A DNA stretch of 42,320 nt from a virus, in the IMG/VR virus record IMGVR_UViG_3300022198_004130, positions 1 through 42,320 of that record; one strand, 5' to 3'. The position numbers were made by a program, and so were the translations under genes. A model generated the notes under the pieces. It was not told where the DNA came from. It saw only the letters and a program-made list of their open reading frames with translations, and ran no database searches. Shown here piece after piece: positions 1-42,320 of the stretch (position 1 is its first letter; every line of letters starts with the position of its first letter).

Positions 1-3000
1 AGGCGGCAGCGCTTGCTTCTGCTAGGGCAAAGGTAATAGAAGCAAATGCAGGCAATCTTTCCTCCATGGCTGCGGCCAAGAATATTATCGCAAACAAAGG
101 GGTTGAAGCCTCTTTGGATGGTATTGAAGCTGCCAGCAAAGGCGCAGCAGGCGGATTTAAGATAGGCGCCAGCGGAGCCATTGCTCTTGCCGCAGCCATG
201 GTCCCGGTTGCTTATGCGTATAACGCATACAAAACAATCAGCGAGGATGGCACTAAGGCAGGCGAAGCGTTTGACGAGCAACTCAAGGCTATCAAGGCCG
301 AATTTGCACAATTCAGTGCTGGAGCAGCTAATGCGACAAATGACGCAGAAAGATTTGCAAATGAATTAAAGAGACTGAGTGAGCAGCCCAGAAAGAGAGA
401 TTTCTTTGATGTAGTCGTCGACGTTGTGTTCATGACCGATATGAACACAGCACTAGCGATACTGAAAGCAAAAGCAGAGCTAAATAAGCGCTTCAAGAGC
501 TTGCAGGGCGATATCAGTGGCACCCGCAAGAGACTGGATGAATATAACGCAGCCCAAGACCGAAGTGGGTCAAAAGCAGCATACCTCAAGGCGGAGGTAG
601 AAAGTCAGGTCAAAGCTCTGGATGCATTACGTCAGCAAGCAATACAAACCAGAAATGAGCTAACGAAGAAGGCGGCTTCTAGCGGCAAGACTCTTGACCC
701 AAAGGAAGTTATCGCCCTGAACAAATTCCAAGAGGACATTAAAAAATTCGAGGCGGCAAGAGATAAACTGATTGCGGATTCCGCTGCAAAAGGCATTGTA
801 GTAGACGCCAAGCTCCAGACTTCTGGTGAAGAGCAGGCTATTACTACAATTACCGGCCTGAAAGAGCAGTTAAAAACAATCCAGGAAGAGACGACAACTG
901 CAAAAATTGGAGAGCAGGGAACAGAAGAGACCCAAAATAAAATCAAAGGCCTGGATGGACTTCTGCAGTTTATTGAAGAAAACCCTGTTATCGTCAAAAT
1001 CAAAGCCCAATTTGATATTGACAAAGCGAATATCGCAAGTCAAATCGAATATGCTGGTGCGCTTCTTGACTTTGCAAAATCAAGAGCTACGCTAGAAGAT
1101 TCGATCTTTGGTGTAGTCAAGTCCAGAAACAGCTTTGCGATAAAAACAGCAGAAGAAGAACTGAAATCGCTGCAAGAGCGCAAAGCAGGCGCTGGTGTAA
1201 TAAAACAGAAAGAAGAAGAAATAGCGCAGCTAAAAGAAAACGAAAGAGATATCGAAAAGCAAGCTATTCAAAATAAGCTTGCAAAGATTGGGGAAGAGCA
1301 AACTTTACAAAAAACTACCTTACAGCTCAAGCAGCAAGGTCAAAGGATCGAGGCTGAAGCAGCAATCGACACTGCAAAACGGTTGGTTGCTGAGGCTAAA
1401 ATTGCTGAACAAGTAGCTCTTCAGAACTATTTGAAAGCGCAGGGCACTGAAGACCCGACAGACGACGAACCGGCTCGTAATTTGGTCGATTTAGCCGGGG
1501 AGTACGTAGATTATGCTGAAAAAGGCGTAAGTTCTGCTGTCAGCAGATACAATACTTTACTTAAGACACAGGATCTAGAGACAAAAACTCTAGAAAATCA
1601 GCAAGCAGCAGAAAGAAACACATTAAACGCTCAGGCTGCCCAGCTTGGATTGAATTCGTACATAAGCGAAGGTGCTACAAATTATAGAAGAATAGTAACA
1701 GAAAGCGCTGGTTACGTCAGCGCTGGAGGTCAAACAATCCAACTTACAAGACAGTTTGCTCAGGGTCTAGATACAGCCGCTGGCAATGCCGAAGCTCTGG
1801 GAGATCAAGTAAGGAATATTCCTGCTGACCAAGCTTTTAATGTTGACGTAAATGCTAACATTGATCCTAACTCATTGAATACCACCCTAGCGGAAGGTCA
1901 ATCTGCCTTGAATCAGCCAAGCGCTGGGCTTGTTGCTCAAGTTAGGTCAGACCTCGAAACTACTGACCTTTACAATTCTATACAACAAGCAAAGCAAGCT
2001 GTGCAGAGCACAGACGCCTTGACTGTTGTGGCACAACTGGAAGTACAGGGGGGAGGTTCGGCTACTTCAACAATTCTTGGTATTAGAGATAAATTCGTGG
2101 AATATCAAAGTGCAGTTGACGGCGTAAACTGGGCCACGACTCAAGTCGCTGTTGCACAAGATGAATACAACAGGGCATTAGCAGAAGGTAATCCAAGCGC
2201 TATTATGTCTGCCGCCGCTTCTCTTGGCGTTCAAAAAGAAACATTAAGTGAAATGAATGCCCAGCTTGTGGCAGTATCTTACAGCACAAGAGATGCGGCC
2301 GCAACAGCGGAAGCACTTGGCCTTACTTTTGGCGGATTATCCCCTGTAGCCGAGGCTGCAGCAACCAGTGCGGCGCAAATAGGGCAGTCTCTGCTGGGCG
2401 GAAGCGAGCAGGCTGCGCAGCTCAACAACAGTCTTTACGGGACTTCGACGGCAGTCGAGGCAATTGGAACATCTGTTGACCTAGTTAATCAAGATATAGC
2501 GACAGCGGGTGACAACATTGCTGAATCTTGGACGGGCGCAGTAAATGCTGCTTCTGAAAGCGTCAATGGACTAGTCCAATCTATATCTGGAGTAACTACC
2601 GAAGTAGGTTATGCAACTGGATCCATTCAAAGCCTAGAAGAAGCAACCGGTGGAACGGCAGAAGGGCTAGGGAGCGCGGTGGAAAATGCTGATGAGTTAA
2701 GGGGTTCAGCAGAGGGCATCTCTGAGCAATTTAGCTCAGAAGGGGTTGACGCATTTGCTACTGCATTGGACGGCGCAAGTACCAGCGCTCAGGGCATTAC
2801 TGACTCGAATTTCTCAGGAGCAGCAGAAGAAGCCAGCGTTGCAGGTTCTTCGTTCAACAGTAGCCTGCAATCGGCATCCACCGAAGCTGACGCAATTTAT
2901 TCAACCCTGTCTAATCTTGACGGCCTGAATCCAACAGTTACTGTAAATGTAGTGGGGACTCCAGGACGCTTTGCAGGTGGTCCGGTTGATTCTGGCAGCC

Positions 3001-3437
3001 TGTATCGCGTTAACGAGCTTGGCAAGGAGGCATTCTTGTCCGCCAGTGGTAGGCTCTCGATGATTAACAAACCCAGAAATGCTCTTTGGAGAGCACCTTC
3101 GAGCGGCACCGTTATCCCTGCCCATTTAGCCGCCGGTCTCGACATCCCTGGCAATGGCGTCAAGATGGCCTCAGGGGCCTCCAGAAGAGTCTCTGCTGCT
3201 GTCTCGAATATGTCCAGCTCTGCTTCTATTGCAAGGGCAGTTACGCAGGCCCTGAAGGCTTCTGGCCTACTTGAGACGAACAATAATGCCGCTGCTAACC
3301 AGGCTGGTCAAGCCATACAGCTTGGAAAGCTAACGCATGCTGTTAACAAGCTTGTGAACAAGGATTGGAACGTTCAGGTAAACGTCAAAAATCCAAATCC
3401 CGCTGCTTACGTTAATATGATTAACAGACTGTCATGA
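1..3437 (+). CDS. Tape measure protein, 5' end outside window
   Basis: The frame is open from base 3, through the ATG at 66, to the stop at 3437, so the gene most likely starts upstream of the window. At least 1,145 codons are visible. The product is Ala/Gln/Glu-rich with long predicted coiled coils (about residues 70-500 from the ATG), then a Ser/Ala/Gly-rich low-complexity part. The C-terminal segment GGPVDSGSLYRVNELGKEAF is the type of motif seen near the end of tape measure proteins. Such proteins set tail length and occupy the tail lumen. Its position just before other tail genes, with a 4-base ATGA overlap to the next, agrees. I see no lysozyme or peptidase motif in the visible part. 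Confidence 0.8.
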   Translation, partial: AAALASARAKVIEANAGNLSSMAAAKNIIANKGVEASLDGIEAASKGAAGGFKIGASGAIALAAAMVPVAYAYNAYKTISEDGTKAGEAFDEQLKAIKAEFAQFSAGAANATNDAERFANELKRLSEQPRKRDFFDVVVDVVFMTDMNTALAILKAKAELNKRFKSLQGDISGTRKRLDEYNAAQDRSGSKAAYLKAEVESQVKALDALRQQAIQTRNELTKKAASSGKTLDPKEVIALNKFQEDIKKFEAARDKLIADSAAKGIVVDAKLQTSGEEQAITTITGLKEQLKTIQEETTTAKIGEQGTEETQNKIKGLDGLLQFIEENPVIVKIKAQFDIDKANIASQIEYAGALLDFAKSRATLEDSIFGVVKSRNSFAIKTAEEELKSLQERKAGAGVIKQKEEEIAQLKENERDIEKQAIQNKLAKIGEEQTLQKTTLQLKQQGQRIEAEAAIDTAKRLVAEAKIAEQVALQNYLKAQGTEDPTDDEPARNLVDLAGEYVDYAEKGVSSAVSRYNTLLKTQDLETKTLENQQAAERNTLNAQAAQLGLNSYISEGATNYRRIVTESAGYVSAGGQTIQLTRQFAQGLDTAAGNAEALGDQVRNIPADQAFNVDVNANIDPNSLNTTLAEGQSALNQPSAGLVAQVRSDLETTDLYNSIQQAKQAVQSTDALTVVAQLEVQGGGSATSTILGIRDKFVEYQSAVDGVNWATTQVAVAQDEYNRALAEGNPSAIMSAAASLGVQKETLSEMNAQLVAVSYSTRDAAATAEALGLTFGGLSPVAEAAATSAAQIGQSLLGGSEQAAQLNNSLYGTSTAVEAIGTSVDLVNQDIATAGDNIAESWTGAVNAASESVNGLVQSISGVTTEVGYATGSIQSLEEATGGTAEGLGSAVENADELRGSAEGISEQFSSEGVDAFATALDGASTSAQGITDSNFSGAAEEASVAGSSFNSSLQSASTEADAIYSTLSNLDGLNPTVTVNVVGTPGRFAGGPVDSGSLYRVNELGKEAFLSASGRLSMINKPRNALWRAPSSGTVIPAHLAAGLDIPGNGVKMASGASRRVSAAVSNMSSSASIARAVTQALKASGLLETNNNAAANQAGQAIQLGKLTHAVNKLVNKDWNVQVNVKNPNPAAYVNMINRLS

Positions 3438-4597
3438 GTATTTCGATTGGCGGGTTTACTTTTAATCGATTAACGGCGCAACCGTTCGGTTACGAAGAAA
3501 CAGAGACTCCTAGGGGGTATACAGCCAAGAAGTGGGCGATAAGCGGATTAGTCACACCTGCTGAGTGGATTACACTGCTTGGAGTATATGATACATGGCG
3601 TGACACTCGGATAACAGAGCCAGATCCTGTTATCGCAAATAATGTTGGCACAACAGTAAACCTTTCCGGGACTGGGGCTGGCGGAGTTACTTGGAATACG
3701 GCTTGCTGGTTCTCCAGTGCTCCTCAAGGAGAACAGGACGGCATTTATATTGCGATATCCGTAGAGCTTGTAAACGCAGATCAGGCTTTAGCTGTACTGA
3801 AAGCGACAGCAACAGGCTCTTCTGCAACGACAACTTTAAGTGGCACTGTTTCGATTGGAGGTGTCAGCTTTACTCGCCTAACTGCTCAAACCTCTGGCTA
3901 TGACGAGACAGATACTCGTCGAGGTTTTACTGCAAAGAAATGGTCTGTAACTGGTTTGTTGACCAGCGCAGAATGGGGGTCGCTGCTATCGATATACGAC
4001 GCTTGGAGGGATGCTAAAATCCTTGAAGACGATCCCCTTGTAACCAATAGTGTAGGGACTACAGTCACAATATCCGGCGCCAACGTAAACGGGACAAGTT
4101 GGAGTGCTGCATGTTGGTTCTCAGGAGCCCCTCAGGGGGATCCTGATCAGTCGGGGTCTTATATTTCTGCATCAGTAGAACTCGTTGATGCTGCACAGGC
4201 CTTGGCGGTCCTTGTGGCGTCGAATATCGACAGTGGGGGAGCGGGAGACATCCCTCCTGATCTGGGCACAATAACAATCAACGGGGCAGTTTTGACACTG
4301 AAAAAACCACCCGACACGTTCCAGTCTGTGCCAACAATGGAGTTGACGGCATCTGGTAAATCGTACATCAGCGGTCCATTTGAGGCAGTTGAAGTCCAAG
4401 ATATCGAAGGAGAAACGGACCAAGCCGGCTGGACTGCGATAAGAAATTGGTTTGAAACTACAATAGAAGGAGGAACCCCTAGCGCAGGCGATTGGTTTCC
4501 TATAAGCGTTCCAACCGCAAGCGCTGAGCGTCGGATTGTATCAGGTGCTCCCCAGACAATCTATATTGTTTCGCTACAGAGAGCAAAAGTAAAATGA
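3434..4597 (+). CDS. Tail protein with two tandem copies of a ~125-aa domain plus a third related one
   Basis: This 387-aa protein begins with two clear tandem copies, about residues 2-125 and 136-260. Matching landmarks are SIGGFTFNRLTAQ / SIGGVSFTRLTAQ, GYTAKKWAISGL / GFTAKKWSVTGL, and ACWFSSAPQG / ACWFSGAPQG. Each copy ends in SVELV(N/D)A.QALAVL. The C-terminal ~115 residues (from ITINGAVLTLKK) look like a more distant third copy ending in IYIVSLQRA. The gene overlaps the tape measure and the next gene by 4 bases each, so it is translationally coupled. A tail-tip or distal-tail structural role is inferred from position. I recognise no named family. Confidence 0.7.
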   Translation: MSISIGGFTFNRLTAQPFGYEETETPRGYTAKKWAISGLVTPAEWITLLGVYDTWRDTRITEPDPVIANNVGTTVNLSGTGAGGVTWNTACWFSSAPQGEQDGIYIAISVELVNADQALAVLKATATGSSATTTLSGTVSIGGVSFTRLTAQTSGYDETDTRRGFTAKKWSVTGLLTSAEWGSLLSIYDAWRDAKILEDDPLVTNSVGTTVTISGANVNGTSWSAACWFSGAPQGDPDQSGSYISASVELVDAAQALAVLVASNIDSGGAGDIPPDLGTITINGAVLTLKKPPDTFQSVPTMELTASGKSYISGPFEAVEVQDIEGETDQAGWTAIRNWFETTIEGGTPSAGDWFPISVPTASAERRIVSGAPQTIYIVSLQRAKVK

Positions 4598-6516
4598 CCA
4601 TTGATATCCGAGCAAAAGTTGTCTCCAGTGTTGGAGAACTAATAAGCGGGGAAGTTAGCGATTCTTATTTGCCAGATGCTGGTCTTGTTTTTACTTCTGG
4701 ATCCATTGTGTTGGCTGGTCTTTATAAATTAGCAGTTGGAGATGTCATTGAGCTTGCTTATTTAAAAAAGGGAAAGGCTGTCAGAATCCCTAGGTATTTA
4801 CGTGTCCTAAGTAGCTTTGCTGACCCGCTGAGACAGCAGACATCGGTTGAGCTTGGCTGTACATTAACACTTTACCAGGACAGGAAGCCAATGCCTTTGA
4901 CCGAGCCATTGCCTGAGCCTGAATTTTCTTGCGAGGAATCTTACCGGATTCCTCCTTACACTAGCGCCAGGGTTATTTTTGCTAATTGTTGCAGAGCTTT
5001 GAGGCTTGGTTATTCAAGTAATCCTTTGACCAATTCTTTCCTTCTTGATGACGAATTTGACTATAGCTCTGGATACGTGGCAATCATCGGTGATTTATTG
5101 AAGAGTGAAGGATATTTTGGACATATCGATTCTGCTGGCAGCTTGCGGATAGTTAATCTGAATGGCTCCGGCGGTAGGGGTCCAGTATTAAACAGAGACA
5201 AGATAATCGATATATCTTCTACTAGTTCCAGCGATATTCCGGGCGATGCGGTAACCGTATCGTATAGCTCTGTTCAGCTTAATCCGCCGGATCCGAATGA
5301 AGAAGATAAAGATCCGGAGTTTATTTACAGAAGAAATTGGGAACTAGATGAATCTTATCCCGATGAAGTTATAGTTTACGATGAGTGGACAGACGAAGAA
5401 AACGTTAAACATAGAGATGAATATAAGTATGTGCCATGGACATCAACAAGAACTGTTTATGATGATTGGGATAGAGCGCTGTACCGATTCGAGGCTCAGA
5501 ATGGCTTAATTGCGCAGACATGGAAAGCGACTTGGTGGACGTATGCCAATAGCACTAGCTGGAACAATGGATCGGGGGCCTTTTGGTGGGAAGAAGATCT
5601 CGGGGATGGTGCGCCTTACGCTTTTTATGGACAGCAAAGATCTAGTCTTGTAACTCGAGGTAAACCAGACGAATGTAAGCCACCCAAAGAAAAGCCAGAA
5701 GATTATTCTGAAGTTTTAATAGAGGAGCAATGGGAGGCTGGCCCTCTTGCTGATATTGTACAAGCGTGCGGATTTGCCGAAAAATGGTTCAAAAACATTC
5801 AAGAATTACCAACAACCAGAACGACAATATCAAGACAATTCACGTATTATGAGAAAGACCCAGCGGCAGGAATAACAAAGACCAGGATTGATAAATATAT
5901 TCCTTATGTGCAAACACCAGAGGGAGCTTATTCAATAGGAAGAAGAGCCGAGGAGGTTGGTCAATATGAAAATCTTAATCCATATGAGGATTCTGTTTTA
6001 AGCATTATTGACGATGCAAAAGAAATGGTTAAATATGGCGGAGAGACAAAAATCAGAACAGAACGGGAATTTGGACTACAGAGAAGACCGTCTCAGAAAA
6101 AGCGAATCACAGAAACATATGCTAGACGAGCGCCTATTGGACAGAGTTCTGAATTGATATATGTAATAGGTTCCGGCATGGGCTCTTCTGCTGTGGAATT
6201 TCAAATGCCATATGCTTCGGACGATGTTATATTTGGAAGCTACAAAGCCGGATACAGTTCATCCTCCTCAGATGCGCCTTTCAAGGCTCAAAGATATGGA
6301 AGATTGCAAAATAGATTATTGCTTGGTTCAAACAAAGGAGTTAGCATCCAGATACAAGCTGAAGACATGCCCAGCTATCCATTCTCGCCTATTCATATAG
6401 ACTTAAATGGTTTTGTTGGTCAGTACATGACAAACGCCCAGAGTTGGGCGTTTGATTCACAAGGAATCATAGCTAGTTGCGATGCTCTCTTCTGGGGAGG
6501 CGTGGGTTCAAAATGA
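4594..6516 (+). CDS. Minor tail protein, possibly tail hub
   Basis: This 640-aa protein is the third gene of the tail cluster, in the position where siphoviruses usually encode the tail hub or tail-associated protein. The N-terminal ~200 residues are beta-rich, with a hub-like segment around SYRIPPYTSARVIFANCC. The centre is rich in Trp, Tyr, Asp and Glu. It overlaps both neighbours by 4 bases. No peptidase or lysozyme motif was seen. The structural role is an inference from order and composition. Confidence 0.6.
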   Translation: MTIDIRAKVVSSVGELISGEVSDSYLPDAGLVFTSGSIVLAGLYKLAVGDVIELAYLKKGKAVRIPRYLRVLSSFADPLRQQTSVELGCTLTLYQDRKPMPLTEPLPEPEFSCEESYRIPPYTSARVIFANCCRALRLGYSSNPLTNSFLLDDEFDYSSGYVAIIGDLLKSEGYFGHIDSAGSLRIVNLNGSGGRGPVLNRDKIIDISSTSSSDIPGDAVTVSYSSVQLNPPDPNEEDKDPEFIYRRNWELDESYPDEVIVYDEWTDEENVKHRDEYKYVPWTSTRTVYDDWDRALYRFEAQNGLIAQTWKATWWTYANSTSWNNGSGAFWWEEDLGDGAPYAFYGQQRSSLVTRGKPDECKPPKEKPEDYSEVLIEEQWEAGPLADIVQACGFAEKWFKNIQELPTTRTTISRQFTYYEKDPAAGITKTRIDKYIPYVQTPEGAYSIGRRAEEVGQYENLNPYEDSVLSIIDDAKEMVKYGGETKIRTEREFGLQRRPSQKKRITETYARRAPIGQSSELIYVIGSGMGSSAVEFQMPYASDDVIFGSYKAGYSSSSSDAPFKAQRYGRLQNRLLLGSNKGVSIQIQAEDMPSYPFSPIHIDLNGFVGQYMTNAQSWAFDSQGIIASCDALFWGGVGSK

Positions 6517-7721
6517 GCATCACTAACGTAAGTGTTATCAGCAGACTCAGGGTACTCGTATCGCGTTCGGCTAGCGATAATTGTGCTCCACCGCAAGAAG
6601 AGATTTGGTTCCCTGTCGCCCCTACGGTGACTCAGTTGCCGCCAGCACCCGCTGAGGTGATCAATCTTACGCCAATCCCTGCGGATTCCGCCGATCTGCC
6701 TGAAGATTTTGATGTCGATAATCCAGATTTGTGTCTATTGTTTACATCAATTTTAAGTGAAAGGAACGATCCCGTATACGAAATAGAACTCGAAGCTCCG
6801 TCTTTGGTCTTGCCTTATAATGAAACGGTTGTTAGGGTGGCATTGCTTCGGACATATTTTGAGTTATACAGATTTAATTATAGCCTGAAACCTAGATTGC
6901 AAAATGTTAGCCTAGTAGGAAAAGTTAAATCTACGTCTGTCAGGACTTATAAGTTCAAAAAAGCATCGCTTGCGCTGTCAGCAAGCGGTCAAGATGCTAC
7001 AATTCGCCCCACAAGAGCTGTGATTGCTGCAAAAGGAAGTCTTTCCTTGGTTGGCTCGTCGGCGACGCTTAAGCCTATTAAGCTTTTTGGCGACACTGGC
7101 TCTTTTGTGACTAGCTTTAGCGCTGCCTCTGTGGCAGTACCAGGCACGTTCTCTTATGGTTGGGCAAGTACGACAGAGACTGGTGTTGGCCAGGCTTCCC
7201 CGATTAATATTGGATACAGGCGAAATATTCACATATCCCTGTACAGTCCAACGATTATGCTTGCAAATGGCGCCCGTGCAGGAGGCAGAATCGTAAGACT
7301 TAGATGGTATATAACTGGAGCTATCAGCCCAAATTATTCCATTTTAGGAATGAACATTCGATTGTTCCATACGACTGCCACTAACACCTCCGGGAATGTG
7401 GATCCAGTATCGGGGACCACAAGGACAACGGTTTATTCAGATGCGTCAACGGTTGAATTCACAAAAGCTGAGACGACTGGAGTACTAACAATAGAGTTTC
7501 CTGAACCGTTCACATGGAACGGTACGAATTCTCTCGTAGTGGAAAGTTGCACCTCACAGAATCAAACTAATTACGCGTCCCAAGGTTCCATGAGGAATAT
7601 AGTGACTGGCTCGACTGGTGTGCGCAAATATTCCTGGACAGACAATGCTGGCTCGAGTTGCAGTAGTACCCCTGGTAGTGTTCTGACGGATCAGATCGCT
7701 GTGCAGATGGATTTCATTTAA
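6513..7721 (+). CDS. Tail-tip or fibre protein with beta-sandwich-like C-terminus
   Basis: I place the start at the ATG at 6513, which overlaps the preceding TGA (ATGA), giving 402 aa. An in-frame ATG at 6477 would overlap the upstream gene by 40 bases and is less likely. The N-terminus is Pro-rich (about residues 28-60). The C-terminal ~190 residues are Ser/Thr/Gly-rich beta-strand sequence (GRIVRLRWYITGA, FTWNGTNSLVVESCTSQNQ), as in carbohydrate-binding or receptor-binding domains. Function is not established. Confidence 0.6.
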   Translation: MSITNVSVISRLRVLVSRSASDNCAPPQEEIWFPVAPTVTQLPPAPAEVINLTPIPADSADLPEDFDVDNPDLCLLFTSILSERNDPVYEIELEAPSLVLPYNETVVRVALLRTYFELYRFNYSLKPRLQNVSLVGKVKSTSVRTYKFKKASLALSASGQDATIRPTRAVIAAKGSLSLVGSSATLKPIKLFGDTGSFVTSFSAASVAVPGTFSYGWASTTETGVGQASPINIGYRRNIHISLYSPTIMLANGARAGGRIVRLRWYITGAISPNYSILGMNIRLFHTTATNTSGNVDPVSGTTRTTVYSDASTVEFTKAETTGVLTIEFPEPFTWNGTNSLVVESCTSQNQTNYASQGSMRNIVTGSTGVRKYSWTDNAGSSCSSTPGSVLTDQIAVQMDFI

Positions 7722-7728
7722 AATCCTT

Positions 7729-7737
7729 GGAACACTA
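7729..7737 (+). promoter_or_regulatory. Candidate late promoter, GGAACACTA
   Basis: A match to GGNANNCTA, found upstream of twelve late transcription units in this window. It lies 30 bases before the ATG at 7768, in a 46-base gap. No -35-like box is seen upstream. Confidence 0.55.
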
Positions 7738-7767
7738 GCGCATTGTTAGCTCGGCTTTTGAACTACA

Positions 7768-8211
7768 ATGGCTGCCTTTAATAAATTTCACAGCTTTGTG
7801 GAGGACCTAGCTCATAAGAAGCACAATCTGTCGAGCGATGTTCTGAAAATATATCTTACGAATACCGCTCCTAATGCGAGCACCCATACTGCGTATGATG
7901 GCGTTACTGGAACTACTGGCCCCGCCGAGATTGCTGCTGGTAATGGTTATACGTTGACCGGTGCAACTGCTGCTTTTACTTCCAGCGCACAAACTAGCGG
8001 AACTTATAAATTAACCTTACAAGATCCACCGACCTGGACGGCGACCGGAGGTACGATTGGCCCTCTGAGGTATGCTGTTTTATATAATTCCACAAGTACT
8101 GGCAAGGAATTAATTGGCTGGTGGGATTATGGTGCTTCTGTGACGCTGCAAGCTACAGAGACGGTAGTTGTTGACCTTGATCAGACCAACGGTGTTCTGA
8201 CAATTGCTTAA
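7768..8211 (+). CDS. Small virion structural protein
   Basis: This 147-aa protein starts AAFNKFHSFVEDLAHKKHNL, followed by Thr/Gly/Ala-rich beta sequence. Proteins opening with an 'F..F.EDLA...HNL..D.LK..L' pattern recur in structural regions of tailed phages, but I cannot assign a precise role. It is the first gene after a late-promoter motif and is followed two bases later by the 224-aa gene, so the two are probably co-transcribed. Confidence 0.6.
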   Translation: MAAFNKFHSFVEDLAHKKHNLSSDVLKIYLTNTAPNASTHTAYDGVTGTTGPAEIAAGNGYTLTGATAAFTSSAQTSGTYKLTLQDPPTWTATGGTIGPLRYAVLYNSTSTGKELIGWWDYGASVTLQATETVVVDLDQTNGVLTIA

Positions 8212-8213
8212 TT

Positions 8214-8888
8214 ATGGCGTTAACAATTTCCTTTAGTCCCAAAGAGCTTGAGCGTGTTGCTTTATCTGCATATGCAGGGAAGCGCCTTCGGGTATTCCTC
8301 GCTACGCTTGGAACCGAAAGTTACACTAGCTCTACTCCTACGGCAACTTGGCAAACATTAGCCATTACAGGCAATGGTTACGCTGACTATAAAGAGATTA
8401 TCGATATTGGCGCGTATGATACAACCGACACTCGCTATGAACTAGGTGGCATCGACACGACCGGCGGATTTATTGATGCCGAATTCTCTTCGACCCCGGC
8501 AGGTGTAGGGTTCACTTACAATACAGTAGTGGTCGCCGTTCAACAAGAGAGTTCTTCTAATACTATTACATATACGGAGATCTCTTCTGATGTTGCTACC
8601 GTTACAACAGCATCCGCCCATGGCTTAATTGCCGGTGACGAAGTCGTGATCTCTGGTGCTACGAATACTGTGTATGATGGCGTCTATACTGTCTTAGATG
8701 CGCCTACTACTACGAGTTTTACTTTTACCAAAGTCAATGCTGATATTGGTTCTGCTGTCAGTGTTGGTACAGTTAAAACTTATGCCGATACTACTTACCC
8801 ACATTCTGTTTTAACTGAATCTCCTACGATTACAATTGCGCCAGGTCAAGTAATGACATACAGGATTCAGTTAATCGTAGATGACTAA
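8214..8888 (+). CDS. Virion structural protein with an inserted beta repeat
   Basis: This 224-aa protein starts two bases after the preceding stop. About residues 115-185 contain a module of the form 'ATVTTASAHGLIAGDEVVIS ... YDGVYTVLDAPTTTSFTFT'. This is a common beta-rich insert in phage tail and fibre proteins. The flanking parts (ALTISFSPKELERVALSAYA at the start, APGQVMTYRIQLIVDD at the end) seem to form one domain split by the insert. A virion role is inferred from context. Confidence 0.6.
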   Translation: MALTISFSPKELERVALSAYAGKRLRVFLATLGTESYTSSTPTATWQTLAITGNGYADYKEIIDIGAYDTTDTRYELGGIDTTGGFIDAEFSSTPAGVGFTYNTVVVAVQQESSSNTITYTEISSDVATVTTASAHGLIAGDEVVISGATNTVYDGVYTVLDAPTTTSFTFTKVNADIGSAVSVGTVKTYADTTYPHSVLTESPTITIAPGQVMTYRIQLIVDD

Positions 8889-8897
8889 GTTGCATTT

Positions 8898-11192
8898 ATG
8901 ACAACAAAAATAACTGTCAAGATCGAAGGAACTGATAAATTACTGGATACTGCGAAATCGCTACAGGCCGAGACTAGAGCGGAATATGCAGAAAAGAAAA
9001 ACGATAAGAAAGTAGCAAAAGAGGCTGCTGAAGAATTAGAGCTGCAAGAAACGGCAACAAAAGAAGATAATCAGAAAGGGGCTGTCAGAGATCCGGAGGA
9101 GGGCAAGAAAAGGCCTGTCGGTCCAAAATCAAAAGGGTGTGGGCATTGGATATTTACTGACCATACTTTCCGTTCCCTATGTCCGAGCCAAGACACTGCT
9201 AACACTCAGACCTATAGAGACAATATAGATTATGATATGAGAAGTAGCGACCTTGATAGGTTCCAGATCAGCGTAGGAAGCGGAAATGGTACATCTTGGG
9301 CTACGCATATTATCGAGGGCGGCGGAAGTAAGCCAGCTTTTTGCTCAGGAGTCCCCAGCGGGGTTACAAGTTTTGTCGGCTATTTGCATTATATACAAGT
9401 TTACGAGGGTTCTTTTGGTACAGTTTATAGCATCCCGGATGACGCTGTAGTCGTTCCCTATGATCCAGCGGTCTATTTGAAGAATCCTACGCCTGGTCTT
9501 TGTCCTGATAATTTTTGTTGGCCTTTGTATTTCCCGGACGAATTAAGCTCCGGTTCTGGTCGGACCAGAAAGATGGTTCCTATCGGCGTCCTTGACACGT
9601 TGAGCAATGGCACTGACCTTGGAGAAGGAAATCACTTCTACGTAGGAATGCCTGTAAACAACAAGACTTCTATAATTGCAGGCAAGTCGACCCTGCATTA
9701 TACAGTTTATACAACACAAAGGCTTGGCTGCCCTAGCCCATATGAACTAGTCCTGGATCCAGAAGACATAAATAAATATAATGTTATTTCGAAAGTTTAT
9801 TACAAGTATCCAGGCGGACCAGAAACGGGATGGCAGCCAATCACTGGATATTACTGGATAATGGATCCAGGTGATTCGACAAAAATATTAACAAAAGCGG
9901 AACTTGCAGCTTTGGTCCCATACTCTAGCACTTGGGTGAGTCGTGGATCTGAGATGGTTTCTGAGAAATGGGCTTTTGTTGTAAATCATAAAAAAGCTAG
10001 GGAAATAGCGGTCCCTGATAAACTGGGGGAGCTTATTGACAAAAGGGCACCGGACGCTGCTCCATATACGTATTTCCCATGGTTTACTTGGGAATATCCG
10101 ATGCACAGCTATTACGATGACGTGCTTACGGAAGATGATTTTGTTTTGGGTTACCAAAACTTTGTGTACCAGCCGGACGTTCACTGGTGGGCGAATCCGG
10201 ATGCACAATGCCCTGGATGGGGCAAGAATTTATTTGCTATATTTGAGACAGACAAAGATAATATGCCTTATGATTTCTTTAGTGTTTTTGTCAATAAGGA
10301 TTATGACATATTCCCAATTCATTACCTTCAAGGCTTAAACCCAGGAGCCTATGACTACATAGACAAGGGGATGAACGATTTAAAGATGTACAACCATCTA
10401 GGGAGGGGAAGTTGGGCGGCTGATAATAATGATTCATGGGATGTCGGTCCTATTACTTCTAACTATGGACAAATTAGATTTATGGCGCCAAACAGTGAGA
10501 CTGGCTCCTGGTTTAGATCTATATCGGATATTAATTCAAATCCCAATATATCTTTGACATATCGGGTTGCAAAATATCTGTTCTCTTGGTTCTGGTTAAC
10601 TGATCAGGAACAAGAAGATTACATTGAAAACTATTTGCAGTACATCTTTGGGCGGCGATATTATCATTCCCAGAACCCGTCTCTTATTGAGTCTGAGTAC
10701 GATTCCGGATTTTATGAAACCGAAATCTCCGCCGTTAGGGAAGTGCTGCGGAATACGCCCAAAAATAACAGAGAATTCAAATTCATAGAGTACAAAAAGC
10801 CAGTAGATAATGAATATGAAGATTTGCTTGTCGATGGCGTCAAGTGGGTATCGAGCGGTTTCACTGGATCCTGGACTCCTTACAATATACCTGAGTTTAA
10901 CTATGACAATGATCCCTTTTATACTGATCCATATCTAAGTCAATCAAAAGCACAATTGTTCAGACCGTACAAATTAAAAACAAAACTATCGAATAATCGT
11001 CTTTGGCCACCGAGCTTGATTGCTGGAAATTCCGAGCCAATCGATCCAAAAAAAAATAGCGAAGCAAAATTCAAACATCCGCTTTACCTTGGATTAGCTC
11101 AGATGCATTACATAGCAAATACTGCTTGGGATGGCAACTATACAAAGCAATTACTAGAGCTTGGCGTCCCTCCCGCCGATCTAAAGCCATGA
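8898..11192 (+). CDS. Large virion protein of unknown family
   Basis: This 764-aa protein has a highly charged N-terminal ~70 residues (Lys/Glu-rich, helical). The rest is very rich in Tyr, Trp, Asp, Asn, Pro and Gly. A Cys/Trp/His-containing segment (KGCGHWIFTDHTFRSLCP) lies near residue 80. I recognise no catalytic motif. The location between tail genes and the scaffold, and the aromatic Gly/Asn-rich composition, fit a tail spike or receptor-binding protein, but this is inference. The 3' end overlaps the next small gene by 4 bases. Confidence 0.55.
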   Translation: MTTKITVKIEGTDKLLDTAKSLQAETRAEYAEKKNDKKVAKEAAEELELQETATKEDNQKGAVRDPEEGKKRPVGPKSKGCGHWIFTDHTFRSLCPSQDTANTQTYRDNIDYDMRSSDLDRFQISVGSGNGTSWATHIIEGGGSKPAFCSGVPSGVTSFVGYLHYIQVYEGSFGTVYSIPDDAVVVPYDPAVYLKNPTPGLCPDNFCWPLYFPDELSSGSGRTRKMVPIGVLDTLSNGTDLGEGNHFYVGMPVNNKTSIIAGKSTLHYTVYTTQRLGCPSPYELVLDPEDINKYNVISKVYYKYPGGPETGWQPITGYYWIMDPGDSTKILTKAELAALVPYSSTWVSRGSEMVSEKWAFVVNHKKAREIAVPDKLGELIDKRAPDAAPYTYFPWFTWEYPMHSYYDDVLTEDDFVLGYQNFVYQPDVHWWANPDAQCPGWGKNLFAIFETDKDNMPYDFFSVFVNKDYDIFPIHYLQGLNPGAYDYIDKGMNDLKMYNHLGRGSWAADNNDSWDVGPITSNYGQIRFMAPNSETGSWFRSISDINSNPNISLTYRVAKYLFSWFWLTDQEQEDYIENYLQYIFGRRYYHSQNPSLIESEYDSGFYETEISAVREVLRNTPKNNREFKFIEYKKPVDNEYEDLLVDGVKWVSSGFTGSWTPYNIPEFNYDNDPFYTDPYLSQSKAQLFRPYKLKTKLSNNRLWPPSLIAGNSEPIDPKKNSEAKFKHPLYLGLAQMHYIANTAWDGNYTKQLLELGVPPADLKP

Positions 11193-11317
11193 GCAATGAC
11201 TCGTATCTTCAAGAGAAGCTAAGACTGGTGCAGTTAATTTCTCGGATGCAAGCAAAGAAGAAAACAAAACAGCAGCAAATGCTCAAAAAAATTAAGGACC
11301 AATATAAGAAGTTATAG
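11189..11317 (+). CDS. 42-aa basic helical protein
   Basis: The ATG at 11189 overlaps the preceding TGA. The product is SNDSYLQEKLRLVQL followed by a Lys/Gln-rich amphipathic helix (KKKTKQQQMLKKIKDQYKKL). The stop is followed directly by a late-promoter motif. The compact overlap supports a real gene. The function is unknown. Confidence 0.5.
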   Translation: MSNDSYLQEKLRLVQLISRMQAKKKTKQQQMLKKIKDQYKKL

Positions 11318-11325
11318 GCATACTA
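11317..11325 (+). promoter_or_regulatory. Candidate late promoter, GGCATACTA
   Basis: A GGNANNCTA match whose first base is the last base of the preceding TAG stop. It lies 31 bases before the scaffold ATG at 11357. Confidence 0.55.
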
Positions 11326-11356
11326 ACGCGCAATTTAGGCGTGACGCCTGCTCCAA

Positions 11357-12094
11357 ATGCCCGAAGAAAATCAGCAAGCACTTGAGACGAGTGCATCTAC
11401 TGGTACCGAGAGTACTGCGCCCATTGAAGAAGATGGGAAGCGCTACACGGAAGAAGAAGTTACCAATTTGCTGAAGGCTCTAAAAGCCGAACGTGAATCC
11501 CGTAAGATCTACGAGAAAGAGGTAAAAGAGAAAGCTGCACAACTGGAGAAGTTTGCAGAGATCAATCCGGCTGAATATCGCAAACTACAGGAGGAGGCTG
11601 CTATTGCAGCACGAGAGAAGGCTGCCGCAGATGAGCGTACTGCTTTGCTCGAAGAAAAGTATGGAGCCCAAGCTGCAGAGGCAGTCAAGAAAGCTGATTC
11701 CGCACAGCGCGAACTGCTAGAGTTCCGCAAGCGGTATGCACTTGAGAAGGTATTCTTCTCTGCTGGCGGCAGAACCGATTCCGCTGATGGCGTATCGTTC
11801 TTTGATATGCTGTTTAATCAAATCGGAACCACGTTCCGTCTTGAGTCTGACGGCAATGTAACTGTAATTGATGCAAGTGGTGATCCTGTACTTGATAGCG
11901 ATTCTGGCAAGCGCATCAATCCTGAAGATTATTTGTCTACCCTGAAAACTCACCCAATTTATGGGACCTTCTTTAAGGGTAACAAGGGCTCTGGAGCAGG
12001 TATTGGCTATGGCGGCACCGACTCGAACGGTATGACTGCTGAAGACCTGAGCAATCTCAGCCGAGACGAAATGTTCTTGCGAGCATTCGGTTGA
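11357..12094 (+). CDS. Capsid scaffolding protein
   Basis: This 245-aa acidic protein lies directly upstream of the major capsid gene, the usual place for a scaffold. About residues 30-120 form a long charged coiled coil (EEVTNLLKALKAERESRKIY, then Glu/Ala/Lys-rich heptads). About residues 125-210 form a more globular part, and the end is NLSRDEMFLRAFG. Scaffolds guide procapsid assembly and leave before or during DNA packaging. No protease motif was seen. A strong terminator follows, so scaffold and capsid appear to be separate transcription units. Confidence 0.75.
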   Translation: MPEENQQALETSASTGTESTAPIEEDGKRYTEEEVTNLLKALKAERESRKIYEKEVKEKAAQLEKFAEINPAEYRKLQEEAAIAAREKAAADERTALLEEKYGAQAAEAVKKADSAQRELLEFRKRYALEKVFFSAGGRTDSADGVSFFDMLFNQIGTTFRLESDGNVTVIDASGDPVLDSDSGKRINPEDYLSTLKTHPIYGTFFKGNKGSGAGIGYGGTDSNGMTAEDLSNLSRDEMFLRAFG

Positions 12095-12102
12095 GTTGTT
12101 AC

Positions 12103-12124
12103 AACCGGCTTCGGCCGGTTTTTT
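12103..12124 (+). terminator. Rho-independent terminator after scaffold
   Basis: A 7-bp perfect stem (AACCGGC / GCCGGTT) closes a TTCG tetraloop and runs into six T. It separates scaffold from capsid transcription. Confidence 0.9.
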
Positions 12125-12144
12125 AATGTCAATTTTACAAGATT

Positions 12145-12153
12145 GGTATTCTA
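12145..12153 (+). promoter_or_regulatory. Candidate late promoter for capsid gene, GGTATTCTA
   Basis: A GGNANNCTA match lying between the scaffold terminator and the capsid start, with 122 bases to the ATG at 12276. This is the longest leader of any copy. If it is the promoter, the capsid mRNA has a 5' leader of roughly 110-120 nt. Confidence 0.6.
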
Positions 12154-12275
12154 AGGTGAAGTACCCAGCCCTGACCTGGTTGTGATGACCTAGCGGGGAG
12201 GGTCTAGCGCTAAATGAGCGCGATGCTCAATAGGCGATTTACCTTTCCTCATGTTCATCATTTTCTAGGAGAGAA
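12154..12275 (+). promoter_or_regulatory. Structured 5' leader of the capsid mRNA
   Basis: No coding potential is seen. It contains a 5-bp hairpin (GCGCT, loop AAATG, AGCGC) at 12207-12221, short repeated TAGCG/CTAGCGC words, and a good ribosome binding site AGGAGAG just before the ATG. A role in stabilising the abundant capsid mRNA or tuning its translation is an inference. Confidence 0.4.
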
Positions 12276-13178
12276 ATGGCTCTTACTCTTGCAGAGGCTA
12301 AAAAGCACGCCTCTAACCCCCAAGAACTGGCAATTGTGACCGAGCTTGCTGCCGGTCCTCTGCTGCAAAACCTGCCCTTCCGCGAAGTTCAAGGCAACGG
12401 CCTGTTCTGGAAGCGTGAGGAGTCCCTCGGCGACGTGGGCTTCCGTGCCTTCAACGATGGCTACACTGAGAGCTATGCAACCGTCAAGCAGCACAGCGAA
12501 GCGCTGAAGCTGTTCGGTGGTGACATCAAGGTGGACCGCGCCATCGTTGACCTGGAAGGTCCCGAGGCTCGCGCTTACCAGATCCAAGCCAAGACCCGCG
12601 CAATGCGTCTGGCTTTCGAGGCTCTGTTCGTCAACGGCGATTCCAACAGCGTTGGTGCTGAATTCGATGGCCTGGCTACCCGCCTGCCCGCCGCTGATTA
12701 TGCCACCAACTCCCAGGTGATCCGCAACGCTTCCAGCGCTGCTGCCCTGGATCTCGGTGCTCTGGATGAAGTTATTGATGCTGTGGATGCCCAAGGCGGT
12801 ACCAAGTACATCATCGCTTCCCGCTCTGCTCGTCGCGCTCTGACGAAGGCTGCTCGCAACAGCAGCCAGATCGACATCATGCGCGATGAGTTCGGCTACC
12901 AGCAGACCGTGTACGGCGGCCTGCCCGTGCTTGAGATTGATCGTGATCATCAGAACGTGGCAATTCTGGACAGCAACCCTGCTGATCAGTCCCTGTATGT
13001 GGTGGCTTTCGGCAACGATCTGCTGACCGGCCTGCAGAACGGTGGCCCTCAGGTGCGTGACCTGGGTGAAGCAACCGACGCTCCTGTCCTGGTGACCCGC
13101 GTTGAGTGGTACTGTGGCTTGGCTCTGATCAATGGCCGCGCTGCTGCTCGTCTGACCAACGTGAACGCTACTGCCTGA
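12276..13178 (+). CDS. Major capsid protein (HK97-fold type)
   Basis: This 300-aa protein forms the icosahedral shell. Its position directly after a scaffold, its size, and its motifs support this. The motifs include an N-terminal LTLAEAKKHASN helix, an E-loop-like NGLFWKREESLGDVGFRAFN segment near residues 45-65, YIIASRSARRALTKA near 165-180, and GLPVLEIDRD near 215. Codon use is strikingly biased (CTG, GGC, AAC, CGC, GCT/GCC) and differs from the AT-richer neighbouring tail genes, as expected for the most abundant virion protein. It has its own upstream late motif, a long leader, an AGGAGAG ribosome binding site and a strong terminator. No fused prohead protease is visible. Confidence 0.85.
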   Translation: MALTLAEAKKHASNPQELAIVTELAAGPLLQNLPFREVQGNGLFWKREESLGDVGFRAFNDGYTESYATVKQHSEALKLFGGDIKVDRAIVDLEGPEARAYQIQAKTRAMRLAFEALFVNGDSNSVGAEFDGLATRLPAADYATNSQVIRNASSAAALDLGALDEVIDAVDAQGGTKYIIASRSARRALTKAARNSSQIDIMRDEFGYQQTVYGGLPVLEIDRDHQNVAILDSNPADQSLYVVAFGNDLLTGLQNGGPQVRDLGEATDAPVLVTRVEWYCGLALINGRAAARLTNVNATA

Positions 13179-13200
13179 GCTTTAACTAGCTAAGATAAAG

Positions 13201-13224
13201 GGGTCCCGAAAGGGACCCTTTTTT
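13201..13224 (+). terminator. Rho-independent terminator after capsid gene
   Basis: A perfect 7-bp GGGTCCC / GGGACCC stem with a GAAA tetraloop, followed by six T. Flanking A/T bases can extend the stem. Confidence 0.95.
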
Positions 13225-13229
13225 CATAT

Positions 13230-13238
13230 GGAAAACTA
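13230..13238 (+). promoter_or_regulatory. Candidate late promoter, GGAAAACTA
   Basis: A GGNANNCTA match six bases after the capsid terminator T-run. It lies 19 bases before the GTG at 13258. The terminator-promoter juxtaposition supports a new transcription start here. Confidence 0.6.
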
Positions 13239-13257
13239 GTCAGACTAAGGATTGTCT

Positions 13258-14460
13258 GTGATTTTTTCGTCGTCCGATATTGAACAGTTAATCGGCGGCG
13301 ATCCGATTATCCGCGCATTATGTAGCGTTGAGATAGTTGATGCAAAGCCTGCGTTGCGGGCGGGCGAGGGCGTTATTATTTATATCAAAAGATATCCAGA
13401 CTTGTCTGAGTTCGAGGCAAAGTGGGATATCTGGATCATTGATTATGACAACGAGCCCGTTGATGTTGTTATTCGGCAACTGCGAACTTTATTGCCGCAG
13501 TTTACAGTACTTGAAGAAGGCGCGATAATCAAGGCCAGTACGACCGAGTTAAGATCAGAACAGACCCAAGCTCAGGCCAAGCCAGAAGTTTTAATTGCGG
13601 AAGCTGATCCTTACGAGGAAAAATTCCAAGATCTGCTGCAGTCAGTAGAGGATCGAATGTTGCTGGTTGGCCCTGGCCGACCTGGAAAAGATGGTAAAGA
13701 TGGCAGGGACGGGAAAGACGGACGCGATGGACTGGACGGCAAAGATTTAGATGCGACTGATATCGAGATCGGTGATCTCAAAGATGTATTTGTTTCCGAC
13801 GCAGATCGCGGTCAGTATTTAATGTTTGATGGCGCCGGATGGGTGCCAAGGTTTGTTCCGCGAGTGTTTTCTGGCGGAGGCGGTGGGACGACGGAAGGAG
13901 GAGGTGGCGGCGGAGAATCCATGCCAGAACCTCCTTCTGACGGAAGGTTCTATCTGCGGCAGGTCACTGACGGTACCGGTCAGTGGGTTGATCTCGTAAC
14001 TGCCCTGAATTCCCTGCTGCTTGATGGCGGCGATTTTGATGGCAGAAGAATTGCAGCCTTTGGTGGTAACTACACCATATCCGGCTCCGCTTCTGCTAGA
14101 TACATAATCAAGACGTTACATGCAGAAAATGGAACGTGGATTACCAGCGGTCAATTCGCATCGTTTATCTTTAACAGGGTTTTAAGGGCTGACGGGACGA
14201 CAAACTCCATCGATGGATCGGACGCTGGTATCAAAATTGGTCGGATTGTAGATGCTGAAGCTGGCACTTTTAATATCACTGGCGTAACAGGAGACGATGT
14301 TATTGGCTACCGTATTCTTGGTAGCGCTGGATCGATTTCTTTGGCGGGCACAAACGCTGACATCAGGTACAACGAGCCAGAGTTTGCATTCTTCTCTAGC
14401 TGGTCCGCTCAGAACTATGGCTACGAGACAGAAATCTATCCTGATGGATGGGCTGAGTAG
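13258..14460 (+). CDS. Collagen-like fibre protein
   Basis: I choose the GTG at 13258 because AAGGA at 13247-13251 sits 6 bases upstream. The in-frame TTG at 13252 would abut that site. The product is 400 aa. About residues 138-160 form a short collagen-like Gly-X-Y run (GRPGKDGKDGRDGKDGRDG). A segment LKDVFVSDADRGQYLMFDG follows, then two poly-Gly hinges near residues 200-220, and a C-terminal beta-rich domain. Collagen-like triplets are common trimerising segments in phage fibres. Receptor binding is inferred for the C-terminus. Confidence 0.7.
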   Translation: MIFSSSDIEQLIGGDPIIRALCSVEIVDAKPALRAGEGVIIYIKRYPDLSEFEAKWDIWIIDYDNEPVDVVIRQLRTLLPQFTVLEEGAIIKASTTELRSEQTQAQAKPEVLIAEADPYEEKFQDLLQSVEDRMLLVGPGRPGKDGKDGRDGKDGRDGLDGKDLDATDIEIGDLKDVFVSDADRGQYLMFDGAGWVPRFVPRVFSGGGGGTTEGGGGGGESMPEPPSDGRFYLRQVTDGTGQWVDLVTALNSLLLDGGDFDGRRIAAFGGNYTISGSASARYIIKTLHAENGTWITSGQFASFIFNRVLRADGTTNSIDGSDAGIKIGRIVDAEAGTFNITGVTGDDVIGYRILGSAGSISLAGTNADIRYNEPEFAFFSSWSAQNYGYETEIYPDGWAE

Positions 14461-14468
14461 GTACCCTA
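14460..14468 (+). promoter_or_regulatory. Candidate late promoter, GGTACCCTA
   Basis: A GGNANNCTA match starting on the last base of the previous stop codon. It is 19 bases before the ATG at 14488, the same spacing as several other copies. Confidence 0.6.
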
Positions 14469-14487
14469 GTTGGAATAGCGAGGGCGA

Positions 14488-14841
14488 ATGGCAGCTCCCA
14501 ATTTGTTATCGCCAACTACGGTAACGGGGAAAACGGCTATCGCCGCATTGACCACTTCTTTAGTTGCGATTATTGATAACCCTGCTGATAGCGGCAAGGT
14601 AATCAAGGTCAACACAATTAGGGCAGCTAATATTACCAGCACTGCTGTTACCATCAGCGTTTGCCATCATCGAACTCAGCACAACTATATGCTAAAAGAT
14701 GGGACGCTTGAAGGTGCAAAAACTTTAATCGTCACCGACAAGAATGAATATGTGTACCTAGAAGAAGGTGACCAGTTGATGGCATCATCTTCTACTGGCT
14801 CTAGCGTTCATTTAACTATCAACTACGAGGAGATCGTCTGA
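14488..14841 (+). CDS. Small beta-rich virion protein
   Basis: This 117-aa protein has GAGG just upstream of the ATG. The sequence alternates hydrophobic and Thr/Ser residues. Landmarks are KVIKVNTIRAANIT, VTISVCHHRTQHNYML, YVYLEEGDQLMAS and HLTINYEEI. This pattern, 'VN.IR..N.T...VTVS..', occurs in small phage structural beta-sandwich proteins linked to fibres or head decoration. The stop overlaps the next start by one base. The exact role is unknown. Confidence 0.6.
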   Translation: MAAPNLLSPTTVTGKTAIAALTTSLVAIIDNPADSGKVIKVNTIRAANITSTAVTISVCHHRTQHNYMLKDGTLEGAKTLIVTDKNEYVYLEEGDQLMASSSTGSSVHLTINYEEIV

Positions 14842-15761
14842 TGACCTGGTCTGTTACTCACACCATCCCTTATGTCGACAATAGCAGCAACCATACTGCT
14901 ATGGTGTATTTGTTCGACACTGTACTGGCAGGCAAGACTGGTTGGACGATTTCGGCTCACCCTGACGCGTCTACTTTTAAAAGAAGAGCTAAATTTACGG
15001 CATTAAATAAAGTCACAAATAGCAATTATACGTTCTATAACTGGGTAACCTGGGGCAATACCTCTCCTACTACTTATACCTGGTACGAAGACGCGACTTA
15101 TACTACAACACCTGGGGATACTGCAAACGACACAACCAGCAGTGTAAATTCACAGGTTCCATGGACTACCCAAGGGGAGTCTTGGAAATTCTGCGAGAGC
15201 AGTGAGAATTCTCAGTCCGTTCTGGTATTAAAAGGAGGCAAAGTTGCATTCTACTGGCCCGGATTTACTTCAGGTGTATTCTGGCCAGATGCAACATGGA
15301 CAGCAGGAAGCAATGACAACAAGGGTACTCATATTTTCCCTGCCGTAGGCTGGTATTACAATACACTTACCGCCTGCAATTCTCCGGTATCTACCGCAAC
15401 TGCAGGCGAAAAATATAATATTATTCCCGATTCTGGTTTTGGTACCAATGTTACTTCTAGCGGTTTCAGGCTAGGTGGAAACATGATCGCTACAAACTTT
15501 AATTGGCTTTATACGGTAAGCACCAACACTGCGCAGCCTGACAGCTACAGCCATGTAGCATTTAACAATGGTGGCCACAATGATGTCGGCGTATGGCTGC
15601 CATCTTCTGTGAGCACCGGTAGCGACTCTAGAATGCCATTTGCTTACAATATTAACGGAATTACTTTGCAAATTGGGTCTGATTACTGGTATAATCCTTT
15701 CACCGATTTAAGCAGACAGAACGTTATCTTCAACTTCGGCGCAACTGATCCTCTGGCCTGA
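14841..15761 (+). CDS. Fibre or adhesin protein, Trp/Thr-rich
   Basis: This 306-aa protein is coupled to both neighbours by one-base stop/start overlaps. It has many Trp, Tyr, Asn, Ser and Thr residues (TGWTISAHPDASTFKRRAKF near residue 35, VAFYWPGFTSGVFWPDATW near 135). It ends with DYWYNPFTDLSRQNVIFNFG. The repeated aromatic and polar pattern suits a surface-exposed beta structure. No named family was recognised. A virion adhesin role is inferred from context. Confidence 0.55.
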   Translation: MTWSVTHTIPYVDNSSNHTAMVYLFDTVLAGKTGWTISAHPDASTFKRRAKFTALNKVTNSNYTFYNWVTWGNTSPTTYTWYEDATYTTTPGDTANDTTSSVNSQVPWTTQGESWKFCESSENSQSVLVLKGGKVAFYWPGFTSGVFWPDATWTAGSNDNKGTHIFPAVGWYYNTLTACNSPVSTATAGEKYNIIPDSGFGTNVTSSGFRLGGNMIATNFNWLYTVSTNTAQPDSYSHVAFNNGGHNDVGVWLPSSVSTGSDSRMPFAYNINGITLQIGSDYWYNPFTDLSRQNVIFNFGATDPLA

Positions 15762-16726
15762 TGGCAACTGAAGTAACTATTGATGGAACCTTTGAGCAGG
15801 TCGCATTAAACGTACAGTTTATTACTGGCGTCGTTCCGGAGACGCTGGGTGTCGCTACATATGAATGCATAATCAGCAACCAGCAGTTCTTTGGTCTGTC
15901 AGTACCTGAGATATCTTACGAATTAACATTTAATAATGATGTCAGTTATACAGCTCCTGCTGGTCCCACTGACCCGGATTTCGATAAAGTGGAACTATTG
16001 CTCCATATGGATGGAGCGGACGGGGGAACTGTTTTCCTAGATAGCAGTAAAAACACTTTTCCTGTTACGGCATATGGCACTGCTCAAACAGATTCCGATA
16101 TTGTTAAATACGGAACTGCGTCTGGCTATTTTGACGGATCGACTGGCTACCTAGATCTTCTGCCGTCAACTGCTTTTGATTATGGCACTGGTGATTTCAC
16201 CGTAGAATTTTGGTTCCGCAGTCCCGAGACAAGAGTAGGTGGATTTGGACGCGTGCTTGGTCACCCTGTATCGACCAATGTCACTGGTGGTTTTCAGATA
16301 TGGCATGCTTCTTCAGCTAGTTTCGGGTCGATCGTCGATGGAGTAGCTCTTGCCTTGCCAACTGGCTCTGGTGTAATTGTGAAAACTACAGTTCCCGTCA
16401 CTCCTCTTGGATGGTGTCACATCGCATTTACTAGACGTGCCGGAATCGCAAGATGCTTCCTTAATGGTGAACTGCAGGAAACTGCTGCTTCTAGTGAAAA
16501 CTTTAATCTTGGCGGTGTCGAAGGAATTAGAATTGGCAACCGTGGAGATTTAGCTGCTACGACGTACTTAAAAGGTAATCTGGACGACTTGCGAATCACA
16601 AAAGGGTACGCCCGTTACGTTGAGAACTTCACGGCTCCGACAGCTCCTTTCCCGAACACTGGCGGACCTACAGTTACCATAACAACAATGGCTCCTGACT
16701 GGCGCAGACCACGACGAGCCATCTAG
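15761..16726 (+). CDS. LamG/concanavalin-like fibre protein
   Basis: This 321-aa protein has ~70 N-terminal residues followed by a LamG-like jelly roll (about residues 75-305). The module reads DKVELLLHMDGADGGTVFLD, FDGSTGYLDL, GTGDFTVEFWFRS, GWCHIAFTRR, CFLNGELQETA and GNLDDLRITKGYARY, the canonical strand order of this fold. Such domains bind glycans or proteins on phage fibres. It closes the operon starting at 14488. The N-terminal part may attach it to the virion. Confidence 0.8.
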   Translation: MATEVTIDGTFEQVALNVQFITGVVPETLGVATYECIISNQQFFGLSVPEISYELTFNNDVSYTAPAGPTDPDFDKVELLLHMDGADGGTVFLDSSKNTFPVTAYGTAQTDSDIVKYGTASGYFDGSTGYLDLLPSTAFDYGTGDFTVEFWFRSPETRVGGFGRVLGHPVSTNVTGGFQIWHASSASFGSIVDGVALALPTGSGVIVKTTVPVTPLGWCHIAFTRRAGIARCFLNGELQETAASSENFNLGGVEGIRIGNRGDLAATTYLKGNLDDLRITKGYARYVENFTAPTAPFPNTGGPTVTITTMAPDWRRPRRAI

Positions 16727-16739
16727 ACCTGAGGTAGTC

Positions 16740-16748
16740 GGAATTCTA
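16740..16748 (+). promoter_or_regulatory. Candidate late promoter, GGAATTCTA
   Basis: A GGNANNCTA match in a 56-base gap, 34 bases before the ATG at 16783. Confidence 0.5.
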
Positions 16749-16782
16749 GTTCAGCACTGCCGTCTGTCGGACTTTTGTTGAT

Positions 16783-18993
16783 ATGCCAATCCCAAGTCCG
16801 CGTATCAAATTTCAGGTTGCGCGAGGCGATTATTCTAACCTAATTGCGGGTCTTGGCGAATTCCAGGAAGGCGAACTTTGTTATGCCAGAGACCAAGATT
16901 CTCTGTATATCAAGGAAGGAAACGAGCTGATCAAATTAAGCTCTGGGCTTGACGCTCAGCTAGCCAATTACATCAGAGAAATTGCGGGAATAAACTATAC
17001 GAACGAGCCTATGGGGCATGCCGACAAGAGTGAAAGCTCTATCGGTTTTGATGCTGGCACTCGTGTATTTTCAATCTCCCCTGTTGGTTCTAGCTTTACT
17101 GTATGGTGTGCTGGGATCAAGATCGTCTTCACAGAGACGGAATCGATTGAACTATCTGACGCCACCGGCCTGTACTATATATACTTCGATCAGAATGGAG
17201 CGCTTGGCTATCAGTTAAACTATTTCGACTGGGATTCACAAGCTCCCACTGCTTATGTTTACTGGAATGCCGACGAACAAGAGGGTGTTTACTTTGGGGA
17301 TGAAAGACACGGTATAACTCTTGACTGGCAGACGCATGAGTACTTGCATCGCACAAGAGGCGCGGTACTGGCGAACGGATTTGACATCAGTGGTTATACT
17401 GTTTCCGGTGATGGTTCTCTGGATAGCCATGCCAAATTCAGCCTAGCCAATGGCACGTTTTTTGATGAAGATTTACAGGTTGATATTGTACATTCTGCTG
17501 CGCCCGCTGCGAATACATGGGAGCAGTATATAACGGATCCTTGCAGAGCTGCAGTTCTTTACAGATCAGGGTCTAGTTACAAAATCGACACGGCGACTGA
17601 CTACCCTGTCAAGCTTGGTACTGTTTATCCTTATTATAATACTGTAACAGGAGGATTATGGTCTACTGTTGAAGCTGGTGCCAACAAGTATATAGTTGCC
17701 TTCGTTATTGGAACGAATAATTTAAACAATCCTGTCCTCAGTATCATGGGGCAGGCGCAATACAATAACATTGGCGACGCTCAAGCTGTATCATTTGCCA
17801 GTCTAAATTTAGATGGGTTCCCTTCTAGGGAATTTCGCACACTGTATCGACTGATTTTCCAAGTTGGCAATTACGCGAATACACCAAATGCCAGACTCAG
17901 GGAAGTACTGGATCTCAGGTATTTTTCTCTTGGTACTCAGCCTCCTGTTGAATTAACCTCAGAGCAAATCCAAGATTACGCAGCGCAATTATTCGCAAAT
18001 GGCACGCACTCTGGTCTGAATTTTGTTTATGACGATAACAATGATCGCATCAATAGCTCTGCTGATGTCAGGTCGGTCAATGCGCAAACCGGGGACGTGT
18101 CCCTGGAAATGCTTGATGCGACAGATGCAGCGCTAAGTTATACCGATACATCTCTCAGTAGTTGGACAGCAACAGGGACAAGCAATCCTCCTGCATTTGG
18201 CGAAGTTTCCCAGGACGGAAATACCTTATACTTTGACACTGATCCGTTTAATCATGCAGACACCTTAACATCAGGCGATCTGGTGTTACTAAACAGTGAT
18301 CTGTTTAGTGTCTCTAGCGCTACTTACGTCCCAGGAGAATCGTTCTGGACACTGGTTCTAACCGGTGGGACTGTTCCGACTTATGCGGCCGGTCAGACTG
18401 TGCAACTGTATTCTAGAACAGACAACCCGATTGCTAATCTAGATGTATGGACGTATAATTTAACTAGGCAAAAATGGGAGCCAAAATCGGCTCTTCGAGG
18501 CACTGATATCCCCGATCTTGTCTATCCGCTATTCACGCATGGACATCACACTGGTATTACATTTGAATTAGATGCTGCGAACGAGCATATTGATGCGACT
18601 GTAACAGCGACTGGCTCAGGTGCTTCCAGGGGTTCCGTAAGTGTCAGCTATGTGCTCAATGCTGGCGCTACTGATATCTTTAATATTACTCTACCTAGGA
18701 GTTGTCTTATTTACAAGGTCAGTATTACTAAGCCGGTCTGGTTTAGGTTGTATAATTCGTCTGCTGCAAGATCCAACGATACTTTCCGGGATAGGACGAC
18801 TGATCCCGCTAGTTCGTCTGGGATTATCTGTGAAATCATCAGTACTGGAAATCAGGCTTTTACCTTGACACCTATTCCAAGCGCCATGAATGCGGAATCT
18901 CCGGCTAGCAATACTTATGCTGTCAGAGTGACCAATGATGATGGCACGGCTAACGTTGAGATTGCGATTGAGTACTTAAGTTTGGAACAATAA
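16783..18993 (+). CDS. Large tail fibre protein with Mtd_N-like N-terminus
   Basis: This 736-aa protein starts with a ~45-residue module (RIKFQVARGDYSNL, EFQEGELCYARDQDSLYI). It matches the 'R.K..RG....L..GEL.Y..D...LY' pattern of the major-tropism-determinant N-terminal type, which anchors fibres. Related modules begin the genes at 19686 and 21333. The middle is beta-rich. VNAQTGDVSLEMLDATDAAL near residue 430 resembles a fibre-shaft hinge, and a similar LDATDAA-type phrase occurs in other fibres. The C-terminus (SVSYVLNAGATDIFNITLP onward) looks like a beta-sandwich receptor-binding tip. Confidence 0.7.
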   Translation: MPIPSPRIKFQVARGDYSNLIAGLGEFQEGELCYARDQDSLYIKEGNELIKLSSGLDAQLANYIREIAGINYTNEPMGHADKSESSIGFDAGTRVFSISPVGSSFTVWCAGIKIVFTETESIELSDATGLYYIYFDQNGALGYQLNYFDWDSQAPTAYVYWNADEQEGVYFGDERHGITLDWQTHEYLHRTRGAVLANGFDISGYTVSGDGSLDSHAKFSLANGTFFDEDLQVDIVHSAAPAANTWEQYITDPCRAAVLYRSGSSYKIDTATDYPVKLGTVYPYYNTVTGGLWSTVEAGANKYIVAFVIGTNNLNNPVLSIMGQAQYNNIGDAQAVSFASLNLDGFPSREFRTLYRLIFQVGNYANTPNARLREVLDLRYFSLGTQPPVELTSEQIQDYAAQLFANGTHSGLNFVYDDNNDRINSSADVRSVNAQTGDVSLEMLDATDAALSYTDTSLSSWTATGTSNPPAFGEVSQDGNTLYFDTDPFNHADTLTSGDLVLLNSDLFSVSSATYVPGESFWTLVLTGGTVPTYAAGQTVQLYSRTDNPIANLDVWTYNLTRQKWEPKSALRGTDIPDLVYPLFTHGHHTGITFELDAANEHIDATVTATGSGASRGSVSVSYVLNAGATDIFNITLPRSCLIYKVSITKPVWFRLYNSSAARSNDTFRDRTTDPASSSGIICEIISTGNQAFTLTPIPSAMNAESPASNTYAVRVTNDDGTANVEIAIEYLSLEQ

Positions 18994-19006
18994 CCATTCT
19001 AGAACT

Positions 19007-19015
19007 GGTAACCTA
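19007..19015 (+). promoter_or_regulatory. Candidate late promoter, GGTAACCTA
   Basis: A GGNANNCTA match, extended here to GGTAACCTAAATAG, which resembles T4-type late boxes at its 3' half. It is 19 bases before the GTG at 19035, with AGGAG between. Confidence 0.6.
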
Positions 19016-19034
19016 AATAGAGGAGATTACAATT

Positions 19035-19358
19035 GTGCGGCCTGCTACTTACGATATTGTAATCCGTCAGAGAGCCACATTCAGGCAGCAGTTCAACCTA
19101 CCAATCAACATGATTGGCCATGACGTGGCCGCGCAAGTCTGGAGCGAAAAACGTAGATCTAAGATCATAGAATTTGATGTTGTATGGTTAGATCGTGCCG
19201 CTGGAGAATTTGAATTAGTTGCAAGCCATCTACAAACAGAGAAGATGGCGAAAGACGCCGAATGGGATTTGATGATCATCTTTGGTGGCGGAGATCGCCA
19301 ATACTGGATCGAAGGGAAAGCTATATTTGATCCTGGATACACTGACCCGGATGATTAA
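19035..19358 (+). CDS. Small virion protein, baseplate-upper-protein-like
   Basis: This 107-aa protein starts with GTG behind AGGAG (9-base spacing). The pattern 'YDIVIRQRATFRQQFNLP...DVAAQVWSEKRRSKIIEFDV...F.L' resembles the short beta domain found at the start of BppU-like and other fibre-attachment proteins in phages. It is followed after two bases by a small collagen-like protein, suggesting both belong to a fibre base. The assignment is tentative. Confidence 0.5.
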   Translation: MRPATYDIVIRQRATFRQQFNLPINMIGHDVAAQVWSEKRRSKIIEFDVVWLDRAAGEFELVASHLQTEKMAKDAEWDLMIIFGGGDRQYWIEGKAIFDPGYTDPDD

Positions 19359-19360
19359 CG

Positions 19361-19639
19361 ATGCCAGATACAGCAATCATTCAAACTAGTATTTCTCAGG
19401 CAGTCGTCACCATAAACGAGGTCTCTGTTGACACTACCCCGGTAGTTATCGAGACCGGCATTGTCGGCCCTCAAGGCCCCAAGGGTTCTGATGGATATTT
19501 AAACTTAGTTCAAATGGAAGATGTTGACGCCGATAATCGAGTCGACAAAAGCGTCCTGGTTTACAATGCGGCTCAAGAAAAGTTTGTGGCCAGCCCTGTT
19601 TGGATAGTCACGACGCTAACCGATGGCGGAAATTTCTAG
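19361..19639 (+). CDS. Short collagen-like fibre-base protein
   Basis: This 92-aa protein starts two bases after the previous stop. It has ~30 residues of beta sequence, then GIVGPQGPKGSDG (collagen-like), then a segment DVDADNRVDKSVLVYNAAQEKF resembling the 'LSDV....P..G..L.Y.' hinge of fibres. The C-terminus TTLTDGGNF resembles the end of the 527-aa fibre at 19686 (DLDGGVF). Confidence 0.55.
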   Translation: MPDTAIIQTSISQAVVTINEVSVDTTPVVIETGIVGPQGPKGSDGYLNLVQMEDVDADNRVDKSVLVYNAAQEKFVASPVWIVTTLTDGGNF

Positions 19640-19650
19640 AATAAATATCT

Positions 19651-19659
19651 GGAAAACTA
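19651..19659 (+). promoter_or_regulatory. Candidate late promoter, GGAAAACTA
   Basis: A GGNANNCTA match identical to the copy at 13230. It is 26 bases before the ATG at 19686. Confidence 0.5.
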
Positions 19660-19685
19660 TTCTAGCCTCGCACAGCAGTTGAACT

Positions 19686-21269
19686 ATGGCGAATACTATT
19701 CGCATAAAGCGTAGATCTTCTGGAGCTGCTGGAGCGCCTGCAGTTCTGGAGAATGCAGAGTTAGCGTTTAATGAGGTAGATGACGTACTTTATTATGGAG
19801 AAGGTACGGGCGGTGCTGGTGGCACTGCTACTTCTGTCTTAGCAATTGCTGGCCCTGGCGCATATACTACGCTTACAACTGCTCAGACGATTAGCGGAAA
19901 TAAGACTTTTAGTGGTACTGTTGACCTTGGTAGTGCTGCTGTTGCTGCAACCAGGACTCTGGGTGATAGCTCGACTTCGGTTGCTACGACTGCTTTCGTG
20001 GCAAATGCTGTAGCAAACTTTGCTAGCGAGGCGACTACCCTTAGCACCAGTGGTGACAGCGGTACTGGTACCGTTAACCTGCTGAATCAGACTTTATCGA
20101 TTCTTGGAGGGACTGGGCTGACTGCTACGGCTAGCGCACAATCTGTTACCGTTAATCTTGACGATACTACTGTTACCGCTGGCTCTTACGGTTCGGCCAG
20201 TTCGGCTTCTTCTTTTACTGTTGATGCCCAGGGCAGGCTAACTGCTGCCTCTAGCGTATCGATCAACATTACCGCTAGCCAGGTTAACAACTTCGACACC
20301 CAGGTTCGGACGAATCGTCTGGACCAAATGGCAGCTCCAACTGCCAGCGTTAGCATGAACAACCAACTGCTGACGGCGGTTGCTTCTCCTGTTAACGATA
20401 CCGATGCGGCCAACAAAGGCTATGTCGATAACGCCATTGCTGGCCTGACCTGGAAGGACTCTGCTCACTTGCTGGCAGATAGCAACGTTGCCTTAACCGG
20501 CACCGATGGCACCCTCGTTATTGATGGTCATACTGCACTTGATCTGAACGATGTTGGGTACCGCTTGCTGCTCAAGGGGCAGACTACCGCTTCTCAGAAT
20601 GGTATTTATGAATACACGGTAAGCGGTGGCAATTACACCCTCGTTCGATCTGATGACGCTGACACCTATCAAGAGCTGATTGGGGCAGCTATCTTTATTA
20701 AAGAAGGTACGACTTATGGTACGACTGTCTGGATTCAGTCCAGTCATTACCTGACCAGTTTCGATGGTCAAGTATGGACACAGTTCTCCGGTGTTAGCAC
20801 CTATCTTTCAGGTGACGGCCTTGATCTGAACGGGAATATTTTCTCGGTTGATCTGAAAGTTGACGGCGGTCTGGTTATTGAAGGTGGCGAGGTCGCTGTC
20901 GACCTTAGCGCCTCCAGTATCACTGGGACGCTTGGCATTGGCGATGGTGGCACTGGTGCTACTACTGCTGGTGCAGCCAGAACTAGTCTCGGTGTTGCCA
21001 TTGGTTCTGACGTTCAAGCCTGGGATCCTGATCTTGATACCCTGTCGACTGTTCAAGCAGGCGTAGCAACCGCTATTGCTGCACTGACCAGTACTGAAGT
21101 TGCTGTCATTGACGGCAGCACTGCTGCTACTGCGACGACTTTAACGCTGACCGACAAAATGATCATCAACGACGCAGGTGCAATGGTGCAGGTCGCACTC
21201 AGCGATCTGATCACCTTCCTGGAAGACGAAACCGTCTCTGGGTTCGATCTGGACGGCGGAGTCTTCTGA
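19686..21269 (+). CDS. Major tail fibre protein, Mtd_N-like plus repeat shaft
   Basis: This 527-aa protein opens with an Mtd_N-like module (ANTIRIKRRSSGAAGAPAVL, AELAFNEVDDVLYYGEGTG). It continues with TTAQTISGNKTFSGTVDLGS and ATRTLGDSSTSVATTAFVAN, a fibre-shaft arrangement common in phages. A segment near residues 205-350 (MAAPTASVSMNNQLLTAV, NDTDAANKGYVDNAI) also follows known fibre phrases. The last part is Gly/Thr/Ala-rich. Codon use from about 20200 on shifts toward the CTG/GGC/AAC style of the capsid gene, unlike the first third. This may indicate a mosaic join or selection for expression. Confidence 0.75.
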   Translation: MANTIRIKRRSSGAAGAPAVLENAELAFNEVDDVLYYGEGTGGAGGTATSVLAIAGPGAYTTLTTAQTISGNKTFSGTVDLGSAAVAATRTLGDSSTSVATTAFVANAVANFASEATTLSTSGDSGTGTVNLLNQTLSILGGTGLTATASAQSVTVNLDDTTVTAGSYGSASSASSFTVDAQGRLTAASSVSINITASQVNNFDTQVRTNRLDQMAAPTASVSMNNQLLTAVASPVNDTDAANKGYVDNAIAGLTWKDSAHLLADSNVALTGTDGTLVIDGHTALDLNDVGYRLLLKGQTTASQNGIYEYTVSGGNYTLVRSDDADTYQELIGAAIFIKEGTTYGTTVWIQSSHYLTSFDGQVWTQFSGVSTYLSGDGLDLNGNIFSVDLKVDGGLVIEGGEVAVDLSASSITGTLGIGDGGTGATTAGAARTSLGVAIGSDVQAWDPDLDTLSTVQAGVATAIAALTSTEVAVIDGSTAATATTLTLTDKMIINDAGAMVQVALSDLITFLEDETVSGFDLDGGVF

Positions 21270-21278
21270 ACCGTTCAG

Positions 21279-21296
21279 GCCCTGTTTCTACAGGGC
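21279..21296 (+). terminator. Hairpin after the 527-aa fibre gene
   Basis: A perfect 6-bp GCCCTG / CAGGGC stem with a 6-base loop lies ten bases after the stop. No T-run follows, so it may be an mRNA-stabilising hairpin or a weak terminator. Confidence 0.35.
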
Positions 21297-21332
21297 ATCA
21301 ACCCTGCTTCATAGCAACTCAAGGGGAGCCAG

Positions 21333-22232
21333 ATGGCCAAGGCCAACACAATACGGATCAAACGATCCTCAGTGCCCGGCAAGGCGCCGGCAGTCGCGGA
21401 TCTCAGTCTGGGCGAACTTGCCCTGAACACGTTTGACGGTAAGCTCTACACGCTCAAGGATGATGGCGCCCAGTCAGTTGTTGAGCTTTCAGGCGGCAGC
21501 GGCGGTGGCGGGGGCGCGTCTGTCACTGTTTCAGCCACTCCACCCACAAGTCCTATCGCAGGAGACCTCTGGTACGACAGCGATTCTGCCGCGCTATACG
21601 TTTACTACAACGACGGCAACACGTCTCAGTGGGTAAGCACTTCAGTTGGCGGCGGGGGAACGACAGACCCGCAAAACCTTTCTGAACTCCTGGACGTGGA
21701 TTTTGGCGGAACCACACCAGCAGACAAGACTGTACTCACCTACTCCTCAGGGTTGGGTATCTGGCAACCTCAAGCGCCTGCGCAGTATTACGCCAGCTTT
21801 CGCCCGTCAACAAGTACGCAAAGTATTGACACCGCGTATGCACGCACCATTGATTTTGACGAGATTGTATTTCGTTCGGACAACTGGCCCCTTGAGACAG
21901 TTAATCCAAACGGCTATGTCTACGTCCCAACAACAGGGAAATATCTTGTCACGGTATCCATTTATGTTGACACCACGAATGTGAGCACAAGGAATGCGAT
22001 GGAGACATCGCTATATTCTACTTCGATTCTTGTCAACCGAGCCATGGCTTACGCGTACAGTCCGAATAATTCTTACTACTATGCGTCAACACACATGAGC
22101 GCCATTATCTCTGTGACCAATGTGGGATCCTGGGCTTGCTACGCAACTGCATTATTTAATTCTGCCGCTGGTAGCACCATTGGCAACGTTAGTCAAGACA
22201 GCAGGCTAAACATCGTATATCTGGGAGAATAA
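21333..22232 (+). CDS. Fibre protein: Mtd_N-like head, C1q-like tip
   Basis: This 299-aa protein has AAGGGGAG just upstream of its ATG. The N-terminal module (KANTIRIKRSSVPGKAPAVA, LSLGELALNTFDGKLYTLKD) parallels the start of the 19686 gene. A poly-Gly linker lies near residue 55, followed by TPPTSPIAGDLWYDSDSAAL, a phrase common in fibre proteins, and QNLSELLDVDF (hinge). The C-terminal ~145 residues look like a C1q-type jelly roll (GYVYVPTTGKYLVTVSIYVD ... SRLNIVYLGE). No late motif precedes it. Confidence 0.7.
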   Translation: MAKANTIRIKRSSVPGKAPAVADLSLGELALNTFDGKLYTLKDDGAQSVVELSGGSGGGGGASVTVSATPPTSPIAGDLWYDSDSAALYVYYNDGNTSQWVSTSVGGGGTTDPQNLSELLDVDFGGTTPADKTVLTYSSGLGIWQPQAPAQYYASFRPSTSTQSIDTAYARTIDFDEIVFRSDNWPLETVNPNGYVYVPTTGKYLVTVSIYVDTTNVSTRNAMETSLYSTSILVNRAMAYAYSPNNSYYYASTHMSAIISVTNVGSWACYATALFNSAAGSTIGNVSQDSRLNIVYLGE

Positions 22233-22234
22233 TC

Positions 22235-22861
22235 ATGCCTTTTTTCGCCCTTAGAGACCCACGGATTACCAACAGTCTCGACCCGGATTTCGACAAGGTG
22301 GACCGTTGGGGTTATCCCTGGAACCTGTGGCCGCACCTCGGATTTACACACGACAACTGGCCGTCAGATCAATTCTTGGCAGACAATCACGCATTGCCTT
22401 TATACAAAACAACGGCGTTCGACGAGACACTGTTCAGGCTGAGCAGGCTTGATCACCCAGTCATAGATACCGACTCAGACGGCAGAGAATACGCAAGGCT
22501 GTATGAAGTTGTCGCTCTTACCGCAGAGGAGTTAGACCAGCGCAAGAAATCAAAAGCAATGGCGTTCGATTACGCGGGAGCCTGGTCGTATCTCAGGCGA
22601 ACCACTGCCTATTCAAGGCTAAAGGAGGCAGCCAAGGTTGATCTAGCGCTTAACACAGAACTTACAGAGCTGATCGCTGTCTTCGGACAGGCTATCGCAG
22701 GCCACGTAGATTACGAGGCCGTACAGAGTTGCATCAGCTCACTGCTCCTTGCAGACTATGTTTCGCAGGATGACTACAGGGAGATCGTCGGCGTACTGTC
22801 AAGCTTTGGCCTTGACAGCTTCTATCAATTACCCACACCAAGCCCCACGGAGGAAAACTAA
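22235..22861 (+). CDS. Unknown protein in fibre cluster, possibly assembly factor
   Basis: This 208-aa protein starts two bases after the previous stop. The N-terminal third is Trp/Pro/Asp-rich (DKVDRWGYPWNLWPHLGFTH). The rest is helical (AEELDQRKKSKAMAFDYAGA, then three or four amphipathic helices). The helical half and the location between two fibre genes suggest a fibre-assembly chaperone, but I cannot name a family. Its end overlaps the next ATG by one base. Confidence 0.5.
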   Translation: MPFFALRDPRITNSLDPDFDKVDRWGYPWNLWPHLGFTHDNWPSDQFLADNHALPLYKTTAFDETLFRLSRLDHPVIDTDSDGREYARLYEVVALTAEELDQRKKSKAMAFDYAGAWSYLRRTTAYSRLKEAAKVDLALNTELTELIAVFGQAIAGHVDYEAVQSCISSLLLADYVSQDDYREIVGVLSSFGLDSFYQLPTPSPTEEN

Positions 22862-23337
22862 TGGCTATTGATTTTCCAGATACAACTGGTCAACCCACAG
22901 ACGGCTCGTTTACTCATTCCGAAGGATCAGCAATCTGGACGTGGGACGGCGAGAAATGGTCGCTCAAGTTTGGCGTCACTTCCGACATCACCGATTTTGC
23001 CGATCTGGTGGACAAGGAGATTGACTTTCTCCAGCAAAAGATTTACAACCCACCATCTACAACCGTCACCCTGGACGCGACCAACGGCCCTATTTACTTC
23101 TACAGCGGAGCCGCGGGGCTAACCGTTGTTGATGGTTTGTTAAACGGTCAATCTATCACTTTCTACTGGAACTTTACGTCTGGGTCTGGGGGAATAACCT
23201 GGCCATCAAATCTCAAGTGGGCTAATGGCCAGCTTCCGTACACCAGCACACAAGCCATCTACATTGCCGGCGCAACCATTACAAGAGTAAACGGCTTCCT
23301 GTTGGCAGTCAGCGCCGCAACATTTTACTTAGCATGA
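22861..23337 (+). CDS. Short fibre protein
   Basis: This 158-aa protein contains the phrase DGSFTHSEGSAIWTWDGEKW near residues 15-35, a frequent N-terminal element of cyanophage-type fibres ('G..W.WDG.KW'). It continues with LVDKEIDFLQQKIYNPP (short helix) and a C-terminal beta domain (VTLDATNGPIYFYSGAAGL). It overlaps the next gene by 4 bases. A minor fibre or fibre-tip role is inferred. Confidence 0.6.
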   Translation: MAIDFPDTTGQPTDGSFTHSEGSAIWTWDGEKWSLKFGVTSDITDFADLVDKEIDFLQQKIYNPPSTTVTLDATNGPIYFYSGAAGLTVVDGLLNGQSITFYWNFTSGSGGITWPSNLKWANGQLPYTSTQAIYIAGATITRVNGFLLAVSAATFYLA

Positions 23338-24164
23338 GCAACGCAATTTCTCCGCATAATAGCGGTATTAACTTTCTAAGGGAATGGTACAAACCAGGAA
23401 TACGGTTGGCTGCTTCGGGGTCGGGTGGATTCAACGGATCTTTTGTATGGTCTAATGTGGGCATGAAACCAGTGGGGATAGAAGTAGAAAACTTCCAATC
23501 AATGACTGAATACGTCATTTTACAATTTACTAACTCAACCACGGCCACTATAACTGCAGTTGAGTTTAGCTTTACATTTTACACAACGGACCCTTCACTA
23601 CTTCATCCCGTTACGAGCTTTACATCTCAGACGCAAGGCACTGACTTTATTGCTGGTTGGGCGTCTATTACAAACTCAGATCTAAAAGCTGCGTGGGACG
23701 CAGAAGGGCGCACTGGTGATTTCTATAACTCATACGTTTACATAAAGTACACTCTCAGTACCACGGCTCGAGGTCAAAGAGCTTCTTACGGGTTCATGGG
23801 CCTTAACATTCAAGGCCATAATAGCATTATCTCTTCTTCAACGGCTGGCGTAACAAATGATACAACTATAACCACGACTCTAGACACCGTGGATAACGCT
23901 AATGTGCTTGTATCATGTCATATGGTCGCAAGCTACCCTCAATTTACTGAGAGTGGAAGCCTTAGCAGTGCTCTTGTTGTCGACGACTATTTTGTAAAAT
24001 ATCAGAGCATCTACGCATACCTGTCTGGAGCTGGATTTGCAAGGACAGGCCGTGTCGGCATTGGACAAGCTGGCCACTCTTTTACGTACACAAGTACCAT
24101 CTCAGGCCGAATGGTGATGTTTGCGTGGTGCTTTGGACCTACCCCTAACTGGCCAGGCAGTTGA
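23334..24164 (+). CDS. Putative fibre-tip or adhesin protein
   Basis: This 276-aa protein starts within an ATGA overlap. It is Ser/Thr/Tyr-rich with many predicted beta strands (ATITAVEFSFTFYTTDPSLL, FYNSYVYIKYTLSTTARGQR, FTYTSTISGRMVMFAWCFG). It is the last gene of the operon beginning at 21333. A receptor-binding role is plausible because distal genes of fibre operons often encode tips. No family was recognised. Confidence 0.5.
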   Translation: MSNAISPHNSGINFLREWYKPGIRLAASGSGGFNGSFVWSNVGMKPVGIEVENFQSMTEYVILQFTNSTTATITAVEFSFTFYTTDPSLLHPVTSFTSQTQGTDFIAGWASITNSDLKAAWDAEGRTGDFYNSYVYIKYTLSTTARGQRASYGFMGLNIQGHNSIISSSTAGVTNDTTITTTLDTVDNANVLVSCHMVASYPQFTESGSLSSALVVDDYFVKYQSIYAYLSGAGFARTGRVGIGQAGHSFTYTSTISGRMVMFAWCFGPTPNWPGS

Positions 24165-24250
24165 GCAGCGGCACGCCAAGCGTTAGCTCAGTAGCAAGCA
24201 CTCTCAAGTCTCGCGGCTGGATCATCGTCCTCAACGGCGTGACGCAGTAA
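24161..24250 (+). CDS. Possible 29-aa leftover or small ORF
   Basis: A TTG at 24161 overlaps the preceding TGA, with AGG five bases upstream. The frame encodes a protein-like SSGTPSVSSVASTLKSRGWI followed by IVLNGVTQ before TAA. It may be a remnant of a fibre C-terminus or a chance reading frame. Evidence is weak. Confidence 0.25.
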   Translation: MSSGTPSVSSVASTLKSRGWIIVLNGVTQ

Positions 24251-24424
24251 CGGCAGTTAGTGGCTGATAGGGGGAAAGCTGGGGTTATGAGACCTTTGCC
24301 TCTGAGATGAGCGCCTCTCAGCCGCCGGACACACCGGGGCCTCACCCCAGGTTCAGCCACATAAATTCGACAAGGAATTAGCCAGGAAGTATGTCGACGA
24401 ATTCCTTTTCCCTGTTCAGCAATA
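24251..24424 (+). other. Noncoding stretch with hairpins before the 116-aa virion gene
   Basis: I see no convincing gene here. It has a 4-bp GGGG/CCCC hairpin near 24337. It also has an 8-bp perfect stem AAGGAATT (24372-24379) / AATTCCTT (24400-24407) with a 20-base loop, followed by a short T-run, which could be a terminator of the fibre operon. Overlapping AATTCGAC / GTCGACGAATT words allow an alternative pairing. Confidence 0.35.
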
Positions 24425-24433
24425 GGTAATCTA
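24425..24433 (+). promoter_or_regulatory. Candidate late promoter, GGTAATCTA
   Basis: A GGNANNCTA match, 61 bases before the ATG at 24495. After the capsid copy it has the second-longest leader of the set. Confidence 0.6.
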
Positions 24434-24494
24434 AGACAGATCGCGCCAATGCTCTCCGGGGCGGGTCTGTTAACACAATCGGAGTTTACTTAAA

Positions 24495-24845
24495 ATGGCT
24501 CAACGTTCTACTGGGGTGTTCCCCCGCGAGAAGTTTGATCTCGATGCCGCTTTCGAGGTCACCGCTACTCCCGCTGCTGCTCCTATCCCCCTGACCAGCA
24601 TCGGCACCATCCGCATCGTCGTGCTTGACGCTGCTGGCATCGACGACGCTGGCACGAACAAGATCACCGTTACCGTTGGCGGCAAGGCTACCGTGTTCAA
24701 CGCTTCTGACCTGGACAAGAACGGCGTGGGCATCGCTCACATCCGTGGCACCCTGTGCGATGCCAACAACAACATGAGCTACACCCTAGGTGGCACCGGC
24801 ACCGTGGGCGCTGTGTACCTGGATGTGGTTGACAACGTCGGTTGA
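24495..24845 (+). CDS. Abundant small virion protein, likely capsid decoration or tail tube
   Basis: This 116-aa protein begins AQRSTGVFPREKFDLDAAFE. It continues in beta-strand-like sequence (GTIRIVVLDAAGIDDAG, NKITVTVGGKATVFNASDLD, GTVGAVYLDVVDNVG). Its codon use (CTG, GGC, AAC, ATC, ACC) is like that of the capsid gene and unlike its neighbours. Like the capsid gene it has its own late motif, a leader with a GGAG site, and a strong terminator. This predicts very high late expression. A decoration protein or the tail-tube subunit are both possible; no other tube candidate was seen. Homology was not recognised. Confidence 0.6.
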   Translation: MAQRSTGVFPREKFDLDAAFEVTATPAAAPIPLTSIGTIRIVVLDAAGIDDAGTNKITVTVGGKATVFNASDLDKNGVGIAHIRGTLCDANNNMSYTLGGTGTVGAVYLDVVDNVG

Positions 24846-24868
24846 GCCATAGGCTATCGGCAAACTAT

Positions 24869-24890
24869 GGGGCGGTAACGCCCCTTTTTT
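24869..24890 (+). terminator. Rho-independent terminator after the 116-aa virion gene
   Basis: A perfect 6-bp GGGGCG / CGCCCC stem with a GTAA tetraloop and six T. Confidence 0.95.
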
Positions 24891-24893
24891 ATT

Positions 24894-25184
24894 ATGTACC
24901 TTCGTAATCGTCCCGTCTATTATACTAACGGTGTAGATACGATCGCCGTTAATTATTCTGCTCATGCCAGAGATCTTGAGCAGACTGGCTGGACGCGTGT
25001 CGAAGTAGAAGAGATCAAGGTTGAGGCACAACCCGAGCCTGTCTCTGAGGCTGTTCCCAGCGACACCGACCTTACATCTCTCACCAAGAATGAACTGATC
25101 GCTTATGCTGAGGCAGTTGGGGCTGAAGTGAAGCCTGGTTCAACCAAAACTGATATCATTGCTGCAATCGAGGCTAATGATTGA
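24894..25184 (+). CDS. Small protein with C-terminal HeH/SAP-like domain
   Basis: This 96-aa protein starts at an ATG only four bases after the terminator T-run, without a visible ribosome binding site. It may rely on read-through. The N-terminal ~45 residues are beta-like (YLRNRPVYYTNGVDTIAVNY). An acidic linker follows, then about residues 62-94 read LTSLTKNELIAYAEAVGAEV ... GSTKTDIIAAIEA. This matches the helix-extended-helix (HeH/SAP/Rho-N-like) pattern often found in small phage head-region proteins. Function is unknown, possibly DNA- or head-associated. Confidence 0.6.
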   Translation: MYLRNRPVYYTNGVDTIAVNYSAHARDLEQTGWTRVEVEEIKVEAQPEPVSEAVPSDTDLTSLTKNELIAYAEAVGAEVKPGSTKTDIIAAIEAND

Positions 25185-25362
25185 GTTTGAGTACGTCAAA
25201 GGTCCGCGAATCTTGGAAGATGGGACGAATCTTGACTCTGACGTAATCGCATACGAGCCAACAATTCAGAGACGCAGTATCGCTGACCCCGTCTCTGATG
25301 GCTCTCTTGGGGTTCCTGGGTATCAACCAGGACAAAAGAATCTGGACGGCTCAGACCTGTAA
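25177..25362 (+). CDS. Small hypothetical protein in head-region cluster
   Basis: I start it at the ATG at 25177, which overlaps the previous gene by 8 bases and has GAGG five bases upstream, giving 61 aa. The sequence (IEFEYVKGPRILEDGTNLDS, then AYEPTIQRRSIADPVSDG) is Asp/Gly/Pro-rich with no recognisable domain. Overlap with the HeH-domain gene indicates co-translation. Confidence 0.5.
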   Translation: MIEFEYVKGPRILEDGTNLDSDVIAYEPTIQRRSIADPVSDGSLGVPGYQPGQKNLDGSDL

Positions 25363-25365
25363 GAC

Positions 25366-25374
25366 GGTAACCTA
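25366..25374 (+). promoter_or_regulatory. Candidate late promoter, GGTAACCTA
   Basis: A GGNANNCTA match identical to the 19007 copy. It is 20 bases before the ATG at 25395, with AAGGAG between. Confidence 0.6.
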
Positions 25375-25394
25375 GTTAGTTACAAGGAGATGTC

Positions 25395-25490
25395 ATGGCA
25401 ATGCCACTTGCTATCGCTAAGCAACTCGGCAAGAAAGGCCCAGCCAAGAAAGGTGGCAAGGCTCCTGCTAAGGGTTCTGGTAAACGCTAA
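25395..25490 (+). CDS. 31-aa lysine-rich basic peptide
   Basis: The ATG has AAGGAG six bases upstream and a late motif before it. The product AMPLAIAKQLGKKGPAKKGG plus KAPAKGSGKR has ten Lys, with Pro/Ala/Gly spacing like histone-H1 tails. The TAA stop overlaps the next ATG by one base. Good initiation signals and the strong charge bias support a real gene. Binding of packaged DNA or a nucleic-acid role is an inference. Confidence 0.6.
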   Translation: MAMPLAIAKQLGKKGPAKKGGKAPAKGSGKR

Positions 25491-25786
25491 TGGCCGCGAA
25501 GAAGCGCAGTACCGCAGATTTCTACGCCAAGAATCCTGAGGCGTATAAAAAGAAGCTTGCGTATGACAAGAAGCGTAACGCCAGACCTGATCGTAAGGAC
25601 TACAGAGCCGAGCTTGCTAGGGAGCGCCGTGCCAGAGGGATCATGGGCAAGGGTGGTCCCGACGTGAGCCATACCAGCGACGGTAAATTCAAGCTGGAAA
25701 ATCCCAAGACCAATCGTGCTCGCAATGGCCATGGCAACAATGGCCGACTTGCTCCTGGCAAGGGAACAAAAAGATCGAAAAAGTAA
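25490..25786 (+). CDS. Lys/Arg-rich small protein of cyanophage-like type
   Basis: This 98-aa protein is very basic. The order of motifs is STADFYAKNPEAYKKKLAYD, KKRNARPDRKDYRAELARER, GGPDVSHTSDGKF and NRARNGHGNNGRLAPGKGTK. A '..NP.A..KK..YD...N..P....YR..L...R..' plus 'D.SHT..G' layout is, to my recollection, common in small proteins of marine and freshwater cyanophages and some giant phages. Its biochemical role is not known to me. It is translated directly after the Lys-rich peptide. Confidence 0.6.
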   Translation: MAAKKRSTADFYAKNPEAYKKKLAYDKKRNARPDRKDYRAELARERRARGIMGKGGPDVSHTSDGKFKLENPKTNRARNGHGNNGRLAPGKGTKRSKK

Positions 25787-25816
25787 TGAAGCGATTACAG
25801 ACAGCTAATCGCTTCA
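25787..25816 (+). terminator. Strong hairpin at operon end
   Basis: A perfect 11-bp stem (TGAAGCGATTA / TAATCGCTTCA) with an 8-base loop begins right after the stop codon. Only a weak T-containing tail (TTGTCTG) follows. It may terminate transcription or protect the 3' end. Confidence 0.55.
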
Positions 25817-25827
25817 TTGTCTGACCA

Positions 25828-25836
25828 GGCAATCTA
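25828..25836 (+). promoter_or_regulatory. Candidate late promoter for lysis genes, GGCAATCTA
   Basis: A GGNANNCTA match, 19 bases before the ATG at 25856. It lies between the hairpin at 25787 and the holin-like gene. Confidence 0.6.
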
Positions 25837-25855
25837 ATATAGTTACAGGAATACC

Positions 25856-26044
25856 ATGACTGCTGTTATTGCCTATCTGGTAGCCCATGGTCCCGAGATT
25901 TTGGCGGCCTTAATTGCTGTTCATGCCGCAGCAGTTGCTATCGTCAACCTGACTCCTACCCCCAAGGACGACGCTGCAGTTGCCAAGTTTTACCGTGTCA
26001 TTGAGATCCTAGCAGGTATCGTTACAAAACTGTCAAAGGGCTGA
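25856..26044 (+). CDS. Holin-like small membrane protein
   Basis: This 62-aa protein has AGGA six bases before its ATG. About residues 3-31 are strongly hydrophobic (VIAYLVAHGPEILAALIAVH then AAAVAIVNL). A short polar tail with PTPKDDAAVAKFY and a second weakly hydrophobic helix (VIEILAGIVTKL) follow. Size, membrane segment and position before the endolysin suggest a holin. The last codons contain the heptamer AAAGGGC just before the stop, and the -1 frame is open beyond. Confidence 0.55.
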   Translation: MTAVIAYLVAHGPEILAALIAVHAAAVAIVNLTPTPKDDAAVAKFYRVIEILAGIVTKLSKG

Positions 26045-26109
26045 GTCGATCGGATACCCGTTGGCTGCTCAGGTTTTCAACCCGCAGTCAACGGGAAGAA
26101 GTTGAACGA

Positions 26110-26322
26110 TTGATCAACAGAGTTAAATTTTACCAGACTCTGAATAGCAAATTAACGCTAGAAATCAATCGAGTCAAAGCAGAAATGAAGGCAATGGAGA
26201 CAACTTCAAAGCCTGTTATTATCGAGCATCCGATCGACGACAGTCTGCAGACTGGTGATTCTAGATTGCTTGGTGGCGACATCAGCATACACGCCCCTTG
26301 GCGAACAGAATCGGAAGAATGA
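26110..26322 (+). CDS. Coiled-coil small protein, start uncertain
   Basis: The only usual start codon in this frame is a TTG at 26110, giving 70 aa. The frame is open upstream to about 26010. The N-terminal half is an amphipathic helix (INRVKFYQTLNSKLTLEINR, VKAEMKAME) and the rest is polar. It may be translated from the TTG (GGGAAGAAG lies upstream) or as a -1 frameshift extension of the holin-like gene. A lysis accessory role is inferred from position. Confidence 0.45.
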   Translation: MINRVKFYQTLNSKLTLEINRVKAEMKAMETTSKPVIIEHPIDDSLQTGDSRLLGGDISIHAPWRTESEE

Positions 26323-26342
26323 GATTAGGGTTGAATTTTTAG

Positions 26343-26612
26343 ATGGCACCTCAGGAACCTACCCCATATGGGGGTGACATCTACCATATATTGGGTAACC
26401 TCGAAGGCAAAATGGATGCTCTAATCGCCAGGACTGCAGAGTACAGGGCTGATCTGCAGACTGCATTTGAACGCATCTCAAAACTTGAGAACAAACAAGC
26501 CTGGATCATGGGCGCTGCTGTTGTCGTCAGCTTAGTGATGCCAACAATTGTTGGAGTTGCTTCTAAAAATTTTGATATTAAGATTGATCCTGTCATAGAG
26601 AATCAAAAATAA
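26343..26612 (+). CDS. Membrane-anchored lysis accessory protein
   Basis: This 89-aa protein has a helical region at about residues 15-52 (GNLEGKMDALIARTAEYRAD, LQTAFERISKLENKQAW). One membrane segment follows at about 53-74 (IMGAAVVVSLVMPTIVGVAS), then a short tail. This arrangement, a coiled coil followed by one C-terminal transmembrane helix, resembles XhlA-type holin accessory proteins. It sits between holin-like and endolysin genes. Confidence 0.55.
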   Translation: MAPQEPTPYGGDIYHILGNLEGKMDALIARTAEYRADLQTAFERISKLENKQAWIMGAAVVVSLVMPTIVGVASKNFDIKIDPVIENQK

Positions 26613-26621
26613 GGTACACTA
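26613..26621 (+). promoter_or_regulatory. Candidate late promoter for endolysin, GGTACACTA
   Basis: A GGNANNCTA match starting immediately after the previous TAA. It is 20 bases before the endolysin ATG at 26642. The hairpin-like AATCGCTTTTAATGCGAT-type inverted words nearby are weak. Confidence 0.55.
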
Positions 26622-26641
26622 CATCGCATTAAAAGCGATTC

Positions 26642-27781
26642 ATGAGTTATGTAACCTGGGGGCAGGTTTCTCGATGGGCGAGTGAAGCAGGCTCAAAGTT
26701 TCCCGAGTTAACTGCCGCTCAGTTTGCACTAGAAAGCAATTGGGGCTCACAGGTAAGCGGTAAAAATAACCTGTTTGGCCTTAAGGGAAAGGGCTCTAAC
26801 GTAAAAACAACCGAGTTCATTGGAAATAAAGAAGTCGTAGTATATGATCAATTCCTAGATTTCAATACTCCGCAAGAATCGGTACAATACTTGGTTGACA
26901 GGTGGTACAAGGATTACACCCACAATGGAATGCAATACCAGGGTGTTAACAGGGCTGCCAACAGAAACGAGGCAGCCAAAATGCTTGTATCAGAAGGTTA
27001 CGCAACGGATCCTTTGTATAGCAGCAAATTAATCAATATCATGGAGAAAAACAGCCCTCCCATTAACCAAGCGCCCGTCAGAACAGATCCAATCCAATTA
27101 AAAGATGCGGCTAGATGGTTCTCTGGTCAGGATCACCAAAACCAAGCTTGGGATAACTTACAGGCTACGCTGACGCCGGAACAGCTAAAGAATTTTGCCG
27201 CCGACTTCAGGGCATCTAGAAAGCCTGCTAAACCGACATTCCCACTACAAGTCCCATACTTTTACCAAAGAGACAGTAAAACTGGACACGGCGAGCGTTC
27301 TTGCCAATCTTCCGCGATTGCGATGGTCGTGGAGTTCCTGAATCCTGACCTGATCAAAGATGATGACGAATACCTGAACCTGGTATTCAGATTTGGCGAT
27401 ACAATTTCACAGGCAGCACAATCAAAAGCGTTAAACGCCCTAGGTCTTAAGCATCAGTTTAAACAGAACGGTACAGAAAGTGAGCTTATCCGAATCCTAG
27501 ATTTAGGGTATCCCGTACCTGTTGGAATTCTGCATAAAGGCAATATTCAGAATCCTACTGGTGGAGGACATTGGATCACTCTAATTGGCTATGATGAAAA
27601 ATACTTCTATGTGCATGACCCGTTCGGCGAGCTTGATCTCATCAACGGTGGATATCCAAAGACTGGCCCGGTCGATGGTAAAGCCAAGAAATACACCAGA
27701 GAGAACCTTCTTAAGCGATGGTTAATCCACAGCAAAAATGATGGTTGGTTCTGGGATCTCAGCGAGAATAAGCGGCAATGA
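26642..27781 (+). CDS. Two-domain endolysin: glucosaminidase plus C39-like peptidase
   Basis: This 379-aa protein has no signal peptide. About residues 1-135 match a FlgJ/GH73-type glucosaminidase (AAQFALESNWGSQVSGKNNL), with Glu31 as the expected catalytic acid. A linker spans about 136-200. About residues 200-365 match a C39-like cysteine peptidase fold with Cys221 (GERSCQSSAIAM), His310 (GGGHWITLIGYD) and Asp326 (YVHDPFGE) as the likely catalytic set. It would cut both glycan and peptide parts of peptidoglycan at lysis. It has its own late motif and overlaps the next gene by 4 bases. A C39-like fold could instead be only structural. Confidence 0.8.
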   Translation: MSYVTWGQVSRWASEAGSKFPELTAAQFALESNWGSQVSGKNNLFGLKGKGSNVKTTEFIGNKEVVVYDQFLDFNTPQESVQYLVDRWYKDYTHNGMQYQGVNRAANRNEAAKMLVSEGYATDPLYSSKLINIMEKNSPPINQAPVRTDPIQLKDAARWFSGQDHQNQAWDNLQATLTPEQLKNFAADFRASRKPAKPTFPLQVPYFYQRDSKTGHGERSCQSSAIAMVVEFLNPDLIKDDDEYLNLVFRFGDTISQAAQSKALNALGLKHQFKQNGTESELIRILDLGYPVPVGILHKGNIQNPTGGGHWITLIGYDEKYFYVHDPFGELDLINGGYPKTGPVDGKAKKYTRENLLKRWLIHSKNDGWFWDLSENKRQ

Positions 27782-27999
27782 GAAGACAGACTTTATTGCC
27801 GTTTCTTCCAGGATATATGTTCGACGGGAAGAGGGTCGTTTCTACTGGCGTGGCCCTCCCGCCCACTCAGCATATCCATCCTGAAACAGGTGAAGTTATC
27901 TACTATCTAAAACCAATTTTTGAAATCGGCGGATCCTCAATAGGATTATTTATCCGCCACAAAGGTGTTCTGGATTGGGTGGATGCACTGGGGGAGTAA
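27778..27999 (+). CDS. 73-aa hypothetical protein after endolysin
   Basis: It overlaps the endolysin stop by 4 bases. The sequence (RRQTLLPFLPGYMFDGKRVV, HIHPETGEVIYYLKPIFEIG) is beta-like with an HxHPETGE phrase and no membrane segment. It is the last rightward late gene. Its stop TAA sits in the loop of a strong hairpin. The function is unknown. Confidence 0.5.
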   Translation: MRRQTLLPFLPGYMFDGKRVVSTGVALPPTQHIHPETGEVIYYLKPIFEIGGSSIGLFIRHKGVLDWVDALGE

Positions 28000-28008
28000 A
28001 CTCCCCCA
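27989..28008. terminator. Hairpin between convergent operons
   Basis: A perfect 8-bp stem TGGGGGAG / CTCCCCCA with a TAAA loop contains the stop codon of the rightward gene. It lies between converging transcription units. There is no T-run on either side, so it may act as a roadblock or a weak bidirectional terminator. A smaller GGTTC/GAACC hairpin follows. Confidence 0.5.
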
Positions 28009-28036
28009 ATACAGGTTCCCCCGAACCAGTCCCAGT

Positions 28037-28498
28037 CTAACGATCCCCTAAGCGAATCCCCTCATCTTCGTCGTCTTCGTCGTCACTGGTTGCGTAAATC
28101 AACCCTGGGATACTTTCGACCACCATGCGCAGGTAACGGTGGATCTGATCTTCTTCCCAGTCGCATTCGTTATACAAGCGAGAACCAAGCTCGTTGAGTG
28201 CCATCGAATGATTTTCTTTCCAGAGGCCAATATTCAAAGCATCTTCCTTGACCTTGGAAATTGCCATAAGAATTTCCAGTTCGGTGCTGATTGAAGACTG
28301 CAGGACTGCCTGTTCCGCATGATCCATCCGCTCTCTATCGATCAGCCACAAGACAAATCTAAAGGAGTTAGCAGCAAGCTTGATTATCAGGTCTGCTATT
28401 CGAACTTGAACGTTTACAATGAATTCCAGGGCAACCCGTAAGCCTTCTATAAAGTTCTCCCCAAGAGAGCCGATCAAATTGAAAAGCTTAGTTCTCAT
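28037..28498 (-). CDS. Unknown protein in the helicase operon
   Basis: This 153-aa protein starts in an ATGA overlap with the helicase stop, so it is translationally coupled. The N-terminal ~55 residues are helical and rather hydrophobic (KLFNLIGSLGENFIEGLRVA, ADLIIKLAANSFRFVLWLID). The middle is helical and charged, and the tail is strongly acidic (ATSDDEDDEDEG). It could be a helicase partner or loader-like protein, or membrane-associated. I recognise no family. Confidence 0.55.
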   Translation of the reverse strand: MRTKLFNLIGSLGENFIEGLRVALEFIVNVQVRIADLIIKLAANSFRFVLWLIDRERMDHAEQAVLQSSISTELEILMAISKVKEDALNIGLWKENHSMALNELGSRLYNECDWEEDQIHRYLRMVVESIPGLIYATSDDEDDEDEGIRLGDR

Positions 28499-30267
28499 CG
28501 TCTGATCCTGGAACTCTTGACAACATCAATGTTCTGCATTGTGTCGTCATTTTTCAGACTTGAGGTCTGATAATCCAATTGTATCAGCGACATCGAAACA
28601 AATCCTTGGACAGTTGTGACTTGTTCGTTTGGAGGTTGACCTTCCCAGAAAGCTTGCCTGCCGCGTACCTTAGAGTGCCAAACCTCTAGTTTTCTATCGT
28701 TGGGTTCTCCTTCTGCAGTTCGATGTTTTCTGATCAGCCAAACGGCATGTGATACGTGCGAGAGAGCATCAGTTCCTCTTATTTGGTCTAATTCGGGAGG
28801 TTTAGGTTGCGCTTTCATGTCTTGCTGTTCGTTCTTGATGCCCACTTGGTTCATCTGGGCGAGCACGAACAAGTCGATATCAAGCTCCTTGGCCGCAGTC
28901 ATCAACCTGTAAGCTCTCTCTTCTAGCATCGAGGGATTATCCCTGGGGGCTTTTTGATGGCGTGACAGCACATGGAAGTGATCAAGCACCACTGCCCTCA
29001 GGCTTGGGTTCTTGGCCTTCATGGCACGCATTGAATTCACCACTGTGTCAACGCATGCGCCCCATGGCGCTTCAATTATCAACTTGCCATTGCACTGTTC
29101 TAGTTCGAATGCGAGCATCCCAACCAGATTAGCGAGACTCGACTGATCGCCCATGTTTGGGCTTTCTAGCTCTCCTACCGTGACATATCCAACGCCTTCC
29201 TCTGTTGCCTTCCAGTGATAGCCATGTTTAGCCAATAGCTTCCGACTCAAGCTGGCCATCAGTCGAGCTTCAATAGCTGGGTAGTCAAGCTCAGCAGAGA
29301 TGAAGCCAACAGTGAGTCCTTTGGTGCAAAGCGATGCTGCAATCTGACAGCCAATTGCCGTCTTGCCAACGGATGTCCGTGCTGCAACTGTCATTAAACG
29401 ACCGCCGCATGACTTATGGCTGTCGGGGTAGGCAACCCCACCTTCAATGTCTATGTCGAAAGCTTCGATGCCGGTTGACGCTGGTCTCCTGATCTTCGAC
29501 AAAGCAGACAGTCGATCAATCCAGTTCTGGCGCTGAGTACCTGGGTTGCCAATTATTGCATCAATCAGGCCTATCGCCTGGCCTTGATTGCCAATGGTAC
29601 CTCTCATCATGCCAACACCTTCCATGGCACGTTGCTGGAGGTATTCCAAGGCTTCTTCCAGTTTAGTGTCAGCCTTTATGTTCTGTTTTGCGTCATGCAA
29701 AGTCTCGAGGTATAAAGCTCGAACTCTGACCTGCTTCAGAACATCCAAAGCAGTATCCCATTCAGATACTTTGTCTCCGTACTTCTCCAGGGTCTCAGGA
29801 TCTGCAAGTTCTGTTATTGTTTGGTTGAACTCGATGATTGAGACGCTTCTTGAAGAAGGGTTTAAGTTGGAGTAGTTAGCTATCAATGATTCTCTGGAAA
29901 TGATCTGTCCAGTACGTTCGCCGATGAACGTCAGATCTATTTCTTTTGCTATGGCTCGGAAGCATTCGTCAGACCAAAGTGACTGTGGGATAATCTGACC
30001 ATGGCCGATACCAAAGCCAGTCCTAAGTTGAGACCAAAGTTCGCGAGCTAAGCCGCTAGGTGAAGACAGTACACGGCTTAAGACAATTGCTTCTTGGCTG
30101 ATTGTCTCTTCGCGTTCTTGAACGCTGGTTGGCTGCAACTTATCAACGGTACGCGCAACCTCCATTGCGCGATGGATCACGTCTGTATTGCTGGATACAA
30201 TACGATCCCCTTCGGACGCTAGGAGCCCAAGGTCTACGGCCTTTTGTAGATAGAAGGGTAAGGTCAT
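28495..30267 (-). CDS. DnaB-type replicative DNA helicase
   Basis: This 590-aa protein shows an N-terminal helical domain (about residues 50-240) and a RecA-like motor. Walker A is ARTSVGKTA (about 296-304), where DnaB usually has ARPSMGKTA. The Glu of SAELDYPAIEARLMA follows near 326. Walker B is AVVLDHFHVL (about 425-434), and AQMNQVG is near 470. The segment DQIRGTDALSHVSHAVWLIR (494-513) corresponds to the DnaB 'RESG.IEQDAD.V..' region. It is longer than the usual ~450-aa helicase because of an extended N-terminus. It lies 6 bases after the winged-helix protein, matching common replication-initiator plus helicase operons. Confidence 0.85.
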   Translation of the reverse strand: MTLPFYLQKAVDLGLLASEGDRIVSSNTDVIHRAMEVARTVDKLQPTSVQEREETISQEAIVLSRVLSSPSGLARELWSQLRTGFGIGHGQIIPQSLWSDECFRAIAKEIDLTFIGERTGQIISRESLIANYSNLNPSSRSVSIIEFNQTITELADPETLEKYGDKVSEWDTALDVLKQVRVRALYLETLHDAKQNIKADTKLEEALEYLQQRAMEGVGMMRGTIGNQGQAIGLIDAIIGNPGTQRQNWIDRLSALSKIRRPASTGIEAFDIDIEGGVAYPDSHKSCGGRLMTVAARTSVGKTAIGCQIAASLCTKGLTVGFISAELDYPAIEARLMASLSRKLLAKHGYHWKATEEGVGYVTVGELESPNMGDQSSLANLVGMLAFELEQCNGKLIIEAPWGACVDTVVNSMRAMKAKNPSLRAVVLDHFHVLSRHQKAPRDNPSMLEERAYRLMTAAKELDIDLFVLAQMNQVGIKNEQQDMKAQPKPPELDQIRGTDALSHVSHAVWLIRKHRTAEGEPNDRKLEVWHSKVRGRQAFWEGQPPNEQVTTVQGFVSMSLIQLDYQTSSLKNDDTMQNIDVVKSSRIRR

Positions 30268-30273
30268 GATCGA

Positions 30274-31275
30274 TTATAGCTCGTCATCATAACGCCAGAA
30301 GCGTTGACGAGAGGTTTCAGGTTCGGGGACATCGCTTGGCCAGCCGGTTAATTGGTATTTCATCCTGAAGTCCGCCGGGTCAAGGCCAGCTTCTCTGAAC
30401 TCGGCTTCAGCTTTTAAGATTCTAGGTGCTAGTATCTCGATATTATCTGGGTCATTTTTTGACATATTGAAATACAGGTAATGCAGCTCGTCGTAGTTAT
30501 CGATAAGCTTCCTGTACTTAGATGGCAGGATAATATCGTCGGATCTTTCGTCTTCCGGTATTGCTTCTGTGGCCTCGTAATTCAGTCCTTCGTTATACAG
30601 GTTGTGAACGTTTTGATACTTTTTCTGTATTGGCTGACCGATACCAATAATGCTCTGAAGAGTTTTATTGCTGTTCTCTGTTGACCAGAAAGGAGAATGC
30701 TCGATCCCGGCTTTTAGTACAGAGAAAAAGTGTACATAGTCATGAGCTTCTAGTTTTAATGATTTCATATGTAGATCAATTGACTTCATCAAGTGATCGC
30801 CCATCTTGTTGATTTTGCTGTAATTTTTTGGCCTGTAATCATTCCAGGCCACTCTGGCTTGTTCTAAGTAATCAACCTTTGGCTCTATTTTCTCTTTGAC
30901 CGGTTTACTTGTTGGCTGATACAAATCAGGGTTAAATAACTCTTTGTCTAGTATTTCTCTACTTTTGGCATCTGCGACTCTAAGTTTTCTTAATATCGGC
31001 ATTGGGTCCCTAAGGATTATATGTTCGTTTGTTCCTCCGACAAAACCAAGCTCTCTTAATTCCGCCATACATCTAATTCTCGTGGCTCGATGTATGCCGA
31101 TTCTTTTATCTAAGACGCCCTTGTCTATGGGCATGTAATCAGCCTGGCTGGCCAGGATCATCCAAAGCAGCTTGGAATTTGACTGCAGGTCATCGCAATA
31201 CAGAAGCTCAAAAGGAGCCTTGGCAAACCTGCCGAGGTGCCAGTTGTGGCTCTTGGAGATTGAAATCTTGGTCAT
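30274..31275 (-). CDS. Winged-helix replication protein (initiator or helicase loader)
   Basis: I choose the ATG at 31275 (333 aa). A TTG at 31326 would add 17 residues translated through a run of nine C/G. About residues 20-95 look like a winged helix (LLWMILASQADYMPIDKGVL, GIHRATRIRCMAELRELGFV, a recognition helix followed by a wing). This matches phage O-type and replication-initiator N-termini. About residues 140-200 (ARVAWNDYRPKNYSKINKMG ... LKAGIEHSPFW) form a second helical domain like those of helicase-loading proteins. It precedes the DnaB-type helicase in the same operon, supporting an origin-binding role. No ribosome binding site is visible. Confidence 0.65.
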   Translation of the reverse strand: MTKISISKSHNWHLGRFAKAPFELLYCDDLQSNSKLLWMILASQADYMPIDKGVLDKRIGIHRATRIRCMAELRELGFVGGTNEHIILRDPMPILRKLRVADAKSREILDKELFNPDLYQPTSKPVKEKIEPKVDYLEQARVAWNDYRPKNYSKINKMGDHLMKSIDLHMKSLKLEAHDYVHFFSVLKAGIEHSPFWSTENSNKTLQSIIGIGQPIQKKYQNVHNLYNEGLNYEATEAIPEDERSDDIILPSKYRKLIDNYDELHYLYFNMSKNDPDNIEILAPRILKAEAEFREAGLDPADFRMKYQLTGWPSDVPEPETSRQRFWRYDDEL

Positions 31276-31605
31276 GGCCGGGGGGGGGCGACGACAGCAG
31301 CGTAGCGGCTTTTCCTCGTGTGTCAAATTGTTACAGCCTGTTACGTCACAATTCTCAACTAAAGCTATTTACGCAACAAAACCGGTTGTTTCTTGCAACT
31401 GATTTTGAATCACGGTGCAACATCAACCCGTTGTCTTTTTCAACGCAGCGAGGGAAGCTGTGTTGCTATTTGCAACCCTATACTAGAATAGTATTTAAGC
31501 TTCTTACAGAGGCTTTAGGTTTTACAGATCAAATCCCTAGAACAAAACCAACTAGAACAACTAGATTCGCTGCAGCGCTCCGCGCCGGGTTGGTATGGTG
31601 GGGAC
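31276..31605. promoter_or_regulatory. Divergent control region, candidate replication origin
   Basis: This 330-base region without a gene separates the leftward replication operon from the rightward early operon. It holds nine consecutive G (31280-31288) and a repeated TGTTAC near 31329. There are four GCAAC words (31373, 31395, 31417, 31472) and one GTTGC (31462). TTACAGA occurs at 31504 and 31522, and CTAGAACAA at 31537 and 31552. These repeats, next to a putative initiator gene, would suit an origin or an operator cluster. I did not find a convincing -35/-10 pair. Confidence 0.5.
31462..31494. promoter_or_regulatory. Two adjacent inverted repeats, operator-like
   Basis: GTTGC-TATTT-GCAAC (31462-31476) is followed three bases later by ATACTA-GAA-TAGTAT (31480-31494). 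Both arms are perfect. A -10-like TATACT overlaps at 31479. They could bind a dimeric regulator that controls the rightward early operon. Confidence 0.45.
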
Positions 31606-31896
31606 ATGGAGGAAGCAGCTACCAAACGAACGGCCAAGCAGGTCAAGGCAGCCGAGGAGGGCTGGGACGAGATCGGAGCAGCCTTGGCAGCAGCCGTCGT
31701 GGAAGGAGGCAAGACCCGTGCCTGGGTCTGGGATCTGATCAAGCCGCTTGGGCTGTACAAGCGTTGGATGATCGGTTATTGGGTTGAGAAATACGAGCGA
31801 CTGCACGCCGCGAGGCTGGAAAAACTGAAGAAAAACAAAAGATCCCGGAAAAAGGTCCTGGAACTGGTGCCGGTGTTTGACGAACCGGCCGAATAG
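31606..31896 (+). CDS. Early small basic protein of unknown function
   Basis: This 96-aa protein is the first rightward gene after the divergent region. It has GGTGGGG just before the ATG. The sequence is helical. Landmarks are AEEGWDEIGAALAAAVVEGG, a middle WVWDLIKPLGLYKRWMIGYW with many Trp, and a Lys/Arg-rich ARLEKLKKNKRSRKKV. The basic helices suggest DNA or RNA binding, or a host-takeover peptide. No family was recognised. Confidence 0.55.
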   Translation: MEEAATKRTAKQVKAAEEGWDEIGAALAAAVVEGGKTRAWVWDLIKPLGLYKRWMIGYWVEKYERLHAARLEKLKKNKRSRKKVLELVPVFDEPAE

Positions 31897-31934
31897 TGGT
31901 ATCAGTTATCCTGAATAGACAGACCATCTAAGTC

Positions 31935-32654
31935 ATGCCCGCTGAAATCCCCAATCTCGCCGGAATCGCAACCAATGAGCTGGTTGAGACTATTGGGGCA
32001 GGAAGTTTCAAGGCGAGCTATATCAACTGGTCGCGAACCTTGAACTTGCTGCGCCAGCACGCTCCTGGCTGGAGTGTTGAGGCTGTTCCCTCTCAAGACG
32101 GTGGTCTCATCCACCGCGACCCGGTTGGCGGTCATTTGATGCTTCGCTATCGTCACATTGACGGCACGACAACGCCGGAGGTCCCTCAGGCGATCATGGA
32201 TCACCGTAACCAGGCGATTCCCTACGAAAAGATCACGGCACGGGACGTGAGTGATACGCACCGCAGAGGGGCCTGTATGGCTGCTGCTATGCAGTTCGGT
32301 CTGGCGTATGAGCTGTGGGCGAAATTGCCCCTGGAAAGCGGCTACGGGGCCGCTGAGGACGAAGACAGCCCACGTATCTCGGAGGCGCCTCGCACGGCCT
32401 CTCAGCCGGCTCCCAAGGCCGTTACGAAGGAGGACTTCCTGGAGGCTGCACTGGAAAAAGGCTTGTGTACACAGGCTGCAGAAAAGCTGCTTGAGAAGGT
32501 CGGGACGAATTACGCTGGTGGTGTCAAAACGCTGGCATCAAAAGATGAAGCATGGGTAAAAGAGCAAAACGCTCCTTTTGCTGAGCTTAATGCCCCAAAG
32601 GCGGAGAAGTCGGCCCCAAAGAAGACAGCGAAGTCAGCACCCAGCGAGTATTAA
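31935..32654 (+). CDS. Single-strand annealing protein, Sak3/DUF1071-like
   Basis: This 239-aa protein probably anneals complementary single strands in phage recombination. About residues 28-120 fit the DUF1071/Sak3 layout: ASYINWSRTLNLLRQHAPGW, GHLMLRYRHIDGTTTPEVPQ, AIMDHRNQAIPYEKITARDV, then DTHRRGACMAAAMQFGLAYE with LWAKLPLESGYG in place of the usual 'GLGLYIYAGEDLP'. About residues 155-200 form a small helical domain (TKEDFLEAALEKGLCTQAAE). The tail is Pro/Lys/Ala-rich and carries two tandem CCCAAAG heptamers in the slippery phase. A RecE-like exonuclease, SSB and RusA lie downstream, which fits. Confidence 0.65.
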   Translation: MPAEIPNLAGIATNELVETIGAGSFKASYINWSRTLNLLRQHAPGWSVEAVPSQDGGLIHRDPVGGHLMLRYRHIDGTTTPEVPQAIMDHRNQAIPYEKITARDVSDTHRRGACMAAAMQFGLAYELWAKLPLESGYGAAEDEDSPRISEAPRTASQPAPKAVTKEDFLEAALEKGLCTQAAEKLLEKVGTNYAGGVKTLASKDEAWVKEQNAPFAELNAPKAEKSAPKKTAKSAPSEY

Positions 32655-32785
32655 AGGAAACAAGTTTCCCAAGGCTGCTTGATTATCAGGCGTTGCCAGA
32701 GCAAGACTTCATTGATCTAGCGGCCAGCAGCTTTGCCAAGTATTTCTCTGGAGAAATCATTAAAGATTACGAGGGGCCTGTCTAA
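32594..32785 (+). other. Open -1 frame continuing the annealing-protein gene
   Basis: From the first heptamer C.CCA.AAG (32594-32600), or the second (32615-32621), a -1 slip enters an open frame. It runs 63 codons past the first heptamer, to TAA at 32783-32785. It encodes a protein-like segment including ETSFPRLLDYQALPEQDFID and LAASSFAKYFSGEIIKDYEG. There is no ATG or GTG in the frame and only a TTG near 32693. Its stop falls in the loop of the terminator at 32774, as expected if the frame is genuinely coding. Confidence 0.5.
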
Positions 32786-32794
32786 GGCCCTTTT
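32774..32794 (+). terminator. Terminator after annealing-protein gene
   Basis: A 5-bp GGGCC / GGCCC stem with a 7-base loop, followed by TTTTCTCT. The loop contains the TAA of the -1 frame. Confidence 0.65.
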
Positions 32795-32828
32795 CTCTGT
32801 TAGATTATTTTTGCTAACTCGCCCAACA

Positions 32829-33644
32829 ATGACCAGCAGTCAAGACAGCCTGACATCTTGGATGAATCGAGCAGGCTCTAAGCCGGTCCTGGACCAGTCT
32901 GAGATTGATCGGATAGCAAAGATCATTCAGAAGTCAAATCCTGACTCTGCTGTGTATACAAAGAATGTCAACAAGATTGTTGAGCACAACCTGAGACTTG
33001 TTGTCAAGTTTGTTCATTCATTCATGGACGCTAAAACCATGAACGGATGGGGCTCTTCTGATACTCTTGACTACTTGCAGGTTGGAGCGATTGGACTACA
33101 TCGCGCTGCGCAGAAATATGATCCAACTAGGGGTTACAAATTCTCTACATATGCGACGCATTGGATCAGGTCATTTATTGCGCGGTACAATCTGAAGACC
33201 ATTAGTACTTTTACGATCCCTGAGAACGCTTCCAGGAACGCGTATTACTTCGAAGCTCACGGTATTCCGAAGCAACGTAAAAGCGGCATCATGCCGACCG
33301 AAGAGGAAACCATCGAGATGGTCAAGGTGTTGCGTAATGCGCAACGCCCCATGTCTCTTGACGCTGTCGTAAACGAGTTCGATGGCATGACACTGCTTGA
33401 CACTATTCACCGGCAGTACAGCGAGCCAGAGGCCTTTATTGAAGGCTGCTTTGATGCTGAAACTGAAGAAGCTTTCGTCAAGGCTGGGCTTAGCGCAAAG
33501 CAGATCTTGATTCTCCGTGGCCTGTACGTGGACAACGCTAGGGCCATGGACATTCAGAAGGATTTAAGCATTTCTCAAGGGCAGTATCTAAAACTGAAAA
33601 GCAACGCATTGGCAGCGCTGAAAGATACGTTGCAGCCGGTATAA
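32829..33644 (+). CDS. Phage sigma-70-family factor 1
   Basis: I choose the ATG at 32829 (271 aa), because the upstream in-frame extension would cross the terminator at 32774. A region-1.2-like start (SLTSWMNRAGSKPVLDQSEI) is followed by region 2 at about residues 50-120: VEHNLRLVVKFVHSFM, DYLQVGAIGLHRAAQKYDPT and YKFSTYATHWIRSFIARYNL. This covers the core-binding and -10-recognition helices. A region-4-like helix pair lies near residues 215-265 (GLSAKQILILRGLYVDNARA ... SISQGQYLKLKSNALAAL). It should redirect host RNA polymerase. Its place among early/middle genes suggests a middle or late sigma factor. Confidence 0.8.
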   Translation: MTSSQDSLTSWMNRAGSKPVLDQSEIDRIAKIIQKSNPDSAVYTKNVNKIVEHNLRLVVKFVHSFMDAKTMNGWGSSDTLDYLQVGAIGLHRAAQKYDPTRGYKFSTYATHWIRSFIARYNLKTISTFTIPENASRNAYYFEAHGIPKQRKSGIMPTEEETIEMVKVLRNAQRPMSLDAVVNEFDGMTLLDTIHRQYSEPEAFIEGCFDAETEEAFVKAGLSAKQILILRGLYVDNARAMDIQKDLSISQGQYLKLKSNALAALKDTLQPV

Positions 33645-33672
33645 TGTATTGTAAACCCTTTTTTAGGGAACG

Positions 33673-34026
33673 ATGGCTACTATTGCAATTGCGGGCACTG
33701 TCACTGGCAAGGCTGGTGAATCTCCGGTAACCGTAAAGACTTTTGATAACGGCGATACGGTTGCAACCTTCTCGGTTGCTGATCGGGCGTATGTATATTC
33801 AAAACCTGGTGAGGACCGTCAGGGTCAGTTCTATCGCTGCGAAGTGCGCGGCAAGGCTGCAGAAATTGTAGCCGAGCGTGTGCAACGCGGCGATAAGGTC
33901 GGCGTGTCTGGCCAGCTTGTCCAGCGGATGTACAACGAGAAACTGTATCTCGATGTAAAGAACTCCTCTGTCACTTTCCTGGAGACTCGTAGTCAAGAGT
34001 CCTCGAAAGACGACAGCCCGTTCTGA
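33673..34026 (+). CDS. ssb: Single-stranded DNA-binding protein
   Basis: This 117-aa OB-fold protein begins ATIAIAGTVTGKAGESPVTV and contains GDTVATFSVADRAYV, QFYRCEVRGKAAEIVAERVQ and RGDKVGVSGQLVQRMYNEKL. These are the typical strand order of SSB. The C-terminal tip KDDSPF is the acidic-aromatic tail that recruits partner proteins. It coats single strands for replication and recombination. TATAAT at 33640 just upstream could be a -10 element, but no good -35 is seen. A terminator follows. Confidence 0.9.
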   Translation: MATIAIAGTVTGKAGESPVTVKTFDNGDTVATFSVADRAYVYSKPGEDRQGQFYRCEVRGKAAEIVAERVQRGDKVGVSGQLVQRMYNEKLYLDVKNSSVTFLETRSQESSKDDSPF

Positions 34027-34041
34027 TCAACCATAGGTCGT

Positions 34042-34059
34042 GGCCGGCGAAAGTCGGCC
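34042..34059 (+). terminator. Terminator-like hairpin after ssb
   Basis: A 7-bp stem GGCCGGC / GTCGGCC (one G-T pair) with a GAAA tetraloop, followed by CTTCCTTGTTCT. The T-run is broken, so termination may be partial. Confidence 0.65.
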
Positions 34060-34078
34060 CTTCCTTGTTCTGGGGATA

Positions 34079-34534
34079 ATGAAAAACCCTAAACACGAAA
34101 TTCCTAGCAGTGTCGGCATCTTCCTGGAAGAAATGCCTTTGCTGACTACGGCACAGGTTCGCCCATACGTTATTGCCACTCTGTTGCACCGTGGCGCGGT
34201 CAGGTATTCGGAGGTATTGTCCAGTCTGACCCCACATTGCAATATGTCTGATCTTAAGGTAGGTGGATGGGATCCTCTTGATGGCGAGTGGTGCGAACAA
34301 ACCAGGCTCGAAAAATTAATCGACGAAGTGCTTGGGGAATTTACTTCAGAAGGACTTGTTCGTTACAATGAAGAGCAGGATATCTGGGTTCTAACTGCAA
34401 AGCATATTTCAACCGTGATCTCCTGGGTAGCTGCTCTTGGCGCAAAGATGCCCAGTCATCTACTGATGGAGATGAGCAGAGATCAGCTTTGCAGAATTCC
34501 TGATTACATCAACATCGAAGATGAGAGTACTTAA
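34079..34534 (+). CDS. Winged-helix-like protein of unknown function
   Basis: I start it at the ATG at 34079, after the hairpin, giving 151 aa. A GTG at 34040 lies before the stem and is less likely. Residues about 30-110 resemble a winged helix (VIATLLHRGAVRYSEVLSSL ... LEKLIDEVLGEFTSEGLVRY), with a beta wing at NEEQDIWVLT. It could be a transcription regulator. It overlaps the next gene by 14 bases. Confidence 0.5.
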   Translation: MKNPKHEIPSSVGIFLEEMPLLTTAQVRPYVIATLLHRGAVRYSEVLSSLTPHCNMSDLKVGGWDPLDGEWCEQTRLEKLIDEVLGEFTSEGLVRYNEEQDIWVLTAKHISTVISWVAALGAKMPSHLLMEMSRDQLCRIPDYINIEDEST

Positions 34535-34772
34535 AGACGGAACCGTCAAATACAAGAACAGCGCATACAAGGAATACGAAAGATTGTCCAAGCCATCATT
34601 TCCTCTGCCTAGACTGACAAAGGGCTCAAAAGTCCAGGTCTATCTTGGCGCGGGCTGGGGCTCTGGCTATGTCGTGGATAGCTCCCAGGACCGTTGTATC
34701 GTTAGGCTTTCTATGGGGAATCGAACTATAACCGTGTTCGATGCTCGTTCAATACGTCTGGCACAAGAATGA
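34521..34772 (+). CDS. Small SH3-like basic protein
   Basis: This 83-aa protein has a basic N-terminus (RVLKDGTVKYKNSAYKEYER). About residues 33-80 form a small beta barrel (LTKGSKVQVYLGAGWGSGYV, DRCIVRLSMGNRTITVFDAR), as in SH3-like domains. Overlaps of 14 and 4 bases tie it to its neighbours. The function is unknown. It may bind nucleic acid or protein. Confidence 0.5.
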   Translation: MRVLKDGTVKYKNSAYKEYERLSKPSFPLPRLTKGSKVQVYLGAGWGSGYVVDSSQDRCIVRLSMGNRTITVFDARSIRLAQE

Positions 34773-35227
34773 ACACTCAGAAGCAAATCGAGTCAACTTG
34801 CGATTCGATCAAGAACATGCTTCTTGACAAGAACAGGAAGTACGGCGACTCGGCGCTCAACCCCGTTAGGATTTTCAGTAAGTCCAATGCGGTTGAGCAG
34901 ATTCTGGTGAGAATTGACGACAAGCTTTCTCGTATTTCCAAGGGCGCTGGACTGCTTGGCTCCGACGAGGACGTTGTCAATGATCTGATTGGCTATCTTG
35001 TTTTGCTGAAGATTGCAAGGCAGCAGCAAGCAGGCGACTGGGATGGCTGGGATATTGAACCTAATCCCATGTGGAACAAGAATTTCAACTATGATGACAT
35101 CATAAGTTTCAACTCTGCGTTTCCCGATCCAAGTATTGGGAATAATGTGGCTGACCCCCTGCCGTCCTCCGGTCAGGAAAACTCCAGCCTTGCGGATGTC
35201 TATGCCTTCGGCGACCGTTTCTCCTGA
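34769..35227 (+). CDS. DUF1599-like protein (nucleotide-modification-associated domain 1)
   Basis: This 152-aa protein has about residues 10-90 that fit the all-helical DUF1599/Nmad1 pattern: MLLDKNRKYGDSALNPVRIF, ILVRIDDKLSRI, and DEDVVNDLIGYLVLLKIARQ with conserved Glu/Asp/Asn. This resembles MazG-type nucleotide-binding helices. The remaining ~60 residues are low complexity. In phages this family is linked to nucleotide metabolism or base modification. It starts in an ATGA overlap. Confidence 0.6.
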   Translation: MNTQKQIESTCDSIKNMLLDKNRKYGDSALNPVRIFSKSNAVEQILVRIDDKLSRISKGAGLLGSDEDVVNDLIGYLVLLKIARQQQAGDWDGWDIEPNPMWNKNFNYDDIISFNSAFPDPSIGNNVADPLPSSGQENSSLADVYAFGDRFS

Positions 35228-35591
35228 TTACGAGATAGTAATTAGTCAACCGCTTTTCTCAAAAGCAAGGCCAAGATTGACCAGATCTGGTCATGCTTAT
35301 ATGCCTGCACCATATAAAACGGCTCAGGCCGTAATGAGAAAACAGATCAAGGAGCAGTGGAAACAGGGGCCGCTTGAAGGCCCTGTTTCTTTGGCTATGT
35401 ATGTCAAGGGTGAAGGTCGCGGCGACCTTGATAACATCGCTGGTGCATTCATGGACGCGGCTCAAGGTATCCTGTTTGTCGACGACAGGGTCAGTGTCAT
35501 TCCAGAGCTGTACATCTCCTGGTCGAAGGCCACCAAGGCCAATTCCGAATGGATCATTCATATCTACCATCTTGGCAGCTCGTTAGAATGA
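35196..35591 (+). CDS. rusA: RusA-type Holliday junction resolvase
   Basis: I start it at the ATG at 35196 (131 aa), which overlaps the previous gene by 32 bases. An in-frame ATG at 35136 would overlap by 92 bases, and one at 35202 is also possible. RusA features are the N-terminal beta strand with PLFSKARPRLTRSGHAYMPA and the acidic motif RGDLDNIAGAFMDAAQGILF followed by VDDRVSVIPELYISW. These carry the conserved Asp residues for metal binding. It would resolve branched replication and recombination intermediates before packaging. Confidence 0.8.
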   Translation: MSMPSATVSPDYEIVISQPLFSKARPRLTRSGHAYMPAPYKTAQAVMRKQIKEQWKQGPLEGPVSLAMYVKGEGRGDLDNIAGAFMDAAQGILFVDDRVSVIPELYISWSKATKANSEWIIHIYHLGSSLE

Positions 35592-35609
35592 ACCATATAA
35601 TTGTTGACA

Positions 35610-36461
35610 ATGGCAAGCGTTGCCTACAACCAGCCAGACCCTGACTATCGCAGGGAGATTGGAGAAAATCAAAGTCAACTAAAACATATCCTGTTGAGCC
35701 CGGCGCATTACCAAGCGTCTAAGAAACGACGCTTTCTGCCGACAATCAATATGGAGATCGGCTCCGCTTTGCATTGCAAGGTATTAGAGGGAGACAAAGA
35801 GTTCGAGAAGCGGTATATTCTGAAGCCTGAGGGTCTTTCCCTGAGTACAAAAGAAGGGAAAGAGTGGAAGGCCGAGAATTCTGGAAAAACCGTATTGACC
35901 AATACGGAGAAAGAGAGAGCATGGGAAAGTGTCCACGGAATGACCGAATCATTGCGGACACTAGACTGGTTTAAAGGTGATCAACCCGACTACCGCAAGT
36001 TCAACGAGTTGTCGATCTATTGGGATGCTGATGGAATCCCTTGCAAAGGTCGTCTCGACAGGCTTGTCGATACCGGTGATGAGTTACTGGTACTGGACCT
36101 AAAGACGACAGACTCCGTTGACCCTTCTACTTTTAGCAAGAAGGTTACTGGAGGCATGAATTACGTCTTCCAGGCAGCATGGTATGCGGAAGCAGCGTCA
36201 CTGGCGTATAACAAGCCGGCCAAGTTTATTTTTATCGCCATTGAAAGGGCATGCCCCTGGACGATTGGGATATTTGAGATGTCTGACAGCACAATGGCTG
36301 AGGGCTATCGGCAGATCACCCAAGCTAGGAAGATTCTTAAGGAATGCTTAACGGAAAAGAAATGGCCAGAGCCGGAGATTCAGTATAATATGCTGGAACT
36401 ACCAAGCTGGTATCGTTCGCCCGTCAAGACTGAGATGCCCGGCTTCGAGGAGCTTTTCTGA
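35610..36461 (+). CDS. RecE-like (PD-(D/E)XK) exonuclease
   Basis: I start it at the ATG at 35610, not the TTGs just before, giving 283 aa. An N-terminal GENQSQLKHILLSPAHYQAS resembles the opening of RecE/exonuclease VIII-type proteins. Nuclease landmarks are His55 (GSALHCKVLE), GRLDRL with Asp150, VLDLKTTD with Asp163 and Lys165, and YVFQAAWYAEA with Gln188. This is the usual order of a RecB-family nuclease. It probably resects DNA ends for the Sak3-like annealing protein. The stop overlaps the next ATG by one base. Confidence 0.75.
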   Translation: MASVAYNQPDPDYRREIGENQSQLKHILLSPAHYQASKKRRFLPTINMEIGSALHCKVLEGDKEFEKRYILKPEGLSLSTKEGKEWKAENSGKTVLTNTEKERAWESVHGMTESLRTLDWFKGDQPDYRKFNELSIYWDADGIPCKGRLDRLVDTGDELLVLDLKTTDSVDPSTFSKKVTGGMNYVFQAAWYAEAASLAYNKPAKFIFIAIERACPWTIGIFEMSDSTMAEGYRQITQARKILKECLTEKKWPEPEIQYNMLELPSWYRSPVKTEMPGFEELF

Positions 36462-36667
36462 TGACTAATTCTTCTTCCAGTTCGGCCTCTGGTGGAACCA
36501 GTATTTCTGGACTGCTTGGTGTTCTATTTGTTGGATTAAAACTTACTGGTTTTATCGATTGGCCCTGGCTGTGGGTTCTTTCTCCTTTTTGGATTCCTTT
36601 GGTCATTGTGCTAGGCGTTCTCGTTGTCCTTGGTATTATCTGGCTCATCGCCTCTTTCGTTAAGTAA
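36461..36667 (+). CDS. Small two-span membrane protein
   Basis: This 68-aa protein has a Ser-rich N-terminus, then hydrophobic helices at about residues 15-33 (SGLLGVLFVGLKLTGFIDW) and 40-67 (LSPFWIPLVIVLGVLVVLG and on). The 'GLKLTG.IDW.W.WVL.P.WIP' phrase is typical of a widespread phage membrane protein sometimes called transmembrane Fragile-X-F. Function is unknown. Confidence 0.65.
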   Translation: MTNSSSSSASGGTSISGLLGVLFVGLKLTGFIDWPWLWVLSPFWIPLVIVLGVLVVLGIIWLIASFVK

Positions 36668-36671
36668 TAAA

Positions 36672-37328
36672 ATGCACAACGCAAAACTGGTTGCTATCAC
36701 TCCTGACGCAGAGAAGATCTGCATTCACTGCGCCAGGGTTAGCAACCCAGCAAATCAGGACAATCCTGAATACGCAAAGCTTGTGCGCTACTTGATCAAG
36801 GAGCGCCATTGGAGCCCGTTCGAGATGGCGAATATGGTCGTAGAAATCAATACGACCAGGGCGATCTCACCGCAAGTGCTTCGTCACCGTTCGTTTTCGT
36901 TTCAGGAATTCAGTCAACGATACTCGAAAAGTACTGAGCTAGCAGGCGAGTTCCCACTGCCACATCTTCGTCGGCAAGATACAAAGAACAAGCAGGCTAG
37001 CCATGACGACCTGGATGATATCCTGAAAAGGAATCTTGAATTCGAGATCGACTCCCTGTATGACCATGCCGCGTCTGTCTACAAAGCTTTGCTTGATAGC
37101 GGCGTGGCTAAAGAGTGTGCCAGAGAGGTTCTTCCTTTGGGCGTACCTACTCGTTTATACATGAATGGCAATCTGCGTAGCTGGATAACCTATATTGCTC
37201 TCAGGGAAAAGAACGGCACGCAGCTTGAGCATCAAAAGATTGCTCTTTCCTGTAAGCAGATCCTTTGCGAGCAGTGTCCAGTCATTGCTCAGGCTCTTGG
37301 TGGGTACGATTCGCCATGGGAACTGTAA
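36672..37328 (+). CDS. thyX: Flavin-dependent thymidylate synthase
   Basis: I start it at the ATG at 36672 (218 aa), because the upstream in-frame extension runs over the membrane protein gene. The signature RHRSFSFQEFSQRY (residues 71-84) is an exact RHRxxSxxxxSxRY motif. Around it lie HWSPFEMANMVVEINTTRAI and a C-terminal GVPTRLYMNGNLRSWITYIA that are typical of ThyX. It converts dUMP to dTMP using methylene-tetrahydrofolate, FAD and NADPH, supplying thymidylate for phage DNA. It follows the membrane protein by four bases. Confidence 0.92.
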   Translation: MHNAKLVAITPDAEKICIHCARVSNPANQDNPEYAKLVRYLIKERHWSPFEMANMVVEINTTRAISPQVLRHRSFSFQEFSQRYSKSTELAGEFPLPHLRRQDTKNKQASHDDLDDILKRNLEFEIDSLYDHAASVYKALLDSGVAKECAREVLPLGVPTRLYMNGNLRSWITYIALREKNGTQLEHQKIALSCKQILCEQCPVIAQALGGYDSPWEL

Positions 37329-37349
37329 TAGGAAAAATAGATAACGCAT

Positions 37350-37985
37350 ATGGCGAGAAGCCCCGTGTCAGAATGGCGTGAAGCCAAGCCTCCGAAAGGT
37401 GAGCCCGGTCCTATTTATGGTTTCAGAAGAGGTTACAAAGTCAGAGAAGCTGGCAGGCACGAAACCGCCGACCAGTATTCGGTCTTTCAGAAGTTTTTGC
37501 TGCTACAGGGCAACAGAACCTTTGCTGCACTTGAGCAGGTAACTGGTCACAGCACTGCTGCGATCTCTAAATGGGCCGATGCTTATAACTGGCAGAAGCG
37601 TGCGGCGGCTTACGATAAAAACCAGATGGCAATTGTCTGGAAAGAAGCCCAGAAAATGCAACGCAATAGCCATCGAGATGCAATCGTAGAATTCAGGGAG
37701 TCTTCTGAACGCCAAGCCAGAATGATGGCCAGAGTATCGGAAGATCTTCTGCGCATTCTGGGCAAGAGGATCCAGCAAGCAGACCAAGAAGGCGAAGAGG
37801 TTCCTATGAATCTCGTGTCAGGCTTGCTTAGGGCCGCTGCCAATATCAACGAGCAATCCAGGCAATCTTGGGCTACTTCGCTTGGTGTTAACGAGATGCT
37901 CGATATGATTGATACAGAGGTGACCAAGGTTAACGTCGAAGACGTTACTGAGGTCGACGCATATGACATCCCCTTAGACGAATGA
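37350..37985 (+). CDS. terS: Terminase small subunit
   Basis: This 211-aa protein is encoded one small gene upstream of the large terminase. About residues 45-90 contain a helix-turn-helix (FLLLQGNRTFAALEQVTGHS, AAISKWADAYNWQKRAAAYD), as in DNA-recognising small terminase subunits. About residues 95-175 are helical and would form the oligomerisation part. The C-terminus is acidic. It recognises the packaging site. GGAAAAATAG just upstream is a one-base deviant of the late motif. Confidence 0.75.
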   Translation: MARSPVSEWREAKPPKGEPGPIYGFRRGYKVREAGRHETADQYSVFQKFLLLQGNRTFAALEQVTGHSTAAISKWADAYNWQKRAAAYDKNQMAIVWKEAQKMQRNSHRDAIVEFRESSERQARMMARVSEDLLRILGKRIQQADQEGEEVPMNLVSGLLRAAANINEQSRQSWATSLGVNEMLDMIDTEVTKVNVEDVTEVDAYDIPLDE

Positions 37986-38170
37986 AGATCGGCGAATTCA
38001 GTGACTTCCCAATGACCGTCACAATGAACGAAGACGAGTCATGGACGATCGAATGGGATGAGAATGATCCTCGCACAGCTATCTTCAACGACTACACAGA
38101 AGATGACTTCATTAAGATGATCACGGATCACTGCGAGAGAATCCTCGGCGAAAAGGTTTCTGAAGAGTAA
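37982..38170 (+). CDS. Acidic 62-aa protein between terminase genes
   Basis: It overlaps both terminase genes (4 bases and 1 base), so it is firmly embedded in the operon. The sequence (FPMTVTMNEDESWTIEWDEN, EDDFIKMITDHCERILGEK) is acidic with a beta start and one helix. Function is unknown. A terminase accessory role is a guess from position. Confidence 0.55.
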   Translation: MKIGEFSDFPMTVTMNEDESWTIEWDENDPRTAIFNDYTEDDFIKMITDHCERILGEKVSEE

Positions 38171-39696
38171 TGGGCGTAAAACTCGGTAAGGATTATTTAG
38201 AAAGGGCCGCCTCTGATCGGGAGATGGTCCGCCAGTTACGGCAGATCAAGACCGAGCGAAGAGAAGGCGCCAAAAAGGTAATCCTTTACCAGTTCATCAA
38301 GCAAGTTTGCGTCAGTTACAAATTTTACAAGGTACACGCTGAGCTGACCAAGCAGTTGCAACGTGTCATTGACGGCGACTGTAAAAGGCTGATCATTCAG
38401 ATCCCGCCCAGAACAGGTAAATCGATGCTGTCATCGAAACTGCTGCCTGCTGCGTACCTGCTGGCGCATCCAGATCGCTATGTTGGCATCAGTTCTTATA
38501 GTGCTGAACTTGCGGAAGGCTTCTCTCGTGCTGCTAGAGACTATTACAGAGAGGCTGGAGGCCTATTTGATCCCGCAAAACAGGCTGTAAATGACTGGGG
38601 GACGCAAGGTGGTGGTGGCCTGTGGGCAGCGGGTGTCGGCGGTGCAATCACTGGTCGTTCTGGCCACTTGCTGATTATCGACGACCCCGTGAAGAACAGG
38701 GAGGATGCCGACAGCCCACGGGTCATGGAAAAGCTGTGGGATTGGTACACATCCACCCTGTACACCCGACTTGAACCTGTCGTTGGTTCGATTGTTGTCA
38801 TCCAGACCAGATGGAGTGAGAATGATCTGATCGGAAAGCTCCTTGAATCTGAGATGAATGTCTCAGAAAAAGGTAGAGAGAACTGGACTATTCTTGATCT
38901 GCCTGCGATTTCAGAAGATCCTGGTTCCAGGCCGCCCCTGCCATTACACTGCGATGTCGTAGAGGATTGGCGAGAGAAGTCTGGCTTGGCGCTGTGCCCT
39001 CAGCGTTACGGAATCGAAGAATACGAAAGAATCAGGGAAGCGATCGGCACAAGGGATTTTGCGGCCCTGTATCAGCAAAGGCCTGCTCCAGTTGGCGGCA
39101 ACATGTTCGATCCTGCCTGGTGGCAGTATTACGAACATGATACGGTCATGCCAGAGTTTCAGCGCATCATGCTAAGCGTTGACTGTACATTTACGAACAA
39201 CAACTCAAGTGACTACGTCGTTGGCAGCGTTGTAGGACAGGCTGGAAACAGATTCTATGTTATTGATATGGTCAGAGAAAGGCTGGATATCATCGGAACC
39301 ATCAATATGATTTCCAGGATGTACAACAGACACAATCTGAGTGGAACAATCATCGAGCTTGCAGCTTCTGGTTACGCTGCGTATCAGATGCTGCAACAAC
39401 GTGTCCCTGGCCTGATTGGATTCAAGCCAGAGAAATCGAAATCTGCTCGTGCTGCTGGTATCGTCCCCGTGGTAGAAGCTGGTAACGTGTTTCTGCCGGC
39501 AAGCGCAACATGGCTTGATTCGTTCATCAGTGAATTCAGCTTATTTCCTGCCGCCAAGAATGATGACATCGTCGACTCGATCACGATGGCAATTAACTAC
39601 ATGGCGCAGCGATCCGCGCCAGTCATGACCGAAGTGACCTGGGGGCGCACAGCGTTTATTCCTCCTCCATCTGCTAGAATAGATATAAACACATAA
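38170..39696 (+). CDS. terL: Terminase large subunit (packaging ATPase-nuclease)
   Basis: This 508-aa protein drives DNA into the prohead. The ATPase part has Walker A PPRTGKS (residues 79-85) and Walker B LLIIDDP (167-173), followed by QTRWSENDL near 212-220 (coupling motif region). The RNase-H-like nuclease part shows Asp338 (IMLSVDCTF), Glu396 (GTIIELAASGY) and Asp465/466/469 (NDDIVDSI), the expected metal-binding acids. The length is typical. It is coupled to its neighbours by one-base overlaps. Confidence 0.92.
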   Translation: MGVKLGKDYLERAASDREMVRQLRQIKTERREGAKKVILYQFIKQVCVSYKFYKVHAELTKQLQRVIDGDCKRLIIQIPPRTGKSMLSSKLLPAAYLLAHPDRYVGISSYSAELAEGFSRAARDYYREAGGLFDPAKQAVNDWGTQGGGGLWAAGVGGAITGRSGHLLIIDDPVKNREDADSPRVMEKLWDWYTSTLYTRLEPVVGSIVVIQTRWSENDLIGKLLESEMNVSEKGRENWTILDLPAISEDPGSRPPLPLHCDVVEDWREKSGLALCPQRYGIEEYERIREAIGTRDFAALYQQRPAPVGGNMFDPAWWQYYEHDTVMPEFQRIMLSVDCTFTNNNSSDYVVGSVVGQAGNRFYVIDMVRERLDIIGTINMISRMYNRHNLSGTIIELAASGYAAYQMLQQRVPGLIGFKPEKSKSARAAGIVPVVEAGNVFLPASATWLDSFISEFSLFPAAKNDDIVDSITMAINYMAQRSAPVMTEVTWGRTAFIPPPSARIDINT

Positions 39697-40325
39697 TGGC
39701 TCGTAAATCATTAGATTTTCAGCTTAGTCCAGAGCAGCAGAAGATGGCTGCTGACAACATTAACCTGGCAAGAAGAGAGGCGTGGAGAATACAGCGAACA
39801 ACTGGAATCGACTATGCGACTTTGGAAGGTGCCGCATTTTTGGGCCTTTGCAAGGCATGTTATCGGTATGATCCGGAATCAGGATATAAATTCTCAAGCC
39901 TGGCTACCCCGACAATCAGGGGTGAACTGCTGCACTGGGTGCGAGACAGAACTTACGCTATGCGTTTATCGCATAAAATGCGCGAGAATTGGATTAAAGG
40001 TAGGAAAATGTTATACGGCGGCTCTACTGACATAGAAGTTGCTAATGAACTTGGCATGAGCCTGCAGGAATGGCAGGAAACAAGATCTGCCTGCTCTGGC
40101 CCGCCCCTGGAGCTAAAGGATCAATCAATGCCAACTGAACCGTTAGAGGCAGACGAGATTGATTTTAGGGAGATTTACCGCCGCAAGGCTGTTGATATCG
40201 TCGAAAGTCTGTCAGAAGAGGACAGGGAGTTTCTGGATGACTATCTAAATAGCCAAGGTGTCAAACCACCTGTTAGAAAATTCCAGATCCTGTGGGACAG
40301 CCTGGCGAAGCGTAAACTAACGTGA
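39696..40325 (+). CDS. Phage sigma-70-family factor 2
   Basis: This 209-aa protein starts on the last base of the terminase stop. Region 2 is clear at about residues 18-95: NINLARREAWRIQRTTGIDY, FLGLCKACYRYDPESGYKFS and TPTIRGELLHWVRDRTYAMR. A region-3-like helix follows (RLSHKMRENWIKGRKMLYGG). STDIEVANELGMSLQEWQET resembles the sigma-70 region 3/4 helix-turn-helix, and DIVESLSEEDREFLDDYLNS a region-4 helix. The SigB/SigF-like layout and position after terminase make it a candidate late sigma factor. Confidence 0.8.
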   Translation: MARKSLDFQLSPEQQKMAADNINLARREAWRIQRTTGIDYATLEGAAFLGLCKACYRYDPESGYKFSSLATPTIRGELLHWVRDRTYAMRLSHKMRENWIKGRKMLYGGSTDIEVANELGMSLQEWQETRSACSGPPLELKDQSMPTEPLEADEIDFREIYRRKAVDIVESLSEEDREFLDDYLNSQGVKPPVRKFQILWDSLAKRKLT

Positions 40326-40345
40326 CGGTAGCTTGCTAGACGGGT

Positions 40346-40357
40346 CTAAGGCCTTAG
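40346..40357. promoter_or_regulatory. 12-bp perfect palindrome CTAAGGCCTTAG
   Basis: It lies in the short gap between the sigma-2 gene and the small membrane ORF before the primase. A palindrome of this length is a plausible operator. No promoter boxes could be placed with confidence. Confidence 0.4.
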
Positions 40358-40381
40358 TATGGCACCGTTGAAACGATAGCA

Positions 40382-40501
40382 ATGCCTCTGATCGGCCATC
40401 ACCTTGCTGACGCATTGGTAATGATAGCGCCATTGCTGCCTTTGTCTTTGGCATTGCTAATTTTGTACCTCATCGCAACGGCGCCAGATGATAATAAGTG
40501 A
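40382..40501 (+). CDS. 39-aa hydrophobic peptide before primase
   Basis: An ATG at 40382 opens a frame whose product is PLIGHHLADALVMIAPLLPL followed by SLALLILYLIATAPDDNK. It has one predicted transmembrane helix (about residues 10-33) and a short charged tail. It overlaps the primase start by 14 bases. No ribosome binding site is seen. Real translation is plausible but unproven. Confidence 0.4.
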   Translation: MPLIGHHLADALVMIAPLLPLSLALLILYLIATAPDDNK

Positions 40502-42068
40502 TACAACACTGACGGCGATACGGGAGATACCATTCACAACTGTATTACAGAAAGAGAATATCAGCTTCAAGAAGCTTGGGAAAGAAGCTGCAACATTGTG
40601 CCCGTGGCACAACGACAGTAATCCATCCTTGACGATCAACGACGACCGGGGATTTTGCTTCTGCTTTGTCTGTCAGCACGGTACTGATGCAATTGGCTTC
40701 ATCCAGCAAAAGTTGGGGCTAGATTTTGCTGATGCGGTTCATCGAATCGCGAACTGTGGTGATGTTGTCGTGGAATACGACAACATTGACCCGAAACTTG
40801 CCGTACAGGAAGCCAAGATCAGGGCTGAGCTGTTCAATCGGATCAACAGGCAGCAGGAAGAGTTCAGGCAGAACATAACGAGCCCAAGGGCCTCCAGGAT
40901 CCATGAAATCTTGGATGAACGTGGTATCAGTGCAGCCACGAGCCGCTTCTTCGGACTTGGTTACGCCACAAATGGTTTCTTTTCGGATCGGATCACTGTT
41001 CCAATTCATGACCACAGAGGGTATTTAGTTGGCTTCACTGGAAGATCAACCAGGGACGAAGTGAAGCCTAAGTACAAGAACTCTGAGAACAGTGATATTT
41101 TTGACAAATCAAGAATAGTATTTAACGAGAACAGAGCCAGTGAGGCTATTCGTGAGGTTGATAGCGTCATATTCGTAGAGGGTCATTTTGATGTCATCAG
41201 CCTGTGGCAGCACGGCATCAAAAATGTTGTTGCCATGCAGGGAACCGCTCCGCCTAGCGAAGCTATTCTGAAAAGATTGTCACGTAAGACCAAAAGGTTC
41301 ATCCTTTGTTACGACAATGACGAGGGTGGGTTCAAGGCCACAGAAAATTTCATCAAGGTGGCTGGTCCGCTTGCTTGCCGTGGAGAAATTACTGTCTCCG
41401 TCGCGGAATTGCCGCCAGGGAAAGATCCTGATGAGTGTATCAGGGAAGGTGAGGTTGACTTGCTTGGGATTATTGAGAACTCGGTTTCTTGGCTTGATTG
41501 GCAGCTTGACGTATGGCTGAGGAATCTTGACAGGACAGATACTGTCAATTTCACCAGGATAGAGACGAGCATCAGGCAACTCGTCGAATCAATCAATTCG
41601 CCAAGCTTGCGTCAGTACTATATCGACAAAGCGTCCAAGATCTTAGCGGAAGACCAGAAGTCTGCCGCAAAGATCGCTAAAAACTGGGCTGAAAATATCC
41701 ACGTTGTCAAGCTTAAAAGAAAGTGGCAGAAGCCTTCTCCTGCAGAAACCAGGCTAAGTGCAGAGAAGAAGCTCCTTAGAATGTATATCCATATTCCAGA
41801 GCTTAGAGGCGAGTGCAAAACACTCATGAATCGATTGCAGTCGCCAAGCCACCGTTGGCTATGGCAGCGTATAGCTGAAATTGAACAATATGACAGCAGA
41901 CCGCTTAGCCCGGAGACTGTGATGGCTATCCTGGCTGTATGTGAGCCGCATTACACAAGGCAGCTAAGGCCAGTTGCTGTGCCGACAATCAAAATCTTGC
42001 ATAATGATGGCATCCTTAAACACATCCAAAAAACACTAAACCAGGAACTTACCATCGATGGCATCTAG
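40488..42068 (+). CDS. DnaG-type primase
   Basis: This 526-aa protein has a CHC2 zinc finger at about residues 36-70 with Cys38, His41, Cys59 and Cys62 (LCPWHNDSNPSL, CFCFVCQHGTDAIGF). A primase core follows (GISAATSRFFGLGYATNGFF, TVPIHDHRGYLVGFTGRSTR), then a Toprim domain at about residues 220-310 (SVIFVEGHFDVISLWQHGIK, RFILCYDNDEGGFKATENF). The helical C-terminal ~200 residues may contact the helicase. It makes RNA primers for replication, with its helicase partner encoded far away on the other strand. Confidence 0.9.
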   Translation: MIISDTTLTAIREIPFTTVLQKENISFKKLGKEAATLCPWHNDSNPSLTINDDRGFCFCFVCQHGTDAIGFIQQKLGLDFADAVHRIANCGDVVVEYDNIDPKLAVQEAKIRAELFNRINRQQEEFRQNITSPRASRIHEILDERGISAATSRFFGLGYATNGFFSDRITVPIHDHRGYLVGFTGRSTRDEVKPKYKNSENSDIFDKSRIVFNENRASEAIREVDSVIFVEGHFDVISLWQHGIKNVVAMQGTAPPSEAILKRLSRKTKRFILCYDNDEGGFKATENFIKVAGPLACRGEITVSVAELPPGKDPDECIREGEVDLLGIIENSVSWLDWQLDVWLRNLDRTDTVNFTRIETSIRQLVESINSPSLRQYYIDKASKILAEDQKSAAKIAKNWAENIHVVKLKRKWQKPSPAETRLSAEKKLLRMYIHIPELRGECKTLMNRLQSPSHRWLWQRIAEIEQYDSRPLSPETVMAILAVCEPHYTRQLRPVAVPTIKILHNDGILKHIQKTLNQELTIDGI

Positions 42069-42297
42069 AACCAAGAACCAGCCGGTTGAGTACGTTATGT
42101 ACACAATGAATGGCTGCCCTTATTGTAATCAAGCAAAAGCTCTCTTTGAGTATTATGGCATCAATTATGAGCTTAAATATGAGAAGGCTCCTGATTGGGA
42201 TACATTCCCCGGAATCTATAAAGTTACTGAAGATGGTCTTAGTTTAATTGGCGGGTTTTCTGAATTGGCAAAGTATTCTTATGACAATGGTCTGTAA
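42058..42297 (+). CDS. Glutaredoxin-like protein
   Basis: This 79-aa protein overlaps the primase stop by 11 bases. It has the redox motif CPYC (YTMNGCPYCNQAKALFEYYG), then a DTFPGIYKV segment in the place of 'T.P.VF' and GLSLIGGFSEL, the glutathione-binding loop pattern. It could reduce ribonucleotide reductase or repair disulfides. Ribonucleotide reductase is not in this window. Confidence 0.8.
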   Translation: MASRTKNQPVEYVMYTMNGCPYCNQAKALFEYYGINYELKYEKAPDWDTFPGIYKVTEDGLSLIGGFSELAKYSYDNGL

Positions 42298-42300
42298 GTA

Positions 42301-42320
42301 ATGGATACGAGTCTTTTGGT
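42301..42320 (+). CDS. Start of a further gene, cut by window end
   Basis: An ATG three bases after the glutaredoxin stop begins a frame (DTSLL...) that runs out of the window. There is too little to identify. Confidence 0.3.

Follow-up and report, generated by a model that had tools for sequence, protein, structure and literature searches.

The window, by which we mean the whole stretch of DNA analysed here, is a virus record of 42,320 bases read on one strand, and its genes are of the siphovirus type. The left side carries the scaffold, major capsid, head decoration and endolysin genes, and the right side carries the genes for a helicase, an annealing protein, an exonuclease, ThyX, the terminase, two sigma factors (termed sigma A and sigma B below) and a primase. 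No match was found by a megablast search of the window against GenBank phages, and the nearest named phages are the Synechococcus phages S-CBS2, S-CRES1, S-CRES2 and S-CRES3 and the Prochlorococcus phage P-SS2. Among the tailed phages that infect marine Synechococcus and Prochlorococcus, the cyanosiphoviruses form one of three groups.

The twelve copies of GGNANNCTA listed in the initial annotation were all recovered exactly at the positions given there (Table 1), but the list lacked a further intergenic copy at 24859 and six sense-strand copies inside genes. When gene ends were refined, 13 of the 16 gaps in the virion/lysis block (1312 gap bases) were found to hold the motif, one copy each, and the six sense-strand copies inside the genes of this block were spread over 26.7 kb. 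The sense-strand density in the block was thus 9.9 per kb in the gaps against 0.22 per kb in the genes. Dinucleotide shuffles of the block gaps yielded a mean of 0.38 copies and a maximum of 4, and none of the 2000 shuffles reached 13. The motif had been claimed to be missing from the gaps of the replication region, and we indeed detected no copy in nine such gaps (852 bases). Likewise, six copies do lie 19-20 nt from a start codon, provided that the ATG at 13258 and the small open reading frame at 25395 are counted. The gene caller used reproduced 54 of the 68 annotated S-CBS2 starts that were checked. As the pattern had originally been picked by eye, we scored every one of the 143,360 patterns in which six bases are fixed over nine positions. 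GG.A..CTA ranked first in the window by itself, and likewise in ten of a further 18 genomes, and the motif is therefore not cherry-picked. We regard the intragenic copies, and the one at 22852 that abuts a start codon, as chance occurrences. The motif itself is real, intergenic and on the sense strand.

Table 1. Motif copies, sigma factor genes and terminator hairpins in the window (the base after each motif copy follows the hyphen)
Feature	Position	Strand	Context
Motif copy GGAACACTA-G	7729..7737	+	Before gene 7768-8211; 30 nt to start; kept in relative G001
Motif copy GGCATACTA-A	11317..11325	+	Before scaffold gene 11357-12094; 31 nt to start; kept in 11/13 orthologues
Motif copy GGTATTCTA-A	12145..12153	+	Before major capsid gene 12276-13178; 122 nt leader; 121-133 nt in 7 orthologues
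Motif copy GGAAAACTA-G	13230..13238	+	Before 13258-14460; kept in 11/11 orthologues
Motif copy GGTACCCTA-G	14460..14468	+	Before 14488-14841; 19 nt to start
Motif copy GGAATTCTA-G	16740..16748	+	Before 16783-18993; kept in 5/5 orthologues
Motif copy GGTAACCTA-A	19007..19015	+	Before 19035-19358; 19 nt to start
Motif copy GGAAAACTA-T	19651..19659	+	Before head decoration-like gene 19686-21269; 26 nt to start
Motif copy GGTAATCTA-A	24425..24433	+	Before 24495-24845; 61 nt to start; 55-70 nt in 7 orthologues
Additional motif copy GGCAAACTA-T	24859..24867	+	Before 24894-25184; copy also kept in G001
Motif copy GGTAACCTA-G	25366..25374	+	Before small ORF 25395-25487 and 25490-25786; 20 nt to ATG at 25395
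Motif copy GGCAATCTA-A	25828..25836	+	Before 25856-26044; kept in 5/5 orthologues
Motif copy GGTACACTA-C	26613..26621	+	Before endolysin gene 26642-27781; 20 nt to start; kept in 11/15 orthologues
Sigma factor B, SigF-like group 3, regions 2 and 3, no recognisable region 4	39696..40325	+	Proposed motif reader
Sigma factor A, RpoD/group 2-like, region 4-like end	32733..33644	+	Rival reader; poorly conserved between genomes
Terminator hairpin	12103..12120	+	Just 5' of the major capsid copy; transcription unit boundary
Terminator hairpin	13201..13218	.	Just 5' of the 13230 copy; assigned by the scan to the - strand; + side also T-rich

A further terminator hairpin, a strong one (24869-24884, GGGGCGGTAACGCCCC-TTTTTT), begins one base past the motif copy at 24859. 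Because this hairpin is directly 3' of it, the copy is perhaps silent, attenuated or not productive, and its role as a working promoter appears doubtful. The product of 25856-26044 is small, probably a membrane protein, and a candidate for the holin. The two small proteins encoded by 25395-25487 and 25490-25786, downstream of a motif copy, are very lysine-rich in a histone-tail-like manner, and relatives of the latter were present in 14 other genomes. The endolysin looks to be a two-domain protein, in which an N-terminal endolysin part is followed by a C-terminal part matching another family, phrog_3617.

The initial annotation made its reading depend on conservation in related phages. We compared the window with S-CBS2, S-CRES1, S-CRES3, P-SS2 and eight metagenomic contigs bearing a relative of sigma B, and then added six contigs with more distant sigma B sequences (14 metagenomic relatives in total). 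The motif was found in all four named phages and all 14 metagenomic relatives; sigma B partly guided the choice of the motif-bearing relatives, and P-SS2, S-CBS2 and the S-CRES phages were isolated independently. In the 19 genomes pooled, 266 copies were located upstream of genes against 20.9 expected. The corresponding figures were 4 and 3.9 in seven phages without sigma B, namely S-CBS1, S-CBS3, S-CBS4, KBS2A, P-SSP7 and two phages of bloom-forming cyanobacteria, one of which possesses only a distant sigma factor (28% identical). The preference of the motif for the sense strand and for gaps extended to a contig with a sigma B of 48% identity. In the first 13 genomes, 110 copies were found 18-23 nt before a start codon, while the one-base variants tested gave 0-15 copies and the reversed or complementary controls 1-4 in the same spacing test. 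Furthermore, the motif preceded 72 of the 105 orthologues of the genes that carry it in the window, against 19 of the 298 orthologues of the genes that do not. Long spacings were conserved in orthologues as well, as seen for the capsid gene (Table 1).

The genes served by the motif are largely those of the virion and of lysis, nearly all of which are preceded by a copy in this marine cyanophage and its relatives. In S-CBS2, S-CRES1, S-CRES3 and the window, it was found at 70 of the 99 unit heads in the virion/lysis class against 2 of the 24 in the replication class (p = 2e-8). The initial annotation assigned the copies to virion and lysis genes; in the relatives, the motif is additionally found in front of terS, portal, an hli gene (in S-CBS2) and the genes for ribonucleotide reductase or thioredoxin. 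Not every motif target is strictly a virion gene. The sites before ribonucleotide reductase or thioredoxin genes are at 63315 in S-CBS2, at 18511 in S-CRES3 and upstream of 6423 in P-SS2, and a late-type motif is unexpected for nucleotide metabolism. For P-SS2, of which the virion proteins have been identified by mass spectrometry (PMC2784084), the motif was located at 8 of the 20 structural unit heads against 9 of the 55 others, a borderline difference (p = 0.058).

Across 328 copies, the only strong positions were GG-A--CTA. Weaker preferences were seen for T two bases before the motif, for A, C or T (not G) at the third base and for A or C at the sixth, and the fifth base was A or T in two thirds. 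The next base was A or G in about 70% of the copies, in agreement with the original description. Purines were favoured 5 and 6 bases after CTA, and this peak persisted, though weaker, where the start codon is distant. The upstream logo was flat, bearing out the claim that the motif has no -35 partner: neither TTGACA nor TAGGC stood out upstream at any spacing, and no hidden -35 or -32 partner was detectable over the 328 copies. The purines 5-6 nt after CTA fit a transcription start site, and we infer that the purine at the sixth base is +1. On this numbering, the GG pair would occupy -14/-13, and the invariant A and T would fall at -11 and -7, the positions at which bases of the -10 element are flipped out by sigma-70 family proteins.

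Sigma B was detected in all of the motif-bearing relatives, with 44-90% identity to the homologue in the window. Its best-matching family was SigF (NF005644, 4e-23, profile positions 31-157 of 258, covering regions 2 and 3), albeit with a score that does not reach the curated family-wide cut-off. No Pfam region 4 was detected in sigma B, and the match to the SigF profile stops at residue 135. The last 50 residues are variable and are cut short in S-CBS2. The predicted fold had a mean pLDDT of 79, and a fold search with it retrieved sigma factors of no particular type, the domains not being reliably placed; the weak helices predicted at the end of the protein could be a decayed region 4 still touching the polymerase. 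One sigma B contig (L123, DGOV01000074.1) belongs to a bin labelled Proteobacteria, in which a similar capsid gene is also present; this contig is probably of a cyanophage and wrongly binned.

Altogether, we consider it quite probable that S-CBS2/P-SS2-type cyanosiphoviruses use GGNANNCTA(R) as their late promoter, a single -12/-10 box that is read by phage sigma B with the host RNA polymerase. Judged from sequence comparison, the motif is very likely a promoter and sigma B is likely its reader; the latter assignment is correlational because the motif and sigma B are inherited together in one phage group, and their co-occurrence is not independent evidence for the same reason. The ribonucleotide reductase, thioredoxin and hli targets and the borderline result for P-SS2 count against this explanation. 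In the proposed mechanism, sigma B would bind the host RNA polymerase and recognise the single box, and transcription would start ~6 nt beyond CTA, so that many genes would have leaders of ~14-17 nt. The -35/-32-reading domain of SigF would have been lost from sigma B, and the promoter would consequently have lost its upstream box. A SigF lacking this domain would be expected to recognise only the -12 element; the phage motif has the appearance of just that half of a SigF promoter, and the purine peak independently places it at that position.

The genes around sigma B bear on how late transcription may be sustained. In ~45 of 62 sigma B loci, a motif copy is located 2.1-2.7 kb upstream of sigma B, directly before terS. 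Among the named phages, the copies before the terS-terL-sigma B operon are at 54459 in S-CBS2 (L013), 10372 in S-CRES3 (L044) and 10092 in S-CRES1 (L046). As the operon carries the motif in most relatives, sigma B would switch on its own operon there, suggesting that late transcription amplifies itself. No copy was found at terS of the window or of its closest subgroup (e.g., L001, L002, L005-L007 and L054-L058), so self-amplification does not apply to this subgroup.

Another sigma factor could read the same late promoter, either sigma A or one of the host, perhaps with a phage activator. Sigma A is RpoD/group 2-like, bears regions 2 and 4, and is present in the named relatives, but its homologues are only 23-30% identical to that of the window in genomes sharing the unchanged motif, and this makes it the weaker candidate. 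A sigma factor with region 4 should also leave a -35 signal, yet none was seen; S-CBS1, S-CBS3 and KBS2A possess RpoD-like sigma factors (that of S-CBS1 shares 33% identity with sigma A in the aligned portion) but lack the motif, which resembles the -12 element of SigF promoters and not TATAAT. We thus regard a reader other than sigma B as unlikely. It is less probable still that the motif works in RNA, as a translation enhancer, a processing site or a leader element. About half of the copies do keep a constant distance of 19-23 nt to the start codon, but others are 55-133 nt upstream with the spacing conserved in orthologues, some come right after terminators, and the downstream purines remain in place, if less marked, when the start codon is far.

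The motif can hardly be the promoter of a single-subunit RNA polymerase like that of T7. It shares with the T7-family promoters a compact, conserved single element near the start site and the start codon, the CTA end and the occurrence on the sense strand only, but no gene for such a polymerase was found in these phages: PF00940 matched none of 11 genomes, four complete isolates included, while the same search found the polymerase of P-SSP7, and this candidate was rejected. Nor do we give real weight to the motif being the binding site of a phage transcription regulator that overlaps ordinary promoters. A short DNA word recurring at regulated genes would be expected of such a site, but the word is not a palindrome, shows a strong sense-strand bias and is not flanked by ordinary -35/-10 signals.

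The late promoter proposed here can be compared with known systems. T4 late promoters consist of one box, which is read by gp55, a sigma factor without the -35-reading domain (PMC2988020). The phage motif is similar in being one short box near -10 with no -35, in serving late genes and in its putative reader, a phage sigma factor without the -35-reading domain, but the box is GGNANNCTA in this phage group against TATAAATA in T4, and sigma B is SigF-like and keeps region 3. A search of T4 and S-PM2 with the sigma B profile gave no match. The T4 system also involves a co-activator, gp33, and the sliding clamp gp45. The T4-like clamp (PF02916) was not matched in six records, although the profile also missed that of S-PM2 and is therefore insensitive. 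The resemblance to a T4-type late promoter suggested in the initial annotation consequently stands for the mode of action and fails for descent, as neither the sequence nor the sigma factor is that of T4: one box and a SigF-derived sigma factor would amount to a T4-late-like mode with a different sigma factor.

In cyanobacteria, SigF requires TAGGC at -32 and GGTAA at -12 as revealed by scanning mutagenesis, and the SigF promoters of Synechocystis PCC 6803 include those of pilA1 and of sigF itself, which is autoregulated (PMC2758279). The phage motif has the GG-A core at -12 in a degenerate form (GGNAN versus GGTAA), and its proposed reader is a group 3 sigma factor of the SigF family; in most relatives, the terS-terL-sigma B operon may be autoregulated in the same way as sigF. 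The differences are that the phage motif lacks the TAGGC box at -32, adds CTA downstream of GGNANN and serves phage late genes, and that sigma B has no recognisable region 4.

The 'type III' sigma factor of P-SS2 (ORF003) is a homologue of sigma B, ~49% identical over the matched part. In 2009, the regulon of this group 3 sigma factor was left open, and only sigma-70 promoters, predicted by BPROM, were reported; the main text of that paper mentions neither the motif nor its targets (PMC2784084). We found no earlier description of the motif, nor of any late promoter of cyanosiphoviruses, in a literature search that did not cover the main S-CBS2 genome paper (Huang 2012).

The motif is probably the switch by which the shortened, cyanobacterial-type sigma factor of the virus turns on late genes. 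It gives the orphan group 3 sigma factor of P-SS2 a concrete candidate regulon and marks late transcription units in uncultured genomes, and the link between sigma B and the motif is directly testable with isolates already in culture. We lean, by a modest margin over even chances, towards a second, independently evolved one-box late system in phages, in which a captured host SigF, the regulator of a pilus regulon, lost its -32-reading domain and became a late sigma factor that, in most lineages, activates its own operon and the terminase genes. Sigma B would then join T4 gp55 as another example of a sigma factor that functions with no -35-reading domain.
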